Shown here: positions 1 to 64,000 of the stretch, piece by piece
Layout of the letters: every line of letters starts with the position of its first letter
Position numbering within the stretch: the stretch's first letter is position 1
DNA from: Halobaculum halobium
Lineage (GTDB): Archaea; Halobacteriota; Halobacteria; Halobacteriales; Haloferacaceae
Assembly: GCF_030127145.1 (NCBI RefSeq)
Contig: NZ_CP126160.1
Location: forward strand, 1 to 64,000
Direction of reading: 5' to 3'
Length of the DNA stretch: 64,000 bases
Notes under the pieces: model-generated
Databases searched by the model: none
What the model was told of the DNA's origin: nothing
The model's input: the letters and a program-made list of their open reading frames with translations, nothing else
Made by a program: the position numbers and the translations under genes

Positions 1-2305
1 CGGACAGTAGAGGTCCGTCTTTCGGTCTGGGTACGTTTCTGAATAGACCTGCTCGTATGTGTCCTTGTCCTCTGCAGGGATTTTACCGCTCTCGACATAC
101 GGAGGATTCGCAACGACGTAATCATATTCGAGATAGTTCTTCACAACGATCCCAAGAGTGACGTCCTCGAACATCTTGAATAACCGACCGTCACCGTGAT
201 CAGACTGTAGTTCAGCCACCAGTTCGAGGAGTTCCTCAACGTACGATTCGAGGAACGACGACAAGGGACCGGCCGCATGATCGAGATACTGCTCCAGCGC
301 CCGATCGAGTGAGGCGATAGTCGCGTCGTATTCCGTGAGCGTTCCCCCTGGCGTGGGTGCATCGACGTGGGCTCGAGTAACGTCGAGCATCGCCTGAAGC
401 ACGCGGAAGTAATCACCGTAGTTGACGACGCCGACTGTCGCCCCGCCTCGTTCTTTCAAGGCGTCGTAGGTCGGAAGGGTCAGCTCACGAGTGAGGAAGT
501 CATCACCATTTTCGCCTGCCTCGCTGTCGGCTGTAAGCGGCAGGTCGATCGGTACTCTGACGTCCGTACTGTCTTCCTGGATCGTGTTGAACGTTTGCTG
601 CCCCTCACCATCGATGTCCGCTCCAGGTCCACTTACCTCGTTTTCGAGCGTGTCTGCCCGAAAGATGGGTAGTCGCCGCAGCGTGAATTCGGGATTCTTG
701 TGTTTTGCCTCGCGATATTGTGGGAGGATAGTGAGCGTGAAGCTGATCTGTGCCATCAGCACCGCAAAGGGGTGAATATCGATCCCCACGATTCGGGGTT
801 CAAGGCAGAGCGAACGGAGTTCTTCCGCCCAGTCAGGGTCAGCCGAGCGGCGTTCGATATCGTCGAGATGTCGCTGTAACGCCTCCGTAAGAAATGTCCC
901 CGACCCACAGGAGGGATCGATCAGTCGTTTGCGGCCAACTCCCTGCTGGTAGCCGACCCGATCCAAAATCAAATCGACGAGTTCTGACGGCGTGTAGAAC
1001 TCACCGAGGGCTTTCCGAGTGTCGGCATCGAAATATCGTTGATATAGCCCGCCGAGAAGGTCAACATTATCGACCTCTGAGAAGTCGAACTTCAGGACCG
1101 CAAAGAACAGTTCTCCGAGAGCCTTGCTGAACGAGTCGCGAACGGCTTCAACTGACGGGTCGACGTCGGTCGCCCCGCTAAGATCGCCGAAACGCGCAGC
1201 ATGCTCCGACTCGGCGATCGTGTCCCGATAGCCGTCAGTCCACCAGACAAACAGATCGTCCTCAAAGAGACTCTCGATCAGCTCATTCCGAAGCTGACCG
1301 AACACCGAATCGATGAGCGAAGGGTACTCAGCAGGGTCAATACTATCCGACCGATCACCGAGGCTGTCAAGTCGACCACGCAACGGATCGTTCTCAAAGA
1401 AGCCGTAGTCGTCACAAACCTTGGCAAGAGAGCCGTGAGAGGAGAGCGAATCCTGTCTCCAGTGAGAACATGAAATCAGCAAGCAAATCCTGGCTGATGT
1501 TGTCCTGAATCTCGTTTTCACCGTCAGGAACGACATACGGGTACCAAGCCCGTGGGACGTTCTTTTTGCTGGGTATATCGGCGTAGCTCTGTCGCCAGAA
1601 TTTGAACGCGCCGCGAACGAACGATTGATCTTGCTCATCGCGAAGTTCCGCTAACAGCGCCATCGTTGCCTCGACTAGTTCACCGAATGACCCCTGCCGA
1701 TCGAATCGAAAAGTATCGAAGAAGAATGTTTGAGCAATCTCTGACTCGAGTCCCAGCTGGTTCGTCGCGATCCATTCCCGGTACTCCTCGACGTGGGCTG
1801 TCGACCCTAACGACCACTCTCCTTTGTCGAGCGCATCGGCGACAGTATCGAGATAATCGACACCGGATGCGTCGCCCATCCCGAAATCGACGACTCGTTC
1901 CATTCCTTCACCATCTCGCTCGTACAGGCGGATGCTTCGACCGTTCGTGAGCACTCCATACTCCGCCTTGAGCGTGGATACATACCCTTCCAGTTGGGAG
2001 GTGTGGTCATTCAGCGACTCAGTCGGTGACTTGAATTCGTAGACTGCAACGACGGCACTACTATCTCGCAGGGTCGTTATATCAGGCCGCGTTCCGTCCT
2101 CGAGTCGTCGTTCTTTCTGGATGTCACCACCGTGTTGTTCGAAACCAAGCGCATCAAAGAACCCACGATCGATGAACGCGTCTTCGACGTCTCCCTCGCT
2201 CATCCGATTATGAACATCACCGGCGATCGTTTCCAGAATGTCACCGAGGTCAGCACCGCTGGCCTCTTGTTCTTCTTCGCTTCCCGACGGATCCCCGGCT
2301 GGCAT
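1..2305 (-). pseudogene. Eco57I/type IIG-like restriction-methyltransferase, frameshifted, cut by left edge
   Basis: The minus strand holds two blocks in different frames. The first (2305 to about 1440) has a nuclease-like N-terminus with the PD-(D/E)XK pattern PDITTL followed by YEFKSP. The second runs from about 1440 to base 1 with no stop and no edge-independent end. It carries the AdoMet-binding motif DPSCGSGTFL (918-889) and the adenine-methyltransferase motif NPPY (108-97). The order nuclease, linker, methyltransferase matches fused Eco57I-type enzymes that cut and methylate DNA. The frame changes near 1440-1425, where LLSRL should run into LAKVCDDYGFF; one extra base or two missing bases explains it. 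ATG 2305 is preferred over an in-frame TTG at 2332. The target-recognition part lies outside the window. It may be a real pseudogene or a base-call error. Confidence 0.8.
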
Positions 2306-2371
2306 ACAGAGGAATTCCACTGCCGTCGTCAAAAAACACTTGTTGTGTAGTTCCTCGCGCCGCGGTGGTTG

Positions 2372-2404
2372 TGTTTGTTGGCACCGTGAATGGGTGCCGG
2401 TGCG
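2372..2404 (+). promoter_or_regulatory. Leader stem-loop element 1
   Basis: T-rich tract 2372-2379, then stem GCACCG (2381-2386) pairing with CGGTGC (2398-2403) around a loop ending ATGGGTGC. It lies 28 bases before the ATG at 2432. The neighbouring gene upstream is divergent, so the T tract cannot simply be the end of an upstream transcript. Confidence 0.6.
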
Positions 2405-2431
2405 TAAAACCGGTCATCGTTACTCGATTCG

Positions 2432-2920
2432 ATGTCAACAAACTGTCTGATCCGGTTCAAAAGTCCGGATCACGGTCAGGTCGCACAGGTGTACAAGCAC
2501 TATGATGGATCTCCGGAGCGCGTGATCAAACGTCTACAGACACTACGCGTAATTCTAATTGCAACAGGATGTGTCCGTGGACCCACCTATGCTGCTGCCC
2601 AGTTCATCACTCTCGAACAATTCCAGCAACTGGCCGATGCCGCTGACAACTGCACGAAGGAGGACGATATGAGTTCGCTGGATTGGCTCACGGACCTCGA
2701 TCAGCCACGCGGACTCCTTGGGTTGGGAGTTCTCGACTCGCGTGATTCGGTGCCTCAGGACGTTGCTTACCTATACGAAGTCGAAGTGCCAAATCTGGGT
2801 AGCCCAACAACGTGGTCGGTTCGAATTAGCTCAAAGCAGTCACTCTCCACCTCGGTTCCCGTCGCTGAGCTATACGAGTCGACGTCTTGGTCACAGACTG
2901 GCGATCTAACTGAATTGTAG
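2432..2920 (+). CDS. Hypothetical protein, paralogue of the 44.7-kb gene
   Basis: A soluble, acidic 162-residue protein of unknown function. By eye it aligns over its full length with the product of 44731-45303. Both begin MST, have an RF pair, a segment YKHYDG or YRHSDG, the block YAAAQF, an LG-G-V turn, and YLYEVEVP or YLYVVELP before a C-terminal SW motif. They are therefore members of one haloarchaeal accessory family. No signal peptide or membrane segment is visible. Both paralogues are preceded by the same type of T-tract and stem-loop leader, which suggests that gene and leader travel and are controlled together. The ATG at 2432 is the first good start after that leader. Confidence 0.75.
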   Translation: MSTNCLIRFKSPDHGQVAQVYKHYDGSPERVIKRLQTLRVILIATGCVRGPTYAAAQFITLEQFQQLADAADNCTKEDDMSSLDWLTDLDQPRGLLGLGVLDSRDSVPQDVAYLYEVEVPNLGSPTTWSVRISSKQSLSTSVPVAELYESTSWSQTGDLTEL

Positions 2921-2941
2921 CACTTCGAAACCGCTTCTTTC

Positions 2942-2980
2942 CCGATAGTCAGTACGCTGGGATTGATTGGTCACTATCGG
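2942..2980. repeat. Inverted repeat CCGATAGT / ACTATCGG
   Basis: Perfect 8-base arms (2942-2949 and 2973-2980) separated by 23 bases, 21 bases after the stop of the preceding gene. Its position and spacing resemble the TTAACCAAC repeats elsewhere, but the arms differ. It may be a 3'-end hairpin. The rest of 2921-3215 shows nothing I can name. Confidence 0.45.
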
Positions 2981-3215
2981 TCCGATCATCCAAAACGAAC
3001 ACCAACTTGATGCAGTTGACAGCGTAGTCGCGAAGCGAGGAATTGCATCAGATGAATCGTCGAGTATTCCAGTATTCTCTCAGCACCTTCTACATTTTAT
3101 TTATCAATATAGAATAATAGGGGTGTTCTGAGTACAGGTGACTGAGTTGCTGGACCAGACCGAAATGGATTCTGTACCGGTAAAATCTCAGTACCTCTGA
3201 CTCGTAGCTCACAGT

Positions 3216-3728
3216 ATGCCCTACTGCCCGAATTGTGGGTGCCAAGTCAAGGCGGTTCACCACTACTGCGGATCCTGTGGCCAAGCACTGTCTGAGATTG
3301 CAGGGTCGGAGAGCGATCCACCAATGGCGGTCGAGAGAGATGGATTCCTGTCACTGCGTTCGCTCTCGTACGTCAATGAACTACTAGGCGGAGAACAGGA
3401 ACTTGACCGAGATTCTGTCTCCTACACACAGCTGTCGCAAGAGGTGAGCGCTGCATTTGCGGATTTCGCTCGTCTGGCAATGGTCAACGATCTCGATCTT
3501 CTTCAGCTCTGGGCGACTGGTTCGAACACGGCTGCATTGAGTAAATCGGTCGATGATATGAACAACAACCAGTTCCAAGAATGGCTTGCTGCGATTGGGC
3601 TGGGGCGAACTCTTCGGATGTACGATGACGCACTACATACGGAGTTCGAGGACGAGTTCAACGACAGACTGCAGAAACTAATCGAGGTCGCAAATGAAGA
3701 ACTCGACGACGGGGAGCTAACGGGGTAG
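3216..3728 (+). CDS. Zinc-ribbon hypothetical protein
   Basis: The 170-residue product opens with a zinc ribbon: CPNCG at residues 4-8 and CGSCG at 18-22, giving two CxxC knuckles that would bind one zinc ion. The remaining 140 residues are acidic and mostly helical in character, with no recognised domain, signal or membrane segment. Small proteins with an N-terminal ribbon and a variable C-terminal part are common in haloarchaea, but the family name does not identify a role. The gene stands alone between the 2.4-kb gene and xseA, on the same strand as both. The start ATG 3216 gives the ribbon at the very N-terminus, as is usual. Confidence 0.75.
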   Translation: MPYCPNCGCQVKAVHHYCGSCGQALSEIAGSESDPPMAVERDGFLSLRSLSYVNELLGGEQELDRDSVSYTQLSQEVSAAFADFARLAMVNDLDLLQLWATGSNTAALSKSVDDMNNNQFQEWLAAIGLGRTLRMYDDALHTEFEDEFNDRLQKLIEVANEELDDGELTG

Positions 3729-3858
3729 TTCTACGCTGCACAAGCGAGATGATCTGTTGATATCTGGGTCGTTCCCTACTACGATTCCCTTGGTGAGGTG
3801 GTATACTCAGCACGAAGATAGCTTTTTGAGGATCTTGTTCAAAAGTTAGTAGACGTGT

Positions 3859-4909
3859 ATGGCGGACGCACCGGATGCTGAACGGCAGGCAGCCGAGCCC
3901 GATGCAGGAGATGTCCTTAGCGTGTCACAGCTGAACGACCGGATCGCGTCGGTCGTCCAGGACACGCCTGCCCTCAACGGCGTCCGCTGTATCGGGGAGG
4001 TCACTGACCTCCACAAAAACAGTACGGCGCTCTACTTCACGCTGACCGACGGCGACGCCGAACTCCCCTGTATGATCTGGGCAAACCGTTACCGGGAGAT
4101 GGATGCCGACCTCGAGGACGGGACCGAAGTCATCCTCGAGGGCGATATCGACTACTGGGTCGAAGGTGGGAAAATCGACCTCAAACCGTGGGAAGTGATC
4201 GTCGTCGGCGACGGCGACCAAGCGGCTGCCGTCGAGCGACTGCGAAGCGAACTCGAAGAGCGTGGCTGGTTCGACGACGAGCAGAAACAGCGACCGCCGG
4301 CGTTCCCGGAGCGGGTCGGTGTCGTGACCTCGCTTCGGGGCGACGCCCGGTACGACATCCAGAACGCGATCCACGGACAGGACCCCACCGTTGACATCCT
4401 GGTGAAGGACGCAACCGTCCAGGGGTCGAACGCGCCGACGTCCATCGCGAACGGCATTCACCATCTCGACCGCTCGGAGGACGTCGACGCCATCATCGTC
4501 GGTCGCGGCGGGGGAGCGATTCGAACCTCAAGCGTTCAACACTGAGCGAGTCGCGGAGGCGATCTTCACCGCCAATACCCCGGTAGTCACCGCCATTGGA
4601 CACACTGATGACCGACTCATCGCGGATCAGGTGGCGGACGTCGCGACGATCACCCCGACCGCCGCGGGCGAGTATATCGTGAACTCCCGCCAAGAGTTCC
4701 TTGCGGGCGAGATCGAGCCGCTGGAGCAACAGCTCGACGCCGCGTACGAGACCTTCCAGCAGGACCACGAACACGAACAGGAGCTCGCCGAAGCAGTCGA
4801 TGAAGCGACCGCACCCGAGGGCCTCCCACCGATTTACTACAAGGTCGCCATCGTAGTGCTGCTGTTGCTGTTGTTGGTCATCACCGGACTTTGGCTGGGG
4901 GTGATCTAA
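3859..4909 (+). pseudogene. xseA: Exonuclease VII large subunit, frameshifted
   Basis: The large subunit of exonuclease VII degrades single-stranded DNA together with XseB. The N-terminal OB-fold (about residues 18-105, with GEVTDL and LYFTLTDG) and the catalytic-domain motifs GVVTS and VGRGGG are in the first frame, which stops at 4545. The family continuation, PVVTAIGH then ADQVADVATITPTAA, is in another frame up to 4909, and ends in a hydrophobic membrane-like tail. Near 4510-4532 two single G deletions, in the run after GGCG and in AAGCG, would exactly restore SDSNLKAFN between GRGGG and TERVAEA. The xseB gene follows after two bases. Two clean homopolymer deletions in one gene look like assembly error. 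Confidence 0.88.
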
Positions 4910-4911
4910 CC

Positions 4912-5115
4912 GTGGCAAACGACTCCGAAATCCACGATCGACTGAGTCGCGTCGAGGAGATCATTGAACAGCTCGACGCGGACGAATGCGACCTCGATGA
5001 AGGTACAGCCCTCCATGAGGAAGGGGAGGAACTCTTGACCGAAGTTCGAGAGATCCTCGACGAGGAAGCGGCGAAGTTGTGGAGCTCGAGTAAGCGAGCT
5101 AGTTCTCGACTTTAA
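4912..5115 (+). CDS. xseB: Exonuclease VII small subunit
   Basis: A 67-residue acidic helical protein starting at GTG 4912, two bases after the xseA stop. Its pattern fits XseB: a short two-helix protein with the core RVEEIIEQLDADECDLDEG followed by ALHEEGEELL, as in family members where L-E-G residues mark the turn. XseB binds the large subunit and is needed for exonuclease VII activity. Being directly behind xseA is the normal arrangement. The stop codon TAA lies inside the left arm of an inverted repeat (5112-5155), which probably marks the 3' end of the transcript or is a protein-binding site. Confidence 0.8.
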   Translation: MANDSEIHDRLSRVEEIIEQLDADECDLDEGTALHEEGEELLTEVREILDEEAAKLWSSSKRASSRL

Positions 5116-5155
5116 CCAACGATCTCCTTATCGCGTCTCCCCCTCTGTTGGTTAA
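5112..5155. repeat. Inverted repeat TTAACCAAC, copy A
   Basis: Arms TTAACCAAC (5112-5120) and GTTGGTTAA (5147-5155), spacer 26 bases. The xseB stop codon is inside the left arm, and a run of five T follows the right arm at 5159-5164. Copy 1 of 7. Confidence 0.8.
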
Positions 5156-5267
5156 GTCCTTTTTCTACGAGGGCAACAAGTAATTTGGTTATAATTTACT
5201 CGACAAACTTGCACCACTTGATAGCCAGAAAGCATTTAGGTATCATCCAACTACCGCGCCCATATGT

Positions 5268-5284
5268 ACCGGGACTGAGCCGGT
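5268..5284. promoter_or_regulatory. Possible operator ACCGG / CCGGT
   Basis: Five-base arms ACCGG (5268-5272) and CCGGT (5280-5284) with a 7-base spacer lie 20 bases before the first gene of the conjugation operon. An A/T-rich stretch GGTTATAATTT lies further upstream (about 5187-5197). A repressor site is a plausible reading, but the arms are short. Confidence 0.3.
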
Positions 5285-5304
5285 GCATACCCATACCCGC
5301 ATGT

Positions 5305-5583
5305 ATGATTACGAGGTCAGTCACCATCGAAGACATCGATGACCTGTACCTGATGTGGAACGACCACATCAACGCCTCCGCCCTCTATCGCCGCGCCCTC
5401 CGCGAGGAAATGGAAGTCCGCGGTGTTGACCCCGATGAACTCCGCGACCTCCTCGAACGGGCCCGCGAGCAGGGCTACACACTCGAAGAGATCGCAGAGG
5501 ACACCAACCGATTCGACGACCTCCAGTCGCTCGTCGAAGAGCAGCAAAGCCAGCCAACGGCTGGAGACGCCACCGATGATTAG
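5305..5583 (+). CDS. Small hypothetical protein, first gene of conjugation operon
   Basis: A 92-residue, highly charged, mostly helical protein of unknown function. An upstream in-frame ATG at 5185 would add 40 residues of unlikely composition (many H, P and I), so ATG 5305, beginning MITRSVTIED, is chosen. The C-terminal half (DELRDLLERAREQGYTLEE then IAEDTNRFDD) looks like a helical DNA-binding or assembly module, but I do not recognise a family. It ends six bases before the pilin-like gene and is followed by an unbroken chain of secretion genes on the same strand. It is therefore likely to be co-transcribed with them, and could be a regulator or accessory factor. Confidence 0.65.
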   Translation: MITRSVTIEDIDDLYLMWNDHINASALYRRALREEMEVRGVDPDELRDLLERAREQGYTLEEIAEDTNRFDDLQSLVEEQQSQPTAGDATDD

Positions 5584-5589
5584 CCCGCT

Positions 5590-6009
5590 ATGTCACAGGA
5601 CCAGACTCCCTCCGACCCTGAGCGTAGCGTCGAAAACCAGTCACCGCTGACCGGGAAGATCCCTCGACAGGCAGCGCTCACTGTCGTCCTCCTGAGCCTG
5701 TTCGCTGTCCAGCCGGTCGCCGCCCAGAGTAACGCGGTCTGTAGCGCAGACAACCTCCCGAGTATGATTGAGGGGTTCTTCCAGCTGACCACCGCGCTGG
5801 GGATCGTCGGCCTCGCCATCGTCTGGCAGGCTGACTCCCTCATCGAGATGTTCACCCTCAATCCCGAGCAAAAGAAGGGCCTCAAGCGCCACAAACGGTC
5901 GGCGATGAAGTCCGCGGTCGTCCTCGTCGTCCTCGGCCCGCTGTACACCGTCGCCGGGTCGATGATGGGCCTCCCGCTGGCGCAGTGCGTCGACCTCGTC
6001 CCCTGGTAA
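5590..6009 (+). CDS. Small membrane protein, VirB2/pilin-like candidate
   Basis: The 139-residue product has a hydrophobic signal-like segment (about residues 27-46, ending PVAAQS) that could be cut after AAQ. It is followed by two further hydrophobic segments (about 62-78 and 103-125) separated by a basic loop (KKGLKRHKR). A small protein with a long leader, two membrane helices and a charged loop is the architecture of VirB2/TrbC pilins of type IV secretion, and it precedes VirB6-, VirB3- and VirB4-like genes here. I infer a pilin or channel subunit from this position and shape; there is no diagnostic motif. Two cysteines (in AVCSADN and AQCVDL) could form a disulfide on the outside. Confidence 0.7.
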   Translation: MSQDQTPSDPERSVENQSPLTGKIPRQAALTVVLLSLFAVQPVAAQSNAVCSADNLPSMIEGFFQLTTALGIVGLAIVWQADSLIEMFTLNPEQKKGLKRHKRSAMKSAVVLVVLGPLYTVAGSMMGLPLAQCVDLVPW

Positions 6010-6037
6010 CCACCCCACAGTCCCCGTTGCGAGCCCC

Positions 6038-7771
6038 ATGAACCATCGAGAGCTCTCCGTGCTCATGGCCGGCTTGCTCGTGACGAGCCTGGTCACGGGT
6101 ATCGTCGCCGCTGACCCGCCACGACCAGGTACGGAGGGGAACGGGCTCACGGAAAACGAGTCGGCAGCGCTGTGGTCACGTGATGCGGACAACTACATCA
6201 CTCAAGAGGAGTACCGCCAGCGCTACGGCGAGGACCGCTCCGCTGTCCATCAAGTCGCGAACGGGACGGACATTACGTTCAAACGGCCGCCCGCGACAGC
6301 GGCGACGTGGACGCGGAACGACTTCGAGGACCTCGACGCCGGCGGCCCAGATACGTCCGTACATCCACCGCATGCAGACCTCGAGGACGGCGTCTTCATC
6401 GAGGATGCTCACGCGACGATCTTCGCGGTCCAGCCCTCTACTCGTGGACACCTCGAGTCCGGTGAAACCCCACTGTACATCGCACCGAATGGGACGATGC
6501 GCGGGTTCGTTGATTACCGCGTTCGCGTCCCCAACGGGAGTTCCTCCGGCAACACGACTATCTCGTGGTCGCTCACGGAGCACGAGATCGAAGAAGTCCG
6601 GTTGAAGAAGAACGGCGAGACCATCGCCGAGCGTGACGGGGCCCATACGCCTGCCCTCGACTACCAGATCGAGGACGACTGGAGTGCGAATCTCACGCTG
6701 GAAGCGGAGATTAGCGTCCGGCTGAAGAAGACCGTCAGAACCGACCTGGGTGACCAGACGGACGTCGACGTTACCTATCGGACGGAAACACGGAACGTCT
6801 CCGATTCAATCGCCGTCGAGATCTACGACCTCTCGGCGTACCCCTACTACGCCGAGTATCCAAACGGCGATGCCGGCGTGGCCATCTTCCAGTCGCGGCC
6901 GTGGCAGGGGTACACGCTCACGGAGGATGGTGAGGCACGGGTCCGTGGCATCTGGCGGTTCTACACCGCTCGGAACACCAACTGGGACACGCTCGTTCGG
7001 TCGAACCGCACGGATAGCGCCACCGTCGAGTCAGACGCGATTCCGGTGTACGTCCACGCCTATCCCTCGCGGATCGGGCCGCGTGCCGAGCCGGTTCGAG
7101 ACGGGCCGGAACTCATCGAGACCTGGGGAACTGACCGTCCGTCTCCGGTCGGGACCATTGGTGAGAACATCAATATCGACATCGTCAACCAGTCGTACAC
7201 GACGACGTACGGCGTCGCTGTTCGAGCCGAGAACGTCGATCGAGAGGCGCTGCACGTTGGGGGAATCGTCCGGGGAGTGAATGCGTCAATCGTCGAGCCG
7301 GACGCCGGCTCCGAGCGACAGCTCCGCCGCAGTAATCTCACTGTCGAGGTCATCCAACAGAATCAGTCGCAAGCCACGCTCAGGGTCGAACTGCGGGACA
7401 ATCAAACTGGTGCGCCGATTGCGCTCGACGATAGCCGTCAGTATCCAATCGGCGGCACCACCCGGAACGGGTACATCACGGTCGCGGATCAGCGCGTCGA
7501 GACCAACGCCTCGGGGGTGGCGATCGTGACCATCGACGAACCGGGCATCTACACGGCTCGGTACCATCCGGGCTCGTGGCTCGGTCACGACCCGGCGTAC
7601 GTGAGCGATACCGCGACGGCCCGCTGGCACCCACTAGGGACGATCGACGGCTGGTTTGCGCTGGTGTTCGAGGTCGGCTGGCAGCTCCTGCCGTTCTTCG
7701 TGATGTTCTACGCTGGCAAGCGCCTCTTGCGAATGCTCGGCCCAGAAGACATCTTCGGACAGAAACCATGA
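6038..7771 (+). CDS. Large exported membrane-anchored protein of the conjugation operon
   Basis: The 577-residue protein begins with a Sec-type signal (hydrophobic residues 8-24, ending IVAADPP) and ends with one membrane helix (about 546-563) and a short basic tail. Between them is a long acidic, Thr- and Asn-rich ectodomain with many N-x-S/T sites (NGT, NTT, NLT, NAS), consistent with a glycosylated cell-surface domain of beta-sandwich type. Such a layout would display the domain outside the cell. The stop overlaps the next gene's ATG (ATGA at 7768), so the two are translationally coupled. A role in mating contact or in the outer part of the secretion channel is an inference from position. 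Confidence 0.75.
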   Translation: MNHRELSVLMAGLLVTSLVTGIVAADPPRPGTEGNGLTENESAALWSRDADNYITQEEYRQRYGEDRSAVHQVANGTDITFKRPPATAATWTRNDFEDLDAGGPDTSVHPPHADLEDGVFIEDAHATIFAVQPSTRGHLESGETPLYIAPNGTMRGFVDYRVRVPNGSSSGNTTISWSLTEHEIEEVRLKKNGETIAERDGAHTPALDYQIEDDWSANLTLEAEISVRLKKTVRTDLGDQTDVDVTYRTETRNVSDSIAVEIYDLSAYPYYAEYPNGDAGVAIFQSRPWQGYTLTEDGEARVRGIWRFYTARNTNWDTLVRSNRTDSATVESDAIPVYVHAYPSRIGPRAEPVRDGPELIETWGTDRPSPVGTIGENINIDIVNQSYTTTYGVAVRAENVDREALHVGGIVRGVNASIVEPDAGSERQLRRSNLTVEVIQQNQSQATLRVELRDNQTGAPIALDDSRQYPIGGTTRNGYITVADQRVETNASGVAIVTIDEPGIYTARYHPGSWLGHDPAYVSDTATARWHPLGTIDGWFALVFEVGWQLLPFFVMFYAGKRLLRMLGPEDIFGQKP

Positions 7772-8598
7772 CTCAGGACAATCCCCACCTCAGTAGACGG
7801 ACCGCCCTCCGAACAGTCGCCGGCGCCTCTCTCGTGAGCATGGCCGGATGCCTCAACAACGGCGATTCCCCGGGTAACGGGAACTCAACACCGTCTGATG
7901 AAGGAGGAGTCATCCAGCAAGTCACTGTAGAGGGGACAGAACTCGTCGTTGAATACTCCTCAGAGGAGGAAGTCGACCAGATCAACCTCGTCCAGCCGAA
8001 TGGGGAACTGTTCGGTCAGCGAGAAACCGCTGCTGGGTCACAGCAGGTCTCTTTCGAGATCGGAACTTCTTACGAGCCTGGAGAATATACTGTTGTGGCT
8101 CTCAGCGGTGAAGAAACGCTAGCTGAGAGTTCCTCACTGATTCAGCCGGAAATTGGAATTCAAGAGGTCGGTCTTTACCGGAATAACCCTGAGAAGCCGT
8201 GGGACGAAGTCTACGGAGATACCGAGACGGATCGGCTAAAGAACGGGGAAGCGTACGTCACCGTCGAAAACACCGGAAGCGGACCAGAAGCGGTTGTTGA
8301 GTTAATTTTCTCCGGTGATGTTCCAAACCCGGTTGAAGATCCCCGAGGTAGCGGGATGTATGAAACCGAGCAGGTGGTGATCTCGCCGGGAGAAACTACC
8401 GACTTGTTCAGTGGTTCGTTCCCGTTTGGGTCCGAATCTGAGGAGGGAATGGGGTGCTCCCCGGACGGGAACAGCGGCCAGTTCACTGTCACAGTCCGAA
8501 CCCAGGTTAGCGGCGACCAGGTGTCGGAATCCTTCGATGTACAGTACTCCGGATCCACGGAGATGAGTGACTGCGAGGTTTCAATCACGGAGGCCTAA
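7768..8598 (+). CDS. Tat-exported lipoprotein
   Basis: ATG 7768 overlaps the previous stop. The 276-residue product has a twin-arginine signal (SRRTALRT, residues 8-15), a short hydrophobic segment and a lipobox SMAGC whose cysteine near residue 26 would be lipid-modified. This is a typical haloarchaeal Tat lipoprotein. The mature part is acidic and begins with a G/N/S-rich linker, followed by beta-rich Ig-like sequence (for example VTVENTGSG). A start further upstream at 7576 in the same frame is rejected because it lies inside the preceding gene and hides the signal. As part of the secretion operon it may be a periplasm-side component of the conjugation apparatus; its exact role is unknown. 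Confidence 0.8.
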   Translation: MTQDNPHLSRRTALRTVAGASLVSMAGCLNNGDSPGNGNSTPSDEGGVIQQVTVEGTELVVEYSSEEEVDQINLVQPNGELFGQRETAAGSQQVSFEIGTSYEPGEYTVVALSGEETLAESSSLIQPEIGIQEVGLYRNNPEKPWDEVYGDTETDRLKNGEAYVTVENTGSGPEAVVELIFSGDVPNPVEDPRGSGMYETEQVVISPGETTDLFSGSFPFGSESEEGMGCSPDGNSGQFTVTVRTQVSGDQVSESFDVQYSGSTEMSDCEVSITEA

Positions 8599-8600
8599 CG

Positions 8601-9662
8601 ATGGTGGACCTGATAGACGTCGTTCTCGAGGGCTTCAAAGACGTCGTCGATTGGTTCATCGGTCTGTTCATGGACGGGCTTCGGTCGGGGTATCAGACGC
8701 TGACCGAAGAGATGTTTGGCACTCCGACTCCCCAGACTGACGGGACGTTCATTTTCGGAGAACCAAGTAACGCCCCTTGGCCAGCAATCCAAGAAGGGCT
8801 CATCGGCGGCGAGATCATGTTGATTTCTCTGCTGCTACTTGTGATGAGCGTTCAGGGACGACACACTATCCGCATCTTCAATATCGGGAGTGCGTACGAG
8901 GCTCGGAAGACCAAGAAGACTGCCTGGGTCGGAGCCTTTCTGATTATTACCTGGTACTGGATTGGAGCGCTCGCGCTCTACCTTGTTGATGGGTTCACGA
9001 TTGCCCTGATGCCGGAGCTGTCCTCGCTGGGCTCTGCTATGTTGCAGTTCATAACGGGGTCGATTACCAACCCCGGTCTTGGTCTCCTCTTTGCTCTTAT
9101 CGGAGGAATTTCGATGTGGGCACTGGAGGCGCTGTTCTACATCCGGCAGATTCTCCTCTACGTCTACCTGTACGGGATGCCCATCGCGTTCGCCGTCGCC
9201 TATGGCAACATTCCTGTCCTCTCTGATGTCGCGATGGGGTTCAGCAAACGGTTCGTCCCATTGGCCATCCTACCCCTGCCTGCGGCGATAGTCCTCAAAG
9301 GATACGACCTACTCTACTCTGGAGGGACGTTGACGCCGGGAACAGCGTTCCTCAAGTACCTCGTCGCGTCTTCACTTCCTCTCGTCGCGCTCTATGTCAC
9401 GTGGAAGACGTTCAAATACGCGACCCCACTCACGGCGAAGGTTCTCGGTGGTGCGACGAAAGGAGCGGCCCTCATCGGCGGTGTCGCCGCTGGAGCCTAC
9501 ATCGGCGGCGCCGGCGTCGCGACGACCGCGGCCCGATGGGGACCGAAGGCCGCAGCGGGACACGCTGTGGCGCAGAAAGCTGCAGCCCGTGGCGCGAACA
9601 GCGACGAAGACGGCGGGACGCCGTCCTACCGACGGACCGAGAACGACCCTGGAGGTTACTAA
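8601..9662 (+). CDS. VirB6/TrbL-like polytopic membrane protein
   Basis: A 353-residue protein with about seven hydrophobic segments (near residues 68-84, 107-127, 132-150, 157-176, 180-200, 212-232 and 250-268), a Gly/Ala-rich region (280-312) and a charged hydrophilic tail. This topology, with an N-terminal amphipathic part and an Ala/Gly-rich C-terminus, is that of VirB6/TrbL channel proteins of type IV secretion systems, which form the inner-membrane conduit for DNA. It starts two bases after the lipoprotein gene and ends six bases before the PrgI/VirB3-like gene, so the genes are one operon. The assignment rests on topology and neighbours, not on a sequence motif. Confidence 0.72.
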   Translation: MVDLIDVVLEGFKDVVDWFIGLFMDGLRSGYQTLTEEMFGTPTPQTDGTFIFGEPSNAPWPAIQEGLIGGEIMLISLLLLVMSVQGRHTIRIFNIGSAYEARKTKKTAWVGAFLIITWYWIGALALYLVDGFTIALMPELSSLGSAMLQFITGSITNPGLGLLFALIGGISMWALEALFYIRQILLYVYLYGMPIAFAVAYGNIPVLSDVAMGFSKRFVPLAILPLPAAIVLKGYDLLYSGGTLTPGTAFLKYLVASSLPLVALYVTWKTFKYATPLTAKVLGGATKGAALIGGVAAGAYIGGAGVATTAARWGPKAAAGHAVAQKAAARGANSDEDGGTPSYRRTENDPGGY

Positions 9663-9668
9663 CAATCC

Positions 9669-10790
9669 ATGTCCATCGACGAAGACGCAGCCGCACGGCG
9701 CATCATGGACCAGTTCGGTGAGGAGAGTCGCATCCCCTACCTCAACATCGAGGAAGGCGACGTCGGCGTCCTGATCGCCTTCCCGATCGTCGGCCTGTTC
9801 ATCGCCGGCCTCACCGGCATCGAATCACTCGCCCTGCCGTTCGTCGCAGGTGGCTTCGGGTTCGGCGTCGCGATCGTCTACGTCTCGCCCGACCACCTCA
9901 ACGCGTGGACGTGGACGAAAGACGTCTATCGCTACGTCAAGCGCCCCCAGATCACGTTCAGCGCCCCGGAGGAGGCCGACAGTAGTACCAACGAGACAGA
10001 GCGCAACGAGGGCGGGCTCGCGAACTACACGCCGTTCAAGCCCGACGAGCGGACGCAGGACCTCACGAACATCGAACGGGCGTGGCCGGGCGCTGGCGCG
10101 ATCCAGCGCGCGGACGGCACGATGGAGGCGTTCATCGAGATCGACCCCGGCAACATGGATTTCGCGATGTCCGACGACTGGGCACAGCTCCAAGACGCCG
10201 GCGAAGAGTTCGCCAACAAGGAACTGGATTCGAAACTCAAACTTCACGCGACGACCCGCTCGTTCCCGGTCGAACAGATTACCGAGAACATCGAAGATCG
10301 CCTGAACGACGAGGACGTCAAAGAAAATCCGATCTTCCGGGAACTCCTCGAGGAGTATCGGGAGACGCGGCCGAAGGAGATGCGCGAACGGGGTATCCAG
10401 CAGATGCGGTACTACATCGGCGTCCAAGTCACCCCGCTGGAGGTCTATGACCGCTTCCGAGACGAGGGGACACCGGCCGAGAAGCTGACGCAGTTCCCCG
10501 TCATCGGGTTCCTGTTCAACCCGTTCGTCACCCGCCGCGAGGACCTCACCGACGTCGAGCGCCGCGCACAGATGTTCGAGAAACTGGATAGCCGAGTCAA
10601 CGACGTGCGGTCGGAGTTCATCCAGCAGGCGTCTGGCTGGTCCGCACGTCGGCTCAGCACGGTCGAGCTCTTCGTGTTGAATATGGACTTCTGGAACGGC
10701 CGCGAACACGAGTACGACGCCGCAGAGAGCGTCGTTCGCGAACAACCCATCATCGGTCATTCGCGCCGGGAGGATGACCACGATGCGTAA
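9669..10790 (+). CDS. PrgI/VirB3-like N-terminal membrane protein preceding VirB4
   Basis: The first 80 residues contain two membrane helices (about 33-52 and 55-73) after a basic and acidic start. The motif YVSPDHLNAW then leads into a long soluble domain of about 280 residues with charged helices. In other conjugation systems a small two-helix protein of the VirB3 or PrgI type lies just before VirB4 and anchors it to the membrane; the cytoplasmic domain here resembles the N-terminal part of VirB4-type proteins. Its 3' end overlaps the start of the VirB4 gene by eight bases when the later ATG is used. The function is inferred from position and topology. Confidence 0.68.
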   Translation: MSIDEDAAARRIMDQFGEESRIPYLNIEEGDVGVLIAFPIVGLFIAGLTGIESLALPFVAGGFGFGVAIVYVSPDHLNAWTWTKDVYRYVKRPQITFSAPEEADSSTNETERNEGGLANYTPFKPDERTQDLTNIERAWPGAGAIQRADGTMEAFIEIDPGNMDFAMSDDWAQLQDAGEEFANKELDSKLKLHATTRSFPVEQITENIEDRLNDEDVKENPIFRELLEEYRETRPKEMRERGIQQMRYYIGVQVTPLEVYDRFRDEGTPAEKLTQFPVIGFLFNPFVTRREDLTDVERRAQMFEKLDSRVNDVRSEFIQQASGWSARRLSTVELFVLNMDFWNGREHEYDAAESVVREQPIIGHSRREDDHDA

Positions 10791-13008
10791 CCTCGTCCTC
10801 CAGACGGGCAGCGGAGCCGTCGGCCAGCTCACAGAGTGGCTCACGAACCCAACCTCAGCTGAAGGTGCGGCTCTCTACATCCTACTCGCGGTACTGGTCG
10901 GGATCGGCGGGAAATTCCTCTGGGACTGGTACACCGAAGACGACGAGGAAGAGGTCGAGTTCTCGGACCTGCTCGACGAGGAAACCATCGAACAGGGCGC
11001 GGCCGAACGCCAGCTCCTCGACGACATCGCCGAGTCACACAAGACGGTGACGGCGCCGGCGACGATCGAGTGGGAGACGCGCGCGGCACGGGTCGGCGAG
11101 CAGTGGACGACGACGCTGTACATCGCTGATTACCCGGACTACCCCAACGACGGCTACCTCTCCGAGCTCTTCGAGATGACCGACGTGCAGTTCGATTTGA
11201 CGGCCCACATCTCGCCGAAGAACCAGGAGCGGGCGCGGAACGAACTGCAGGATATCGCTGACGACCTCCAGGTGGATGCTGACCTCGAACAGAGTGTCCG
11301 GAGTGCCTACCTACAGGAACGCGCCAACGAGGCCGCAGCGACGTACAAGGCCGTCGAGAATGGCGCGAACGTCTTCGACCAGGGGATGTTCATCACGGTA
11401 CGAGCCGACGAGAAGGAGGACCTCCGGGATGCCGTCCAGAAGGTCAAGAGCGCGCTCCGCGACGATCCGGCGAACCTCACACCGAAGACGGCGATCTGTC
11501 GGCAGGATCTCGCCCTCCAGTCCGCCGCGCCCATCGGCGACAACGAGTTCGGGCGGACGTCGATCGCACTCGGCGGCGCCGTCGGGGCGTTGCTCTCCTC
11601 ACCGCACAACGCGACGATTCTCGAGGAGGGCGGCGTCGAGTTCGGGATTCACAAGGACAACCAGAGCCCGGTGGTCATTGACCCGTTCGCCCGGGACAAC
11701 GGGTACGCAATGTTCACCGTTGGGGACACCGGTTCGGGGAAGTCGTTCAGTTCGAAGCAGAACTTCATCCGCTCGATCGAGCAGAGCAAGGACCGTATCG
11801 GCATTATCCTTGAGCCGTTGAACAACTGGGCCGGCGTCGCGGAAGCGCTCGACGCCAAACGCATCACTGTCGGCGGGACGCTCGGGCTGAACCCCTTGGA
11901 GATTCGGGAGACGCCCGAGCACGTCCAGCGGGCGATGGGCGAGGACGCCAGCCCGTTCAACGAGAAGCTCGACGACGCGATGAGCTTCCTCACCAACTTC
12001 TTCGCCCTCCGCGGCATCTCGCTGGGCGACCGCCGGACAACACTCGAACTCGGGCTCAAGCGGGCGTACAAGCGAAACGGGATTACCGACGACATCTCGA
12101 CGCACGGCAACCCGAGCCCGACGATTCAGGATATGATGGACGTCTTCGAGGACATGGTTGACGACCCCGAGGAGTTCGTCGTCCGGTCCGACGAGGAGGC
12201 GGGGAAGATCAAGGAAGACGCGACGTGGCTACTCGACCAGCTCCGCCCCTTCGAGGACGACGGTCGGCACGCCAACCTCGGCCAAGAGTCCGACTTCGAC
12301 ATTCGGGACGAGAAGGTTATCTACCTCGATCTCGCCCAGCAGGAGGGCAGCGTCGACAGCAGCACGGCGCTGACGATGCAGTTGCTCATCTCGCTCGTCT
12401 ACGAGCGGGCGAAAGTCTCGGAGAAGGAGGTCGTGTTCTACATCGACGAGGCGCGGTACATCATGCAGGACGCCGCGAGCCTGGCGTTTCTTGAAACGGT
12501 GTTCCGTCACCACCGCCACCACGACCTCTCGATCCGGCTGGTCACGCAGACGGTCGACGAGTTCTTCGAGCACGCCGAATCCGAGGCGATCCTGGATCAG
12601 TGTGCAGTCAAGCAGTTCCACCGCCTCGACGGGATGGACGAGGAGTGGGCCGACGAGTTCGGGCTGAACTACGCGCAGATGCGGTTCGTCCAGGACGCCG
12701 TGCCGGGCAACGAGGACGCCGGCTTCTCCGAGGCCCTCGTGGGCGTCGACGGCGAGTGGCGCGGTATCCAGGTCAAAGCGATGCCCAAGGAGAAGCAGGT
12801 CATCGACTTCGACCCGACCTCACAGATCCGGTCCTCGCTGCCCGGCGCCGGCGACGACGCCGTCGATACCGAGATGGAGGAGTTCCAGGAAGAGCTCGAA
12901 CACCGAGCAACGAACGGAACGAACGAAACGAGCGAACTGAACGAGGAATCAGACGCCGTCGAAGCTGAGCCAGACGGCGGGACTACGGAGGACACCAACG
13001 ATGGCTGA
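10783..13008 (+). CDS. VirB4/TraC-like conjugation ATPase
   Basis: A HerA/VirB4-family AAA+ ATPase that powers the secretion channel. The product has one membrane helix near the N-terminus, a long coupling domain, then a Walker A GDTGSGKS (about residues 314-321) and a Walker B VVFYIDEAR (about 551-559). Between them are typical conserved blocks such as LNPLEI and IYLDLAQQ. The C-terminal tail is acidic and N/T-rich. The start at 10783 is preferred to ATG 10774 because GGGAGG (10768-10773) is a good Shine-Dalgarno sequence at the right distance from 10783 but abuts 10774. It overlaps the following VirD4-like gene by eight bases. Confidence 0.88.
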   Translation: MRNLVLQTGSGAVGQLTEWLTNPTSAEGAALYILLAVLVGIGGKFLWDWYTEDDEEEVEFSDLLDEETIEQGAAERQLLDDIAESHKTVTAPATIEWETRAARVGEQWTTTLYIADYPDYPNDGYLSELFEMTDVQFDLTAHISPKNQERARNELQDIADDLQVDADLEQSVRSAYLQERANEAAATYKAVENGANVFDQGMFITVRADEKEDLRDAVQKVKSALRDDPANLTPKTAICRQDLALQSAAPIGDNEFGRTSIALGGAVGALLSSPHNATILEEGGVEFGIHKDNQSPVVIDPFARDNGYAMFTVGDTGSGKSFSSKQNFIRSIEQSKDRIGIILEPLNNWAGVAEALDAKRITVGGTLGLNPLEIRETPEHVQRAMGEDASPFNEKLDDAMSFLTNFFALRGISLGDRRTTLELGLKRAYKRNGITDDISTHGNPSPTIQDMMDVFEDMVDDPEEFVVRSDEEAGKIKEDATWLLDQLRPFEDDGRHANLGQESDFDIRDEKVIYLDLAQQEGSVDSSTALTMQLLISLVYERAKVSEKEVVFYIDEARYIMQDAASLAFLETVFRHHRHHDLSIRLVTQTVDEFFEHAESEAILDQCAVKQFHRLDGMDEEWADEFGLNYAQMRFVQDAVPGNEDAGFSEALVGVDGEWRGIQVKAMPKEKQVIDFDPTSQIRSSLPGAGDDAVDTEMEEFQEELEHRATNGTNETSELNEESDAVEAEPDGGTTEDTNDG

Positions 13009-16000
13009 GTACCTGCGCGTCACGCCGACATCCGAGCGGCTTGACCCGGAGAGCATCCCCCGAGTCCTCGACAGCCTCCACAAACTGACCACGCCCGGCT
13101 CGTCGGGCCTCGGGGCGAAGCTGAACCCACTCCACAGTGAGACACCACCCCGATTCGAGTTCATCGCAATCAGTGATGGACCCGACGACCCGGTGGAGTT
13201 CTTCTACGGGGCCGACGCCCACCTCGATACGCTTGAGAAGCGCCTCCGATCCATCTATCCGGCCACGTTCGACATCGAGCGCGTCGACGTCGACGTCGCC
13301 GCCCGGCTCATTCAGCCAGTCGAGTTCACACCGCAGGAATTCGTCGACCACTACGAGGCCGGGCGGCTGCAGTACGAGTTTGACCCGGCAGAACAGTACG
13401 ATATCGACGAGGAATCAGTGGATTCCGAGGCAGCCGAAGCAGACCCCGTTGTCGACGGCGGTTCGGCAACCACGAGCGTCCCCGATCATCACGTTACTGT
13501 CGGGGGCTCAGCCCTCGAACTAGCGCCGCCCGATGCACTTCCAGACGACGAGGAAGAGCGACGGGCCATCGAGAAGCCGACGATGACACCGACGGGAACG
13601 ATTCTAGCTCGCCCGGCACAAGACGCTGTCTCGCCGCTCGGTGTCCGGTGGTGTGGCTCCGCGTCGCGGAAGCAGGACTGGATGACCTCGCTGACGCCGT
13701 TCACAGCGGAGGAAACGAACGGCGATCTCTCGTCCGTCGACGAGCCCGGCGCGGCGCTGGCGTCGCTGATCGACCACTTGATGGAGGCGACAGCGCCGAC
13801 CGCGTTCCAAGTCGTCTTCCAACGGCGTGCTAGCTGGCAGTCCGACTCGGAGGTACGGAAAGAGGACCTCGTCGACGGCCGGGATACGTTCTTCCAGGAA
13901 GTCGTCGGGTCGTTGCTCGAGGTCGAGGAGCAACGGAGCGACCAGGACGACCGGCAGCTCAGCGAGGCCGTCGAGAAGCGCATCGAGTACATCGACGCGA
14001 AGAACGCCAAACGGTCGTTCACGGTCAACATCCGGGCCGTCGGCGTCCCCACCGACACCATCCGCGACGACCTCGATGGTCGGATGGACTCGCTCCTCCC
14101 GGTGTTCGACCCGCTTGATGGTCCGTTCTACGAGGTCGAGGGACAACGCCTCCGAGACAGCGGCTTCCGTGAGAAAACCAAGGAGAAGAAGGCACGGGCC
14201 GCTCTCCAGCGCCTCCTCAATCGCGAGTTGACGACGGGCCGGGGGAAGACCCGCCCCGAGCTGGTCCTCTGTGGGACGGAGCTCGCGAACTTCGTTCTCG
14301 TCCCCTCCTCCGAACAGTTGACCGTCGAAGGGACGCGAGGAACGAGGGCCGAACAGCAGAGTCGGAACCCGCTCCCGTGGCCGAATCCGGATCTAATCCA
14401 GCAGTTCCAAGACGGGATGGCAATCGGCTACGCGCTCGACGAGAACGGTGAGCCACGGCCGGATCCCATTCGGATTCCGCCGGACCTGTTGCCGACGCAT
14501 TACGGGCGGTTCGCGTCGACTGGTGGCGGGAAGTCGAAGGCCATCATCAACGACGCCCTCTCGCTCCGCGAGTCGACGGGTGGCCCCGTCGTCCTCGTCG
14601 ACCCGAAGGGGGACGGAATGTGTGAGAACTACCTGCGCTGCCACTACGAACGGTTTGGTGGCCTCGACGACGTCTACCACTTCCGCGTCCCAGAGACCAT
14701 CCCCGCGTTCTCGTTCTTCGACATCCGCCCCGCGCTCGAAGCAGGTCGCAACCGGGAGGACGCGATTCAGGACAAAGTCGACCACTTCCACGACATCCTT
14801 CGGATGATTATGGGTCGCGAGCAGTACGGCCAGGCGTTCGTCGCGAACGAGATTCTGAGCTACCTGATCAAGGCGCTGTTCGACGAGGAATACGGGAGCG
14901 ATGTGTTCGGGCTGGACGACCTCTTCGCCGCCGCGCTCCGGATGCAGCGCGACCAGACGATTCCCCCGGTCTCGGCGGACAACCAGAACATCGAGGAATC
15001 ACTGACGCGCCACTTCGCGAAGGACAACCACCAGTTCCAGGTGTCGATGGACGCCGTCGGGAACCGCCTCGACAAGCTCAAAGAGGACGCGCATCTTCGG
15101 CGGATCTTCAGCCACGTCCCCAAGCAGAATGACGCCGGCGAGTATGTCGACAACCGCTTCGACTTCCGCGAGTTCCTCGATGAAGACGCCACCATCATCT
15201 TCGACCTCGGCGACCTGCGGCCGGAGGCCCAACGAGCGATCACACTCCTACTGTTGAGCAACCTCTGGGACGCCGTGCAGGTGCGCCGGCGCGACGATCA
15301 GACCGACTATGAGAAGCTCACGAACCTCATCATCGAGGAGGCGGCGCCGGTCGCGTCGACGAAGCTCGTCTCCGAGCAACTACTGCCGCAGGGCCGATCG
15401 TTCGGGCTGAGTATGGGGCTCGTGATGCAGTTCCCTGAACAGGTGCGGAACCGGAACGAGCGGGCCTACGACGAGGTACTGAACAACATCAAGACGAAGC
15501 TCATCGGCAATATCTCGATCGAGCGCGACCTCGCGGAGTCCCTTGCCCACGAGGACCTCAGCCCGACCGAACTCCGCAACCGTATCAATACGCTCCCAAG
15601 TGGCGAGTGGATCGCACAGCTCCCCAGTCCGTCGTTCGGCGAGACTGGGCCGCCGCCGTTTTCGCTGAAGCCGCTCCCGATTGCGCCGGGCCATCCAGAA
15701 AGCGACCAGCCGCTCACAGAGTCCCAGGAAGACCATTTCGAGTCCGTGTCCCGGCCACGGATGGTCGAGCGAACACAGGCCCAGTACGGGCTGACAGAGC
15801 CGACTGAGTCGAACACTACTCCGGAGGAGACCGGCTGGGGGAGTTCGGGGGCCGAGACGACGGGCTCGGCTGCCGACGGCGATGCAGCGACCGACCCGAC
15901 GCAATCCGCGTTCATCAGCGACTCGACGACCGAGGACGCGTCGACGTCGACCACCCAGGTCGAGACGGACAGCGACCCAGATGCAGACGAGTCAGGGATA

Positions 16001-16822
16001 AGCCCCCTGTTCGGGCAGGCCACCGAGACGGACAAGGAGTCAGCTGCTGACCAAGCAGCGGGGCCGGAGAACGGGGCAACACCCGTTCAGGAAAGTAGCG
16101 TGCCCGTCCCCGATGACGAACTCCAACAACGCGGGCTCAGCCGTGACGACGTCCGATTCCTGAATCGGGTCCTCGACGTGATGAACCGAGAGGACGACGA
16201 GTACACGCTACTGGACAGGATGAGCCAGCTTCAGGACGAATACGACGACCTCCATGTGGAGCGGCTCACGGAACAGGACCTCCTGGAAGCGGACTCCGCG
16301 GCGGGGCGCAAGTACTACACCGTCCTCCCAGACGGTCGAGACCTCCTCGGGAGAGAATTGAAGGCGGGGCCAGGAGCGGGCGATCTCGGCGAGAAAACGC
16401 CGCATAAGGTTGGCGTCCGGCTCCTCGAGCTGTGGCTCCAGCAGCGGGACGACGTCGGTCGCGTGGGGCCGTACTACGAAACCGAAGACGGCACGGTACT
16501 GGACGTGGCCGGCTTCGACGAGGACGGCGAGCTTGTCTGGGCCGGCGAAGCAGAGCTCGCGAGTAACAACCGGCACGCCCCGGTCGAGGATTACGACAAA
16601 CTCAGCGCGGTGGACGCCGACGCAATCTGGGCCTTCAACAATCGCGAGACGGCGCTCGACGTCCTGGATAGCCTTGCCGACGCCGATCGGATCGGCGAGC
16701 GGGTCAGCGGGCGGGCGGCACGGTCGTTCGCGACCATCAGAGACGCTGTCGACGAGTTCGATGCTGCGGGCCTGACCACCGTTCGGGGCTTCAAAAATCT
16801 CGACCAAGAACTCAACCAATGA
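13001..16822 (+). CDS. VirD4/TraG-like coupling ATPase with C-terminal extension
   Basis: A 1273-residue ATPase of the TraG/VirD4-HerA type, which would bring DNA to the conjugation channel. A Walker A, STGGGKSK, lies near residues 505-512, a DxxGD block IIFDLGDL at about 730, and a Walker B-like LIIEEAAP at about 776-783. The N-terminal 490 residues form an alpha/beta region with an acidic insert. After the ATPase comes a disordered Ser/Thr/Asp-rich linker (about 930-1040) and a winged-helix-like C-terminal domain with VLLELWL-type helices. A Shine-Dalgarno GGAGG (12987-12991) precedes the ATG. The last codon overlaps the primase start (ATGA), so the primase is coupled to it. Confidence 0.85.
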   Translation: MAEYLRVTPTSERLDPESIPRVLDSLHKLTTPGSSGLGAKLNPLHSETPPRFEFIAISDGPDDPVEFFYGADAHLDTLEKRLRSIYPATFDIERVDVDVAARLIQPVEFTPQEFVDHYEAGRLQYEFDPAEQYDIDEESVDSEAAEADPVVDGGSATTSVPDHHVTVGGSALELAPPDALPDDEEERRAIEKPTMTPTGTILARPAQDAVSPLGVRWCGSASRKQDWMTSLTPFTAEETNGDLSSVDEPGAALASLIDHLMEATAPTAFQVVFQRRASWQSDSEVRKEDLVDGRDTFFQEVVGSLLEVEEQRSDQDDRQLSEAVEKRIEYIDAKNAKRSFTVNIRAVGVPTDTIRDDLDGRMDSLLPVFDPLDGPFYEVEGQRLRDSGFREKTKEKKARAALQRLLNRELTTGRGKTRPELVLCGTELANFVLVPSSEQLTVEGTRGTRAEQQSRNPLPWPNPDLIQQFQDGMAIGYALDENGEPRPDPIRIPPDLLPTHYGRFASTGGGKSKAIINDALSLRESTGGPVVLVDPKGDGMCENYLRCHYERFGGLDDVYHFRVPETIPAFSFFDIRPALEAGRNREDAIQDKVDHFHDILRMIMGREQYGQAFVANEILSYLIKALFDEEYGSDVFGLDDLFAAALRMQRDQTIPPVSADNQNIEESLTRHFAKDNHQFQVSMDAVGNRLDKLKEDAHLRRIFSHVPKQNDAGEYVDNRFDFREFLDEDATIIFDLGDLRPEAQRAITLLLLSNLWDAVQVRRRDDQTDYEKLTNLIIEEAAPVASTKLVSEQLLPQGRSFGLSMGLVMQFPEQVRNRNERAYDEVLNNIKTKLIGNISIERDLAESLAHEDLSPTELRNRINTLPSGEWIAQLPSPSFGETGPPPFSLKPLPIAPGHPESDQPLTESQEDHFESVSRPRMVERTQAQYGLTEPTESNTTPEETGWGSSGAETTGSAADGDAATDPTQSAFISDSTTEDASTSTTQVETDSDPDADESGISPLFGQATETDKESAADQAAGPENGATPVQESSVPVPDDELQQRGLSRDDVRFLNRVLDVMNREDDEYTLLDRMSQLQDEYDDLHVERLTEQDLLEADSAAGRKYYTVLPDGRDLLGRELKAGPGAGDLGEKTPHKVGVRLLELWLQQRDDVGRVGPYYETEDGTVLDVAGFDEDGELVWAGEAELASNNRHAPVEDYDKLSAVDADAIWAFNNRETALDVLDSLADADRIGERVSGRAARSFATIRDAVDEFDAAGLTTVRGFKNLDQELNQ

Positions 16823-17702
16823 CCTGGCGACAGGCGACCCGCGAGGAGATTTACGCCTACTACGCCGAGGAGTTCCCCGCTATCTGGACGACCTGCCGGA
16901 ATTCATCACGGCGAACGGTCCGAAACAGTACGCCATCGCCTTCCGAGAGTCCCACCCGGTTCGCAAAGACGAGGTACCGGCCAAGGACTTCATCCGGCGG
17001 GATACGTGGCAGACAGATCCGTCGGGGTACCGAACGACATCCGAGTTCAACGACTTCGAGGACGTCGTCGACTTCATTCGACACCCCGCTCGCAACGACC
17101 CGCTGGGGCGGAGCAAGTTCGCGCTTGCTGATCCGGAGGTGCTGGAACAACCGGACCCACGTCCCGACGCCGTCTACTACGCGCTGGATCACTGGGAACG
17201 ACCCTGGGTCCTCCTCGTCGACATCGACGCGAAAGAGATCGCCCGAGACCGAGCGGACGAGATGGTGTCGGCGGCCGTCGATGATCAGGACGACGATGCG
17301 CTCCTCGACGCAGCGGGTATCCTCGACGCCGCTCCCGAGGGGTATCCGTACGACTTCGAAGACGTCGACCGCGCCATCGAGTACGGGTTCGAGGTGCGCG
17401 ACATCTTCGAGGACGATTTCGACGCCGAGGAGACGATGGTCGTCTACAGCGGGCAGGGTGTCCACGTCTACCTGCTGGATACCGACCCGGCGCACCGATA
17501 CGACGAGCAGAGTCGCGAAGTGTTGAACGACCTCCTCCTAGAGACGTACGACATCCCGATCGATCCCGTCGTGACGGCCGACCGCCGGCGTGTCGCTCGC
17601 CTGCCCTACTCGCTGCACGCCGACGTCTGTAGCATCGTTCAACCAATCGAGAGTCCGGCGTTCGACGTTCGGTCGGCGACACCCGAGGTGATCGACGAAT
17701 GA
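16819..17702 (+). pseudogene. Archaeal PriS-like DNA primase small subunit, frameshifted
   Basis: ATG 16819 opens MTWRQATREEIYAYYAEEF, then the frame is lost in a C run at about 16874. Restoring one C gives PRYLDDLPEFI and joins the long frame that ends at 17702. The joined protein of about 294 residues has the catalytic DxD-type motif VLLVDIDAKE and the primase motif YSGQGVHVY (the SGxxGxH nucleotide-binding loop), so it is a PriS/AEP-family primase that makes primers or fills gaps. Its coupling to the VirD4-like gene suggests synthesis of the complementary strand during transfer. The one-base loss in a homopolymer is probably a sequence error. Confidence 0.85.
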
Positions 17703-19225
17703 GTCCGAGTACCCCCACCGACGACGAGGACATGGCGTATCGGGTTGCGGCACTCCCGCTGGAGTACGGTGAGACCCGCATCAACCAGCTGTTTACGCGT
17801 GGCTACAACCGATACGTCGTCGACGGCGAGGACCAACCAGAGGACCTCGTGAACGACGTCGAGCGGTTCGGGACGGCGGCGTTCAAAGAGCAGGTCCGTG
17901 TCGACGCCGCCGAAGAGCCGTTCGTCGACGAACCGGGGACGCTCGCCGTGCTCGCGACGCTGAGTGCGATCTGTGTGAAAGAAAACCCGAAGTTCGAGCA
18001 CGCGTCACCACGGAACATTCAGGTACTCTACGACATCCGAGAGCTGTACGTCAACAATCTCGCCTCCCTCATTCGGGCCCACGGCGATGGGTCGCTCCAA
18101 CAGGACATCGCCGACGTGCTGTACAGCAAGGAGCCCGGTGAAGATGGCCCGCATCCGGGTCGGGTCTGTACGGGCATCACAGAGATGCCGGAGTTCGGGG
18201 AGGGCCTGTACCTCGAAATCCCGATGGCGGCGGCGTCACGCAAATGTCTCGTTCGAGCGGAGGGCGAGTCATCGACGGGGAGTGACGATGGCGGGGAGAT
18301 ACTGACGCGAGTGAAGGACAACAACCTGTACGTCCCGGTCGGTGATTTCGACAGCAAGTATCGGGACTACGCTGAGCGGGCATTCAAGAAGCTCCTGCGG
18401 GTGCAAGAAGACGGACTCTCCGACGACCAGCTATCGTGGCTGACCACGAACGAGTCGGCGATTACGGAGCGGATCGACCGCTTCCTCGAGACCGGCCATC
18501 ACGAGCGAATCTGGCGGAACTGGGGCCGTGGAGAACGGACGATTCGCGTCCTCCGGCGGGCCCTGAGTGACGCGCCCAATGACGTGGCGCAAAAGGGTGA
18601 GTTCCACACGGCGAAAGAGCTCTATCGAGCGGTTACGGCGTACGATGCCGAGGATGACTGGGAATCCTCAGTAACAGACTGGATATCGAGTCCGAGCAGT
18701 CTCGCGAAGACGCTGGCCGACCACGAGTCCCACTCGGCCGTCACGATCGACCGCGACGGGCGCGTCAATACGTACCGAATCGGGCGAGCCGGAACCGGCG
18801 CCGAACAGATCGAAGTGCGAGAGATCGAGGACCTCTTCGAACTCCCCTGTATGGTGAATATGGAGGAGCGACTACACGAGAAGAAGCCCGTCCGGAAGGA
18901 CCTCTATAACTTCGCGCGGATGGTGATGTGGCTGCCGCATTACCAAGACAGCAGCCTCGACGAGATCGTCGCGGACCTCAAGGACGTCTTCTCCCGGTGG
19001 CCGTGGTACGACGAGCAGGAGACCGAGTACCAGGTTCGTTACGAATTCTCGAACACGATCGACGGCGACACGCCGTTGCCGATGAACTGCGATAACGACG
19101 ATCTACAGCGCTACTGTATCGGCCAGGACCAGTGTCCCTACTCGATCTGGGGCAGCCTCCCGTTCCCGGATGAGATGTACGAGCAGGTTGAGGAGGAGTC
19201 CGCCGGCCCCACTGAGCAATTCTGA
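17699..19225 (+). CDS. Primase-associated protein with C-terminal cysteine cluster
   Basis: A 508-residue soluble protein whose start overlaps the primase stop (ATGA). The first two thirds are acidic and helical, including DQLSWLTTNE. Near the C-terminus a cluster of cysteines, CDNDDLQRYC then IGQDQCPYS, resembles the Fe-S or zinc region of the large primase subunit PriL, whose family has conserved C-x(n)-C-x(n)-C-P. Together with its place behind a PriS-like gene, this suggests the second subunit or partner of a plasmid primase. The rest of the sequence does not clearly match PriL, so the role is inferred. It closes the conjugation-primase operon; the next gene is on the opposite strand. Confidence 0.7.
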   Translation: MSPSTPTDDEDMAYRVAALPLEYGETRINQLFTRGYNRYVVDGEDQPEDLVNDVERFGTAAFKEQVRVDAAEEPFVDEPGTLAVLATLSAICVKENPKFEHASPRNIQVLYDIRELYVNNLASLIRAHGDGSLQQDIADVLYSKEPGEDGPHPGRVCTGITEMPEFGEGLYLEIPMAAASRKCLVRAEGESSTGSDDGGEILTRVKDNNLYVPVGDFDSKYRDYAERAFKKLLRVQEDGLSDDQLSWLTTNESAITERIDRFLETGHHERIWRNWGRGERTIRVLRRALSDAPNDVAQKGEFHTAKELYRAVTAYDAEDDWESSVTDWISSPSSLAKTLADHESHSAVTIDRDGRVNTYRIGRAGTGAEQIEVREIEDLFELPCMVNMEERLHEKKPVRKDLYNFARMVMWLPHYQDSSLDEIVADLKDVFSRWPWYDEQETEYQVRYEFSNTIDGDTPLPMNCDNDDLQRYCIGQDQCPYSIWGSLPFPDEMYEQVEEESAGPTEQF

Positions 19226-19420
19226 TTCAGAGAGTGGGATATGGCAGCAGTCTATCGTTGGCTTCGCACCGGTATAGTCCTATAATCATACAGTCGATGA
19301 TAGAAACACTACCCTCAGCAACAACTTATGACGATTGGATCAGCTCGTCCAATTCATCCACAATCCACCCACCAGTAGCCCCCTTTGCAACAATTTCGTG
19401 ACGAACTCCATCGTTGTACA

Positions 19421-19633
19421 CTAACTCAGCTCCCGGTGATATTCCGGCCCAAAGCGCCCCTCAATCATCGCCTCCAGACGCCGTAACATGAACTCACTAT
19501 ACTTCCACGGCAATGATCCCTCTTCATACTCTCTCAAGTCGCTACACCTCGTGAATAGGATTTCCGTGATATACTTCTTGAACTGGTGTGGAATCTCTTC
19601 AGTCGTCAGAATCTCTTGGTGACACGACAACAT
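19421..19633 (-). CDS. Small hypothetical protein behind membrane-protein gene
   Basis: A 70-residue protein, charged, with no recognised domain (LRRLEAMIEGRFGPEYH at the C-terminus). Its ATG at 19633 lies five bases after the stop of the large membrane-protein gene on the same strand, which suggests co-transcription. Codon use is A/T-richer than in the conjugation operon, as in its neighbour, so the pair probably arrived together. It could be a small partner or antidote of the membrane protein, but nothing in the sequence proves it. Between this gene and the primase operon (19226-19420) I see only a short convergent gap. Confidence 0.5.
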   Translation of the reverse strand: MLSCHQEILTTEEIPHQFKKYITEILFTRCSDLREYEEGSLPWKYSEFMLRRLEAMIEGRFGPEYHRELS

Positions 19634-19638
19634 AATCT

Positions 19639-21095
19639 CTACTGCCGACTTAGGAATGGTTCCACCTCGATCTCGCCGATACGATTCTGCGCTATGAATT
19701 CGTCAAAGTCACCATCCTCATCCTTCACATCATACTCGTCGTTTTTAACCAGCTGCTCCATAATCCGGAGTAAATCTCCCATGTTACTGATCATCTCATA
19801 CATTAATCGGGAGTAGTCGTTCGGCCATTCGCTATCTGGATCAGTTTCCTCCGTATTCTCGTAGTTCTCGCACATTAGGCGCGTCATCGATTCGTAATAA
19901 TACAACCACATATGCCAGTCAATTCGCTGGTAGAACGCCTCACGCACCATAATATCAAAGAAACTGATGGCGATGAAGAGCGGGTCGTTAAACACGTAGT
20001 CCTTCGAGCGATTCACGGATGTCAACCGCTGAGCGTTGTACTTATCGTAGTCCTTCGTTCCCTGATCGCGCAGCATCTCTTTGGCCGTATCCCCGACCGG
20101 CTTGTACGCATCTAATTCCTCAGCACGAGAGCAATCCGAGAACAACGCATGCAACAACCGATTATCGGGATCAACTCGATATCGGTAGATCCCGTCCATC
20201 GACATATTATTCGAGATTTCTTGATACAGCAAGCTGTTTTCTTCTCGAAGGAGCGTTGTGAGGTACTGGTGCGTAACGTCTCGACGCCGAAACCCGTCGA
20301 GGTCGGTGTCTAAGATGATGTCAATCCCGAGCCCAGGGTCAAGAATTGGGTGTTTAGCGCCGAATTCAGGGTCCAACAGCAGAGTTTCTGTGTAACTGGA
20401 GGCGCCTTCTGCCGAGTCTGCAAGCCGGTACCGTAGCGCTGCGAGGTAGTATGTTGCTTGCCGACGCTTCAGTTCAAAGCTGTCTCGTACACGCTCACGA
20501 GCAGTTTGCTCTGCGTTATCTTCCTCTACATATTTGATCAAAGGCGAAGAGTCATCGAGTTCTTCTGCTTCTTCTTCAGTCTCGATAAGGGTGTGTGTGA
20601 CTGTAATATCGATGTCTCGCCATTGTTGTTCACTCGGTGGAGTGGGTTTCTTCGGGTGGTCGATAAGGGGTGTATAGTTGTCCCGAAGCACTTCCACGAG
20701 CGTAGCGTATTCGCCCCGGTTGTAGAGGTCTCGAAGTGTGGATAAGAGCATTTGTTCGTTGCGAATACGCACGCTTTTGCTTAGGAAGACTCCGAGGAAT
20801 ATGCCCATGATCGTGATGGCCGCAGCTAACTGGATGAATTCGATTTCGAGAGCAGTGATTTCGATAGGGGATTGTGTGTAAGAGGTAGTCAGGCTCCAAA
20901 GTGTGGTATTGTCGGTGTTCTGTAAGTAGATGCTTCCGGCGTAGCTCGCAGAACGGTCAGTCCGAGAGCTGTGAGAAGGGCTGCAAAAGGTTTGTTCCAG
21001 AGTGTATAGGTAACTCGGAGCTGTCGATAACGCGGTAGAACGCTGTAGATGGCGACAATGGTGGCGAAAAGTGTGAATATAAATAATTCCGCCAT
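19639..21095 (-). pseudogene. Multi-domain membrane protein, N-terminus frameshifted
   Basis: The real start is probably ATG 21095, giving MAELFIFTLFATIVAIYSV and a second hydrophobic segment (about residues 33-50). This frame ends at 20889. The rest (SIYLQNTDNTTLW, one more membrane helix IQLAAAITIMGIFLGVFL, then a soluble domain of about 350 residues) is in another frame that continues to 19639. One missing base near 20945 joins them. The alternative N-terminus of the long frame, from 21162, is rich in H, S and C and is not credible. The predicted protein has three N-terminal membrane helices and a large acidic cytoplasmic domain. The family is unknown; its A/T-rich composition hints at recent transfer. 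Confidence 0.65.
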
Positions 21096-21700
21096 TTTCC
21101 AGGGAGTGGTTCTCGAGGTTTATTAACTGTAAGTATTTGCACAGCCGTCTATCCAGCGACAATCAGATGGAACATCAAGCAAGATACGCGCCCCGTGTTC
21201 AGCACGTCAGCTGAAACCCATCAAAACAGATGAATTATAAGAATTTCCTGTGTAGTAGAAACAGATCCACTATAACCCCGTCGAGCAATTGTCAGCGTCT
21301 GACACAGCCGAAATCGAGGGAATCGGGGATATTCCACAATTCGAAGTGCCGAGTCGGAGGGTTTTGAGAGGTTCAGTCCAGGTGAAGCAACGGTTCCAAG
21401 TTATCCAGATACGGCCGTAATCACCTTCGTTACCCTGCCGTCGAGCAATTTTTGAGATTACGGCATTACTCCGGAACTCGTCGAGGTATCTTCTACCGCC
21501 TCAAATCGGCCCGACGGGGTTCTTCTTCGATTTGAGGGCGTCATATTGTCTTGCATATCGCGGTTTTCGTCCAAAGAAAGAGGCGATATGCAGTGTGCGA
21601 AGGCCGCCGGCTCTCTCAGGCCGAGGGGCCCATCACAGGGGTAGCGGAATTACGGAATTATCAGATTTAGCGCATTGGTTGACAGGGTGCGTTTCGGTGG
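21096..21700. other. Intergenic region without recognisable gene
   Basis: About 600 bases with no convincing coding sequence on either strand. It contains a 13-base direct repeat CCGTCGAGCAATT (21278-21290 and 21438-21450) and A/T-rich patches near 21230-21275 that could hold promoters for the minus-strand gene. Open frames here have poor composition. Confidence 0.6.
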
Positions 21701-21732
21701 TGTCTGTTGCCCCCGCGAGGGGGTGGCGGGGC
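21701..21732 (+). promoter_or_regulatory. Leader stem-loop element 2
   Basis: T-rich tract TGTCTGTT (21701-21708), stem GCCCC (21709-21713) with GGGGC (21728-21732), loop containing GAGGGGGTGG. It lies 23 bases before the ATG at 21756. Confidence 0.6.
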
Positions 21733-21755
21733 GCATCACGTGCCCCCGATAGACG

Positions 21756-22196
21756 ATGGCTTCGGAACAACGCAGCAGGGAACGAGCAGCGGATCATGCA
21801 GGAACTACCTCCGACGATGAGGCGCCGTGGGCGGACCTCGAGATGGCGGTTCCGACCGACCGGGATCACGCGTCGGTCGTCGCCCTCGTGGAGTGTGCCC
21901 TCGTCGAGCTCACACACGAGGCTGTGGGCGCCGTCTTCGTCTCCCGCCAGTTCGGGCGGTCGACGCGGACGCAGTACGTCGCTGCCGACGACGTCGGCGA
22001 GCAGTTCCAGAAACGGCACTTCGACGACCGGCTTGGCTGGCACGAGACCACTGTCCCTCGACGAACCGTTCGCGACGAGCTCATCACCCAGCTCACGCGG
22101 TCGGCCTCAACGCCGGCAGAGGGGGCAGGTGAGAGAGCAGCCAGCGAGCCAGACACCTTCGTCGTGAAGCCAGTTCGAGAGCTCCGAACGCCGTAG
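21756..22196 (+). CDS. Small hypothetical protein
   Basis: A 146-residue acidic soluble protein with no recognised motif. A central region (WADLEMAVPTDRD, then VSRQFGRSTRTQYVAADDVGEQF) reads like a compact alpha/beta domain; the ends are disordered. It belongs to the set of short plus-strand genes preceded by a T-tract stem-loop leader (21701-21732). The stop at 22194-22196 is followed nine bases later by an inverted-repeat copy (22206-22247). The gene is thus framed by the two recurrent non-coding signals of this element. I cannot assign a function. Confidence 0.65.
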   Translation: MASEQRSRERAADHAGTTSDDEAPWADLEMAVPTDRDHASVVALVECALVELTHEAVGAVFVSRQFGRSTRTQYVAADDVGEQFQKRHFDDRLGWHETTVPRRTVRDELITQLTRSASTPAEGAGERAASEPDTFVVKPVRELRTP

Positions 22197-22205
22197 CAGC
22201 TAGCC

Positions 22206-22247
22206 TTAACCAACACGCGGAACCGATACCGGCACAGTGTTGGTTAA
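22206..22247. repeat. Inverted repeat TTAACCAAC, copy B
   Basis: TTAACCAACA (22206-22215) and TGTTGGTTAA (22238-22247). With nine-base arms the spacer is 24. It starts nine bases after the preceding stop. Confidence 0.8.
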
Positions 22248-22378
22248 CGCTGGGGCTGGATCCACTCCCTCGCCCCCACCCACCGCCCGACTCCTCGAGT
22301 GAGTGAATCCTGGCGACCGGTCGGCTCGAATGGCCGTCGCGACGGGTTTTATCGGGCCACTATTCGTCGAGAGCGAGT

Positions 22379-22924
22379 ATGGTCGTCGTCGAGGAGCTCA
22401 CCAAACTGAGCGAACGCCGTACCCAAACCTCGTCCGAGGCGTTTCCGGATGATTCGTTGGCGTCGATTCGGTCGGCTGTCGAGGCCGTCCCAGCAAGCGT
22501 CTTCGACGGCTCGACGAAACACACAGAGGTCGGTGGGTTCGATGCCGCGATCGCCGACGGGCTCTCGCAGTACGAGTACGAAGGGGACGCCACCGGCGGC
22601 TACAACCCGAACTGCAAGCTCTGGTCGCATCAGGGGTTTAACTACAGCGTCGACCTCTACGACGCCGACGCCCGCATCGCCATCGAGGTCGAGAAGAGCA
22701 AGCGGAAGAACGTCAGCGACGACCTCCTGAAGTTCCAAAAGGGGTACCGCACCCAGAAGGACGGCCGGCCGAAGATCGAGTTCGGCTGTCTGGTGGTGCC
22801 GGTGAACTATCTCGGCCGGCATAACCTCTACCAGCATAGCCTGACCAAGCTCGACTTCATGAAGGGCGTCCTGTTCATCGACGACGTCGCCGTCATCGGC
22901 TATCGCGACCCCAGACCGGACTGA
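22379..22924 (+). CDS. PD-(D/E)XK restriction endonuclease-like protein
   Basis: The 181-residue product has a compact nuclease core: YSVDLYDADARIAIEVEKS, around residues 92-110. An aspartate in the first strand, then E-V-E-K on the next, is the D-(D/E)XK catalytic pattern, and a conserved basic helix follows (KRKNVSDDLLKFQKG). The size and a single-domain shape fit a type II-like or orphan restriction endonuclease acting on foreign DNA. No methyltransferase lies beside it, so the specificity and protection are unknown. The gene starts at ATG 22379, 131 bases after an inverted-repeat copy. It is followed by a stem-loop leader and then two small genes. Confidence 0.7.
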   Translation: MVVVEELTKLSERRTQTSSEAFPDDSLASIRSAVEAVPASVFDGSTKHTEVGGFDAAIADGLSQYEYEGDATGGYNPNCKLWSHQGFNYSVDLYDADARIAIEVEKSKRKNVSDDLLKFQKGYRTQKDGRPKIEFGCLVVPVNYLGRHNLYQHSLTKLDFMKGVLFIDDVAVIGYRDPRPD

Positions 22925-22939
22925 AGCTGTCCGTCTTGA

Positions 22940-22970
22940 CTGTTTATCGGCGCCGGAAGGCGTGCAGCGC
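22940..22970 (+). promoter_or_regulatory. Leader stem-loop element 3
   Basis: T-rich TGTTTAT (22941-22947), then GCGC (22950-22953) with GCGC (22967-22970) around a loop with GGAAGGCGTGC, a slightly diverged core. It lies 27 bases before the ATG at 22998. Confidence 0.45.
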
Positions 22971-22997
22971 GCGACAGTGTGCGCTGCGTGACTCACC

Positions 22998-23288
22998 ATG
23001 CCTGGTCCCGATCCGCACGACGACACGAGTCGCGACTACGAACGGTTCGAGAAAGAACAGCTCGCCCAGGACCGCGACGCCACCAGCGTCGACACGGCGG
23101 ACATCGACGACACGACGGCCCAGCGCCTGGTCAGCGACCTCGTCGACGCGGACGTCGTCACTCCGGTTCCTGAAGACCAAGTTCTGGTTCACGAGCCGAG
23201 CGGCACCACGTTCGACTCGATGACACAGCTGGCCGTCTTCCACCGTGGCTGGACGGCCGGCCGCGACGCCGACGGGGAGGGCGAGTGA
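22998..23288 (+). CDS. Small hypothetical protein
   Basis: A 96-residue, very acidic protein (DDTSRDYERFEKEQLAQD at the N-terminus). The C-terminal half (VHEPSGTTFDSMTQLAVFHRGW) reads like a small folded domain. No known family is recognised. The stop TGA overlaps the ATG of the next gene (TGATG at 23286-23290), so the two are translated as a unit. It is one of the short genes carrying the stem-loop leader. Function unknown. Confidence 0.65.
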   Translation: MPGPDPHDDTSRDYERFEKEQLAQDRDATSVDTADIDDTTAQRLVSDLVDADVVTPVPEDQVLVHEPSGTTFDSMTQLAVFHRGWTAGRDADGEGE

Positions 23289-23623
23289 TGCAGCAAACCC
23301 TCGTTGGCTGTGCGTTCTGCGACGCACCGCCTGGTACCGAGACTGGCGAGGCGCATACTTGGGGGCAGGACGAACGGGTCACCCACCCGATCTGCGTCGA
23401 CTGCGCGATTCAGACGGAGCCGGATCCCGACGAGCGCGATCACGTCGCCTGTGACGGCTGTGGGCTGGTCGTCGACACGCTCGCAGCGCTCACGCGGTTC
23501 CGGGTCGAACTCGGGCATCTAGAAGGCCCGGTACAGCTGTGCGCCCGCTGTAGTCCGGGCGGGCTCGCGACGTACTGGACGCGCGACCTCGAGGAGCATC
23601 TCGTCGCAACGCCGCCGGAGTGA
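23288..23623 (+). CDS. Zinc-binding hypothetical protein
   Basis: A 111-residue protein with three CxxC pairs: CAFC, CVDC and CDGC, plus a later CARC. These would bind two zinc ions in ribbon or treble-clef form. Conserved-looking blocks such as HTWGQDERVTHPICVDC fit a family I have seen only in haloarchaeal accessory regions, annotated as a DUF. The start ATG 23288 overlaps the previous stop; a GTG three bases upstream is possible. Small zinc-finger proteins of this kind may bind nucleic acid or proteins, but no role is established. Confidence 0.7.
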   Translation: MQQTLVGCAFCDAPPGTETGEAHTWGQDERVTHPICVDCAIQTEPDPDERDHVACDGCGLVVDTLAALTRFRVELGHLEGPVQLCARCSPGGLATYWTRDLEEHLVATPPE

Positions 23624-23672
23624 CCCAAACACTCTTTACTGATTCGCTGTAAACTGTAATCAAGAACGGATC

Positions 23673-24272
23673 GTGTCACGCACCTCAAACTGCGCCGACG
23701 GCGACATCGTCCAGGACTTCCTCTCGGTCGCGGATCTCCTCGAAGAGCCACAGCTGGCTCAGCTGTACGCGTACCTCGCTCGGGAGGGCGAGGCGACCGT
23801 CCAAGACGTAATGGACGACCTCGAGCTCGCCCAGGGGACCGCCTACAGTTACGTCAACCGGCTCGTCGACGCCGGCGTCGTCGACGTCACCGACGACGAG
23901 CAGCCACGCCGGTACGCCGCCCGGGAGATCGACCTGACCGTGACGACGGCCGCCGGTGACCGCGAGTACACGATCACGCCGGCGCTCATCGACGCCGTCG
24001 GCCGCCGCGAGACGGACGCCGACATCGACACCTACATCGACCGCCACGGCGTCGCCGGCCTCGCGACCGCGCTCACCTACGCGGTCGCCCGCGAGCGCGG
24101 CGAGGTGACCCACCGGCTGATGGCGGAGGATCTGGACATCTCGCCGTTGGCTGCGGAGATGATCCTCCAGGCGCTCCGGCCCGTCGTCCACGAGCACTAC
24201 GACATCGAGGAGTCAGGGACGGGACTCGACGAGTTGGACATCGACGACGGCGACGGCGCTGACGACGCGTGA
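23673..24272 (+). CDS. HTH transcriptional regulator, probable antitoxin of the PIN pair
   Basis: A 199-residue protein starting with GTG at 23673. Residues 20-70 form a winged helix: LLEEPQLAQLYAYLAREGEA, then TVQDVMDDLELAQGTAYSYVNRL as the recognition region, then a wing with DDEQPRRYAA. The C-terminal half is helical and acidic. The stop overlaps the start of a PIN-domain gene (GTGA), and such HTH-PIN pairs are a known toxin-antitoxin layout in haloarchaea. It would bind its own promoter and neutralise the PIN protein. A candidate promoter, with CTTTACTG about 35 bases before the GTG, lies in 23630-23645. Confidence 0.75.
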   Translation: MSRTSNCADGDIVQDFLSVADLLEEPQLAQLYAYLAREGEATVQDVMDDLELAQGTAYSYVNRLVDAGVVDVTDDEQPRRYAAREIDLTVTTAAGDREYTITPALIDAVGRRETDADIDTYIDRHGVAGLATALTYAVARERGEVTHRLMAEDLDISPLAAEMILQALRPVVHEHYDIEESGTGLDELDIDDGDGADDA

Positions 24273-24778
24273 GCCGGCTCCACATCGCCGACACCGGCCT
24301 ATTCGTCGCGATGGGACAGCCCTCGAACAGTCGGTACCAGGCCGTTCGGCGGTTCGCTCGCTGGAACGACGTTACCTTCGTCCTGCCCGAACGGGTGTAC
24401 GAGGAGCTGACTATCGACGATCCGGATGTCGAAAACCCGCCCGTCGACACCGCGATCGACGAGGGCTGGGTGACGGTTGCGGCGCCGCTCGAGTTCTCCG
24501 AACCGGTCGTCTCGCGGGTGATGGACGGCGTCCAGCGGTACATCGCGAACGCCGACGACCGCCCTGCCGACGAGGTCGAGCGTGCCGACGCCGCCCTCGC
24601 CGCCCTCGCTGCCCAGCATCTCAGCGCGGGAACGGCGACCGAGGCGTACATCTACACGACCGATATCGCGGCCGGCGAAGGGGCCGAAACCGTGCTCGCG
24701 AGCGAGGGCTACGGTGACTCGGTGACGTTCGTGAACGGCTTCCGGTTCATCGAGGACCTGGTCGCCGGCGACAGCTGA
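24269..24778 (+). CDS. PIN-domain protein, probable toxin RNase
   Basis: A 169-residue protein with PIN-like features. The N-terminal strand HIADTGLFVAMG carries the first acidic residue (D), EEL follows at about 50, EVERADAALAALAA gives the middle acidic pair, and YTTDIAAGEGAE gives the late aspartate. These four acidic positions hold Mg2+ in PIN nucleases that cut RNA. The start GTG 24269 overlaps the stop of the HTH gene, so expression is coupled. I infer a toxin-antitoxin pair that stabilises the replicon. The next gene is convergent and ends three bases away. Confidence 0.72.
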   Translation: MSRLHIADTGLFVAMGQPSNSRYQAVRRFARWNDVTFVLPERVYEELTIDDPDVENPPVDTAIDEGWVTVAAPLEFSEPVVSRVMDGVQRYIANADDRPADEVERADAALAALAAQHLSAGTATEAYIYTTDIAAGEGAETVLASEGYGDSVTFVNGFRFIEDLVAGDS

Positions 24779-24780
24779 CG

Positions 24781-25040
24781 CTATTCGGAGTCAAGGTCAC
24801 GAGCGTCGAGGTCGCCGGCGAGATACTGCTCTCCCGTTCTCGTGATATCGTAGACGCCGTTGCCGAGGTGGACGAGGAGGCCGTATTCGACCAGCGTCTT
24901 GCAGCGGGCATTGATGTGTTGGCGGGAGAAGCGAACTCGATCGCTGTCTGCCATTTCCTTTGGGGTATCGGGGCCGGCTTCAGAGAGATGCTCAGAATGC
25001 GGTCATCAGCGCGAGACATCCAGTCGGCGTCAAAGCGCAT
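24781..25040 (-). pseudogene. PhiH1-repressor-like winged-helix protein, frameshifted
   Basis: Starting at ATG 25040, MRFDADWMSRADDRIL matches the N-terminus of small haloarchaeal PhiH1-type repressors, then the frame is lost. Adding one G near 24993 gives ILEHLSEAGPDTPKEMAD, a recognition helix in FSRQHINARCKTL, the strand LVEYGLLVHLGNGVY and the tail ITRTGEQYLAGDLDARD, ending at 24781. The repaired product has about 86 residues, normal for the family. It lies divergently from a HalOD1 gene, with a nested palindrome between them that is a good candidate operator. The lost G in a GG pair matches errors in other genes here, so the gene is probably intact in the organism. Confidence 0.82.
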
Positions 25041-25080
25041 AATCGCTTCTGGTTGCGCCGACGCTATCCCGAACGCGCTA

Positions 25081-25117
25081 AGTCAAGTGACGAAGCGTAG
25101 CGCTTCTACAGTTGACT
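25081..25117. promoter_or_regulatory. Nested palindrome, candidate operator
   Basis: Outer arms AGTCAA (25081-25086) and TTGACT (25112-25117) enclose inner arms GAAGCG (25092-25097) and CGCTTC (25101-25106). It lies between the divergent repressor gene and HalOD1 gene and ends 8 bases before the TATA-like TTTTAAA of the latter, where a repressor would block transcription. Confidence 0.55.
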
Positions 25118-25124
25118 CCTTACG

Positions 25125-25131
25125 TTTTAAA
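25125..25131 (+). promoter_or_regulatory. TATA box for the HalOD1 gene
   Basis: TTTTAAA at 25125-25131, 31 bases before the ATG at 25162, as expected for a leaderless or nearly leaderless haloarchaeal transcript. Confidence 0.55.
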
Positions 25132-25161
25132 CGCCTGCCACCCTAACTCCCGAGCGTTCAG

Positions 25162-25422
25162 ATGCATTCCCCTCCATCGGACAGTTCGGGCGGATCGAAT
25201 GACCTTCTCGTAGAGATTATTGAGACGCTGGAGACGTGTGGACTCGAGGACGATTCCTACCAGCTCCACGATTACGTCGACCCCGATGCGCTCGAACAGG
25301 TGATCGCCTCCGCCGATGAGAACATCACCGTTCAGTTCACTGTCGAGGGGATCCCACTCGATGTATCACCGGACGGTGTGGACGTCATCGTCGAGGACGA
25401 ATCGCAGTCCGTCGGCGAATAA
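25162..25422 (+). CDS. HalOD1 output-domain protein
   Basis: The 86-residue protein is a single HalOD1 domain, a haloarchaeal module often attached to response regulators. Diagnostic blocks are LLVEIIETLETCGLEDDSY, then LHDYVDPDALEQVI, then VQFTVEGIPLDV and VDVIVED. Here it stands alone without a receiver domain. Its function is unproven in the family. The gene is driven by a TATA box at 25125 and lies across a nested palindrome from a PhiH1-type repressor gene, so repression by that protein is likely. It is followed by 490 bases of G/C-rich non-coding DNA. Confidence 0.8.
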   Translation: MHSPPSDSSGGSNDLLVEIIETLETCGLEDDSYQLHDYVDPDALEQVIASADENITVQFTVEGIPLDVSPDGVDVIVEDESQSVGE

Positions 25423-25854
25423 CGACGTGCGGGTCCGAGATAGGAATCGTTCCTGAAAGCCCTCGGCCGCTCGACGTCCCGCGACCACCGCTGCGCGCCT
25501 CGTCCCTGCGGTGCTTGCGGGGTCGGGGGACGGCCGAGGCGGCCTCGCCCTTTTGAGTCCGCCAGGACAGTGGATGGCCCACCGAGCGACGTAGCCGGCT
25601 GAACGGGTGCGTACGTGACGGCTCGCCCCGCTCGCCGCTGCCGCCCTCCGCGTCGCTCGCGACCGACCATTCCGGGCGTGCGGGCGCTCTCTGCACCGCC
25701 CGCGCCCGTTCCGGGCTAAAGTAAATGTGCCCTCGGCGCCAGCGGGTAAGCGCGAGGGGTTGCGCGGCGTGGCTGCTCACCCCCACGCTTACTCCGCTGG
25801 CCGCTCGCTCCGGGCGGGTCGGCGCGCGGTGCTGGTTGGGGCCACCTCATGCAG
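25423..25854. other. G/C-rich region without recognisable gene
   Basis: About 430 bases of very G/C-rich DNA. Open frames exist on both strands only because stop codons are rare in such sequence; their products are Arg/Pro/Ala-rich and unconvincing. There are several short inverted repeats, such as GGCGG around 25540 pairing with CCGCC near 25560. It leads directly into the hairpin series before the OB-fold gene and may be its long leader or an independent RNA. Confidence 0.45.
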
Positions 25855-25910
25855 GCGCGCTCTCGCTCGCGCCCGGTAGGGCGCTCGCGAAGGCGCGAGC
25901 GAGAGCGCGC
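25855..25910 (+). promoter_or_regulatory. 19-bp perfect stem-loop upstream of OB-fold gene
   Basis: Left arm 25855-25873 and right arm 25892-25910 are exact reverse complements over 19 bases (cores CTCTCGCTCGCGCC and GGCGCGAGCGAGAG), with an 18-base loop. Such a long perfect stem is the strongest single hairpin in the window. Confidence 0.7.
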
Positions 25911-25941
25911 AGATGGTTCTGTCGGTCGTTGTCGTCGGAAA

Positions 25942-26001
25942 ACCGCGATGTAGGAGCATCGCGGTGTCGGCGCGTGAGCGCCTTCGGTCTTTGGTGAGAC
26001 C
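25942..26001 (+). promoter_or_regulatory. Three consecutive hairpins ending at the start codon
   Basis: Hairpin 1: ACCGCGATG (25942-25950) with CATCGCGGT (25957-25965), loop TAGGAG. Hairpin 2: GGCGC (25969-25973) with GCGCC (25978-25982), loop GTGA, a GNRA-type tetraloop. Hairpin 3: GGTCT (25986-25990) with AGACC (25997-26001). They are three bases apart. The ATG begins at 26003, and the Shine-Dalgarno-like GGTGA (25993-25997) sits in the loop and stem of hairpin 3. Confidence 0.65.
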
Positions 26002-26002
26002 A

Positions 26003-26869
26003 ATGTCAAGTAACAGCTCTGGTAGCAAGGTCGTTACGGTGGATGAACAGGCATTCGAAAAAGCGGACGAGCAGGCGGTCGATGAGGACGGCTTCCCGGT
26101 CGTCGACGAGACGCCAGAGTTCGAGGCGGCAGTCGAGCAGGAGACGCAGGCCAAGGTCGATGCGAACCACCCGGATGGGATCGCGGACACGAGCGAGGAC
26201 CGGATTCACGGTGTCACCCTCGAACAGGAGGAGCGTATTCGGGCGCGGGAAGCCGAACTGGAGCGCATCAGTGCCCAGGCCGAGCTGGGAACACAGGACG
26301 GTCGCGAGCAGCGCACGCGAGAGGTCGTCAGCGAGCAGTGTGGCCGTGACGAGCCGGCGCCGGCGGAGCGTACGGATCCCCGAGAAAAGCTGACGCAAGA
26401 GGAGCTCGCAGAGGTCAACGAGCAAGCCATGCGGATCAGCGACGAAGTGCAGGGCGGCTGGTCGAGATCGGTCGTCGCGAAGCAGTTGGCCGAGAAGGTG
26501 CAGCGCGGTCGGGACGTCACGAAGGCGGTGCTGGAAACCCTCGAGGAGCTGAAGGCGGCGCCGGGGGCGATCGTGCCCATCGCGGACGTGCCGGACGTCC
26601 CGGTTGGTGAGGTGACGGTCGAAGGAACAATCGAGACCCTCTGGGAGCCTTCCTCCTCAAGCATCCAGCAAGTCGGGCTGATAGCGGATGATAGCGGGAA
26701 AATCAAGTTCACCTGCTGGGAGAAATCCGGGCAGACGGTGGTGCGTGAAGGTCAAAAGGTGCGGTTCCGGGCAGCAGCCAAAAACTGGTACGAAGGCCGG
26801 TGCTCAATCGCGCTGACCGGGTGGTCGCGGATCGAGTTCCCGGGGCGCGGTCGGTGGTGGGAAGAATAG
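26003..26869 (+). CDS. OB-fold (RPA-like) single-stranded DNA-binding protein
   Basis: The 288-residue protein starts at ATG 26003; an upstream in-frame ATG at 25913 would translate through the hairpin series and is rejected. The N-terminal half is charged and helical. The C-terminal 100 residues form an OB-fold: VGEVTVEGTIETLWEPSSS, IQQVGLIADDSGKIKFTCW, VREGQKVRFRAAAKNWYEG and SIALTG, in the order seen in RPA-like proteins. It would bind single-stranded DNA during replication or transfer. The hairpin leader and the GGTGA in its last loop suggest translational control. The HNH endonuclease gene follows. Confidence 0.75.
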   Translation: MSSNSSGSKVVTVDEQAFEKADEQAVDEDGFPVVDETPEFEAAVEQETQAKVDANHPDGIADTSEDRIHGVTLEQEERIRAREAELERISAQAELGTQDGREQRTREVVSEQCGRDEPAPAERTDPREKLTQEELAEVNEQAMRISDEVQGGWSRSVVAKQLAEKVQRGRDVTKAVLETLEELKAAPGAIVPIADVPDVPVGEVTVEGTIETLWEPSSSSIQQVGLIADDSGKIKFTCWEKSGQTVVREGQKVRFRAAAKNWYEGRCSIALTGWSRIEFPGRGRWWEE

Positions 26870-27031
26870 GCAGTTGAGACAACCTTCTTTTTTGCTGTGT
26901 GCCGGACCGGCCCAGACCCCACCTCCCCACCCTCCGCTCCGTGCTCGCTTCGCTGCGCGCGCAGCCACGACCTCGCTCACCAGTCCAACATTTATCCGGC
27001 AAACCGGGGGAAGGAGTGTGCGACTCGGGCG

Positions 27032-27060
27032 AGTTTATCTGGCCCCCAGAAGGGTGCGGG
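27032..27060 (+). promoter_or_regulatory. Leader stem-loop element 4
   Basis: GTTTAT (27032-27037), then GCCC (27041-27044) with GGGC (27057-27060), loop CCAGAAGGGTGC. It lies 25 bases before the ATG at 27086. Confidence 0.55.
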
Positions 27061-27085
27061 CGTACGAGCGCTCCGGGTAGGACAG

Positions 27086-28048
27086 ATGACGGGTGAACGT
27101 GAGCTAACCTGCGATGTCTGTGGAAAGTCCTTCGACACCAAGGACGCGCTGGGCGGCCACAACAGTAGCCACAGCCGCCGCATCTCAGACACCCAGTTAC
27201 TGGCCGAGGTCGACCGTCTCGTAAACGAGCTGGGCCGTTCCCCAACAGCCACAGAGATGAATGAGCTAGGGGCGTATTCAGCTGGAACGTACAAAAATAG
27301 ATTCGGCAGCTGGGCAGAGGCACTCCAGGAAGCGGGATACGAACCGGTGAAACAACACCGAGTGTCCGAAGACGCACTCCTCGACGAAATTAGACGGCTC
27401 GCAACGGAGGACGGGACGCCGCCAACGGCGGCCGACATGCGCTCGGAGGGCGAGTTCACGGTCACAATCGCGCAGAATCGCTTCGGGAGCTGGAACGAAG
27501 CGCTGGAGGCAGCTGGGTACGACCCCAACCATCGGCATCGGATTTCGGATGCAGAATTACTCGAAGAGATCCATCGGCTTGCCGACGAACTAGGGAAGAT
27601 CCCCACAGCGCAGGAGATGAAAGACCACGGAGAGTTCTCGCATCGACCCTACTTTACTCGCTGGGAGGGCTGGCAAGCTGCGATCCGAGCAGCGGGCTAC
27701 GAACCGGTCGGCCGTCCAGCCGGCCCAGACCATCACAACTGGAAAGAACAGCCAGTCCACGAGTGGCGCGAGTACGGGGACAACTGGAATGAACAACGTC
27801 AGAAAGCGCTTGAACGCGACAACTATACCTGTCAAACGCCGGACTGTGAGTGGACGCAGGAGGCGCATCTCGAGACATTCACGAGAGGACTCCACGTACA
27901 TCATATCCGACCGCTAAGCGCCTTCGGCGACGACGAGAGTGAGGTGGATTTCGAGCGGGCCAACCGGCTGGATAACCTCGTTACGGTGTGTGCCGAACAC
28001 CATCATCTCTGGGAGCGGGCATCACCGCTCCGACTCGATATACGGTGA
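27086..28048 (+). CDS. HNH endonuclease with zinc finger and homing-endonuclease-associated repeats
   Basis: The 320-residue protein is modular. Residues 8-28 form a C2H2 zinc finger (CDVCGKSFDTKDALGGH, then SSH). Three repeats of about 55 residues follow, each with LLxEIxRLAxELGxxPTAxEM, a FGSW or TRWEGW block and AAGYEP, typical of homing-endonuclease-associated DNA-binding repeats. The C-terminal 90 residues are an HNH nuclease: CQTPDCEW, then HVHHIRPLSAFG, N-LDNLVTVC and EHHH. The start at 27086 puts the finger at the N-terminus. The gene has a stem-loop leader. It could be a free-standing homing or defence nuclease cutting a specific site. Confidence 0.85.
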   Translation: MTGERELTCDVCGKSFDTKDALGGHNSSHSRRISDTQLLAEVDRLVNELGRSPTATEMNELGAYSAGTYKNRFGSWAEALQEAGYEPVKQHRVSEDALLDEIRRLATEDGTPPTAADMRSEGEFTVTIAQNRFGSWNEALEAAGYDPNHRHRISDAELLEEIHRLADELGKIPTAQEMKDHGEFSHRPYFTRWEGWQAAIRAAGYEPVGRPAGPDHHNWKEQPVHEWREYGDNWNEQRQKALERDNYTCQTPDCEWTQEAHLETFTRGLHVHHIRPLSAFGDDESEVDFERANRLDNLVTVCAEHHHLWERASPLRLDIR

Positions 28049-28160
28049 ATCTCGTAGCCGGCGGGTGTTGAACGAGTAGCTGACTGAATGGCAATCGGAT
28101 AGGCAGTCACCCAGTTGGGAGAAGTATATTGGATTAGAGGATAAAGCGGTCAACAAGAGA

Positions 28161-29455
28161 ATGTCTGAACTCCTATCGCTTGGTACTGAACTCGAGTTTG
28201 CGGATTATGTTGATTGGAATGAAACGACGAATATCAAAGACTACGAGGTTGTATTTGTTGACCTTCTGGACTTGGAGAAGCGAAAGGATGAGTTCCTACA
28301 TTCCTACGTTCCGGCTGGGTACAAACGCCAGTACAATCTCCCGAATCCTAAAGACGTTCTGAGGCTTCTAACATCTGGAGGGGACCTGATTGTTTGTCTT
28401 CCAACCACTACATCAGTGAAGCCTTCGGAAGATCAAGAGTGGGAACCGGAGGAACCGATACCCGATGATGCGTTGATACGCCCAGGAACGCCTATTCTCA
28501 ATTTGTTTTCGTGGCTTCCATTCGGGCTGGAAGTGAGTGATGAGCCTGGAAAATCAGTTGACGAGGGGAGTATCGACGATGGCTGGAAATGGTACTTTGA
28601 CGGCCAATTTAGCTGGGAAATTTCTTTTAAGAACCATATCCCCGATGAGGATAGCGTTGAATACCAGTTCCACTCCTTAGTTAGCAATCGATATGGTGAG
28701 GCGTTAGCTGCGGAAATCATGGTAAAAAGCAAGGGAGGGATGCTCCCCACTGGCTCTGAGTCTAATCAGGGAACAGTGTATCTTCTTCCGCTGGTGAAGA
28801 CAGGTCATAGCTTCGATGATGTTGCAGAAAAAGTGGTGGACAATTTCTATCCTGAGGTTGATCTGGAGACGGTAGGTCGACATCCGGATTGGTTGAGCGA
28901 GTACGCTGCACCTCGAGAAAAGGAATTACTGGGGAAGATTCGGGAGCTGAAGATGAACTTGAGGAGGAACGGCTGAGGAAGGATCTTCTCTGGGAGTATG
29001 ATGATGAGCTTGAAAATGCGGTTCGTTCGGCGTTCAAGGATGCTGGGTTGACTGTTGGTGGAGAGGTAAAAAATCGACGTGACGGTTCTATTGAATTGGA
29101 TGACCGCGTAATCCTACTGGAGATCAAAGGGCAGGAAGGAGATGTTTCTGAGGAGAATATTTCTCAGCTGATTAAATGGGTGGATAGAGATGGAGACGAG
29201 TTTGAAAGGGATGTGACGGGATTGTTAGTGATGAACCATCGTCGGCTAACTGAGCCGAATGAGCGAGAGTTCCAGTTAGATCAAGAGCGGTATGGTATGC
29301 TGGATAGGAACGGTTTACAAGTGGTTACCTCGCTGGAGTTGTTTAAGATGCTTCGTGGATTGGAAGCCGGTGATATCTCCGAAGCAGATGTGGTTGAGAA
29401 ATTAAAATCGGAAGAGATAGTCGTTCAATTTGACGAGGTCGAGAGTCCTTTCTGA
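28161..29455 (+). pseudogene. Two-domain protein with C-terminal PD-(D/E)XK nuclease, frameshifted
   Basis: The first frame (28161-28976) encodes a domain of unknown fold (YEVVFVDLLDLEKRKDEF near the start). It ends in a coiled segment just where the second frame, running to 29455, takes over. Adding one G near 28950 turns REL-KMNLRRNG into RELEDELEEERLRKDLLW and joins them into a protein of about 431 residues. The C-terminal part has DDRVILLEIKGQEGDVSEE, an E-x-K nuclease motif after SIELDD, typical of PD-(D/E)XK enzymes. The A/T-rich composition differs from its GC-rich neighbours. I suspect a defence protein that cuts DNA; the partner or trigger is unknown. Confidence 0.7.
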
Positions 29456-29484
29456 GATGCTTGGTATGAGAACTAAACTTAGGG

Positions 29485-30159
29485 TTACCAGCGCCAGATT
29501 TTGGCTGCCCAGCTGTGGTCGGACTCGTTAACTTCTGTCTCCCACCCTTTCTCCTCTAACAAGTTCGGAAGACTGTCGAGGTGTGCATCACCGCAGGAGA
29601 CTACAACAGTATCGTACCCGTTTTCTTTGGAGCTTCTGTGGATTTCCTCCACCATATCTTGGTCACGGGTTCCAAGCCGTCGTTCCTCGAGGATGATCAA
29701 GAAGAAAGAGAACAAAAGCGGTGCCCCGATCACCATCATTGGTTTGACCACTGCCGTGAATGTGAGGGAGGCAACCGCTGGAGCATCAATAAATGGAAAC
29801 GGATATACGGGGACGAACAATCCGGCAGCGAAGACTAAGCCGGAGATCACCCCTGAGCCAAGTATCCAGCTTTTAGGAAATCGGGGGTACAGTTCTGGGA
29901 GATCGGTGTCGATTTCGTCGTAGACAGGGATCTCTGCTTTCTCTTTGATGTCCGGCCCCTCGTAGAGCGCTGCTTGCAGCCAGTACAGTGTGAGAGCCCC
30001 GATCAGGAAGGAGAGGTAGCCGATTGACCAGTTGTCCGGGCTGACACGGTCTTCTCTCTGTTCCACGAACAATGCATCTGCATCAGCGTCTAAGTGCGAG
30101 TCAAGTGATTCTCTGTCCGTAGAAGAGATGTGAAATTCTCCCTGAAATACGGCTTTCAT
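29485..30159 (-). CDS. Membrane protein with TraB/PrgY-like ends
   Basis: A 224-residue protein with four hydrophobic segments (about residues 46-65, 99-117, 125-140 and 143-157). The N-terminal part, HISSTDRESLDSHLDADAD then ALFVEQRED, and the C-terminal VVVSCGDAHLDSLPNLLEE resemble the TraB/PrgY fold, where GxxH and E-x-R motifs are conserved at the two ends. In that family the membrane part normally follows the soluble domain. Here it is inserted between the two conserved ends, which is unusual. TraB-family proteins include shut-down factors for mating signals, but no function can be claimed here. The gene lies in the A/T-rich island. Confidence 0.55.
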   Translation of the reverse strand: MKAVFQGEFHISSTDRESLDSHLDADADALFVEQREDRVSPDNWSIGYLSFLIGALTLYWLQAALYEGPDIKEKAEIPVYDEIDTDLPELYPRFPKSWILGSGVISGLVFAAGLFVPVYPFPFIDAPAVASLTFTAVVKPMMVIGAPLLFSFFLIILEERRLGTRDQDMVEEIHRSSKENGYDTVVVSCGDAHLDSLPNLLEEKGWETEVNESDHSWAAKIWRW

Positions 30160-30235
30160 TGACTGTCAAGTGCGTTTCTATTGAAGAAAGATAATTGTGC
30201 AGGTGGAGAAACGGTTCCAATTCGATCTCTCTGAT

Positions 30236-30736
30236 CTATATGTACTGGATGGCGAAGGTGGATGCAGAGATAACGAACGCCAGGAAGGACAGGAGGATGA
30301 TCCGGTTGGTCAGCATCTGCTGGCTTTTCGCATCGGCCTTCCTGTAGACCCGTTCCTGAACGGAATACACCCTGTTCAGTTCTCTGGGGAACCATTCCCA
30401 GCCGAGCTGGGTCAGTATCTCGCTGACCGCTTTCTCACTTACCTCGTCTCGAGGTATATCAATAAGCTCGTGTAGATGGTCTTCCGGCGACGAGATCACA
30501 CGCTGTACTTCAAAGAAGTCAGAGGAGAGAGCCGAGAGTTCGTCATTTATTCTGGCGAGCTCGCTGCTCCAGACTCCGGCACTGAGATTGTCCAACCGCT
30601 TCTCTAAGGCAATTAGCTGGCTTTCTATTCTGAATATCTCGCTGATGAACTGTATCGTCTGGTCGTGATCGTGATCTCCTGGCGTCCTACTTATGAACCG
30701 TTTCGCACGGTCCTCAAAAGAGGTCTCTGAACCCAT
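30236..30736 (-). CDS. C-terminally membrane-anchored coiled protein
   Basis: A 166-residue protein starting at ATG 30736 (a TTG at 30742 is less likely). The first 140 residues are helical with heptad-like patterns (LIALEKRLDNLSAGVW and LARINDELSALSSDFF). The C-terminal 22 residues form one membrane helix (ILLSFLAFVISASTFAI). A tail-anchored coiled protein of this kind could be the membrane partner of the TraB-like protein downstream. There are 76 bases between the two genes. No family is recognised. Composition is A/T-rich. Confidence 0.6.
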   Translation of the reverse strand: MGSETSFEDRAKRFISRTPGDHDHDQTIQFISEIFRIESQLIALEKRLDNLSAGVWSSELARINDELSALSSDFFEVQRVISSPEDHLHELIDIPRDEVSEKAVSEILTQLGWEWFPRELNRVYSVQERVYRKADAKSQQMLTNRIILLSFLAFVISASTFAIQYI

Positions 30737-30844
30737 TATCAACGAATGGAGAATATTTCCACTAAGCCATTTCCCCTCACAATTCCGCAGAGTGAGTAGA
30801 CCATCTGTTGGTGGAGTAATCGTATATACGGAGCCTGTCTGTAG

Positions 30845-30997
30845 GAGTACGTCAAGGACGCCGCCGATTTCTACCGGGAACAGGGTGACCCAGGGACGGC
30901 AGAAACCCTGTTAGACGAGACAGAGATAACGGAAGGTCAGAAGAAAACCACGGTAGAGAGGCAAGAGCTGATTATAGAGAAGGTAGCCGAGACGTGA
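30845..30997 (+). pseudogene. Coding-like remnant without a start
   Basis: Fifty codons, from directly after an in-frame TAG (30842-30844) to TGA 30995-30997, encode a convincing protein-like segment (EYVKDAADFYREQGDPGTAE, then TLLDETEITEGQKK). There is no ATG, GTG or TTG start in the frame, and nothing upstream continues it. I read it as the tail of a decayed gene; the family is not recognised. It shows that this A/T-rich island has lost material. Confidence 0.35.
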
Positions 30998-31013
30998 TCT
31001 GTGCTAATATGGG

Positions 31014-31463
31014 TTACAGCATTGGTTCGTAGTCAGGGAACACCTGTCCTGCTTTCTGGTTGACGGCGTGCGGCGGTTTTACCGGTTTGTTCTCGCGGGA
31101 TACGTAGTACCGTTCTTCGTCGAGCTTCTGGATATGATAGTCTTCTCCGTCCGCTGCTTCGACCATGACACGTACTTCCTGTTCTTCGACAGTGTCGGAG
31201 GTTCCCGGATTGAGATGATGATCGAATTCAGCCCGGTCGAGGTACGGTTTGATCGTGGCCTGGACGTCTTCGGGGAAGACTCGGCCACTGCTGACCAGTG
31301 TGTATCGTCTACCTCTTGCGTTCCGCATTTCCGTTTCCTGGATGATGATGGCGTGTTCGTAGTCGTCTCTGACTTTCTGCAACTCGTATCCTAGGTTGTC
31401 GTCATCTTCGAGTTCTGAAGGAGCGGTTTTTACGAGTACCGAGTTGATTGTTGCACCGGCCAT
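31014..31463 (-). CDS. Hypothetical protein
   Basis: A 149-residue soluble, charged protein of unknown function. The middle (HAIIIQETEMRNARGRRYTLVSSG) and the C-terminal part (EEQEVRVMVEAADGEDYHI then QKLDEERYYVSRENKPV) look like beta strands with a compact fold. No catalytic motif, zinc ligands or membrane segment are visible. The ATG at 31463 is the only good start. It lies alone between a remnant and the four-helix membrane-protein operon, on the same strand as the latter but 140 bases behind it, so it may be part of that transcript. Confidence 0.6.
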   Translation of the reverse strand: MAGATINSVLVKTAPSELEDDDNLGYELQKVRDDYEHAIIIQETEMRNARGRRYTLVSSGRVFPEDVQATIKPYLDRAEFDHHLNPGTSDTVEEQEVRVMVEAADGEDYHIQKLDEERYYVSRENKPVKPPHAVNQKAGQVFPDYEPML

Positions 31464-31603
31464 AGCTGAGTCACGTTGTCGAAGATTTCAGAATCAGTGG
31501 ATATCAACGTTTGGCTGAATATCCTCGCCAACCAATTGCTGGAAATTAGCAGAAACCGACGCGAGTGTTGAACATTGAAGCCACCAAGGTCACTGCCTAT
31601 CCC

Positions 31604-32158
31604 TCAAATTAGATACTCCAATAGCCCAGTACTCTGTATTATTCCCGGGATAGGATGTAATAGTATCAACGTCAAGGATACAGCGGTCAATTTCAAGCAC
31701 TGGTCCAGTTTCGCCATTTTCTCGTCGTTTCTAGTCCGGTTTCCTTTGAAGAACATCTCCGGGTCATCAGTTTCCTCGTTGCCTGTGATCACCGTGAGGT
31801 AGGATTTGACGAGTTCACGTCGAACCGGTTCCGGCGGATTATCGATGTACTGCAGATAATCTTCTTCATCCAGTCCTGGTCTGTGGTAGTCCCGGACCCA
31901 GAGAGCTGAGATTCCGTTGACCACTGAGATCAGTGCGACCGCCATCGCCGCGTAGTGCAGAATGTTGAGGCTGGAGAAGATACTGACTACGGAGACGATG
32001 ATTGCGTCAACGGTCAGTACGGTACCGATCTTGGATTCGACTGAAGTTCGCCGGTCTGATTCTTCCTGGTATCGGAGCCGGATTTCTTCGAGGGCCAGTT
32101 GAGACAGATCTACATCACTGCTGCCATCTTCTTCGTCGCTGCCCTCGTCGTCGGTCAT
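31604..32158 (-). CDS. Four-helix membrane protein behind three zinc-ribbon microproteins
   Basis: A 184-residue protein with an acidic N-terminus, an amphipathic helix (LALEEIRLRYQEESDRRTSV) leading into two hairpin-like membrane helices (about residues 46-66 and 68-88), a soluble loop, and two weaker hydrophobic segments near the C-terminus (157-180). A long charged helix entering a first pair of membrane helices is also seen in membrane effectors of nucleotide-signal defence systems such as SLATT-type proteins. This is a resemblance in layout only. Its ATG at 32158 directly follows the stop of the third microprotein gene (TGAATG), so all four genes form one operon. Confidence 0.65.
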   Translation of the reverse strand: MTDDEGSDEEDGSSDVDLSQLALEEIRLRYQEESDRRTSVESKIGTVLTVDAIIVSVVSIFSSLNILHYAAMAVALISVVNGISALWVRDYHRPGLDEEDYLQYIDNPPEPVRRELVKSYLTVITGNEETDDPEMFFKGNRTRNDEKMAKLDQCLKLTAVSLTLILLHPIPGIIQSTGLLEYLI

Positions 32159-32257
32159 TCAAAATTCTCTGCCACACTCATCACAGATGCGGTCTCCCTT
32201 GTTTTTCTTGAGGGTGCTGAAACTTGACTCGTCCTTGCACTTTGGGCATACAGGCAT
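32159..32257 (-). CDS. Zinc-ribbon microprotein 3 (32 residues)
   Basis: Encodes MPVCPKCKDESS, a short variable segment, then ICDECGREF: two CxxC pairs 17 residues apart, enough to hold one zinc ion. It is the third of three tandem genes with the same plan. ATG 32257-32255, stop TGA 32161-32159, immediately followed by the ATG of the membrane-protein gene. At 32 residues it would be missed by normal gene callers. That all three tandem copies keep start, both CxxC pairs and a terminal aromatic residue argues that they are real. The function is unknown. Confidence 0.75.
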   Translation of the reverse strand: MPVCPKCKDESSFSTLKKNKGDRICDECGREF

Positions 32258-32267
32258 GGCTATGTCG

Positions 32268-32378
32268 TTAGAAGGTTTCTCCGCATTCGTCGCAAGTTCG
32301 TTTGTCTTTCTCTTCTCCGTCCCCAAGCTCGGCGCTGTGGGTCAGTGCTCCGTCTTTACAGTCAGGGCACAACGGCAT
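32268..32378 (-). CDS. Zinc-ribbon microprotein 2 (36 residues)
   Basis: Encodes MPLCPDCKDGAL, a charged middle (ELGDGEEKDKR) and TCDECGETF. The two CxxC pairs are 22 residues apart. Start ATG 32378-32376, stop TAA 32270-32268, ten bases before the start of the third copy. It shares MPLCPDC at the N-terminus and CDECGETF at the C-terminus with microprotein 1, while the middle differs in length and sequence. Such proteins could be subunits, adaptors or small regulators for the membrane protein of the same operon. Confidence 0.75.
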   Translation of the reverse strand: MPLCPDCKDGALTHSAELGDGEEKDKRTCDECGETF

Positions 32379-32382
32379 CGTT

Positions 32383-32475
32383 TTAGAACGTCTCTCCGCA
32401 CTCGTCACACACCTGTTCTGCGTTCTGGATCAGGCCTGTCATCGCGTCATCTCGACAATCAGGGCAGAGAGGCAT
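32383..32475 (-). CDS. Zinc-ribbon microprotein 1 (30 residues)
   Basis: Encodes MPLCPDCRDDAM, then TGLIQNAEQV, then CDECGETF. First gene of the operon: ATG 32475-32473, stop TAA 32385-32383, four bases before microprotein 2. A TATA-like CTTATTAA on the minus strand (32504-32511) lies about 30 bases before the ATG, as for a leaderless transcript, so transcription probably begins at this small gene. Independent conservation of the four cysteines in three copies with diverged middles supports translation. Confidence 0.75.
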   Translation of the reverse strand: MPLCPDCRDDAMTGLIQNAEQVCDECGETF

Positions 32476-32484
32476 TCTTGTACC

Positions 32485-32511
32485 GGGTAGTACCCATTTA
32501 CAGTTAATAAG
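32485..32511 (-). promoter_or_regulatory. Promoter of the microprotein operon with palindrome
   Basis: Minus-strand TATA-like CTTATTAA at 32511-32504. Between it and the start codon lies the perfect palindrome GGGTAGTACCC (32485-32495), which could be an operator at the transcription start. Confidence 0.5.
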
Positions 32512-32625
32512 GATTTGGCGGCATCGGTCCCCCGGAAGGGGTTACAGTCCTGCAGAGAGTCTATTGTCCCCTCAATGGGTGAGGGGCTCGCTGTACTGGC
32601 GAGTTCCCGAAACACGGTAAGAACG

Positions 32626-33552
32626 ATGGCAACCAGAGACATCTACGAGAGCGGATTCGACGAAGACGTCCGAACGGAATCGAGTGCGAACCAGTGTCCC
32701 GAGTGCGACGGTCGGGTCACCACGAACGCGGTCGAAACGGTCTGCGAGGACTGTGGCCTGGTCGTCGACGAACAGCGCATCGATCACGGGCCGGAGTGGC
32801 GGGCGTACGACGACGAGGAGCGCGAGCGAACGGGCGCCCCACTTACTGCGGCCCGCCACGATCGCGGCCTGTCGACGGAGATCGGTCGCGGCACCGACGC
32901 GAAGGGGAACGAGATCTCTGGGCAGAAGCGACGGCGACTCGCGCGGATGCGCCGTGAGCAGACTCGCGGTCGCTGGCGGTCGAAAGCGGAACGGAATCTC
33001 GCACACGGACTGGGCGAGGTGCGTCGGTTGGCGAGTGCGCTCGAACTCTCTGATTCGGTCCGCGACCAGGCGTGTCAGCTCTTCCGGAGCGCCCAGAACG
33101 AGGATCTGCTTCGTGGCAGATCCATCGAGGCCATCGCCGCGGCCAGCGTCTACGGGGCCTGCCGGTGCAACGGCCGCTCGCGGTTGGTGGACGACGTCAG
33201 CGAGATGGCCCGCGTCGCGGAGTCACGAGTCACGAACGCGTACAAAACGTTGAACGAGGAGCTGGGCCTCCCCGCTGAGCCCGTCTCCCCCAGCATGTTC
33301 GTGCCGCGCCTCGCCTCGGACCTCGAGTGTCCGGACGAAATCCGACAGCGGGCCCGAGCCCTCGCGGAGCAGGCCGAGGGGCGCGGCGTCACGACGGGCG
33401 TCCATCCGGCCGGGTTCGCAGCGGCCTGCCTCTACAAGGCCGGTCGCGAAGAGGGCCGATGGTTGACGCAATCCGAGGCCGCGGACGTAGCGAACGCCTC
33501 GAAGGCGACTGTTCGGGCACACCGGGATACGTTGGAGGAACGGGTCGCCTGA
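32626..33552 (+). CDS. tfb: Transcription initiation factor TFB
   Basis: A 308-residue archaeal TFB, which recruits RNA polymerase to TBP-bound promoters. Zinc ribbon CPECDG (C24, C27) and CEDCG (C40, C43), B-reader region WRAYDDEERERTG, then two cyclin repeats; SIEAIAAASVYGACR and TGVHPAGFAAACLYKAGR are the cores. The final helix-turn-helix SEAADVANASKATVRAH is intact. ATG 32626 (MATRDIY) is chosen because it gives the normal distance to the zinc ribbon; an upstream ATG at 32515 adds unlike sequence. Haloarchaea carry many TFBs, and an accessory copy may direct transcription of this element's own genes. Confidence 0.92.
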   Translation: MATRDIYESGFDEDVRTESSANQCPECDGRVTTNAVETVCEDCGLVVDEQRIDHGPEWRAYDDEERERTGAPLTAARHDRGLSTEIGRGTDAKGNEISGQKRRRLARMRREQTRGRWRSKAERNLAHGLGEVRRLASALELSDSVRDQACQLFRSAQNEDLLRGRSIEAIAAASVYGACRCNGRSRLVDDVSEMARVAESRVTNAYKTLNEELGLPAEPVSPSMFVPRLASDLECPDEIRQRARALAEQAEGRGVTTGVHPAGFAAACLYKAGREEGRWLTQSEAADVANASKATVRAHRDTLEERVA

Positions 33553-33646
33553 CGCAGTCCACTGTCTCTCGGTCTGTACTGCACATCGGTCTATCCACGT
33601 TACGATTTAAACACGAAGACGAGCCATGTTCTCTGTAGACTGCTCT

Positions 33647-34528
33647 ATGAACGGTCGTTACTCCGACTTTGAGGAACTGCGGCCGACTGGCGAGGCGTCC
33701 CCCATTCCGGACACGAGGCTGGACGACGGCTGTGAGGGTGCCCCCCGGCGGCAACGCGTCGCGACGAACGCTGGTGGCTACCCTGATGCGCCGACGGCCA
33801 CCGACGGCGAGTGCCGGTCCTGTGGGGCCTCAGTCCCAGACGGCCAGACGAAATGCCGGTTCTGTCTCACCAACCATCTCGGAAGTGACGCCACTAGCAC
33901 GGACGAGGCAGCGTCGACGACGTGCCTCGGCATCGTCCACCTGGTCGTCGAGTCGACCACGTTCTACGGCGCCGTGGCGAAGGGCGGCGCGGCGGCGAAC
34001 CTCCTCTCCGCTAACGAGGCGGAGCCGGCCGTCGACGACTATACGCTCATCTACGATCTCGACGAGGCGCCGGCGCGCCAGCTGGCCGAGCAATGGCCCT
34101 CACTTCCCGACGCCGTACAGGTGTCGTCAGCGGAGGGAGAGCGGCTTCTCAGTGCCGCCCGTGACCGGGCTGGGTGGCACGGGCAGGAAGCGTCGGAGCG
34201 TCAGGAACAGGCCCCGACGCGGCTATACGACCAGCGTGGGGACGGCATCCTCGCCACGTCGCGTCTCGACGCGGTCCTCGACGACGCCGACGACGCGGTG
34301 TGGCTGGTTCCAGCGATGACGCTGACCGAATCCGCCGGCGAAGCTGGGGCTGATCGCCAGGTGTCGTCGGTACCGACGACGCAGGAACTCGACTGTCAAA
34401 GCTGTGGACAGGCGACCGACCATCGGTTCAAGACCCACGAGTCGGTCCCGGATGAAGCGTGGACGGGGCAACCGATCTGGGAGTGTCGGGTGTGTGGCTC
34501 GGCTCGCTACGGCCCCAGTCTCGAGTAG
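33647..34528 (+). CDS. Zinc-finger hypothetical protein
   Basis: A 293-residue protein with two zinc ribbons, CRSCGASV with CRFCLTN near residues 57-77 and CQSCGQAT with CRVCGSAR near the C-terminus. Between them is an alpha/beta region with DDYTLIYDLDEAPARQL. ATG 33647 is preferred over ATG 33626: a TATA-like ATTTAAA (33605-33611) would place the transcription start near 33635, beyond the earlier ATG. The family occurs in haloarchaeal accessory DNA without a known function. An inverted-repeat copy follows 19 bases after the stop. A nucleic-acid-related role is possible, but not shown. Confidence 0.7.
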   Translation: MNGRYSDFEELRPTGEASPIPDTRLDDGCEGAPRRQRVATNAGGYPDAPTATDGECRSCGASVPDGQTKCRFCLTNHLGSDATSTDEAASTTCLGIVHLVVESTTFYGAVAKGGAAANLLSANEAEPAVDDYTLIYDLDEAPARQLAEQWPSLPDAVQVSSAEGERLLSAARDRAGWHGQEASERQEQAPTRLYDQRGDGILATSRLDAVLDDADDAVWLVPAMTLTESAGEAGADRQVSSVPTTQELDCQSCGQATDHRFKTHESVPDEAWTGQPIWECRVCGSARYGPSLE

Positions 34529-34547
34529 CCCCAGTGCTCGGCGTCGA

Positions 34548-34590
34548 TTAACCAACATCTCTGCAGGTGGCTCCGGGTTTCGTTGGTTAA
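34548..34590. repeat. Inverted repeat TTAACCAAC, copy C
   Basis: TTAACCAAC (34548-34556) and GTTGGTTAA (34582-34590), spacer 25 bases, 19 bases after the preceding stop. From here to 34876 there is no gene. Near its 3' end are CCCC/GGGG arms (34840-34853) and the nrdR Shine-Dalgarno sequence. Confidence 0.8.
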
Positions 34591-34876
34591 CAGTAATAGG
34601 AAGTACGATTTCCTTGTTCAGACTCGCAGCCGCTAACTGGTGTAAAATCGATAACTACAGATAGAATACTAATCGCTATGTGAGGGGATGGAGAGCAATA
34701 GTTGAGACTGGGTCACTCAATGCATATGATCCCAATTTTCCGCGCCCACTATTCAAGTTTAGTTGTACTACATCAATTCAATTGGGTAAGTTTTATGTGA
34801 CAGTCCTCACCACCAGATATTGCGGTCGAAATCGAGAGCCCCCACATCTGGGGTTAAGACCCTGGAGGATTAAGTA

Positions 34877-35374
34877 GTGACAACTATGAACTGCCCGGAT
34901 TGCGGGAACGAGCGAACACGCGTCATCGATACAGGGACTAGTGCCGACGGAACCTCCGTCCGACGGCGCCGCGAATGTCAACGCTGTTCGTTCCGCTTTA
35001 CGACCTACGAACGTCCAGAGTGGGAGTCACTCCAGGTGAAAAAACGCGACGGAACCATCGAATCGTTCGACCGACAGAAACTCCGCGCAGGGATCGAGCG
35101 AGCCGTTGAGAAGCGCGATGTGGCCGAGACAACAGTGACTGCTCTCGTCGACGATATCGAGAGCGAACTGCAAGGTCGAGAGGCACGTATCGTCTCTTCG
35201 AGTCTCATCGGCGAACTCGTCTCTGAGAACCTCCGCACGCTCGATAAGGTAGCCTACATTCGATTTGTCTCCGTTTACAAAGCATTCTCTGAGCCGCAGG
35301 AATTCCTGAGAGAACTTGACGCAGTCTTGGATGCAGAACTCGATGACTTCGATGCCTCGAACAGCTCACTATGA
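34877..35374 (+). CDS. nrdR: Ribonucleotide reductase transcriptional regulator NrdR
   Basis: A 165-residue NrdR: a zinc ribbon (MNCPDCGNERTRVIDT and CQRCSFRFTTYE) followed by an ATP-cone (VKKRDGTIESFDRQKLRAGI, then LDKVAYIRFVSVYKAF). It represses ribonucleotide reductase genes in response to dATP/ATP. GGAGG (34864-34868) is an ideal Shine-Dalgarno sequence for GTG 34877 (8-base spacing), which gives three residues before MNCPDC; ATG 34886 is the conventional family start but too far from it. The gene lies 132 bases before nrdB, and a palindrome between them (35404-35419) is a candidate site for its product. Confidence 0.93.
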   Translation: MTTMNCPDCGNERTRVIDTGTSADGTSVRRRRECQRCSFRFTTYERPEWESLQVKKRDGTIESFDRQKLRAGIERAVEKRDVAETTVTALVDDIESELQGREARIVSSSLIGELVSENLRTLDKVAYIRFVSVYKAFSEPQEFLRELDAVLDAELDDFDASNSSL

Positions 35375-35403
35375 CACAAACATACGCAGATCAAACGAAT
35401 GTT

Positions 35404-35419
35404 CGGTCATCCTTGACCG
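35404..35419. promoter_or_regulatory. Palindrome CGGTCA / TGACCG upstream of nrdB
   Basis: Perfect six-base arms (35404-35409, 35414-35419) with a TCCT spacer, about 90 bases before the nrdB ATG. It may be a NrdR operator, though it does not look like the bacterial NrdR box, or a hairpin in the nrdR-nrdB transcript. Confidence 0.35.
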
Positions 35420-35506
35420 GGCAAGCATGATCCATGTCCAGACGTACAGAGAACGACGGAAACAGAAACCAACCAACAGAGGACGATTCCTCCGGGGTAC
35501 GTGCCA

Positions 35507-36517
35507 ATGACTGAAAACAAAACCACAGGCGGAGATCCGGAGACCGACATCTTCTCCGAACGAACGCAGCTCAAACCGTACGAGTACCCCGACGTCCTCG
35601 AGTACAAAGACGCGATACGAAACAGCTACTGGGTTCACACGGAGTTCAACTTCTCAGGAGACGTTCAAGACTTCAAGGTCAACACGACTCCCGCCGAGAA
35701 GACCGTCATCAAGCGGACGATGCTGGCCATCGCGCAGATCGAGGTCCAAGTCAAGACCTTCTGGGCAGACATCTACGACGAGATGCCCAAAGCGGAGATC
35801 GGGAACGTCGGCATGACCTTCGCGGAGAGCGAGGTCAGACATATGGACGCGTACAGCCACCTCCTCGACATCTTGGGGATCACGGAGGACTTCGAGGAGG
35901 TGACTGCCGTCCCCGCAATCGAGGAGCGGATCGACTACCTCGACGAGTACCTCGAGAAGAGCGAGAGCGACGACAAAGAGGAGTACGTGATGAGTCTCCT
36001 GCTGTTCTCCACGTTCGTCGAGCACGTCTCGCTGTTCTCGCAGTTCCTCATCATGACGAGCTTCGACAAACACGAAAAGAAATTCAAGGGGATCGCGAAC
36101 GCCGTCGAAGCGACCAGCAAGGAGGAGCAGATTCACGGACTGTTCGGTGTCGAACTCGTGGAGACGATTCGCGAGGAGAATCCGGACCTCTTCGACGAGG
36201 ACTTCGAAGAAGAGGTCCAAGCGGCCTGTCAGCAGGCGTTCGAGGCAGAGATGAAGATACTGGACTGGATTTTCGGTGAGGGCGAACTGGAGTTCCTTCC
36301 CCGGGCGCACGTCGACGCGTTCCTGCGGGACCGGTTCAATCAGAGCCTCGAGAACGTCGGTGTCGAGCCGATATTCGACCCGGACGATGACCTGCTCGAG
36401 GAGACACGGTGGTTCGACGAGGACATCATGATGACAAAGGATAACGACTTCTTCAGCAAGCGGTCGACCACGTACAACAAACACGCACAGAGCGTCACCG
36501 CGGAGGATATGTTCTAA
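35507..36517 (+). CDS. nrdB: Class I ribonucleotide reductase, beta (R2) subunit
   Basis: The 336-residue R2 subunit holds the di-iron site and radical. In AESEVRHMDAYSHLL the metal ligands E and H and the tyrosine seven positions after E are all present. TFVEHVSLF provides the next glutamate and EEQIHGLFG the E-x-x-H pair. The radical-bearing tyrosine is therefore kept, unlike in Tyr-less subclasses. ATG 35507 (MTENKTT) is preferred to GTG 35501. The alpha-subunit gene starts two bases after its stop. Most haloarchaea use a B12-dependent class II enzyme, so this oxygen-dependent class I set looks acquired. Confidence 0.92.
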   Translation: MTENKTTGGDPETDIFSERTQLKPYEYPDVLEYKDAIRNSYWVHTEFNFSGDVQDFKVNTTPAEKTVIKRTMLAIAQIEVQVKTFWADIYDEMPKAEIGNVGMTFAESEVRHMDAYSHLLDILGITEDFEEVTAVPAIEERIDYLDEYLEKSESDDKEEYVMSLLLFSTFVEHVSLFSQFLIMTSFDKHEKKFKGIANAVEATSKEEQIHGLFGVELVETIREENPDLFDEDFEEEVQAACQQAFEAEMKILDWIFGEGELEFLPRAHVDAFLRDRFNQSLENVGVEPIFDPDDDLLEETRWFDEDIMMTKDNDFFSKRSTTYNKHAQSVTAEDMF

Positions 36518-36519
36518 CG

Positions 36520-38213
36520 ATGGCACAAACAGAACCAGCACTCGACGAGGTCAACCAGCAGCACGAGGAACCGTTCTACTGGCTGAACGAGGACAGCCGG
36601 GCGTTCCTCGACGACGGGTACCTGATCGAGGGCGTCACGGCCGAGGAGCGGGTCAGGGAGATCGCGGAGCGGGCCGAGGAGATCCTAGACGACGACGGCT
36701 TCGCGGACAAGTTCTACGACTACATGAGTCGGGGCTTCTACAGCCTCGCGAGTCCGGTGTGGTCGAACTTCGGTCTGGACCGAGGCCTGCCCATCAGCTG
36801 CTTCGGTAGTTACATGGAGGACAACATGGAGAGCATCCTCTACACGCAGGCCGAAGTGGGCGAGATGACCAAGCTGGGCGGCGGGACCAGCGGGTACTTC
36901 GGCGAAATCCGGCCCCGAGGCAGCCCGATCACGAACAACGGCAAGAGCAACGGGAGCTACAGCTTCACCGAGCTGTTCGACACTATCATCAACGTCGTCA
37001 GCCAGGGCGAGACGCGGCGCGGCCAGTTCGCGGGGTACATCGACGTTGAACACGACGACCTGACGAGTGGCTCAACATCAAGACCGAGGGCGACCCCGTA
37101 CAGGACATCTACTACGGCGTCATCATCGGTGACGATTGGTTCCGGGCGATGGTCGATGGCGACGAGGAGAAGCGAGAGACGTGGGCAGAGATCATAGAGA
37201 CGCGGATTAACATCGGTGTCCCGTATATCATCTTCCGGGACAACATGAATGACGGGAAGCCACAGGTCTACAAGGACAGGGGCTACGAGATCAACGGCTC
37301 CAACCTGTGTACCGAGATCGCGCTGCCAGCCACGCCAAACGAGAGTTTCGTCTGTTGTCTCTCGTCGATGAACGCGCTCCACTACGACGAGTGGAAGGAT
37401 ACCGACGCAGTAGAGACGCTGACGCGGTTCCTCGACGCCGTCATGGAGGAGTTCATCCAAGAGGCGGAGGGGACGCAGTTCATGGAACGCCCAGTACGGT
37501 TTGCGAAACGGCACAGGGCGATCGGCATCGGCGTCCTCGGCTGGCACAGCTACCTCCAGAGCGAGATGATTCCGTTCGACAGTATGGAGGCCATGGAGAA
37601 AAACGAGGCAATCTTCCGCACGATCAAGGAGCGAAGTTACGAGGAGAGTCGTCGGCTCGCCGACGAGTTCGGCGAGCCGGAGGTGCTCGAGGGCTACGGT
37701 CGCCGGAACGCGACGACGATGAGCGTGGCCCCGACGAAATCCAGCAGTGTCATCCTGGGGCAGGTCAGTCCGAGCATCGAACCGCTGAAATCGAACTACT
37801 TCGTCCGCGACGGTGCGAAGCTGAAGTCGACGCAGAAGAACCGGTTCCTCGAGGCGATACTGAAAGAGCGAGGCAGAGACGAGCGCGAGGTTTGGGACAG
37901 CATCGCACAGAACGACGGGAGCGTGCAACACCTCGACTGCCTGACCGACGAGGAGAAGGAGGTGTTCAAAACCTTCGCCGAGATCCCACAGATGGCGATC
38001 ATCAACCAGGCAGCGCAGCGGCAGAAACATATCGATCAGGCACAGAGCCTGAACGTCTCGATCGATCCGAGCGAAGTGAGCGTCAAGGAGATCAACCAAC
38101 TCTACATCGAGGCTTGGAAGAAAGGGGTGAAGAGTCTCTACTACCAACACAGCGTGAACGCCGCACAGAAGTTCAGCCGAGACATCCTCGAATGCAAGGC
38201 CTGTGAGAGCTGA
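36520..38213 (+). pseudogene. nrdA: Class I ribonucleotide reductase, alpha subunit, frameshifted
   Basis: The large subunit reduces ribonucleotides. The first frame (36520 to about 37062) has PISCFGSY (first redox cysteine) and GGGTSGYFG. The second, to 38213, has NLCTEI (Asn, Cys and Glu of the active site), VCCLSSMN (second redox cysteine), PTKSSS-x-I and a C-terminal CKAC pair for external reduction. Adding one G near 37061 converts HDDLTSG into HDDLDEWLNIKTEGDPVQDI and joins them. The whole protein has about 565 residues, a short form without an N-terminal ATP-cone. Since every catalytic residue is kept, the frameshift is probably a sequence error. Confidence 0.92.
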
Positions 38214-38367
38214 TCTCCCATCGGCCGGTATGATAGAGCGGTTAATGTAAACTACGCACACCTATTTACCAGACGTTCCAGACCGGTTTTAGAATGAAGA
38301 AAGAGTGCTTTGACCTACTGCTAAGAGCGTGATCTCCTGCAAGCCCGACGCCAGTCTCGATAGGGAG

Positions 38368-38397
38368 TCTCTCCGCGCCGGCGAGCGGTGAGGCGCT
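38368..38397 (+). promoter_or_regulatory. Leader stem-loop element 5 (variant)
   Basis: T/C-rich GTCTCTCC (38368-38375), stem GCGCC (38376-38380) with GGCGC (38393-38397), loop containing GAGCGGTGA. It ends only four bases before the ATG at 38402, closer than the others. Confidence 0.4.
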
Positions 38398-38401
38398 TCC
38401 G

Positions 38402-38590
38402 ATGGAGCAAGAGTTCAAACAGGGCTACCGGATGCATCGGATACTCAGCAATCTCGACCGACTCGACGTCGACCGATTGGACGACGCGGATCGAGAGCGA
38501 GTCGAGACCGCGAGAGACCTCCTGGAAGAGGTGAGCCTTCTCACGCGGCCGGGCGACGGAGCCGGGGCGGACGCCCACGCAGATTCCTAA
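38402..38590 (+). CDS. Small hypothetical protein
   Basis: A 62-residue charged protein, mostly one long amphipathic helix (MHRILSNLDRLDVDRLD then DADRERVETARDLLEE) with a disordered acidic tail. No family is recognised. The gene has a stem-loop leader variant directly before it and is followed within 41 bases by another one for the next gene, so each small gene here carries its own leader. The repetitive LDxLD pattern makes coding more likely than chance. Confidence 0.55.
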   Translation: MEQEFKQGYRMHRILSNLDRLDVDRLDDADRERVETARDLLEEVSLLTRPGDGAGADAHADS

Positions 38591-38630
38591 CTGGCGTCGC
38601 CGACCACGACCAGGGGGCACCTCTCGCGTC

Positions 38631-38662
38631 GGTTTATCGCCCCCGACAGGGGTGCGGGGGCG
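38631..38662 (+). promoter_or_regulatory. Leader stem-loop element 6
   Basis: GGTTTAT (38631-38637), then a seven-pair stem CGCCCCC (38638-38644) with GGGGGCG (38656-38662), loop GACAGGGGTGC. It lies 18 bases before the ATG at 38681. This is the cleanest member of the family. Confidence 0.7.
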
Positions 38663-38680
38663 ACCCCGTGAAGTCCAGAC

Positions 38681-38998
38681 ATGGCGACACTGCAAGCTGC
38701 GACGACGTCGACTGGCGCGATCGTATCGGATCCGCAGGCAGTCCGCGAGCTCTGTGAGAGCTACTGCTTCGGGACGCTCGACTGGGAGGTGACCGAAGAC
38801 GGAGAGCTCACCATCTGGGGGTACGACGACTTCGAGGTGTACGAGGCGCGGGAGAACGGCCTCCCGGACTACGAGGGGGGCATCGTGACCCACGAATTCC
38901 TGCGAGAACTCGCCGACCACCTCGAAGCCGACGAAGAGTTCGATATCCAGACGGCGGGGTTCACCAAGTGCCGCTTCCCAGTCCTGGCGAAGCGGTAA
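38681..38998 (+). CDS. Small hypothetical protein, probable frameshift near C-terminus
   Basis: A 105-residue acidic protein (VRELCESYCFGTLDWEVTED, then LTIWGYDDFEVYEARENG) of unknown function. It ends in FPVLAKR. If one A near 38990 is removed, the sequence instead continues PVLASGKFVRDGEVLHADLS and ends at TAG 39060-39062. That gives 125 residues and a tail that reads like real protein. I think the longer form is the true one. The gene is led by the best stem-loop of the window. The region 39063-39199 behind it holds no gene. Confidence 0.65.
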   Translation: MATLQAATTSTGAIVSDPQAVRELCESYCFGTLDWEVTEDGELTIWGYDDFEVYEARENGLPDYEGGIVTHEFLRELADHLEADEEFDIQTAGFTKCRFPVLAKR

Positions 38999-39199
38999 GT
39001 CGTTCGCGACGGCGAAGTCCTCCACGCGGACCTCAGTTCCCCCGACCCGATCGACGAGTAGCATTAGTTTCCGATACTGTTTCTTTATTTAGAGTGAGAG
39101 CTGAAACAGCTGGTCAGTACAGAGCATAGATGCATCAGAGCCGCCACTACAGGGACGTGAGCAAACGGAGTGAAAACGATCTCCGGCATTTATATTGGA

Positions 39200-39967
39200 T
39201 TAATTAACATTTGCGGCGTCTTTCCACTGGTTCATAATGTCGTTGCTAAGACGGCCAGAGTCGTACTGGAAGCGTTTCCCCGTTTGGACGCCTTCGGCGA
39301 CCTCTTTTACGTCATCGGCATAATCCGGGTCCCAGCCTTTTTCAGCGACTAACCAGGCTCTGATTGCTTCAGGATCGAAGCTGATGCCGTTGCTATGGAG
39401 GGTTTTGAAGATCTCGATACAGGTAGCACGATCTGACGAATGCGTGATCCCAGTCGAGGTGTTGACCAATGCATCGAGCGTGTCGACAGCTTCCTTGGCG
39501 ACCGGATTATCGATTTCTGGTGCATCGCCACTCGCATCTGATTGGAGTGCTGACGCGCCCCAGGTATCGATCCAGAACTGGACGGTGTCCTTCGACCAAG
39601 GCACGACGAGCACATCGGTCACACCATACATTCCGTCAATCTTGTCCAGCAGGTCTTTGTCTGGGTAGATAGCAAGGACAGGACCGCTTTGCCACCCCGA
39701 TGGATCAATCCGTTTCGTCATCAGCTGGATCTCTGCTTCACCGACGCCGACCGGCTTCTTTTTATTCAACGCCTTTGCTGCCTGGTCACCGATCACAGTA
39801 GATACGACACCGTCCAGCTGCTTTTTCGTGTTTACTGCCAAGACAGCATCTCGTTTCTCTTCATGCTGCTCACCGAGCTGTTGCACCCACGCGAAGGCCA
39901 GTTCGACAGCCTCCTCATTTGGCCCCTCGGAATCGATGAACCAAGATGTCCTGTCGTTTTGACTCAT
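39200..39967 (-). CDS. Hypothetical protein
   Basis: A 255-residue soluble, acidic protein. The first 150 residues look like an alpha/beta domain (AVLAVNTKKQLDGVVSTVIG, then PVLAIYPDKDLLDKIDG and VLVVPWSKDTVQFW). After a linker, the C-terminal 90 residues are helical and contain SSDRATCIEIFKTLHSNG and FDPEAIRAWLVAEKGWDPDY, a compact domain. No known family is recognised. The ATG at 39967 is clear. Composition is A/T-richer than in the nrd operon. The gene is divergent from the winged-helix membrane protein gene at 40074, with which it shares a promoter region. Confidence 0.7.
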   Translation of the reverse strand: MSQNDRTSWFIDSEGPNEEAVELAFAWVQQLGEQHEEKRDAVLAVNTKKQLDGVVSTVIGDQAAKALNKKKPVGVGEAEIQLMTKRIDPSGWQSGPVLAIYPDKDLLDKIDGMYGVTDVLVVPWSKDTVQFWIDTWGASALQSDASGDAPEIDNPVAKEAVDTLDALVNTSTGITHSSDRATCIEIFKTLHSNGISFDPEAIRAWLVAEKGWDPDYADDVKEVAEGVQTGKRFQYDSGRLSNDIMNQWKDAANVN

Positions 39968-40036
39968 AATTCGGTACTTCTCAGCAACTCTTGAAAAATC
40001 AGGTGGGTATGTCTGATTGAGGCTGATCTCCTACGA

Positions 40037-40046
40037 CTTATAATAC
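40037..40046 (+). promoter_or_regulatory. TATA box for the 40.1-kb gene
   Basis: ACTTATAATAC spans about 40037-40046. A start about 27 bases downstream would put transcription at the ATG 40074, so a leaderless transcript is expected. This decides against the GTG at 40053. Confidence 0.6.
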
Positions 40047-40073
40047 TGGTCTGTGAATACTTGCAGTGATAGG

Positions 40074-40913
40074 ATGTCGGTTGGGCAGTACGTGACTGAG
40101 CGGTTCATCGGGAAGCTCATCCTTGCCTGGCTTGCTGCCTTGATTCTCGCAGGGATCGGAACCGTCTATACACCTTTTTCGCTCGTGGAGATTGCTGGTG
40201 TGATCGGTATGTTAGGCACTCTGGGTATTCTAGCGATCCAAGTCCACAACACGTCGAACAATAGAGTCGAGCCGGAGGACGCTGGCGAGTACGTGGACGG
40301 GACTGATCGGTCCGATACCAGTGACGATGTGGTGAATGGGGATGGAGATGGGACATCGACGGAGCATGACGTAGGTGCGACAGAGGGGTTATCGGCGACC
40401 GAGCGGCGGGTCCAGAATGAATTGATCCGTGAGTCATATCGTAGGTTTACAGAGCAGCCGTTTACGTTCTGGCCGAGTCCACAAGGTGAACGGCTACGCA
40501 GCTATCTCAACGATGAATTCGAGGACGTTGATGAGGACGTGATCGATAAGGTGTGGCGGTTCTCAAAGGATGATGGGTTCTTCAAGCGGCGGCCAGGGAA
40601 GCGGTCACTGACGATTACACCGACGACGCTGTGGCGAGCAAAAGAGTTGGGTGAGGAACTCTTGTTGGATGACGCGGTTCAGGATGAAATCCTGGACGTG
40701 TTACTCCAGTCATACCGATCGGATCCTACCTATCCACGGGTTGATCGTGACGAGTTGATTGAGGCAGTGGGCCGGTCGTCAGACGTCGTGGATCATAACC
40801 TCTGGTTGCTCCGAGAGAAAGGATACGTCGAGACACAAGCCTACATCAATTCGAGTGACGGCGGGTACAGTGAGGCGGAGATCACCAAGCTCGGGCGGCA
40901 GGTCAGTCAGTAA
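40074..40913 (+). CDS. Membrane-anchored winged-helix protein
   Basis: The 279-residue protein has two membrane helices at the N-terminus (about residues 13-32 and 37-58), an acidic disordered linker (about 65-112) and a cytoplasmic part with two winged-helix-like units: FWPSPQGERLRSYLNDEFED to LTITPTTLWRAKELGEE, and PRVDRDELIEAVGRSSDVVD to LLREKGYVETQAYINSSDGG. It may sense a signal at the membrane and bind DNA, or act as a membrane-tethered regulator of the divergent gene. No exact family is recognised. The start is set by a TATA box. Confidence 0.65.
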   Translation: MSVGQYVTERFIGKLILAWLAALILAGIGTVYTPFSLVEIAGVIGMLGTLGILAIQVHNTSNNRVEPEDAGEYVDGTDRSDTSDDVVNGDGDGTSTEHDVGATEGLSATERRVQNELIRESYRRFTEQPFTFWPSPQGERLRSYLNDEFEDVDEDVIDKVWRFSKDDGFFKRRPGKRSLTITPTTLWRAKELGEELLLDDAVQDEILDVLLQSYRSDPTYPRVDRDELIEAVGRSSDVVDHNLWLLREKGYVETQAYINSSDGGYSEAEITKLGRQVSQ

Positions 40914-40919
40914 CCCACT

Positions 40920-41237
40920 TCAGTTGAATTGACGTTCAAGGAACCGCTGAGCCGCAGTCTGAGACATAACTTCCCACGATGGGAAATCCGTGTGCTCGTC
41001 GACATAGGTATCGAACTCATCCTCCGGGATGGCCTCGAAATCGTCCTCGTCCTCAACATCCCATTGACTTGCCTCAAGCAACGCTTCGAAAGAGTCGAAT
41101 TCTGTGTACAGCTGCATGAACTCCTCTGTGAACAATTGCTCGAACGGGATCTCATTCTGCTCGTTCATCCGGAGCCCTGACTGCTCCTCTAACGCCTTCT
41201 CTGTGTTCTTCTTGAACTCGCCGGCGTCAATATCCAT
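40920..41237 (-). CDS. Small hypothetical protein
   Basis: A 105-residue very acidic protein with many Glu, Asp and Phe residues (FDSFEALLEASQWDVEDEDD). ATG 41237 (MDIDAGEFKKNTE) is preferred to the TTG at 41276. The opening, MDIDAGEFKKN followed by a charged helix, suggests a small helical protein. No motif is recognised. It converges with the winged-helix membrane protein gene and is divergent from the 41.4-kb gene, whose leader lies about 120 bases away. Confidence 0.55.
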   Translation of the reverse strand: MDIDAGEFKKNTEKALEEQSGLRMNEQNEIPFEQLFTEEFMQLYTEFDSFEALLEASQWDVEDEDDFEAIPEDEFDTYVDEHTDFPSWEVMSQTAAQRFLERQFN

Positions 41238-41353
41238 ACACGCATTTACACTGACTTCGTTCAAATAACTAAGCAATTCTACTTACCGATTTAGCCGCCC
41301 CGATTTCACTACTCATCCCGAATAAAGAAGCCTCGATAGCAACTACTGGTAGC

Positions 41354-41384
41354 GTTGTTCGTCCCCCGGGAGGGGTGCGGGGCG
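41354..41384 (+). promoter_or_regulatory. Leader stem-loop element 7
   Basis: GTTGTTC (41354-41360), stem CGTCCC (41360-41365) with GGGGCG (41379-41384, one U-G pair), loop ending GAGGGGTGC. It is 35 bases before ATG 41420; a near-perfect Shine-Dalgarno GAGGTGATT (41406-41414) lies between. The gene upstream is divergent. Confidence 0.65.
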
Positions 41385-41419
41385 ATCCAGTCGCGGTCGC
41401 CCAGTGAGGTGATTGTTCG

Positions 41420-42151
41420 ATGGGACACCGCGCACTCGTTGCGTACGAACGCACGGACGGACAGTACACACTCCACTACAGCCATTGGGGTGCAGCGAAC
41501 CTGAAGCTCAAGCACCGAATCTCTGCTGAGTCGCCGTTCGGTGGCGACGACACCGACTCCAAGTGGGCGAAACAGCTCCTCGCAGAGCTTGCCGATGGCC
41601 TCGAGGCAGATGCGGTCGACGCCTACCTCGCCGGCGAGGATCGACCGTCGACGGTCGTCGAGCCGAAGCCCCGCGCCACCGGGCTCACCCTCGACGAGAT
41701 CGTCGCTGACCATCTCGACTACCTCCACCATGAGGCGTTCTTCGTGGTGTCGACGACGTTCGAGGTGACCGCCTATCGGACGCTGTGGTCCGGGCTCCAG
41801 TACGACTCGGAGACGGTCGAACAGGGAGAGACAGTCGGGAACGGCGCGCTCGCGACGGTGCGCTGGTACGACGGCGAGCCGGTCGGCGACGGCCACCTGC
41901 AGGGCCAGTTCGCGGCCCTCAAAGACGTCATCGGCGATATGCTCGACAAGGGCGTCTTCACGCCGTCGACGGCGAGGCAGTACCTAAAACGGAAGCTCGC
42001 TGAGCGGGTCGGGGACCGACAGGAGCTGCTCATTCCGACCGGAGAATCGCCCTTCGAGAAGGCGAGCCTCAACCACTCCTGTTGGATCTGCTACGTGGCA
42101 ACGGCTGTTTTTCAAGGGTCGGAATGGGTGAGCCCCGCCGTAGGCTCGTGA
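41420..42151 (+). CDS. DUF6735-like haloarchaeal protein
   Basis: A 243-residue protein whose N-terminus GHRALVAYERTDGQYTLHYS, then HWGAANLKLKHRI, is typical of a haloarchaeal family that I believe is DUF6735. It is found in haloarchaeal accessory DNA with no known function. The middle contains IVADHLDYLHHEAFFVVSTTF and the C-terminal part HSCWICYVATAVF. It is acidic and soluble. The start ATG has an excellent Shine-Dalgarno GAGGTGATT five bases before it, and the stem-loop leader 35 bases before. It starts a run of nearby small plus-strand genes, each with its own leader or tightly spaced. Confidence 0.75.
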   Translation: MGHRALVAYERTDGQYTLHYSHWGAANLKLKHRISAESPFGGDDTDSKWAKQLLAELADGLEADAVDAYLAGEDRPSTVVEPKPRATGLTLDEIVADHLDYLHHEAFFVVSTTFEVTAYRTLWSGLQYDSETVEQGETVGNGALATVRWYDGEPVGDGHLQGQFAALKDVIGDMLDKGVFTPSTARQYLKRKLAERVGDRQELLIPTGESPFEKASLNHSCWICYVATAVFQGSEWVSPAVGS

Positions 42152-42155
42152 TTCG

Positions 42156-42572
42156 ATGACCTCAGACGACGACCCGTTTCACGACTGCAAGTTGGATCCC
42201 GAAGCGATCCTCGGAACACACACCTTCGAAGACGTCCTATTCACCGACGACACGGAAACCCCGGTGAACGTGCTGACCGGCGAGACACCGGCACATTCGC
42301 AAGCAACCGTCGAGGAAGCGAAGGAGTTCGCTGCGAGTATCGACACGGAGACGCCCCAGATCGCGCTCCCCGCATCCGTCGAGTCGCAGGTCGAAACACA
42401 GAGCAAGCCCTACACGGCGGCCGCATTCTTCCACTTCAAGGCGACAGGCTCGCTCGAACGCCACCGTGCTTACCACGCCGCCTACGAGTCGGACGCGTTC
42501 GCCGTCGACTTCGAGGCCGACTACGAATCGGGCGACCTGACTATCACTGTCGAACGAGCGGACGAGGCCTGA
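42156..42572 (+). CDS. Small hypothetical protein
   Basis: A 138-residue acidic protein. The central block, FAASIDTETPQIALPASVESQ, and the C-terminal half, YTAAAFFHFKATGSLERHRAY, then FAVDFEADYESGDLTITVE, look like an alpha/beta fold. No family is recognised. It starts four bases after the DUF6735-like gene and has the Shine-Dalgarno-like GTGAT directly before it, so it is likely to be translated from the same transcript. Confidence 0.6.
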   Translation: MTSDDDPFHDCKLDPEAILGTHTFEDVLFTDDTETPVNVLTGETPAHSQATVEEAKEFAASIDTETPQIALPASVESQVETQSKPYTAAAFFHFKATGSLERHRAYHAAYESDAFAVDFEADYESGDLTITVERADEA

Positions 42573-42590
42573 GAATCCGCCGTCACGAGC

Positions 42591-42623
42591 AGTTTTTAGA
42601 GCGCCGGCGATGGGTGCCGGCGC
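42591..42623 (+). promoter_or_regulatory. Leader stem-loop element 8
   Basis: AGTTTTTAGA (42591-42600), then a perfect eight-pair stem GCGCCGGC (42601-42608) with GCCGGCGC (42616-42623), loop GATGGGT. The hairpin is identical to element 10 (44688-44710). It lies 51 bases before ATG 42675. Confidence 0.7.
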
Positions 42624-42674
42624 AGCTGGAGCGAGCAACGACCCCCGGTGCGTCGGCGTTTCGAGGTGTTCGAG

Positions 42675-43166
42675 ATGCATATGGTGATTTACGCACTGGT
42701 AGAGGCATCGACGCACGACGACGCGCTGGCCACCGGAAAGACGGTGTTCGACCGACTGGTCGGCGCGGACCCACACGCCGGCGCCGTCTTCGATTACTAT
42801 GTGACCTTCGACGAGGAGGACACGTCCGTTGCGGGGAAGGCACGATGGGGGGAGTTGCCGACGGCAGCCCCCGTCGACTCCGATGACGGCGAAGACCTGC
42901 TCGAGCGTGGCTGGGAGGCGACGAAGGAGGAATTCGAGCGTAATCTCGACCGGGTGAAAGAGGCCATCCAGGAGTTCTCCGACGAGGAGATCATGCGCGA
43001 CGAGGACCTCGCCCGGCACGCCTTCCACAAGGTCGGTGCGTACGACGGCCCGACGATCTTCCTGTACACCGAACACGGAACCGGCATTCGCCACCGTGGA
43101 CAGCTGGATCGACTCCTCGAGGAGAGTGAAGAGCTCTGGATCGTACCCGCTGACGTCCACTTCTGA
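42675..43166 (+). CDS. Hypothetical protein
   Basis: The 163-residue product begins MHMVIYALVEASTHDDALAT, followed by a long charged region (LLERGWEATKEEFERNLDRV, then KEAIQEFSDEEIM) and a C-terminal HKVGAYDGPTIFLYTEHG. It looks like an alpha/beta protein with a mobile helix, but the family is not recognised. ATG 42675 is chosen over 42648 because GAGGTG (42663-42668) gives a normal Shine-Dalgarno distance. It carries the leader with the GATGGGT loop. It is followed by the CxxC protein gene after three bases. Confidence 0.65.
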   Translation: MHMVIYALVEASTHDDALATGKTVFDRLVGADPHAGAVFDYYVTFDEEDTSVAGKARWGELPTAAPVDSDDGEDLLERGWEATKEEFERNLDRVKEAIQEFSDEEIMRDEDLARHAFHKVGAYDGPTIFLYTEHGTGIRHRGQLDRLLEESEELWIVPADVHF

Positions 43167-43169
43167 ATA

Positions 43170-43535
43170 ATGCCTCCCATCACCAATTGGCGACGCGAGA
43201 GCCGCTCGCCGACACTCGCGTATCGGAACACCGAGACCGGTGCGCGAGCCGTGCTGCATCGTGCGCCGGACTCCTATCGGTACAAGTGGCGCGGGGTGAT
43301 TCTCGTCGACGGCTACCCGGTCTGGTCGCGGGGATACGAGACGAAGGATGCGACATCGTTCCGTGACGAGCTCCGGGAGCGGCCCGCACCGGACCTCAAC
43401 TGCCCGGAGTGTCCGAACGACGACGTTCGCGTCGGCGAGAAGGCGGCAGACGGGGCGAAAGTCCAGCGGTGGTATGACTGCCCCGATTGTGGGTACGAAG
43501 CCCCCTCACGCATCGTCTACGGCGCCGAACGGTGA
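43170..43535 (+). CDS. Zinc-ribbon hypothetical protein
   Basis: A 121-residue basic and acidic mixed protein. The N-terminal part (NWRRESRSPTLAYRNTETGA then RWRGVILVDGYPVWSRGYET) is followed by a zinc ribbon with CPECPNDD and CPDCGYEA, two CxxC pairs 21 residues apart. This layout is found in a haloarchaea-only family of unknown function. It follows the previous gene by three bases, so both are in one transcript. It may be a nucleic-acid-binding accessory protein. Confidence 0.65.
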   Translation: MPPITNWRRESRSPTLAYRNTETGARAVLHRAPDSYRYKWRGVILVDGYPVWSRGYETKDATSFRDELRERPAPDLNCPECPNDDVRVGEKAADGAKVQRWYDCPDCGYEAPSRIVYGAER

Positions 43536-43552
43536 GTGAGTGAGCGGTGGGC

Positions 43553-43587
43553 GCTGTTTTTCGGCCGGGCACGAGGTGGTGGCCCGG
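43553..43587 (+). promoter_or_regulatory. Leader stem-loop element 9
   Basis: GCTGTTTTT (43553-43561), then CCGGGC (43565-43570) with GCCCGG (43582-43587), loop ACGAGGTGGTG. It lies 21 bases before the ATG at 43609. Confidence 0.65.
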
Positions 43588-43608
43588 TACGAACGGGTTA
43601 GTCAACCA

Positions 43609-44004
43609 ATGAGTCTCGAAGTACTTGACCGACACAGCGAGGCACTGTTCGAGTTCCTCTGGTGTCCCGTCTGCGGGAAGGAGGTCTTCACTCACATCCC
43701 CTTCGAGGGGGTGTTCTGCAAGAACTGCAACACCCAGGTCGAACTCCAAGAATCCCGCGAGACACGCGGCTACGAGGAGGCCGTGCTCGCCTGCTTCGAT
43801 TCTACCACCACCTGGAACCTCCACGTCGACGAGAAGCTACGTCGCGACCTGCCTGATGGGTCGGCCCGCGTGAAGATCCTCGGCGCACCGGGCGCCTACG
43901 AGGTCGACTGGTGGAGTCCAGAGCCTGGTGAGGATTGGGAACCTGTCCAACGCGGCGAGTTCGACGACGTCGAGGAGCCAAACGAGGTGTCGCACCTGGC
44001 GTAG
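43609..44004 (+). CDS. Zinc-binding hypothetical protein
   Basis: A 131-residue protein starting MSLEVLDRHSEALFEFLWCP. A zinc ribbon is formed by CPVCGKE and CKNCNTQ (19 residues apart). The rest has a compact acidic domain ending in DVEEPNEVSHLA. The start is ATG 43609; an upstream GTG at 43540 would run through the leader hairpin and is rejected. The family appears in haloarchaeal accessory DNA, and I believe it is one of the DUF75xx families, but the exact number is uncertain. The function is unknown. Confidence 0.7.
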   Translation: MSLEVLDRHSEALFEFLWCPVCGKEVFTHIPFEGVFCKNCNTQVELQESRETRGYEEAVLACFDSTTTWNLHVDEKLRRDLPDGSARVKILGAPGAYEVDWWSPEPGEDWEPVQRGEFDDVEEPNEVSHLA

Positions 44005-44062
44005 AACTTAGCAGATACGCCAAGCCTGGTTGTTTTTACTCTGCCAATTGCACACATCGTTT

Positions 44063-44656
44063 ATGGTCCAAACCGAAGGCGCTGTAGAACGACTACGGCG
44101 AAGAAAATCAATGGAATCGGATCTACGCGAACAAGTTGGTGGTGAAAAGTTCTTTTTGCCCTTATTCACGATCGAACAGGCTCAGGAAATTAGACTACGG
44201 CCAGATTATGAAGACCTTCTATTTGATATGTATATGTCCCCTCAGAAGAGTGATCTCGATTTCGAACACGACACCCTATCATATCGGATTAAGGATGTAG
44301 AAGTGCGTGAACACGGGACGGGGATCAGTTATCGAGTCAAGCGAATATTGGATATGGCCTCATTTCAAGCAATCGTGAAAATTGACCTCGAATTCGAGGA
44401 ATCTATCCCCACAATGCAGCTTCACGAGGATCCTCGATTAGAAGATCTTGATCTCTCAGCGGATTACTATCGGGGCGACTCTGAGATGACACTGTGGATG
44501 AGGGAAGTAGAGGACGGAACAGATGCACTCGCACACCTTGCCCAATTTAATCAGGCGCTCAGTAGCCAATGGAACGGACCGAAAACGATAGATGAGGCAA
44601 TTGAAGGAATTGCAAAATGGCAGGCGTTCAATCTTATGCAGGAGAAGAGGCGGTGA
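44063..44656 (+). CDS. Hypothetical protein of A/T-richer composition
   Basis: A 197-residue soluble protein of unknown function. It has a charged N-terminal helix (VERLRRRKSMESDLREQVGG), an alpha/beta middle (LDFEHDTLSYRIKDVEVREH, then YRVKRILDMASFQAIVKI) and a helical C-terminus (AIEGIAKWQAFNLM). ATG 44063 is used; an upstream TTG at 44030 is less likely. Codon use is less GC-rich than in the genes on either side, which suggests a separate origin. The next leader stem-loop starts 25 bases after its stop. Confidence 0.6.
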   Translation: MVQTEGAVERLRRRKSMESDLREQVGGEKFFLPLFTIEQAQEIRLRPDYEDLLFDMYMSPQKSDLDFEHDTLSYRIKDVEVREHGTGISYRVKRILDMASFQAIVKIDLEFEESIPTMQLHEDPRLEDLDLSADYYRGDSEMTLWMREVEDGTDALAHLAQFNQALSSQWNGPKTIDEAIEGIAKWQAFNLMQEKRR

Positions 44657-44678
44657 CTGGAGAGAAGGTTTCCTGACG

Positions 44679-44710
44679 GTTGTTTCTGCGCCGGCGATGG
44701 GTGCCGGCGC
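44679..44710 (+). promoter_or_regulatory. Leader stem-loop element 10
   Basis: GTTGTTTCT (44679-44687), then stem GCGCCGGC (44688-44695) with GCCGGCGC (44703-44710), loop GATGGGT, identical over 23 bases to the hairpin of element 8. It lies 20 bases before ATG 44731, with GGTGAT just before the start. Confidence 0.7.
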
Positions 44711-44730
44711 ACCCGCGTCGGCGGTGATCG

Positions 44731-45303
44731 ATGTCGACACGAAGTCAACTCCGATTCATCCAACGGAGCGAGACCGCAGGCGAACAGTCCGATACCGACC
44801 GCATCGCACAAATCTACCGCCACTCGGACGGGTATCCCGATAGCGTCCTCCATGACCTGGACCAGCTGAAGCAGCTGCTTGACGAGACACGAACAGAGCG
44901 CGGGGCTGCGTACGCCGCTGCCCAGTTTCTGTTCCTCGACACGCTCTCGACGATGACCCTCTACATGGACGAAGGGCGTGACCGGAGCATCCACGCTGAC
45001 CAACCCTCGGATCTCCTCGACCCGGACAATATGGAGCACCTCAACCAGCCGATGTTTCTGCTCGGACACGGCGTCGAGAATCCGGCCGACGGCATCCACG
45101 GCGACGAAGAGTACCTCTACGTCGTCGAACTCCCGACACGGAATCCGTTCGAGGAGCCGTCCGAGTGGACCGTCAAAGTGAGTGGTCACTCCGCCTTCCC
45201 GCGCTGGGATGGTCCGACCGAGGAAGCCTTCGATCGGGCTAGCTGGCAGTTTGAAGGACCGCTCTCGGCCGCCGTCGACGAACTACTAGCTCAACCAAGC
45301 TAA
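44731..45303 (+). CDS. Hypothetical protein, paralogue of the 2.4-kb gene
   Basis: A 190-residue acidic soluble protein. It shares with the 2432-2920 product the MST start, an RF pair, YRHSDGYPD (YKHYDGSPE in the other), GAAYAAAQFLFLDTLS, a loop with LLDPDNMEHLNQPMFLLGHG and YLYVVELPTRN. This copy is 28 residues longer, mainly in the first 60 residues and the middle. The function is unknown. Shine-Dalgarno GGTGAT ends three bases before the ATG. The leader is of the same type as before the paralogue. Confidence 0.75.
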   Translation: MSTRSQLRFIQRSETAGEQSDTDRIAQIYRHSDGYPDSVLHDLDQLKQLLDETRTERGAAYAAAQFLFLDTLSTMTLYMDEGRDRSIHADQPSDLLDPDNMEHLNQPMFLLGHGVENPADGIHGDEEYLYVVELPTRNPFEEPSEWTVKVSGHSAFPRWDGPTEEAFDRASWQFEGPLSAAVDELLAQPS

Positions 45304-45390
45304 TCGTTAATTGGACACTCCCAAGGTTCGAGTTCTGAAGAGAAGGAGCACCCAGTATAGGATTCTTCGGAACGAATGATTTGCAGATTG

Positions 45391-45732
45391 CTACTGAGAG
45401 TTACGAATCCGCCGTCGAGCTCGAGAATCCAATACCTGCTGTGCATAGAGTGAATCCTCTCGGTCGCTTTCCGCGACCCATTCAAACGCTTGGCGAGAAA
45501 TTTGTTTCATCAGTAGCTCACCGTTTTCGATTTTCCAGCCAAACGGTTCTTTAGGGTCTAATCCCCGCTCTCGAAGGATTTCGTCGTCGACACGCAGAGC
45601 CATAACGAGGTCGTCCCCGTATTCAGCTGCTTGTTCCGGGCTCAGCACCAAGTTATCGAGGTATTCATCGCTGTTCGGCTTGGGCGTCATCCACTCGACG
45701 GTCCACTCATCTCCGACCTGATTGGAAGGCAT
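45391..45732 (-). CDS. Small hypothetical protein
   Basis: A 113-residue acidic protein (EWTVEWMTPKPNSDEYLDNL then LVLSPEQAAEYGDDLVMALR). ATG 45732 (MPSNQVG) is chosen over an earlier in-frame ATG at 45777. No family is recognised. The end is doubtful: in another frame, starting near 45440, the sequence reads RYWILELDGGFVTLSSNLQ and continues to 45300, which also looks like protein. A one-base shift near 45440 may be hidden here; if so the protein is about 155 residues long. Confidence 0.5.
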   Translation of the reverse strand: MPSNQVGDEWTVEWMTPKPNSDEYLDNLVLSPEQAAEYGDDLVMALRVDDEILRERGLDPKEPFGWKIENGELLMKQISRQAFEWVAESDREDSLYAQQVLDSRARRRIRNSQ

Positions 45733-45847
45733 ACCTGTAGAATAGTCGTTGCTCGACAAAATTGACAGGGGGAACAAAGGGTCGTATCAGAACCAGGTGT
45801 TTGCGCTCAGAGCAGACCATTGCCAGGACAACAGAGAACAATACCCG

Positions 45848-45853
45848 TTTTAA
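45848..45853 (+). promoter_or_regulatory. TATA box for the 45.9-kb gene
   Basis: TTTTAA (45848-45853), about 24-29 bases before ATG 45877. This fits leaderless transcription and excludes the in-frame start at 45820. Confidence 0.5.
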
Positions 45854-45876
45854 TCGATAAGTCCGATTGGTCCAGT

Positions 45877-46062
45877 ATGGATTACGTGGATGAGCCGCCG
45901 GAAACAGAAAATCCTGTAATGGTGATTCGGGTAACAGCGAAATGTACCCTCTGCGAAACCGCTGAGCGGTGTGATTCACCTGGCGAAGCAAAAGAGTGGG
46001 CGAGAGATCATCAACATCCTCGAGACTTTATTGAATACCGTCGGACCTGGGCCGAGCGATAA
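45877..46062 (+). CDS. Small CxxC protein
   Basis: A 61-residue protein with CTLC and a further cysteine (RCDSPGEA), followed by the helix AKEWARDHQHPRDFIEYRR. It is like small haloarchaeal proteins with an incomplete zinc site. ATG 45877 is set by a TATA box at 45848-45853. It converges with the Mrr-like gene, whose stop is 20 bases away. Function unknown. Confidence 0.6.
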   Translation: MDYVDEPPETENPVMVIRVTAKCTLCETAERCDSPGEAKEWARDHQHPRDFIEYRRTWAER

Positions 46063-46082
46063 CCAATTCGACACCTCGATAC

Positions 46083-47450
46083 TCAGATTACACCACCAAG
46101 TGCGAGGATGCCAAGCAGTAGTAGAACAGCCGTAACTACTCCTCCACCAGCAGTGAGGAGCTTATTCTCCATCACCTTCTCGTGGATCGGCATCGCGGCG
46201 TACTCCTCGCGGAAGGCCTCGAGATTCTCCTCGTCGTAGAAGTACTTCGTCTTCAATGCGAACCGTTCCGTCACCGCGCAGCCCGTACAGACCGGTTCGC
46301 CTTCCAGCCGCTCCGTTTTGGTGTGGCTGGAGCAGGCGATGGCCCCGCAGTTCGGACAGTAGGTGTACGTCTCGGTGACGCCACTCGTATCACAGTGGAC
46401 GCACTGATGGATGCCGTCCTCGGCGGTCACTCTCGACGGGCCTGCCGCGTAGTACTCGTAGGGGTAGGTGTACTCCTGGACGTCGGTAGTGTGCCGAACT
46501 TCCGGGAGGTACACTGGTTCGATCGACTGGACAGAGATGTCCGAGCGGTTCGGCTCACAGGTCTTGTTGTACGTGACGTTGTTGTCGCCGGTGTAGGTGA
46601 CCGTCGTCGTGTGGTGCTGCTGGAGCCGCTCGACGGCCCACTCCTTGTACTCCGTTTGCGTCTGCCCGAACCGGCGCTCCTCGACGTCGTCGAACACCTC
46701 TCCGAACTGCTCGGCGTCGAGGTCGACCGTCGTGTGGAGGTTCTCGGTGACCAGCGTCGCGACGTCTTCCTCGACGACCTGCGGCTGCCCGCGTTCGGCG
46801 TTGGCAACGAATCGGGTCCGGTCGTTGATTCGGTGGATAACGCCAACCGACGTCTCGAAGACGGCGTTCGTGTTCGCGGTGACCGCGACCACTGGGCGGA
46901 ACGTCACCGATGAGTGCGGTTCTGGGAGGTCGGCGGCTTCGATGTTCTCGATGTCGCGGAACGCATCCGTGACTGGCGCGTCGACGTCGGCGGCCGGGTC
47001 GTACGGGCGCAGGGTCTTGTCGCAGAGGATCTCGATGCGACCGTTGTAGAGGTCGAGGCCAATTTCGTCGGCAATCTCCCGGAGGTCCTCGCCGTCGAGT
47101 AACTCGATTGGGTGTGGGTCGTCGTTCTGCTGGAGTCGGTTTGCGTACTCCTGAGCAGGGTTCGTGAACCGGCCAGTCGTGACGACCATCCCACGTTTCG
47201 GGCCGTCGAAGTCGAACGTCGCGATCGCCGAGTGGAGCTTCTGGACCACCGGCCGCCCGACCGTCCCCGTGTGCTTGCACTCGACGATGATCGCGCGCCG
47301 CGTGCCGTCGACGACCTCCTCCATGATGACGTCGCGCCCCTCGTCAGCCGTGCGGTCGGCCTGGCGGACGTTCTCGTAGCCGAGGTTGCGGAACACGTCC
47401 TCCATCACGTCCTCGAACTCGAACCCCGAGAGATCGTCCAGTACAGCCAT
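46083..47450 (-). CDS. Mrr-like restriction endonuclease with zinc ribbon and membrane helix
   Basis: A 455-residue protein. The N-terminal 110 residues are an Mrr_cat nuclease domain: FEDVMEDVFRNLGYENV, DEGRDVIM (catalytic D), IIVECKH (E-x-K) and a following VVQKLHSAI. A middle region of unknown fold is rich in Thr and Val. Residues around 340-400 hold CVHCDTS, CPNCGAI, a histidine and CTGC, a two-ribbon zinc site. The C-terminal 20 residues form a membrane helix (VVTAVLLLLGILALGG). A nuclease fixed to the membrane is unusual, and could inspect DNA at entry. ATG 47450 is chosen over TTG 47456. Confidence 0.82.
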   Translation of the reverse strand: MAVLDDLSGFEFEDVMEDVFRNLGYENVRQADRTADEGRDVIMEEVVDGTRRAIIVECKHTGTVGRPVVQKLHSAIATFDFDGPKRGMVVTTGRFTNPAQEYANRLQQNDDPHPIELLDGEDLREIADEIGLDLYNGRIEILCDKTLRPYDPAADVDAPVTDAFRDIENIEAADLPEPHSSVTFRPVVAVTANTNAVFETSVGVIHRINDRTRFVANAERGQPQVVEEDVATLVTENLHTTVDLDAEQFGEVFDDVEERRFGQTQTEYKEWAVERLQQHHTTTVTYTGDNNVTYNKTCEPNRSDISVQSIEPVYLPEVRHTTDVQEYTYPYEYYAAGPSRVTAEDGIHQCVHCDTSGVTETYTYCPNCGAIACSSHTKTERLEGEPVCTGCAVTERFALKTKYFYDEENLEAFREEYAAMPIHEKVMENKLLTAGGGVVTAVLLLLGILALGGVI

Positions 47451-47510
47451 CCTCAATTATGTGGACAGTACGTTGCAACTGCCAAATACGTTGCCGAACG
47501 CGGCGCCGTC

Positions 47511-47544
47511 CTGTTTGTTGAACCCCTGAGAGGGGTGCGGGGGT
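47511..47544 (+). promoter_or_regulatory. Leader stem-loop element 11
   Basis: CTGTTTGTT (47511-47519), stem ACCCCT (47522-47527) with GGGGGT (47539-47544, one U-G pair), loop GAGAGGGGTGC. It lies 23 bases before ATG 47568. The upstream gene is divergent, so the T tract belongs to this element. Confidence 0.65.
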
Positions 47545-47567
47545 CACCGAACCGCCCGCGAGCAACG

Positions 47568-48254
47568 ATGAACGGGAATGTACCTATGGCCAGTTCGGAA
47601 TCGGTTCCAGTCGCATCGCCCGGTCAGTCCCACCGAGACACAGTCGAATACGTCGGCTTCCGCGTCGACGGCCAAGCCGTCATCCTGAACCTCTCGGAGC
47701 ATCGGCGACTCTCCCTCGAGCGCAGTCTGGACCTCGTCAACCACAGTCCAAGCGGGTTCGAGTGGGGGTATAGTGGTAGCGGGCCCGCCCAGCTCGCGTG
47801 CGCGCTCCTCCTCGACTACTACGACGATGAGCAGTTCGCCCGTGAGCACTACATCGCGTTCCGGAATCAGGTGGTTTCGCAGCTGGAGTGCGACGGTGCC
47901 GCGGCGTGCTGGCACCTCCCCGGCGAGGAGATCGACGCCGCGATGGCGACCCTTACCGACGACGTCGTCGCCCTCGCCGACGGTGGACGGCCGTCACCGA
48001 CGCTCCCCGAGAACTGGCGAGCCGTCTCTCGCCCGGACCGGCGGGTCTTCCAGCGCGCTGATCGCGACCACTACATCGTACTCGGGGATGGGAGGGAGGA
48101 GTGGCTGGTCGTACTCTGCAGCCAAGGCGACCGTGCATATCCTGCCCCGCTCGCACATCGGGCGGTTGCCGAGGAGGCTGACGTGGAACGGGTAATCCAG
48201 GAACTCGCCGAAGAGAGCAACGACCTCATCGAACCCCCGGAGGGGGAGCACTGA
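47568..48254 (+). CDS. DUF6166-domain protein
   Basis: A 228-residue protein whose central block is a DUF6166 domain: YVGFRVDGQAVILNLSEHRR, SLDLVNHSPSGFEWGYSGSG, PAQLACALLLDYYDDEQFAR, then FRNQVVSQL. This family occurs on plasmids and phages of many prokaryotes, and its function is not known. The C-terminal part here adds a beta-rich region and an acidic helix. ATG 47568 is chosen; ATG 47586 is possible. Its stop overlaps the start of a tiny gene (TGATG at 48252-48256). Confidence 0.8.
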   Translation: MNGNVPMASSESVPVASPGQSHRDTVEYVGFRVDGQAVILNLSEHRRLSLERSLDLVNHSPSGFEWGYSGSGPAQLACALLLDYYDDEQFAREHYIAFRNQVVSQLECDGAAACWHLPGEEIDAAMATLTDDVVALADGGRPSPTLPENWRAVSRPDRRVFQRADRDHYIVLGDGREEWLVVLCSQGDRAYPAPLAHRAVAEEADVERVIQELAEESNDLIEPPEGEH

Positions 48255-48334
48255 TGGAGACACTTCGGCTAGCGCGAGCCACCCACCAGCTCTTCGAACG
48301 TGGTGTCGAGGCGCTCGAGAAAATCGAGCGCTAA
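48254..48334 (+). CDS. Tiny protein, perhaps truncated by a nonsense codon
   Basis: Overlapping the previous stop, it encodes METLRLARATHQLFERGVEA and LEKIER (26 residues, one helix) before TAA 48332-48334. The same frame then goes on with LERYNDRQEPKHQATDE and a second TAA at 48386-48388. The continuation is as charged and helical as the start, so the gene may originally have been 44 residues long and been cut by a TAC-to-TAA or CAC-to-TAA change. A CCCCC/GGGGG hairpin lies just before the ATG. Confidence 0.45.
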   Translation: METLRLARATHQLFERGVEALEKIER

Positions 48335-48399
48335 CTGGAGCGATACAACGACCGGCAAGAGCCTAAGCACCAAGCGACCGACGAATAAGCTAACGGCGG

Positions 48400-50529
48400 C
48401 TATTCCCTGAGGAAGTCGGTATCCGAGTTACGCATCTCAATCGAGACTGGATTCGACGTTTCCTCAATATCTGTCCCGATGTCCCAGGTGTCCTCACCTA
48501 ACGGGCCAATACGTGGAGTCGAGTCAAACTCCCCAGGCAGCCCTCGATACGTACCACCAGCCAGCAGGTGATCCAACGTAGCCACCAAATCGTACCACTG
48601 TGGTTCGGTAAACTGCGCCGTCACGCCGGCTTTCTCACCCGAACCTAAGTCCACCTCGAAGATTTCGTCGCCTTCGCCCTCGTCGACAAGACTCCGGATC
48701 TCTAATTCTAAGAGATCCTCTTCTCCGAAACGGCCCTGTAGCCGAAGATGTTTACTGTCACCCCGAATCGGGAATGTTTCCAAATCGATTACTTTGCCCT
48801 GTCCACGTATCGTCGCCCCATTGAGGTCCGAAATGTTCAGGAGAACCGAGAGCAGCTGCTGGATGGACTTGCCAGTGAACCAGAGATAGCCCCCAACCCA
48901 CGAGCCACCGCCAAAGTTCAACTTCAGCCCTGGTTCGTCAGTGTCCTCGAACCACTCCAATGCCAAACGAGTGTAGCCGCCCATCATCTCATCTTGGTCG
49001 ACATCAGAGTCGAGGAGGTACGGGCCAGCTTTCACTCCACGGAGGAGGTAGTACCGCACTCGCTCCTTTGTGAACTCATCTTCTGTTCGTTCGGCGCCCG
49101 TCCAGTCGTCGACGTCAATCCAGCTCCCTGCGGGCGCGTCCAAGTCGGCTGCCTCAATAATGGGTTTCGCGTAGGCGACTGGATCGGGATGCTTGACCCG
49201 TTCGGCTTCTTCGTCGGTGAGGTATAGGTTTGAGACTGGTTCAAGCCACGGGAGGTCGAGATCGCCATACCCGACCTTCCGATCATGATGATTCTCGAGA
49301 TAGCCATCGTATTTCGGCGTCAGGTGCGTCGCTTCGCGAACGATGTTGACGCCACCGGTGTCGTCTACGGTGATGAGTCCAACTGTGTCAAATCCGTGCT
49401 TCTCAAGAAATGTGACTGCACGCTCGCTTAGCGTTGTTGGAACAGCAAGATAGAGTTTTGAAAGAGTTTCAGTTGCTAAGAACTGTTCTAATTGCTCGGT
49501 TTTTCGCGAACCCGAAAAAGAGCTCTCACCCTTTGCCTCGATACCAATGACCGCATTCGATTCGGGGGTTTCGACCGCTGCAGTCGGATCAATATCCCCT
49601 TCGAAGGCCAGAATGTCGATTGGGCGAGTGGGAGTGTCCGAATCCAAGTCGTTCGGGATATGGGCTTCCGGGATGCCACCAAAATGAGTCCAGGTATGAT
49701 GTCGCACCGATGGTTCTTCTGTCGGAGAGATCTGGCCAGTGGTATCATCGCCAGCATAGACTGGCTCGGCATCCCGGACGATCGAGGGCATCGGACCGTC
49801 ACCGGAAGTAAGCAGGCTAGAAAAGTCGGACTTGGATCCGTTCTTTTCGATCGGGACGTGAATCACACCCAACTCCTCTGGAAGTTGTGTCCGTCTTAGC
49901 TCTTGAACAGCCTCGTCGAGAGATATCGGCTCGTTATCCTCCGGGGAACGATCTAACAGTTGCCGAATTAGGTCCTCGACAGTACGATGCTCCAGCGAGT
50001 AGGCAAGAAAGTCTGCAGAGATCGCGTCCCGAATGTGAGTGATAACCTCCGATGGTGTGTACCAGTCCTCATCAACGCCCGCAGCTAACCGATAGCTTAT
50101 TGCACGGATACTCATCTGGTCGACAGGATCCGATTCTGGATTGGTTCCAAGTTTGTCGGCGTCGGGAGCAGCAAAGTACAGCTTATCGAGGGCTCCGCTG
50201 TCGATATACCGATGGGTTTGGGCATATACGTCTCTATCGAGCCCGAATTCAGATGCTCGCTTCAGCTCGACCCCGATAATCTCTCCCGACGGTGATTCCG
50301 CGAGCAGGTCGATGCGACCAGTCCCGATATTGACCTCACCATCGACTGTGTATCCCTTAGACTCCTCCAGCCAGTGCCAAACTCGTTGCTTGGCTAATGC
50401 CTCAAGGAATGACGCCACAATAGTTGACTGGAGTTTGTCATAGCGAGTAAGCGTTCCGGTTCTATTGAATCCAGTTGCGGTATCCACCTCAGCAGGGGGG
50501 ACAGTGCATCTGAACAACCAGACAACCAC
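48400..50529 (-). CDS. Protein with two PD-(D/E)XK nuclease domains
   Basis: A 709-residue protein with two nuclease-like modules. The first (about residues 60-110) has GRIDLLAESPSGEIIGVELK then RASEFGLDRDVYAQTHRYI: D in the first strand, E-x-K in the second. The second (about residues 295-355) has TRPIDILAFEGD and AVIGIEAKGESSF, again D and E-x-K. A long C-terminal part of unknown fold follows, ending NSDTDFLRE. The only long start is GTG 50529; a shorter form is possible. Duplicate nuclease domains suggest cutting of both strands or a regulated effector. No known system matches it by eye. Confidence 0.7.
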   Translation of the reverse strand: MVVWLFRCTVPPAEVDTATGFNRTGTLTRYDKLQSTIVASFLEALAKQRVWHWLEESKGYTVDGEVNIGTGRIDLLAESPSGEIIGVELKRASEFGLDRDVYAQTHRYIDSGALDKLYFAAPDADKLGTNPESDPVDQMSIRAISYRLAAGVDEDWYTPSEVITHIRDAISADFLAYSLEHRTVEDLIRQLLDRSPEDNEPISLDEAVQELRRTQLPEELGVIHVPIEKNGSKSDFSSLLTSGDGPMPSIVRDAEPVYAGDDTTGQISPTEEPSVRHHTWTHFGGIPEAHIPNDLDSDTPTRPIDILAFEGDIDPTAAVETPESNAVIGIEAKGESSFSGSRKTEQLEQFLATETLSKLYLAVPTTLSERAVTFLEKHGFDTVGLITVDDTGGVNIVREATHLTPKYDGYLENHHDRKVGYGDLDLPWLEPVSNLYLTDEEAERVKHPDPVAYAKPIIEAADLDAPAGSWIDVDDWTGAERTEDEFTKERVRYYLLRGVKAGPYLLDSDVDQDEMMGGYTRLALEWFEDTDEPGLKLNFGGGSWVGGYLWFTGKSIQQLLSVLLNISDLNGATIRGQGKVIDLETFPIRGDSKHLRLQGRFGEEDLLELEIRSLVDEGEGDEIFEVDLGSGEKAGVTAQFTEPQWYDLVATLDHLLAGGTYRGLPGEFDSTPRIGPLGEDTWDIGTDIEETSNPVSIEMRNSDTDFLRE

Positions 50530-50543
50530 CTCTTCTCGTTTGT

Positions 50544-50577
50544 GTTGTTTTTGCGCCCGGGAGAGGGCGCAGGGCGC
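50544..50577 (+). promoter_or_regulatory. Leader stem-loop element 12
   Basis: GTTGTTTTT (50544-50552), then GCGCCC (50553-50558), which can pair with GGGCGC at 50565-50570 or at 50572-50577. Two alternative stems are therefore possible. It lies 51 bases before ATG 50629; GAGGTGA (50617-50623) is the Shine-Dalgarno sequence between. Confidence 0.6.
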
Positions 50578-50628
50578 GAGACGAGGCAGGCGCTCGTCGA
50601 CGAGGATTCCTGCAGTGAGGTGACTGCA

Positions 50629-51789
50629 ATGAAAGATCCAGAGTCCAGAACCATCTTGGCTGGCGTCGATGGACGTACCGACACCGAACTACCCGAGTGG
50701 TACCGAGAGCATCATGCAGATGCAGACCCCGTGACCTTCGCCGAGGCGGTTCGTGATCTTCCGCAGGCCGTCGAGACGACCGTGGCGTACCAGAATCCGT
50801 ACACCGACGAGTGGGTCGAGACGGAGCGGTTCAACGCGCTCGTCGAGCCGAGTCGGGCTCGGGAGCAGGCCCGAGATGAGGACGCGGAGACAGACCCGTT
50901 GTTCCACGTTCCCACTGACAGCTACTCGATCATCAACCCGGTCGACGTCTACGGGCCGCTAGAAGAGGTCCTCCGCGAGGAGACCATCGACGGAACGCCG
51001 TTGGGCGAGGTAATGTTCGGCGAGATTCGGCGCTACCGGGGCGGCGGCGAGGTCCACATGGACATCATGTTCGATGGCCTCGAGGTGCGCCTCCCCGGTC
51101 GGTCGGACCCGATTACGATGGGCGTCACGTCGGGCTACGACTTCTTCGGCGAGCACGCCGTCTACGTGGAGGGGTTCGCCCAGGATGGCTACTGCTCGAA
51201 CACGATGCGCTCGCTCACCGACAAGGAGGTTATCAAGCACGTCGGCGACGTACGGAACTTCCGCACCTGGTGGGAGGAACTCCTCGCACAGGTCGAACTC
51301 GTCGCCGACGACCTCTTCGAGTTCATCCGAGACGCTCAGGATATCGACCTCGACTTCTCGGAGCTCCCGTTCACCGTCACGGAGTTCTACACCCTGCTGG
51401 GCTTCCCGGACTACCTGGCCGAGCGTGCCGCCGGCGATGCAGAAGCCAATGCGGCGTCCCCCTTCGAGATCGATATGTGGACGCTGCATTCCGGCGCGAC
51501 GTACGCTCTCACCCACTTCTTCCAGGGGAAAGAGGGGGCATCCCTCGATCAATACGTTCGGATCGCCAACGACATTCTGTTCAACCCGGAAGGTACAATC
51601 GAGCGCGTCGAGCAGGCGTACGAGCAGCAGCTAGAGGCGGACGGTGACGACGGGTCACAGGCCTCGCTGGCCGGCGAACGAGCACTGGCGAGCATAGAGC
51701 GCATCAGTGACGACCTGCAGGAGAAAGTTGAGCAATTCGAAGAACGCGAGGACGCCCTGCGTGAGCGGTTCCAAGAGGCGATGGCCTGA
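50629..51789 (+). CDS. Plasmid protein resembling DUF932 family
   Basis: A 386-residue acidic protein. The N-terminal part has a segment like YRVPTDSYSIINPVDVYGPL (here HVPTDSYSIINPVDVYGPLE), similar to the Y-x-(I/V)-(I/V)-x-(P/N) block of DUF932 phage/plasmid proteins, followed by GEVHMDIMFDGLEVRLPG and TSGYDFFGEHAVYVEGFAQD. The C-terminal third is helical and coiled (ISDDLQEKVEQFEEREDALR). The relation to DUF932 is by resemblance only. ATG 50629 follows GAGGTGA, an ideal Shine-Dalgarno sequence. The function of these common plasmid proteins is not known. Confidence 0.65.
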   Translation: MKDPESRTILAGVDGRTDTELPEWYREHHADADPVTFAEAVRDLPQAVETTVAYQNPYTDEWVETERFNALVEPSRAREQARDEDAETDPLFHVPTDSYSIINPVDVYGPLEEVLREETIDGTPLGEVMFGEIRRYRGGGEVHMDIMFDGLEVRLPGRSDPITMGVTSGYDFFGEHAVYVEGFAQDGYCSNTMRSLTDKEVIKHVGDVRNFRTWWEELLAQVELVADDLFEFIRDAQDIDLDFSELPFTVTEFYTLLGFPDYLAERAAGDAEANAASPFEIDMWTLHSGATYALTHFFQGKEGASLDQYVRIANDILFNPEGTIERVEQAYEQQLEADGDDGSQASLAGERALASIERISDDLQEKVEQFEEREDALRERFQEAMA

Positions 51790-51815
51790 CGCCGCGTCGG
51801 TGATGTAGTCGCCTG

Positions 51816-51848
51816 TTCTGTCTTTCTCGCCCTAGAGGGGTGGAGGGC
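51816..51848 (+). promoter_or_regulatory. Leader stem-loop element 13
   Basis: T-rich CTGTCTTTCTC (about 51818-51828), stem GCCCT (51829-51833) with AGGGC (51844-51848), loop AGAGGGGTGG. It lies seven bases before ATG 51856, closer than most. Confidence 0.6.
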
Positions 51849-51855
51849 TACCGAG

Positions 51856-52077
51856 ATGGAACAGTCCACGATTAGCGACGGGAGTGACGACGAATTCCCA
51901 CCTGAGAAGCGTCTTGAAGCACCGAATTACCGATTGGTCAAGGCCGGTATCGCGACGATTCCCGATATGCAGACGCTTCGGGAGTGTGTTGCCTACGAGA
52001 ACGCCCACCAGAATCGAACGCAGATTCTGCGCCGGCTCAAGTGGAAAGCTGAAGAACTGCGTGAGGAAGAAGATTGA
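51856..52077 (+). CDS. Small hypothetical protein
   Basis: A 73-residue charged protein, acidic at the start (SDGSDDEFPPEKRLEAPNYR), then MQTLRECVAYENAHQNRTQI and a basic C-terminal helix RRLKWKAEELREEED. The helical tail could bind nucleic acid or a protein. No family is recognised. The stop is followed nine bases later by an inverted-repeat copy and then the leader of the next gene, so the gene stands in a tightly framed unit: leader, gene, repeat. Confidence 0.6.
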   Translation: MEQSTISDGSDDEFPPEKRLEAPNYRLVKAGIATIPDMQTLRECVAYENAHQNRTQILRRLKWKAEELREEED

Positions 52078-52086
52078 GCTCTGTTC

Positions 52087-52127
52087 TTAACCAACATTTC
52101 CGCGAGAGCTTCAGTATTGTTGGTTAA
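52087..52127. repeat. Inverted repeat TTAACCAAC, copy D
   Basis: TTAACCAACA (52087-52096) and TGTTGGTTAA (52118-52127); spacer 23 with nine-base arms. It begins nine bases after the preceding stop. Confidence 0.8.
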
Positions 52128-52135
52128 TAAGCTTG

Positions 52136-52184
52136 CTCTGTTTTTCGTGCCCCCGAAGAGGGCGAGGGCTTCTTCGAGAGCCCT
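52136..52184 (+). promoter_or_regulatory. Leader stem-loop element 14 with alternative hairpin
   Basis: CTGTTTTTC (52138-52146), stem GCCC (52149-52152) with GGGC (52166-52169) around a loop with GAAGAGGGCGA. The right arm also belongs to AGGGCT (52165-52170), which pairs with AGCCCT (52179-52184). The two stems exclude each other. GAGGTGA (52187-52193) and GTG 52200 follow directly. Confidence 0.6.
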
Positions 52185-52199
52185 CAGAGGTGACTTCCA

Positions 52200-52547
52200 G
52201 TGAGTCAACAACAGAGTCCCGACAACGTCTCGATCGACGAGATCCCGGTCGATATCGACAACACGCAATCAGCGGAGGTCGATTCCGCCGACGTCCCCCA
52301 CGAAATCGAATCCATCACCCGTGGGCTCGCCGGTGAGCAGCCGCCGACGAATCCGCTGGTCGTGCTGAAAGCGGCCCGGTGGTGGTACATTCACGGCAAG
52401 GGCGGCACGGATCCTGCCTTCCAGTGGGCCATCGAGTGGACGCGTCATCTTGCGACCGACACGCCCAGTGACGTCGAGCGGTTCGACAAGTTCCTTGAGT
52501 ACCTTGTCGAGGTCGGCTTCGCGGACGAACGCCACGAGCTCCGCTGA
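52200..52547 (+). CDS. Small hypothetical protein
   Basis: A 115-residue protein starting at GTG 52200, six bases after a good Shine-Dalgarno sequence (GAGGTGA). The first 40 residues are acidic and disordered. The rest, NPLVVLKAARWWYIHGKGGT then FQWAIEWTRHLATDTPSDVE and RFDKFLEYLVEVGFADERHE, is a compact helical domain with many aromatic residues. No family is recognised. Its leader has two competing hairpins, the second next to the ribosome site, so its translation may be switched. The next gene, ardC-like, has its own leader. Confidence 0.6.
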   Translation: MSQQQSPDNVSIDEIPVDIDNTQSAEVDSADVPHEIESITRGLAGEQPPTNPLVVLKAARWWYIHGKGGTDPAFQWAIEWTRHLATDTPSDVERFDKFLEYLVEVGFADERHELR

Positions 52548-52556
52548 CCGACAGAG

Positions 52557-52590
52557 CGGTTTTTTGAACGCCCCTGAGGGGTGCGGCGCG
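52557..52590 (+). promoter_or_regulatory. Leader stem-loop element 15
   Basis: CGGTTTTTTG (52557-52566), stem CGCC (52569-52572) with GGCG (52585-52588), loop CCTGAGGGGTGC. It lies 44 bases before ATG 52635; GGTGA (52625-52629) is just before the start. Confidence 0.6.
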
Positions 52591-52634
52591 ATCTGAACAA
52601 ACGCAGTTGCCGTGAACTCGATTCGGTGAACACG

Positions 52635-53582
52635 ATGTCCACGACCAGAGACTCGTCGGTCTCCTTCGAGGAGACCGACACGCGATCAGACGAGATGAAC
52701 AGTACCATCGAACAGTGGATCGACGACCTCGTCGCCGGCGTCGACGACGCGCAGGCCAGCGACGAGTTCCAGGAGTGGCTCGACGTCCAGAGTCGCTTCC
52801 ACGACTACTCCTACCGGAACACGCTCCTCATCAAGCGGCAGTATCCCGAAGCGAGCCGAGTGGCGGGCTACCGGACGTGGCAGGAGGAGTTCGACCGCCA
52901 CGTTCAGGAGGGTGAGTCGGCCATCTGGATCTGGGCGCCGATCATCACCACTCAGTGCCCGGAGTGTGAGAATTCGCCGAGCTATCACGAGGATAGCGAC
53001 TGTGACTACGATGAGACGTCGCCCGAGGAGTGGTCCGAGGGCCTGGTCGGGTTCAAGCCCGCGCCGGTGTTCGATGTCTCCCAGACCGAGGGCGAGCCGC
53101 TTCCCGACCTGGACACAGAAGCGACCGGCGACGCTGGCGATCTCGTCGAACAGTTGACTGACGCCGCTGATGACCTCGGCGTGACGGTGCGGATCGTTCC
53201 AGCCGAGGAGTGGACCCACGGCGAGGCGAAGGGCATCTGCGAGCAGCTGAGCCTCGTCGACGTTCAGCCGCTCGTCGAGGTGCGTGATCGGGAGAACGAG
53301 GCCGACCTCGCGCGGACGCTGATTCACGAGTACGCACACGCCCTGCTCCACTTCGATGTCGACGACGACACCGAGCGGGCGAAACGCGAAGTCGAGGCCG
53401 AAGCCGTTGCGTACGTCGTCGGGCGCTACTGCGGGCTCGACACGAGCGGGTCAGCGTTCTACCTCGCTGCGTGGGAGTCGGACGATCCCGAGATCGTTCG
53501 CGAGCGCCTCGGCCGGATTAGTCGAACGGCAGAAGAACTCATCGACGTTCTCGAGAGCGAATCCTCGTCCTCACTCAGTTAA
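52635..53582 (+). CDS. ArdC-like antirestriction protein with metallopeptidase domain
   Basis: The 315-residue product has an ArdC N-terminal DNA-binding domain (FQEWLDVQSRFHDYSYRNTL, then LIKRQYPEASRVAGYRTWQE), a Cys-rich insert CPECENSPSYHEDSDCD and, from about residue 215, a zincin metallopeptidase domain. The zinc motif is HEYAHALLH with a downstream EAEAVAYVVGRYCGL. ArdC proteins protect single-stranded DNA entering by conjugation from restriction. That fits this conjugative element, which would meet host nucleases on arrival. Start ATG 52635 has GGTGA before it; an upstream GTG is rejected. The stop codon is in an inverted-repeat copy. Confidence 0.85.
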   Translation: MSTTRDSSVSFEETDTRSDEMNSTIEQWIDDLVAGVDDAQASDEFQEWLDVQSRFHDYSYRNTLLIKRQYPEASRVAGYRTWQEEFDRHVQEGESAIWIWAPIITTQCPECENSPSYHEDSDCDYDETSPEEWSEGLVGFKPAPVFDVSQTEGEPLPDLDTEATGDAGDLVEQLTDAADDLGVTVRIVPAEEWTHGEAKGICEQLSLVDVQPLVEVRDRENEADLARTLIHEYAHALLHFDVDDDTERAKREVEAEAVAYVVGRYCGLDTSGSAFYLAAWESDDPEIVRERLGRISRTAEELIDVLESESSSSLS

Positions 53583-53620
53583 CCAACAGAGTGATGGATT
53601 CCTTCCGCTCTGTTGGTTAA
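53579..53620. repeat. Inverted repeat TTAACCAAC, copy E (longest arms)
   Basis: Arms of 13 bases, TTAACCAACAGAG (53579-53591) and CTCTGTTGGTTAA (53608-53620). The ardC stop codon lies in the left arm. The right arm runs straight into GTTTTTCT, the T tract of leader element 16. Confidence 0.85.
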
Positions 53621-53652
53621 GTTTTTCTGCGCCCGCCGAGGGGCGGAGGCGC
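53621..53652 (+). promoter_or_regulatory. Leader stem-loop element 16
   Basis: GTTTTTCT (53621-53628), stem GCGCC (53629-53633) with GGCGC (53648-53652), loop CGCCGAGGGGCGGA. It lies 17 bases before ATG 53670. Confidence 0.6.
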
Positions 53653-53669
53653 ATTCAGATCTCCGTCGA

Positions 53670-54486
53670 ATGATGACTGAACCATATCTCACGACGGTCT
53701 TTGAGGAAGCCGAGAACGTTGCCGAGCAGCACGACCAAGTCGCTCGAACGACAGACAACCAAGCTCACGAGTACCTCCGATACACCGTCCTCCGGGTGCT
53801 TGAAGGCGAGGCGGACAACCTCCCAGCAGACTGGACGCCGATCAACGGCGTGACCGTCGGCTACGGGAGCGACGAGGCGATGTACGACAGCTGGAGCTCC
53901 AGCGAAGACTGGTGGGAGACCGTCCCGCCGCAGGAGGCGTGTACCCGCTTCCGGGTGTTCTTCCCGGACGACCACCAGACGGTTCCCCGCGACATCGTCG
54001 ACGTGATGGCCGCGCTCGGGGCCTGGCGCGTCTGGACCGGGAGCGCAGCGGCGTGCGGCTCCTACGACCATCGCGAGCGCCGCGAGGTCCACTACCTGTG
54101 GCCGGGGCCATCCGGTGGAGGAACTGCTCCACGAGCGGCTCAGTGGCCCTGCGGAAGCCGTCGCTCCGGACGGTGGCCGAACGGGCGACGTTCGCGACCG
54201 ACTGGTCGTCGACGAGAACGCACAGTCGAAGGACGATCTTGAGCCTCGCACGAGGCGTGCCGTCGGCGAAGCGATGGACGTCTCGCTCCTCTCGAAAGGT
54301 GGCTGCTACGAGGTGCAGTCCGCGTCCGGTAACAGGTACGAAGTCGACGTCATCGACGAATCGTGTACCTGTCCCGACTGGCAGCAGCGCTCACCCGAGG
54401 GCGGCTGCAAGCACCTTCGTCGCGTCGATCACGAGATCAAACGGGGCCGCGTTCCCCGCCCAGACGGCCGCCTTCCTTCCCCGTAG
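53670..54486 (+). pseudogene. SWIM zinc-finger protein, frameshifted
   Basis: The first frame (from ATG 53670) encodes a domain with EAENVAEQHDQVARTTDNQA, EYLRYTVLRVLEGEADNLPA and CTRFRVFFPDDHQTVPRDI, then degrades after REVHYLWPG near 54105. The second frame begins there as HPVEELLHERLSG and ends in a SWIM zinc finger, CTCPDWQQRSPEGGCKHLRR (CxC-x-n-CxH). One base too many around 54102-54110 explains the shift. The whole protein has about 271 residues. SWIM proteins bind DNA or proteins. The gene has a stem-loop leader and stands behind ardC. Confidence 0.8.
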
Positions 54487-54499
54487 GGTAGCGATTGAG

Positions 54500-55303
54500 C
54501 TACTCCACAGGTCGGACCGTGTCGCCATCCCGACGGACTCGGTCGAACGTTGAGAGATACGCGATCCGGTCCTGAACCTCGTCGGTATCCAGCTCCAGTT
54601 CGGCGGCCAGTTCGTCGACGGTCATCGGTTCATCGAGTGCCTGGAGGACTTCGAGCCCCCGGTAGTACCTATTCGTGAGCTCCTGGACGCGGGCCTCGAT
54701 CGGCGTGGTTACCCCGTACCGCTCCTCGAGTTCGACCAACGCCTCGTTCGCGAACGTGGCGAACTGATCATCTCCTAAGCGTTCGATTTGGGCTTCGAGT
54801 TCATCCCGGACGACGTCGTAATCGAGGCCGGCCTGCACGAGCATATTCATGTCCTCGATGTCGTCGTCGCGGCCTGCGATCGCCTTGAACAGGAAGATAT
54901 CCTCGTTGCTAACCAGCCGGACCGTCAGTCGATCTGTGTCGAGGAACGGCTCACTGCGCTCTTGCATACCGTCGGTGAGCACGAGCTTGTTCGCGACCTG
55001 CTGGTTGAAGATATCGAGGCGACACCCATCGTCGTTCTCGACGCAGCTCGTCGCCCCCAGCGCCCGGTAATCTGGATCCAGCGATTGAACCTCCGCATAC
55101 CCGAGGTCCATCAGGACGGCCCACAGCTGACCGTACGCGTCGCCATCTGGGACGACCAGGTCGATATCTTTCGTCGCCCCCTTGAGGTCGCGCAGCGACA
55201 TCGCGCCACCACCGATCAGGTAGACCGTGAGCGGTTCAGATAGCCCGTCTCCGATTCGCTGGAATTCGTTCTCGATGTACTCACGTCCGAATGTTGGTCT
55301 CAT
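54500..55303 (-). CDS. Nucleotidyltransferase-fold protein, AbiEii-like toxin candidate
   Basis: A 267-residue protein with a nucleotidyltransferase core. YLIGGGAMSLRDLKGATKDI begins the GG/GS motif, and DLVV supplies the D-x-D-type aspartates. The last 60 residues have a winged-helix-like segment (MTVDELAAELELDTDEVQDR). It resembles AbiEii/DUF6036-type toxins that modify tRNA or other acceptor molecules. The gene overlaps the stop of the HTH gene upstream (ATGA on the minus strand), so they are co-translated as in AbiE toxin-antitoxin pairs. Whether it is toxic is not shown. Confidence 0.75.
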   Translation of the reverse strand: MRPTFGREYIENEFQRIGDGLSEPLTVYLIGGGAMSLRDLKGATKDIDLVVPDGDAYGQLWAVLMDLGYAEVQSLDPDYRALGATSCVENDDGCRLDIFNQQVANKLVLTDGMQERSEPFLDTDRLTVRLVSNEDIFLFKAIAGRDDDIEDMNMLVQAGLDYDVVRDELEAQIERLGDDQFATFANEALVELEERYGVTTPIEARVQELTNRYYRGLEVLQALDEPMTVDELAAELELDTDEVQDRIAYLSTFDRVRRDGDTVRPVE

Positions 55304-56226
55304 GGTGGTAGTGGCACCTCGTAGTCAGCCGCCAACTCCTGGAACTCGTCCCACTCCGGGAGCCGGTCGTCGTCGACCTCGCCGTGCGTCTCGAGGTAGC
55401 GGAGCAAGGCGTCGATTTCGTCTTCGAGGCCATACTTCGCCGCCTGCTCTCGGAGATCCTCCTCGTCGACGTCGACGTGGCTGAGCAGGAGGAGACAGTA
55501 CGAGCGGTGGCGGCTGCCGTCGTCGATCAGCAGCGTGTGACAGCAGAGCTCCGCCGGTGAGACTACGTCGAGGTCTTCGGAGTAGACGTAGTAGCGGTGC
55601 TCGGTGAGCAGGAACTGGAGGTCGAAGGCCGCGAATCGAGCGAGGCCGGTTTCGTGGAACGCCTCCGCGTCGATCTCCGTTTCGGCCTGTGCGAGGAATT
55701 CGTCGTAGTCCTCCCAGAGAATCGTGCCCTTCGGGGCGACGGCTTCGAGGCGTTGGCGATGCAGATGGTGTGCGAGTTCACGGGCGAACGCGTGTAGGCG
55801 GTCGAAGTCGGCGTTGAACTCGTAGCGGCCGTCGGCCGTCCCGACGAGACCACGGTCACGAAACCGCTTGAGGATACGGTTGACCGTGTTGCGGTAGTTG
55901 TCGCTCCGGTCGGCGATCTCGGAGACGGTTCGCGGCTGGTCGAGGTAGTACAGCACCTCGAGTGCCTTCCCGGTCAGCAGTTCGGGGAAGTCGATGTGGG
56001 AGTGCTGGCGGACGAGGTCCCGATAGAGTTCGACGGCGCGAGCATCCGACGGGGCGACTCGTTTTCGCCGGCCATCGCGTTCCGTGTAGACGAGCCCTTT
56101 CTCAACGAGGTCGGCGACGGCACGAGAGAGGTAGCTCTCGCTGTGGTCGAGTTTCGTCGCGAGTTCGGAGATCGTGTCGCCGCGGTCGACCGTGGCGAGG
56201 ACCTCGAGTTCGATGCGCCGGAGCAC
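55300..56226 (-). CDS. Winged-helix regulator, AbiEi-like antitoxin candidate
   Basis: A 308-residue protein starting with GTG 56226. Residues 10-60 are a MarR-like winged helix (ATVDRGDTISELATKLDHSE, then SYLSRAVADLVEKGLVYTER), and residues 85-145 are a second one (LEVLYYLDQPRTVSEIADRS, then YRNTVNRILKRFRDRGLVGT). The C-terminal half is a domain of unknown fold. Its stop overlaps the nucleotidyltransferase gene. Two HTH units with a C-terminal domain fit a transcriptional antitoxin. It is divergent from the 56.4-kb gene, with an inverted-repeat copy F between them in the likely promoter region. Confidence 0.72.
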   Translation of the reverse strand: MLRRIELEVLATVDRGDTISELATKLDHSESYLSRAVADLVEKGLVYTERDGRRKRVAPSDARAVELYRDLVRQHSHIDFPELLTGKALEVLYYLDQPRTVSEIADRSDNYRNTVNRILKRFRDRGLVGTADGRYEFNADFDRLHAFARELAHHLHRQRLEAVAPKGTILWEDYDEFLAQAETEIDAEAFHETGLARFAAFDLQFLLTEHRYYVYSEDLDVVSPAELCCHTLLIDDGSRHRSYCLLLLSHVDVDEEDLREQAAKYGLEDEIDALLRYLETHGEVDDDRLPEWDEFQELAADYEVPLPP

Positions 56227-56309
56227 GGTGTAACATAGTACGAAACTACTATATAAAGAAGTTTCGAGTAGTGTTACAGCCAGCGAGCACGCGAGCCGTC
56301 TCCACCGTC

Positions 56310-56350
56310 TTAACCAACAAAACTATGGATTCGTGGGTCATGTTGGTTAA
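56310..56350. repeat. Inverted repeat TTAACCAAC, copy F
   Basis: TTAACCAACA (56310-56319) and TGTTGGTTAA (56341-56350); spacer 23 with nine-base arms. Unlike the other copies it lies between divergent genes, 14 bases before ATG 56365, so it cannot be only a 3'-end signal. Confidence 0.85.
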
Positions 56351-56364
56351 CACGAGAGTAGCTG

Positions 56365-56688
56365 ATGTCCTACGAACCCCCGACCCCACCGGCGAACCTA
56401 CCGACAGAGATCGTCAAGACGCTCAACGAGTCGGATCCGGAGCAACTCCGAGACGTTGCGACGTATGCTGAAGCGCTCGCCGAGCACAAGGAGCGAGAGG
56501 CCCGTCTCGAGGAGTCGGAAGATCAAGAAGAGGTTGAGGAGCGGCCAGACGATCTCCCGGACGACGTCCCGGCCAAAGCAACGATCACGATCAAGGAGAT
56601 TAACGACAACCGCTACTACTACTGGCAGTGGCGAGAAGGCGAAAAAGTTCGTTCCCAGTATAAAGGCCCCGTCAGTCCCGACGAGTAG
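56365..56688 (+). CDS. Small DUF6788-like protein
   Basis: A 107-residue acidic protein with a Pro-rich start, a helix (EIVKTLNESDPEQLRDVATY then AEALAEHKEREARLEE) and a C-terminal beta segment KATITIKEINDNRYYYWQWR followed by EGEKVRSQYKGPV. This C-terminal block is that of a family I believe is DUF6788, found in haloarchaea and their viruses, of unknown function. The gene lies between the AbiE-like pair and the replication origin. Confidence 0.7.
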   Translation: MSYEPPTPPANLPTEIVKTLNESDPEQLRDVATYAEALAEHKEREARLEESEDQEEVEERPDDLPDDVPAKATITIKEINDNRYYYWQWREGEKVRSQYKGPVSPDE

Positions 56689-56744
56689 ACGGTGGTGAAC
56701 CGTAGCCGGAGGTTTGTCAAGCGCAATTAGTAGCGTAGCAGAGG

Positions 56745-57000
56745 ACACCCCCCAGAGTGTGAATGGGTTCAACCCACCCCACACCCCTCAGTGTGAATGG
56801 GTCCGGTCAGTCCAAACAGGTAACACTCGGAGAGAAGATACCCACCCCACGTTTCCGTCGTAACTGGAGGTTGGTGGAGGGAACGCAGCCACGATCGAGG
56901 GGATCACACCCCCCACGTTTCCGTCGTTTCGTCACCCGGCCAAAGTCGATTATTGGGAGTAGAAGATGACCTCGGATCACCCACCCCACGTTTCCGACGT
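56745..57000. repeat. Origin repeats downstream of orc1/cdc6 (two types)
   Basis: Type 1 (core CACCCC with AGAGTGTGAA or CAGTGTGAA): 56745-56763 and 56781-56801. Type 2 (CACCCCACGTTTCCGTCGT and near copies): 56841-56861, 56905-56927, 56978-57000. In reverse, type 2 reads ACGGAAACGTGGGG, like haloarchaeal origin recognition boxes (GGAAAC followed by a G string). They lie just behind the stop end of the minus-strand orc1 gene. Confidence 0.75.
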
Positions 57001-57032
57001 ATCGAGAGATACACTCGTGATCAGGGGTGTGG

Positions 57033-58328
57033 TCAGCGACCGAAACGGGAGCTGGCCAGGTCTTCCAGCCGGCTATCCCGGAGGACAGATTTCAGCACGA
57101 TACCGGTGTCCTGAACCAGCCGGTGCTCGAGATAACTGCCTTCACCCCGGCCACCCCCGGTCCGAGTTGATTCAACGACGCCGAGGAACGCCTGCTCTTT
57201 CAACAGCTCATAGACGCGGTGCTCGCTGAGAGTCTTCGCATCGGCCTTCTCTGTCGTCGCTTGATACCGTTCGTAAATCCGGTTGGTAGAGAATCCATCC
57301 TCGTTCGGATTCTCTTCGGTGAGCAGCGCGAGCGAATAGAGGATGAATTTGACCTGGGTCGTCGATCCGCGTAGCAGCTCCTCGAACCGATCGATTTCAG
57401 CCCACTCCTGAGCATCACGAACGTGTTCCTCAACGACTGTGTCGACGTTTTCTCGTTCGGCTAGTTCGCCGGCGTGACGAAGAATTTCGATGGCCTTTCT
57501 GGCGTCACCGTGTTCTTGAGCGGCTAGTGCCGCCGTCAGCGGGATCACATCATCCGAGAGAACGCCATCGTGGAACGCGTCCCGTCGGTGCTTCATAATC
57601 TCGCGCAGCTGATTCGCATCGTAGGGCTGGAAGACGAACTCTTCCTCGCGAAGACTCGACTTGACGCGTTCGTTCAGCTGGTCGCGATACTCAATCTTGT
57701 TGCTGACTGCGATGACGCCCAGGTGGCAATCCGCTTTTCCCGATTCGCGAGCCCGCGAGAGCTGCATAAGAATATCATCGTCATCGAGTCGGTCCACCTC
57801 GTCGAGAATGATGATGACTGACTCGTAGGCAGTATCCAGAATCTCCCAGAGATAGTCGTAGTATTCACCGCTGCCAATCCCTGCGCGTGGAATATCGAAG
57901 TCAGTCTCGTCCGTCTCGTTGAGTGAACGAGTTACCGTCCTCGCGACGCGTGTCTGTGTGTTGTGCTGCGCGCAGTCGACGTAGACCGTGCCGACGGACA
58001 CACCGTTCGACTCCGCGGCTCGGCGGGCTCGTTCTGTGACGTGACGGGCAACGAGCGACTTCCCGGTCCCCGTTTTGCCGTAAATAATCACGTTGTTGGG
58101 CGGATCGCCACGAACGATCGGCCTAAGTTCAGCAGCAACGGCCTTGATCTCGCCATCCCGGCCGACGATACGGCCGCTTTCAGGGACGTGGCCAACCTTC
58201 AGCAGTTCCTTTCGAGCGAAAATATTGGCCCGGTCGGGGTCGTCTTCATCAAAGTCAAAGAGGGGATCGTCGGCGGGATCCTCGTAGCGGCCGTCGAAGT
58301 CAGAGAGTTGGGACGGTTCCTCAGCCAT
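57033..58328 (-). CDS. orc1/cdc6: Orc1/Cdc6 replication initiator
   Basis: A 431-residue Orc1/Cdc6 ATPase that binds origin repeats and starts replication. Walker A GKTGTGKS (residues 84-91), Walker B VIIILDEVD (171-179), a sensor region (LGVIAVSNKIEYRDQL) and a C-terminal winged helix (FILYSLALLTEENPNEDGFS, then HRVYELLKEQAFLGVVEST). ATG 58328 (MAEEPS) is chosen over TTG 58331. It is flanked by two groups of origin repeats: 256 bases downstream and over 1 kb upstream. It is the one initiator gene seen here, so this replicon likely has its own origin. Confidence 0.95.
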   Translation of the reverse strand: MAEEPSQLSDFDGRYEDPADDPLFDFDEDDPDRANIFARKELLKVGHVPESGRIVGRDGEIKAVAAELRPIVRGDPPNNVIIYGKTGTGKSLVARHVTERARRAAESNGVSVGTVYVDCAQHNTQTRVARTVTRSLNETDETDFDIPRAGIGSGEYYDYLWEILDTAYESVIIILDEVDRLDDDDILMQLSRARESGKADCHLGVIAVSNKIEYRDQLNERVKSSLREEEFVFQPYDANQLREIMKHRRDAFHDGVLSDDVIPLTAALAAQEHGDARKAIEILRHAGELAERENVDTVVEEHVRDAQEWAEIDRFEELLRGSTTQVKFILYSLALLTEENPNEDGFSTNRIYERYQATTEKADAKTLSEHRVYELLKEQAFLGVVESTRTGGGRGEGSYLEHRLVQDTGIVLKSVLRDSRLEDLASSRFGR

Positions 58329-58371
58329 CAATATCAGACATCGCGGATGGGACCTACTTAATGATTTGGCT

Positions 58372-59434
58372 ACCTCGACCAGAGTGTAAATCGGGCTATG
58401 GTCGTCTTCTGATGTTTTGTCGCTGGCGTATCATCCTCACAAAGGGTCGAGTCGGTCCCGAGTGAAATCGGATTCCGAGCGTGAGTTACCGACGCAGACC
58501 GGCACCCCCAATCCAGAGTGAAAACGCCGGACTGGAGCGGGTTTGACACACCCCTGGTCAAGAGTGAATAGCCCGCCACCCGGTGAGCAAAGTACTTGGT
58601 TGAGACGACACCCCCCGTCCAGAGTGTATCTCCCGAACCAGGTAATCAATCATTTCTATGAGAAGACACATCGGCACTGGGCGTCTGACGCACGGCAGAC
58701 ACCCCTCGTCCAGAGTGAAAGCGACGGTGTGACGAGCTGGAGTGGAGTGTGAGCCTCAAGTGATGGTGACGAGCGTTCATCGGCACCCCCAATCAAGAGT
58801 GAAGACGCAGGTCAGATCTCCAGCCGAAGCAAAGCAGGGTACAATCGGAACTGTCGGGATCGGGTGTCTTGATTCCGATTGACGAGGAAGATCGGGAGAT
58901 ACCAATCCCGATTTTGGCTTTGATGCCGCTTCGGTGGTTGGCGAATAGTCAGAATGGCGATTGTTCCTTCAACGTCTCATAATACACGGACGACAGAATC
59001 GAACCCCCACACCCCTCGTCCAGAGTGAAACGCTACGAGAGTCCCTCGGTTGATCCAGCAGAAACCACACGACGAGTCGGCTGGGAAGTATCGAAATCAC
59101 AAGACGTGAGACGAGTATCCCTCGAACAGTAGTCGTCACACAGTCGAAGATCCTCCAAACATACCAACCTGCATAGTATTACCTAGAGGTTTTATTACTA
59201 TCTACCTCCTACCACTCCCCAAGTGCATTCAGCACAGGGAAGAGGACGTAGGCGGCATTCGTCCGGGTGGTTTCGAACCGCTGCTCGTGTTTGCTGCTCC
59301 ATTTCCTCCGTGTTCACCCGTCTCAGGCTGTCCTTCCGTGATTCTCGCTGATCTCCTCTCACGAGAACCCCTATTTCCCGTGGACCTCACCCCACACCTC
59401 TGATTGGTTTTCACTCTGGACGAGGGGTGTGTGG
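58372..59434. repeat. Candidate replication origin: type 1 repeats upstream of orc1/cdc6
   Basis: Direct copies of (G)CACCCC-(T/C)-(C/G)-GTCCAGAGTGAAA: 58372-58391 (weak), 58502-58524, 58547-58570, 58608-58630, 58699-58720, 58783-58805 and 59009-59031, and one inverted copy at 59408-59434 (CACTCTGGACGAGGGGTGTG). The spacing is irregular. An A/T-rich stretch at about 59170-59205 could be the unwinding site. No gene is seen in 58332-59477. The inverted last copy and the A/T patch together resemble haloarchaeal origins, where recognition boxes face an A/T-rich segment. Confidence 0.75.
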
Positions 59435-59477
59435 GCGAGGTATTCTCTCTAACTCCCTTCTGTGCCTCCACTCAGTG

Positions 59478-59518
59478 TTAACCAACAAATCTCCCGATAC
59501 CTCGATAGTGTTGGTTAA
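59478..59518. repeat. Inverted repeat TTAACCAAC, copy G
   Basis: TTAACCAACA (59478-59487) and TGTTGGTTAA (59509-59518), spacer 23 with nine-base arms. The stop codon of the minus-strand polymerase remnant (59517-59515) lies in the right arm, as in copies A and E. Confidence 0.85.
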
Positions 59519-60052
59519 CCTCTCTCAATCTCGGTGAAGGCGGCCAAGTCCATTTCCCGAGTCTCCGCGATCTCGCGTTGAATCTCTGTCCGATCCCAGC
59601 CAAGCGGTGCCAGCACACTCTCGACAGCTCTGACGAGTTGCGTCTCGTAGTACGACGCATCGTACGACTCCGTCTCTTCGTGAGCCAACGCGACCCGCTC
59701 TCGCGAACTCTTCTCGTCGTCGACGACCACGTACTCGATATCCTGTCCCGGGTGGATGGCGAGGTCTTGATCCCGAGCCCGCTTCAGCGCCGACACGTTC
59801 TGTGTATTCTGCGTGTACCCTTCCAGCGGCTTGGAGACACGATTCCGTTCGACGAGCTGCTCGACCGGCACCGTCCCAGCGTGGAGGCGCTTGATCGCGT
59901 CCTGAAGACAGTCGAGTACGGCGTCCGGAGATCGAGTCGCGTCGAGCCGTTCGAGACAGTCCCGCTGGACGTCCTCGATGAACGGCGGGGTTGAGCGCTG
60001 TCGGGCTTCGATACCTCTGATCTTGAAGTCGCTGTCGCGGCGACCTTCCCAA
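59515..60052 (-). pseudogene. C-terminal remnant of a family B DNA polymerase
   Basis: Read on the minus strand, the frame gives FKIRGIEARQRSTPPFIEDV, then LQDAIKRLHAGTVPVEQLVE, RNRVSKPLEGYTQNTQNVSA, DIEYVVVDDEKSSRERVALA and SYYETQLVRAVESVLAPLGW. This is the typical last 180 residues (thumb and C-terminus) of an archaeal PolB. The catalytic palm with DTDS is absent, and the frame stops without a start upstream of about 60052. It is therefore the tail of a lost or split polymerase. Its position beside the origin suggests that a plasmid polymerase was deleted or replaced. Confidence 0.8.
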
Positions 60053-60099
60053 AGTACTGTTAAACTTTTCCGCTCAACAAAACACGACCTATCAGTTCC

Positions 60100-60315
60100 T
60101 TAATTACCCTGCTCAGCGAGTGTGTAGGGTAGTTGGTCGACGAATGTGTATTCCAAATCTCGGCTGAAACCGTCTGCTTCCAGGAGGATGTCTTGAGTCC
60201 TCTTTGACAGACACGCACGAACTCGATCTATTAAGTAAATGGAGGCTGAGAAAGGAACTCTGTCGATAGCGCCGAACGTGTAGTGGTGTGGGGGAGGGGT
60301 TGGATCGCAGACAAG
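60100..60315 (-). pseudogene. Coding-like fragment without a start
   Basis: Seventy-one codons on the minus strand read LVCDPTPPPHHYTFGAIDRV, then PFSASIYLIDRVRACLSKRT and QDILLEADGFSRDLEYTFVD, ending with TAA at 60102-60100. The composition is that of real protein. No start codon precedes it, and a TGA lies directly in front. It may be a relict of another gene next to the polymerase remnant. I do not recognise the family. Confidence 0.4.
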
Positions 60316-60339
60316 TCACCGAATGTATCGAGGAGCAAG

Positions 60340-63300
60340 TCAGTCGCCAGATCCAAAGCTCACGTAGAACTCTCCACCCCGCAGCTTCTCCCAGAGGGGT
60401 TCATCATCCTCTTCAAATTTCCCGTAGTCAATGAAGTCCTGAATGTCTCTAACTGTGATGCCATTCGCACTGTTACTGCGCCACGCACGCGGGAGACTCA
60501 CTAAGCGGAGCAGGTAGCGGTCTGTTGATTCACGGATTTGCTTCGGTAACTCACCCGCCAATGGTTCGGGACCTCGCCGGCGGGCCATCCGGAATTCGTT
60601 TCCGGTCAATTTGACGCGGCCATTAGTCGCTCGATCCGGTGTAACGGCCTTGACTTCGACCCGTCTCATATGTTCCGGACGCCAGTCAGAGTTCGCTTTT
60701 TCGTCCATGCCGGCGAAAGGGTCGATATAATCGAATCCGGGCCCACGCTCGTCAGAGACGTCGAACAACAGGCGGAATGCAGTCCGATACGCTGATTCAT
60801 CTGGGATTGTTGCCTGTCGAAGGACCACTTCCGGCCGTTCGCCCACGATTGCTGGCTCATCTGTCTCGATATCGGCGATGGCTTCAACCGGTTTCATTCG
60901 CCAGATATCGGCGCTCCGCCATCGAGTGAGTTCCTTGAGGATTCGCTCTCGTGTTGATTGGTCTTGCGTCCGGAACTGGTTCCACGTACGCGCCAGACAC
61001 AGCAGTTCGGCTTCACGCCCTCGGTCATCAGCAATCTCTGCGTTTGATGTCGGGGTGCTAGATGAAGTCGATCCAATACTGGGAGCGCCCCCATCTTCAG
61101 GTGCATCCTCCAGTGTGAGAGATGAGTTAACCGCGTCATCCAGCTCGGCATCCGACGCTGACACCCACTGCATGGTGAGCTCCCGTCGCTTGGCGTGGCT
61201 CGTAGTGCCGCCACCGCCACCAGTGTCCTCACGATACCCGTTCAGTGCGTCAATAACAGTCGCGAGCGACTCGGTGGGGTTCTCGAGCGCCGTTGTGAAC
61301 GCCTTGAGGAGCTTGCTGGTGTCATCGTCCTCACTTAGTGAGGCGGCGAACGTTTCGTGGCGGGTTGCGTGCCACTCGGCGACGGTCGTTATAATGGACT
61401 CGGGAATGGGCCCGTCACTTTGTTTTGGGAGTTCGATCAGCAAGCGGTCCCTGAGCGCTGTCGCCACGCGGTCGCCTGCGGGAATGCCCTCTATGACTGG
61501 TGTCAGTGGCGCCGGTGGCGCTGTTGGGTTGGCAGCTGTTTCGACGGCCAGGGCGAAGGCGGTTTCTACATCTGATTCGCTATCTGTGTACGTCGCCCAG
61601 AAGGCGTCAATTTTGGCGACGGCAGTGAGGTACTTTCGGAGGGGCTCGACGTCGCTGTCGGTCGGCCACGAATCGAGTTCATCCCAAACTTGGTGGCCTC
61701 TTAAGTCATCGCGATGAAGCTCTGAGGCGTTCTGGAGTGCTGTAGCAATATATTGGAGTCGTGAGTAGAACTCCTCCGTCGCTGCGGCCGCAATACAATG
61801 CCGGGTGACCGGTTCGGCAAGCCCCGCAGTCGTGAATGCCTCCACCCACGCATTGACGACAGTGTCCTCCGTCCCGTTCGGTGCGTTCGCCATTTTCTCC
61901 AACGTGGGTTCGACATCGTCGTCCGGATCGATATGCAACTCCGGTGGGCTTGCCGTCTCGTCGATGTTCGAAAGCAGTGTTCTTAGTGCCGCTTGAACCA
62001 GCTTGAATCGCTGTTCTCGGAGCTCAGAGAGTTCTTTGCGGACATTCTCTTTCTGTTCGGCGTAATCGTAATCAAGTGCGTAATCTGGCTTGATGAGGAT
62101 GTTCTCGAAGACATCCCTAAGCGAATATTGGTCGATAACTTGGGCAAGGCCATCTGCTACGAGGTATAGCGGGATCTCTGTCGAATCGTCACTGTGCTCG
62201 TCGATTGCGCTCCGATAGATAGCGATCTGATTAGGCTTTTCCTCAGCAGTGGTTGGCGGTGACCACTGCGTTGATCGTCTCGAACTCGTACCTTCTGGGT
62301 TCTCGATAATCCCGATTGGATTGTTGATGATCGCATTAAGCTGGTTGTAGACCGATCTATGGTCGGGCTCAGATACATCTGCATCGTATGCGGCTAGCAG
62401 ATAGATTATCCGGGGCTTCAGTGTGGATTTGAGATCCTCTATCGCATCTTGTTCTTGCGCTGTTGGCTCGGACTCGTCTTCGGGAACTCCGAGGTCCGGT
62501 TGTTCCGTCTCTGTTTGAATTCCAAACGGAGGTATTGGCCCATCGGGGGCACCCCCGAGCAGGTATGCAATGGCTCGTGCCTCTCGACTGGGCCGTTCGA
62601 CGATCGCAATGGACTCGTCATTGGCGAACTGCTCGCGTGCATGCTGTGGGATTTGCTGCGTGTAGATTCGTAGCTCAGGCTCCTCGACTTGTGGGACGTC
62701 CTCCTCAACGTGGAGGATGAGCGAGTCGTCGGCCCATCGGACCGGGAGTCGAACGCCAGTATGCCAGATATCTCGACGAATCCACTGGCGCTTGGGTTCC
62801 TCATCAGTGAGTTTTCGACTGACTTGCGAGGTCGCCGTGAGCCGCCGTAACAATCCATAGGTGGGCACTGTATTCGACTGGGAATCCCATGTTGATTCCA
62901 TCGCCGAAAGCGCTTGATGGTCGTATGTGCGATGTGTATCGGCAACCGCACGGCTGGTTAAGAACTCGTTGAGTCGATCGGCCGCTTGGGCCGGGGTTAG
63001 TCCATCAAGCGGCCGTGCACCAAGCATTGTCGGCAGCGATGCAATGTCGACGTTCGGCAGTTCTCCATCCGAATCGAACCGCGACTCGATGCTTGCGATA
63101 ATTTCGTCGAGATCGAGTCGTGGCAGATAGCTGGCCGCACCGCGTTGCTCATCGGCGGTGATCAGTGGCCTTGCTGTGTGAAGGTCCTCTGGCATCAACC
63201 CACCGGGCGGTTCCGCAGGATCGTCATCTGTATCTGGTTCCGTGACCGGCCAGAGTGCCGCATCCTGTAGTTGGACGACCCCGAGCGCTGGAATCGTGGC

Positions 63301-64000
63301 GTCGTGTGTATTCGGTTGGTGACTGTAATGCGTACCGTCACAGTACCAAGCAGTGTCTGTGATGGTCGCCGTGAGTTCTGGCCAGATAAGCGCCGTCGCA
63401 TCCCGAACTGCCTCCCGATGACCCCGGTCAGCGTCTGGATTGAGTTCCGTGAGATGCCACCACGTTGGGATCGCCAAGTCCTTGTTGTACTCCCACTCCT
63501 CAATATCGCAGTCTAACCAATCTTTTTGACAGCTACCCGAGTGGCCGGCACTGAACGCTGGATGGTGTTCTGAGCGCCAACTAATCGTTTGGTACCGCTC
63601 CAGCAGGTCTTCGGGTGGGGAAATCGGTGGATTGGCTTCGAACTCGGGATCGGCATCCGCGAGGGACTGTACTTCCGAGAGTGATAGCGCGCCCGTACGA
63701 CGGTCGTCGGTGCCTCGGCCAGGGAAGAGCCATCCCCAATCGATGTGGGGGCCGACCTGGACGCCCAGATGCAACAAGAAGTAGAGTTCCCACCGCTTGC
63801 GTTCTGCCTCTGAGAGGTCCATCTGTGCATGGATGGCCTCCCACTGCTCGTCACTGGGCGGCGCGAGGGTTGGGGTGTCCGTGGGTTCGAAGTCTTGGCG
63901 GCACTCGATTGCTGCGGCCCATCGTCGGAACTTCGCGGCCGGCTCGGCCTCACCATCATCAGTCCCGGAAAATGGATACTCGACGCCATTTTCACTTGCG
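60340..64000 (-). CDS. Very large protein with C-terminal DUF3883 domain, cut by right edge
   Basis: The minus-strand frame stays open to the last base of the window; an ATG at 63822 is only internal, since the codons before it continue a coherent sequence (SDEQWEAIHAQ). At least 1219 residues are encoded. Most of it is of unknown fold, with a Gly-rich stretch about residue 900. The C-terminal 130 residues carry RVEVKAVTPDRATNGRVKLT, NEFRMARR and YLLRLVSLPRAW, the pattern of a DUF3883 nuclease-like domain that follows ATPase modules in large haloarchaeal (sacsin-like) proteins. The N-terminal ATPase would lie beyond the edge. Confidence 0.7.
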   Translation of the reverse strand, partial: ASENGVEYPFSGTDDGEAEPAAKFRRWAAAIECRQDFEPTDTPTLAPPSDEQWEAIHAQMDLSEAERKRWELYFLLHLGVQVGPHIDWGWLFPGRGTDDRRTGALSLSEVQSLADADPEFEANPPISPPEDLLERYQTISWRSEHHPAFSAGHSGSCQKDWLDCDIEEWEYNKDLAIPTWWHLTELNPDADRGHREAVRDATALIWPELTATITDTAWYCDGTHYSHQPNTHDATIPALGVVQLQDAALWPVTEPDTDDDPAEPPGGLMPEDLHTARPLITADEQRGAASYLPRLDLDEIIASIESRFDSDGELPNVDIASLPTMLGARPLDGLTPAQAADRLNEFLTSRAVADTHRTYDHQALSAMESTWDSQSNTVPTYGLLRRLTATSQVSRKLTDEEPKRQWIRRDIWHTGVRLPVRWADDSLILHVEEDVPQVEEPELRIYTQQIPQHAREQFANDESIAIVERPSREARAIAYLLGGAPDGPIPPFGIQTETEQPDLGVPEDESEPTAQEQDAIEDLKSTLKPRIIYLLAAYDADVSEPDHRSVYNQLNAIINNPIGIIENPEGTSSRRSTQWSPPTTAEEKPNQIAIYRSAIDEHSDDSTEIPLYLVADGLAQVIDQYSLRDVFENILIKPDYALDYDYAEQKENVRKELSELREQRFKLVQAALRTLLSNIDETASPPELHIDPDDDVEPTLEKMANAPNGTEDTVVNAWVEAFTTAGLAEPVTRHCIAAAATEEFYSRLQYIATALQNASELHRDDLRGHQVWDELDSWPTDSDVEPLRKYLTAVAKIDAFWATYTDSESDVETAFALAVETAANPTAPPAPLTPVIEGIPAGDRVATALRDRLLIELPKQSDGPIPESIITTVAEWHATRHETFAASLSEDDDTSKLLKAFTTALENPTESLATVIDALNGYREDTGGGGGTTSHAKRRELTMQWVSASDAELDDAVNSSLTLEDAPEDGGAPSIGSTSSSTPTSNAEIADDRGREAELLCLARTWNQFRTQDQSTRERILKELTRWRSADIWRMKPVEAIADIETDEPAIVGERPEVVLRQATIPDESAYRTAFRLLFDVSDERGPGFDYIDPFAGMDEKANSDWRPEHMRRVEVKAVTPDRATNGRVKLTGNEFRMARRRGPEPLAGELPKQIRESTDRYLLRLVSLPRAWRSNSANGITVRDIQDFIDYGKFEEDDEPLWEKLRGGEFYVSFGSGD

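What the first reader, a model, noticed from the sequence alone, without database searches (positions are those of the whole stretch)
2372..53652. A family of at least sixteen leader stem-loops before short accessory genes
Sixteen intergenic sites (elements 1-16) share one plan: a T-rich tract, then directly a 4-8 pair stem, a loop with a core close to RGGGGTG, then usually a Shine-Dalgarno sequence and a start codon 4-51 bases away. The stem sequence changes from site to site while both arms change together: GCACCG/CGGTGC, CGCCCCC/GGGGGCG, GCCCT/AGGGC, CCGGGC/GCCCGG, ACCCCT/GGGGGT, GCGCCGGC/GCCGGCGC. The loop core is the conserved part. Covarying stems with a fixed loop are the mark of a structured RNA rather than a protein-binding DNA palindrome. 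Haloarchaeal mRNAs are mostly leaderless, so a class of leadered, structured, SD-bearing messages on a mobile element is unusual. The loop G-rich core could pair with the C-rich anti-Shine-Dalgarno end of 16S rRNA or with a protein. Four sites lie after divergent genes, so the T tract is not a leftover terminator.
Basis: partly seen in the sequence, partly recalled or inferred. Interest (0 to 1): 0.93.

Follow-up and report, generated by a model that had tools for sequence, protein, structure and literature searches.

The report
Hairpin start-signals on haloarchaeal plasmid genes
Many small genes on a widespread family of plasmids in salt-loving archaea each start with the same unusual signal, a T-rich box followed by foldable repeat arms whose letters change together from gene to gene, which points to a shared way of switching plasmid genes on that we did not find described.

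Summary
Sixteen sites fit the description; a 17th lies at 22942; all are on the + strand. The element (GTTTWTC, about 18-21 nt, then RRGGG[TC]G inside a hairpin) was found in 167 of 292 genomes of the window's class (56 of 77 genera). It lies mainly before about two dozen plasmid gene families, including ArdC-like, DUF6166/6610/6735 and a plasmid TFB.

Stems covary across elements (0 of 500 permutations). I also found a third arm: the hairpin's 3' arm (A') is complementary again to a segment just before the SD or start codon (0 of 500).

The two helices differ. The second (A':A2) shows a strong G.U over A.C excess, as an RNA helix should.

Anti-SD pairing of the loop is not supported. No transcription-start data were available, so an all-RNA switch remains a strong rival.

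The parts
2373..2403 (+). element 1: T-box GTTTGTT, arms GCACCG/CGGTGC, core ATGGGTG; before ORF 2432-2920
21702..21731 (+). element 2: arms CCCCGC/GCGGGG; before ORF 21756-22196
   Evidence: A':A2 helix 5 bp
22942..22970 (+). additional (17th) element, not in the sixteen: A1:A' only GCGC/GCGC, but a 7-bp A':A2 helix; before ORF 22998-23288
   Evidence: R1 only E 0.045
27033..27061 (+). element 3: arms GCCC/GGGC; before C2H2/HNH protein 27086-28048
   Evidence: Pfam
32559..32586 (+). element 4: arms CCCCTCA/TGAGGGG; before plasmid TFB gene 32626-33552
   Evidence: Pfam TFIIB
38632..38662 (+). element 5: arms CGCCCCC/GGGGGCG; before ORF 38681-38998
41354..41382 (+). element 6: arms CCCCG/CGGGG, A':A2 helix 6 bp, SD GAGGTGAT; before DUF6735 gene 41420-42151
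42107..42135 (+). element 7: arms GGGT/GCCC (weak, inverted composition); before ORF 42156-42572
   Evidence: PSSM 25.8; R1 weak, E 0.78
42592..42623 (+). element 8: arms GCGCCGGC/GCCGGCGC; before ORF 42675-43166
43556..43587 (+). element 9: arms CCGGGC/GCCCGG; before DUF7567 gene 43609-44004; third arm A2 in its family
44679..44711 (+). element 10: arms TGCGCCGGC/GCCGGCGCA; before ORF 44731-45303
47513..47544 (+). element 11: arms ACCCCTG/CGGGGGT, A2 CCCGC; before DUF6166 gene 47568-48254; divergent gene upstream
50547..50577 (+). element 12: arms GCGCCC/GGGCGC; before ORF 50629-51789; 18 nt from a divergent ORF start
51820..51848 (+). element 13: arms GCCCT/AGGGC; start codon at 51856
52140..52169 (+). 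element 14: arms GCCC/GGGC, 7-bp A':A2 helix (A2 AGCCCTC) just before SD GAGGTGA; before ORF 52200-52547
52559..52588 (+). element 15: arms CGCC/GGCG; before ArdC-like gene 52635-53582
53621..53653 (+). element 16: arms TGCGCC/GGCGCA; before ORF from 53670

Best explanation
Each element is a start module of one plasmid gene, made of a DNA part and an RNA part. The DNA part is the T-box (GTTTWTC) and, at a nearly fixed linear distance, the core RRGGG[TC]G, with an inverted repeat (arms A1 and A') around the core. RNA starts at or near the invariant [TC]G (a pyrimidine-purine step, as at many start sites), so A' is the first transcribed segment and A1 is not transcribed. In the RNA, A' pairs with A2, a second copy of A1 that lies just before the SD or start codon, and forms a 5'-terminal hairpin next to the ribosome landing site, which probably tunes translation or mRNA stability. 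The A1/A' repeat would act in DNA (cruciform or hairpin that exposes the core as a loop), possibly read by the plasmid's own TFB, whose gene carries the element in 31 loci. Shown: the element family, its linkage to genes, complementarity of A1:A' and A':A2, and the different G.U behaviour of the two helices. Inferred: the transcription start, the DNA role of A1:A', TFB as reader, and the effect on translation.
For: A1:A' complementarity 0 of 500 permutations, A':A2 0 of 500, upstream control 66 of 100; A':A2 also by duplex energy, mean z -1.03 against +0.26 for the upstream control, n=135, peaking within 20 nt downstream. Mismatch events in helices of 6 bp or more: A1:A' 3 G.T, 8 A.C, 31 other; A':A2 30 G.T, 1 A.C, 17 other; Fisher p 1.2e-5. 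With A' not taken from the first helix and a swapped null: A':A2 37 against 6 (null fraction 0.60, p 2.8e-4), A1:A' 3 against 8 (null 0.45, p 0.37). [TC] 404 of 404 and G 398 of 404 at the proposed start. No AT-rich promoter signal at fixed distance within 60 nt upstream of the T-box or between hairpin and start codon. T-box matches the haloarchaeal TATA motif TTWT quoted in PMC4983044 (passages). T-box to annotated start 34-95 nt, none shorter, n=95. T-box to core sd 1.17 nt against 1.54-2.98 for stem and loop measures, n=123. TFB family: 33 sites in 31 loci.
Against: No transcript was mapped. A T-box at about -20 is too close to the proposed start for a canonical TATA box (about -27; the leaderless-type set here has its T-rich stretch at -29 to -26), and the BRE (CGAAA) and WW at -10 are absent, so an ordinary TBP/TFB start at [TC]G is not expected. 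Counted over unique elements, A1:A' mismatches are 27 G.T against 12 A.C, and an early count gave 24 against 18 with a null favouring A.C; the event counts for A1:A' are small (11 at 6 bp, 22 at 5 bp). The T-box to core spacing is partly built into the scan (gaps 7-14, weighted). Within-family pair counts did not exceed shuffles for A':A2 in either family tested nor for A1:A' in one of two. Only 41% of elements have an A':A2 Watson-Crick helix of 5 bp or more.
Confidence: 0.4

Rival explanations
1. All-RNA bistable leader: transcripts begin upstream of the T-box, hairpin A1:A' displays the core in its loop to a protein or ligand, and the mutually exclusive A':A2 hairpin blocks the start region.
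For: Two mutually exclusive helices sharing A'; A2 lies just before SD/start; SD 5-mers enriched, 51 of 95 against 37 of 193; MFE folds of window leaders show sometimes A1:A', sometimes core:A1 plus A':A2; element-level mismatch counts in A1:A' lean to G.T; the core sits in the loop.
Against: No G.U preference in A1:A' by events (3 against 8); T-box and core keep a linear distance while stem length runs 5-12 and loop 4-21; no promoter signal upstream (the PWM scan agrees but has little power: its own training promoters score 4.65 against 4.05 shuffled); some sites lie 18-63 nt from a divergent start codon.
Confidence: 0.3
2. Single-stranded-DNA or cruciform promoter for plasmid establishment, working like the F plasmid Frpo or phage N4 early promoters: the hairpin forms on DNA entering a new cell (or under supercoiling) and lets polymerase start in the pre-opened loop.
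For: One strand per region: 861 sites of score 17 or more on the majority strand against 19 on the other over 146 loci; T4SS type MPF_T reported for 6 of 10 annotated plasmids; ArdC-like establishment gene among the targets; A1:A' mismatches not biased to the + strand, if anything to the other (8 A.C against 3 G.T, p 0.23).
Against: Strand sameness may just reflect gene order; no oriT or relaxase was located; all 10 plasmids are typed non-mobilizable; the A.C excess is not significant.
Confidence: 0.13
3. Ordinary TATA promoter: T-box is the TATA box, RNA starts about 27 nt downstream, just after A', and the inverted repeat is a protein-binding or structural element between TATA and start.
For: TTWT match, T-box to ATG never below 34 nt in 95 annotated genes, spacing linear.
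Against: A':A2 G.U signature needs A' in the RNA; no BRE; variable arm sequences do not fit one DNA-binding protein; no base preference at +29 to +33.
Confidence: 0.11
4. Recombination (attC-like) or transposition sites before gene cassettes.
For: Variable stems with a short conserved core, one site per gene.
Against: Sites stay with the same downstream gene families, 903 of 989 in families of three or more, at conserved distance to the start codon with SD; A2 next to the start is unexplained.
Confidence: 0.02

Closest known systems
Haloarchaeal core promoter (TATA motif TTWT, BRE CGAAA, -10 WW; PMC4983044, passages seen)
   Same: T-box fits TTWT; a start-like pyrimidine-G step follows
   Different: No CGAAA upstream (G-rich instead), GGG where WW is expected, distance to the proposed start about 20 instead of about 27, inverted repeat around the core
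Regulatory 5' UTR stem-loops of haloarchaea (PMC2636863, passages seen)
   Same: A hairpin in the leader could lower or gate translation, as shown there for one Haloferax volcanii leader
   Different: There a single gene; here one shared module on many gene families with an arm shared between two helices
Riboswitches and attenuators (recalled)
   Same: Two mutually exclusive helices sharing one strand, next to the start codon
   Different: No extended conserved aptamer; only about 6 core letters and a U tract; no Rfam match in the window at gathering thresholds
Frpo and related ssDNA promoters of conjugative plasmids; N4 virion RNA polymerase promoters (recalled; listings only)
   Same: Hairpin with variable stem, one strand, possible establishment genes
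   Different: Those work with bacterial or phage polymerase; here no ssDNA transcription or oriT shown
SAS/ESAS repeats of Cluster K mycobacteriophages (recalled)
   Same: Repeated start-associated sequence with inverted repeats before many short genes
   Different: Different sequence, host domain and spacing; relation not tested

Membership tests
Haloarchaeal TBP/TFB promoter | TATA motif TTWT | tested here: met
   T-box G-T-T/C-T/G-T/A/G-T
Haloarchaeal TBP/TFB promoter | BRE CGAAA just upstream | tested here: not met
   G-rich at -6 to -2 in 182 non-redundant sites
Haloarchaeal TBP/TFB promoter | start about 27 nt after TATA | not testable with these tools
   no 5'-end data; pair evidence suggests about 20
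Structured RNA leader | covarying helix | tested here: met
   A1:A' and A':A2, 0 of 500 each; not seen within most single-family alignments
Structured RNA leader | G.U favoured over A.C in the helix | tested here: inconclusive
   met for A':A2 (30 to 1), not met for A1:A' by events (3 to 8); element counts lean the other way for A1:A'
Structured RNA leader | element lies in the transcript | not testable with these tools
   no RNA-seq
Known Rfam family | score at or above gathering threshold | tested here: not met
   0 matches in the window
Shine-Dalgarno / anti-SD pairing of the loop | core letters follow complementarity to CACCUCC | tested here: not met
   A 11, G 347 of 404 at the discriminating position
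ssDNA promoter (Frpo-like) | activity on single-stranded DNA; position in the leading region | not tested
   no oriT found or sought
attC/integron cassette site | recombination boundary and integrase | not tested
   sites track downstream gene families instead

The most novel reading that the evidence does not exclude
A new class of archaeal promoter in which an inverted repeat of free sequence forms a DNA hairpin or cruciform whose loop carries the start site, so that polymerase can start on supercoiled or incoming single-stranded plasmid DNA; one arm is then reused in the RNA as half of a 5'-terminal hairpin that gates translation. The plasmid's own TFB would read it, making a plasmid-wide establishment regulon.
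Probability: 0.17. Interest if true: 0.95.

Novelty: new variant of a known kind. Interest (0 to 1): 0.78.

Why it matters
If true, a widespread family of haloarchaeal plasmids has its own gene-expression code: one start module on some two dozen mostly uncharacterised gene families, including the plasmid's own TFB-type transcription factor. It gives a marker to find and annotate such plasmids, a testable case of one sequence arm serving DNA and RNA structure in turn, and a way into how archaeal plasmids express genes on arrival in a new host.

Tried and rejected
A first PSSM iteration with a low threshold drifted (1543 hits, both strands) and was replaced by a threshold of 14. RNAalifold on MAFFT alignments: stems out of register, covariation term +0.07. 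Within-family pair counts: family of 43556, A':A2 220 of 500 shuffles reach the observed percentage, and its pair types run GC 6, GU 6, AU 2 at one pair; A1:A' 6 of 500 by percentage and 12 of 500 by cells changed on both sides; family of 42107, no excess for either helix. Alignment A3 was made but not counted.

Strand test, in order of versions: (A1:A' only, sequences not events) 24 G.T against 18 A.C; distinct helices of 6 or more, A1:A' 12 against 11 (null 0.52), A':A2 51 against 5 (null 0.67); events 5 against 9 and 19 against 2; events 7 against 11 and 30 against 2, but by unique elements A1:A' 27 against 12 and A':A2 72 against 2; as in the report.

Promoter PWM from 119 minus-strand genes: weak, little power; best score 60 nt upstream of T-boxes 2.48 against 2.97 shuffled. 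Rejected: anti-SD pairing of the loop, terminator leftover, one DNA-binding protein (arms too variable), viral origin (one exact 23-mer, 0 viral contigs; a weak test). Published start data for Halobacterium salinarum: one paper not held, others seen as listing only. Structure prediction, fold search and metagenome scans were not used.
Full report
Check of the observation. The finding names a span and six arm pairs. Sixteen sites in the window fit, and all six arm pairs are among them. Aligned on their sequence, 15 of them share the consensus GTTTTTnnGCCCCnGnGAGGGGTGCnGGGG. A scan with a T-box block and a core block, blind to stems but trained on 66 loci that include the window, gives 17 window sites of score 15 or more, all on +; six chromosomal control stretches give 3 in 240 kb counting both strands. 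The additional site is at 22942.

How widespread. A covariance model of 15 sites (R1) matches, outside the window's plasmid, two sites of the own chromosome at E below 0.01 and a third nearby at 0.53. It matches 167 of 292 genomes of the class and 56 of 77 genera at E up to 0.01 per genome; about three genomes of that number could be chance. In a phylum-wide sample 22 of 196 genomes match at E up to 0.001, all listed as the window's own genome, family or order. Related plasmids are named haloarchaeal records.

Where the sites lie. In ten annotated plasmid stretches 95 of 294 + strand genes have a site of score 15 or more within 160 nt upstream, against 1 of 119 minus-strand genes (stretches are oriented so that the shared genes are on +). 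Over 146 loci (2.96 Mb) 861 sites of score 17 or more are on the majority strand of their locus and 19 on the other; one locus has two or more on both. The downstream ORFs, picked mechanically, fall into 26 families of three or more that hold 903 of 989 sites. Of the 17 window products tested, six have Pfam matches (TFB, ArdC-like at 22.7 bits against a cut-off of 22.6, DUF6166, DUF6735, DUF7567, a C2H2/HNH protein) and eleven have none. DUF6610 comes from record annotation.

Anatomy. The T-box is G-T-[TC]-[TG]-[TAG]-T-[CT]; the core is [AG][GTA]GGG[TC]G. Start codons follow the T-box by 34-95 nt (95 annotated genes). Base composition shows no AT-rich stretch at fixed position in the 60 nt upstream of the T-box or between hairpin and start (182 non-redundant sites of 329).

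Two helices, three arms. A' is also complementary to a segment downstream, A2: 4.48 against 3.86, 0 of 500; the 30 nt upstream of the T-box give 3.81 against 3.85, 66 of 100 (155 non-redundant of 768). By duplex energy the A':A2 excess sits within about 20 nt after the hairpin (135 non-redundant of 462). Examples with unrelated letters are CGTCCCGCA / TGCGGGACG / CGTCCCG, TGGGCCG / TGGCCCG / CGGGCCA and TTGCGCCTGCG / TGCAGGCGCGA / TTGCGCCTG. In the window 7 of 17 sites have an A':A2 helix of 5 or more by this count and 13 of 17 an A1:A' helix of 5 or more. Not every element has A2.

Strand test. In an RNA helix a G.U should be tolerated more than an A.C. Counting each family, position and pair once in helices with 6 or more Watson-Crick pairs, A1:A' has 3 G.T, 8 A.C and 31 other mismatches, A':A2 30, 1 and 17 (Fisher p 1.2e-5); with 5 or more, 8/14/51 and 35/3/32. 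With A' defined without the first helix and a null from exchanged segments, A':A2 is 37 to 6 against a null fraction of 0.60 (p 2.8e-4) and A1:A' 3 to 8 against 0.45 (p 0.37). Against this reading: over unique elements A1:A' has 27 G.T and 12 A.C, and within single-family alignments the tool's shuffles are mostly not exceeded (exceeded for A1:A').

Interpretation. A' behaves as transcribed, A1 does not. The simplest place for the RNA start is therefore between them, and the invariant [TC]G at the 3' end of the core is start-like. The T-box fits the TTWT motif that PMC4983044 quotes for haloarchaea, but BRE and WW do not fit and the distance is short (passages). So this would not be a standard promoter. 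Why A1 must match A' is not explained by RNA; a cruciform or DNA hairpin that opens the core is my guess. A2 next to the SD or start codon suggests a translation effect, in line with the finding of PMC2636863 (passages) that a stabilised leader stem-loop stopped translation in Haloferax volcanii. The all-RNA leader is nearly as likely.

Known or new. The window has no Rfam match at gathering thresholds. Literature searches showed no paper that by title or abstract start describes the element; apart from passages of two papers I saw listings only. No paper in the library holds the names DUF6610, DUF6735, DUF6166 or DUF7567. I call it a new variant of a known kind (promoter-leader signal), with a bolder reading kept in the section on the most novel reading.

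Noticed in passing
window 5112, 22206, 34548, 52087, 53579, 56310, 59478: Seven copies of a second repeat, TTAACCAAC then 23-26 free letters then GTTGGTTAA, an exact inverted repeat; also in related plasmids (4 copies in L043, 6 in L047, 2 in L009, 4 in L040), none in C3 64-110 kb. Possibly a partition or repressor site; the copy at 53579 abuts element 16.
   Followed up: partly
G000:C3 (167061 bases): The contig repeats itself at an offset of about 107.86 kb, with shifts of a few bases between sites and no letter-exact match at one fixed offset: probably a circular plasmid of about 108 kb assembled past its end with indel errors.
   Followed up: partly
window 3859-4918, 36520-38213, 53670-54553: Genes split between reading frames in the ORF list (by eye: an exonuclease VII-like, a ribonucleotide reductase-like and the element-16 gene); may be sequencing indels.
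   Followed up: no
window 56756-59430: Repeats of the form CACCCC...CCAGAGTGAA around an orc1/cdc6 gene (57033-58331), a likely replication origin.
   Followed up: no
G000:C1 2024170-2027636 (L092): Three further R1 matches on the chromosome, + strand (two at E below 0.01, one 0.53); one lies before a TFB-family gene, suggesting an integrated relative.
   Followed up: partly
L169 (Halobacterium salinarum R1 pHS1): Nine sites in a 40-kb stretch of a laboratory strain's plasmid; one has a 9-bp A':A2 hairpin by eye (CGGCGTGAC/GTCACGCCG).
   Followed up: yes

Follow-up and report, generated by a model that had tools for sequence, protein, structure and literature searches.

In a 64-kb stretch of haloarchaeal DNA (the whole sequence analysed, hereafter the window), three very short open reading frames follow one another on the minus strand and run into a gene for a small membrane protein. 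This locus raises the question of whether such short frames are genes at all and, if so, what several different copies might do ahead of one membrane protein. The frames (ZR1 to ZR3) and the membrane protein (MP) are arranged as follows:

32475-32383, minus strand: ZR1, 30 aa, MPLCPDCRDDAMTGLIQNAEQVCDECGETF
32378-32268, minus strand: ZR2, 36 aa, MPLCPDCKDGALTHSAELGDGEEKDKRTCDECGETF
32257-32159, minus strand: ZR3, 32 aa, MPVCPKCKDESSFSTLKKNKGDRICDECGREF, whose stop codon abuts the ATG of MP
31604..32158, minus strand: MP, a 184-aa membrane protein directly after ZR3, distantly PycTM-like

The spacing is 4 bp between ZR1 and ZR2, 10 bp between ZR2 and ZR3, and 0 bp between ZR3 and MP. The window copies share the plan M-P-(L/V)-C-P-x-C ... 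C-D-E-C-G-x-x-F-stop. The coordinates of three same-plan genes of 30, 36 and 32 codons directly before a membrane gene, as put forward in the original prediction, were thereby confirmed.

Coding Status of the ZR Frames

The window has two occurrences of the core pattern ATG-(P/A)-(L/F)-C-x2-C, both inside the ZR array; none arose in 100 dinucleotide shuffles that served as a chance control. Taken jointly, ZR1-3 showed Ka/Ks values of 0.05 to 0.35 against the relatives with enough divergence (Ks up to 0.6). Against the homologous locus L031, the joint Ka was 0.032 and the Ks 0.60, giving a ratio of 0.05, and MP had a ratio of 0.09; against L006, the ratios were 0.08 for ZR1 and 0.22 for ZR2. 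These values show purifying selection on the ZR ORFs and on MP, and the low Ka/Ks of the three ORFs makes it very probable that the ZRs are translated genes, as originally proposed. Positive selection on ZR2, considered for the comparison with L008 (seven non-synonymous changes and one synonymous change), was rejected because there are too few sites.

The ZRs are cysteine-rich, with a cysteine pattern of the zinc-binding type, and are probably zinc ribbons. The model of the 36-aa ZR is poor (pLDDT 68), and a fold search with it gave no useful match; the low-E matches were mostly multi-finger C2H2 proteins aligned to the second knuckle only, and were discarded. Comparison of the ZRs with known Pfam and NCBIfam families returned sub-threshold matches only, and an Rfam scan of the window detected no RNA family. 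The net charge varies by ZR type, from -7 to +6.

Homologous Loci and Linkage Between the Array and MP

Relatives of MP are located on plasmids of Haloferax alexandrinus, Natrinema versiforme, Natronococcus, Actinarchaeum, and Halorubrum, and also in Natronocalculus. ZR ORFs lie upstream of nearly all of them, in these numbers per locus:

two ZRs: L006
three ZRs: L007, L008, L010, L034, L036, L038
four ZRs: L011, L015, L035
five ZRs: L037, L039
one ZR, more distant MPs: L017/L025, L040/L062, L054/L063
no ZR, more distant MPs: L042, L043

MPs outside the closest group share 21-37% identity with the window MP, and one to five ZR ORFs still precede homologous MPs that are only 24-36% identical. 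Across loci, the ZRs measure 30-45 aa, and neighbouring ZR genes either lie 0-10 bp apart or share 1 bp, with a single overlap of 11 bp. The conservation of the cysteines in homologous loci was borne out, since all four cysteines (C4, C7, and the C-terminal pair) are unchanged in every ZR copy aligned (23/23 and 27/27), and the last glycine is likewise invariant in 27/27. The public gene tables of the Haloferax, Natrinema, Actinarchaeum, and Halorubrum plasmids, which are known to be incomplete, contain no gene at the ZR positions. Together with the array-MP pairing kept across loci, this agrees with the idea of a conserved operon that had escaped annotation.

A DNA pattern for tandem arrays, composed of the end of one ZR and the start of the next, was searched independently of MP in 391 Halobacteria genomes. 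True arrays, i.e., those with a stop codon and then an ATG, were present in 13 of them, and all 13 are MP loci (11 confirmed with the MP profile; G314 and G401 seen separately as MP loci). The other matches lack the stop and belong to longer proteins with two zinc ribbons, as checked where a locus had been fetched and judged by eye elsewhere. No tandem array was found outside Halobacteria in a 393-genome sample of the phylum, and none of the five viral contigs that matched the single-ZR pattern had an array or an MP. The MP family was matched in 26 of the 391 Halobacteria genomes, about 16 of them convincingly, and in 0 of 10 congeners of the window's genome. Among close family members, the linkage between array and MP is strict in both directions, and the cassette is a conserved, co-occurring module of haloarchaea.

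Variant layouts were also observed. In two genomes, the cassette consists of one ZR (41-44 aa), MP, and then a proteasome-like Ntn-hydrolase (L062:5934-7406; L025 4388-5904, minus strand). These hydrolases, of 263 and 273 aa, are 51% identical, and the 263-aa one matches PF00227 with an E value of 1.4e-4. In Actinarchaeum (L010:5493-6977), MP is directly followed by a 494-aa protein of no known family that was not found in the other loci examined. In Natronococcus (L009:6001-6333), MP is N-terminally truncated, the array is unrecognisable, and a transposase-like ORF adjoins them.

ZR Types and Mosaic Structure of the Cassette

The middles of the ZRs fall into recurring types, e.g., QK/KK, GGK, AL-D, and A-N. 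In the clade whose ZRs end in C-x-R-C-G (RCG), the order of the types is kept between loci (p 0.001 vs shuffled order), and the same holds when all loci are pooled (p 0.0005 vs shuffled order). Between the DECG and RCG clades, the collinearity of ZR classes was not significant (p 0.09-0.21), and the claim of ordered classes is thus confined to the RCG clade and the pooled loci. The recurring types and their order support the earlier suggestion that the copies represent different subunit types rather than random duplicates.

When the window was compared with Natrinema, the promoter-ZR1-ZR2 block was 93-98% identical, ZR3 78%, and MP 83-90%; the pattern of identity along the cassette was different in the comparison with L056. 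Window positions 32159-32556 display mosaic identity against L008 and L056, with the promoter-ZR2 block set apart from ZR3-MP. Such mosaicism within the cassette suggests that ZR units have recombined with one another.

Promoter Region

Two candidate signals lie before ZR1:

32504..32510, minus strand: TATA-like box TTATTAA, recognised from the sequence, about 32 nt before the ATG of ZR1
32485..32495, minus strand: 11-bp palindrome GGGTA-C-TACCC, GGGTACTACCC, between the TATA box and the ATG

Both had been noticed before, and they fared differently. TATA-like boxes precede most homologous arrays at a similar distance, and the position of TTATTAA about 32 nt from the first ATG suggests that the array transcript is probably near-leaderless. 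The palindrome core, in contrast, is kept only in the nearest relatives (L007 and L008, and partly L031/L006); it is a putative operator, possibly controlling the array.

The Membrane Protein

Hydropathy analysis revealed three TM segments in most MP members. The AlphaFold model of MP (pLDDT 77.7, pTM 0.64) is helical, with an acidic disordered N-terminus, a long helix (18-60), a helix at 66-87, short helices, and a helix at 140-166. MP is thus not the four-helix protein initially described, and is predicted to contain three TM helices plus amphipathic helices: helix 18-60 running into TM1, TM2 at 66-87, cytosolic helices, and TM3 at about 157-175. The conserved positions are L23, E25, E33, R36, K43, S78, Y91, P94, Y120, and N140.

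A PDB sequence search identified no relative of MP with a solved structure, and Foldseek with the MP model gave nothing at E<=0.001 in PDB or BFVD; the L011 MP is absent from the structure alignment. Comparison with known Pfam and NCBIfam families yielded sub-threshold matches only. The PADLOC PycTM models match 9/17 MP members (best E 1.2e-4), and the PADLOC CBASS 2TM models ("Effector 2TM") weakly match 1-2/17. The Pfam PycTM family (PF18967) matches 2/17 members with a best E value of 0.041, and its best scores on MP, about 14-16 bits, are below the curated cut-off of 27.2. These matches make MP weakly PycTM-like, so that its description as effector-like finds backing in the PADLOC models but stays below the Pfam cut-off.

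Plasmid Location and Gene Neighbourhood

A second copy of the cassette, 100% identical, is found in the same contig at 139,357-140,557, i.e., 107,857 bp away. It does not represent a duplication, because the contig ends overlap as in a circular assembly: window positions 1-59206 match positions 107858-167061 of the contig (C3) over about 59 kb, in register and with 99.94% identity in the two stretches compared. The contig thus represents a circular plasmid of about 107.9 kb whose closure was left unresolved, and the genes in window positions 1-59206 appear twice in the assembly. The GC content is 0.49-0.51 at 28 to 32 kb and about 0.6 in most flanks. A Haloferax plasmid shares a 2.7-kb block with 97% identity, although 0/10 congeners carry the cassette. 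Serine recombinases are encoded close to the cassette in L010, L011, L057, and L061. The genes around the window cassette include:

26897-28048: HNH-repeat homing-endonuclease-like protein with a C2H2 finger (PF18780, E 7.7e-65), about 3.5 kb downstream of MP
31014..31463, minus strand: 149-aa ORF with no assigned family
32626..33552, plus strand: divergent gene for transcription factor B (TFB; PF00382, E 4.9e-35)
39200-39967: 255-aa protein with a DUF1889 match (E 5.2e-9)

The low GC content, the mobile surroundings, and the nearby HNH-repeat endonuclease fit well with the A/T-rich nuclease island that had been proposed. The 149-aa ORF, present near the cassette in four close loci only, and the TFB gene, which adjoins it in three loci, were both rejected as core parts, since they are absent from most loci; the former is accessory. 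The cassette is patchy in distribution, plasmid-borne or near recombinases, and mosaic.

Genes of possible conflict systems are found in some neighbourhoods: a D12 methylase about 3 kb from L061, a SocA/Panacea protein near L060, and Doc- and VapC-type toxins near L007. In a Halorubrum plasmid (L011:719-4351), a PLD/SNF2 helicase (like BrxH/DrmD/HmaA), annotated next to a DUF1156 protein, is located immediately upstream of a four-ZR cassette. Such a neighbourhood would suit an accessory, mobile, conflict-related module.

Possible Function of the Cassette

We tentatively favour the view that the microproteins act together as the gate of an effector that disrupts membranes, within a defence or toxin-antitoxin device, which we regard as possible rather than probable, over a regulatory or stress module, a plain toxin-antitoxin pair, and a leaderless halocin. 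One near-leaderless, translationally coupled operon would make several non-identical ZRs and the three-TM MP, which would be a membrane-disrupting effector of the PycTM/2TM type. The conserved N-terminal E/R/K helix of MP and its Y-N-containing cytosolic helices would receive the signal, and the ZRs would dock on the cytosolic face as a heteromeric gate, keeping MP silent or arming it, with a separate partner or trigger for each ZR class. Under infection or some other stress, the gate would change and MP would depolarise the cell, following the logic of abortive infection or of a toxin-antitoxin system. Zinc binding, the ZR-MP interaction, membrane damage by MP, and an output in abortive infection or plasmid maintenance are what we infer. 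Against this reading, the similarity to PycTM is below every curated cut-off and no Foldseek match at E<=0.001 was obtained with the MP model, genes of defence systems near the cassettes are few and of varied kinds, the model of the 36-aa ZR is poor, and zinc is not bound by some of the C(P)XCG micro-proteins (PMC11241148). A bolder form of it, which we consider doubtful, is a new kind of conflict system that uses up to five distinct ZRs in a set order, instead of a nucleotide second messenger, as a multi-input gate on a PycTM-like effector, each class watching a different trigger.

It is rather unlikely that the cassette is instead a stress or lifestyle module without any toxin or defence role. 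In that case, the ZRs would be Brz-like proteins that regulate at the transcriptional or post-transcriptional level, and MP would serve as a sensor in the membrane or as an accessory to a transporter. The bop gene next to Brz is under its control (PMC2253796), one-domain zinc-finger micro-proteins of H. volcanii have effects on biofilm formation, swarming, and adaptation to stress (PMC6562870), and the TFB gene adjoining three cassettes would agree with this role. However, the known proteins that we found described are single genes, not arrays ahead of a membrane gene. Moreover, the strict linkage of array and MP, their patchy distribution, and their mobility fit an accessory rather than a housekeeping function.

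The small upstream genes, their coupled translation, and the plasmid location recall a type II-like toxin-antitoxin system for plasmid maintenance, in which MP would be the toxin and each ZR an antitoxin, the copies giving dosage or cross-protection against related MPs with no viral trigger. The possible operator palindrome over the start region and the exchange of ZR units within cassettes agree with this explanation, but up to five different antitoxin-size genes per toxin would be unusual, and the conservation of ZR classes argues against mere dosage, so that we consider it unlikely. A multi-peptide leaderless halocin cluster, with the 30-45-aa ZRs as secreted peptides and MP as immunity protein, is very unlikely, since, despite a layout that recalls the garvicin KS and aureocin A70 operons and a lanM gene about 3.3 kb downstream of the L010 MP, the ZRs have two CxxC pairs and charges of -7 to +6 and are neither hydrophobic nor cationic amphipathic, no gene for an exporter was noticed in the neighbour lists of the cassettes, and the ZR classes and cysteines are under purifying selection.

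In any event, at least 13 haloarchaeal genomes contain a conserved operon of several sub-45-residue proteins, unlisted in visible annotations and strictly paired with one membrane-protein family. If the ZRs gate MP, as we favour, this operon would be an example of a small multi-peptide switch, amenable to genetics, that acts in the immunity of archaea or in the maintenance of plasmids. Some of the many haloarchaeal zinc-finger micro-proteins, most of them still unexplained, would then gain a partner and a testable function.

Comparison With Known Systems

The operons of multi-peptide leaderless bacteriocins, such as garvicin KS and aureocin A70, consist of tandem short leaderless ORFs followed by a small membrane protein, and their peptides are cationic and amphipathic, without paired CxxC motifs. 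The cassette shares the layout of tandem short leaderless ORFs plus a membrane protein, but the ZRs contain paired CxxC motifs and range widely in net charge. With type II toxin-antitoxin systems, in which a small co-encoded protein neutralises a toxic one, it shares the layout of small genes next to a putative toxin gene.

The weak profile matches of one or two MP members to CBASS 2TM effectors convey a similar idea of a membrane effector; no CD-NTase was recognised among the part of the cassette-neighbour proteins that was scanned with Pfam and PADLOC. MP is closer to PycTM of Pycsar (PF18967; PADLOC PDLC02363-5), whose activation disrupts the membrane (PMC11224242): both are small and membrane-spanning, and the weak profile similarity in 9/17 MP members covers the first TM region. 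Unlike in Pycsar, MP is below the curated PycTM cut-off, there is no pyrimidine cyclase gene, and a ZR array lies upstream. No class III cyclase was found near the cassettes, and PF00211 was present in 1/15 cassette genomes, on another contig (G342:C1, with MP on C3). Without a nucleotide cyclase, the cassette is therefore not Pycsar, although MP may work like PycTM.

The haloarchaeal C(P)XCG zinc-finger micro-proteins (Brz, HVO_0758, HVO_2753) are shorter than 70 aa, have two CxxC(G) motifs, and are widespread and often unannotated (PMC11241148, PMC6562870, PMC2253796). The ZRs are also below 70 aa and have two C(P)XCG-like motifs, the first without the G. They differ in measuring 30-45 aa, in starting with M-P-L-C and stopping just past the second knuckle, and in forming groups of one to five coupled genes tied to one membrane-protein family. 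A tandem multi-microprotein array with a membrane protein is described neither in the family libraries nor in the open-licence papers that the search returned. Thus, the parts of the cassette resemble known kinds, and it is their arrangement, an ordered microprotein array plus a membrane protein, that appears to be new.
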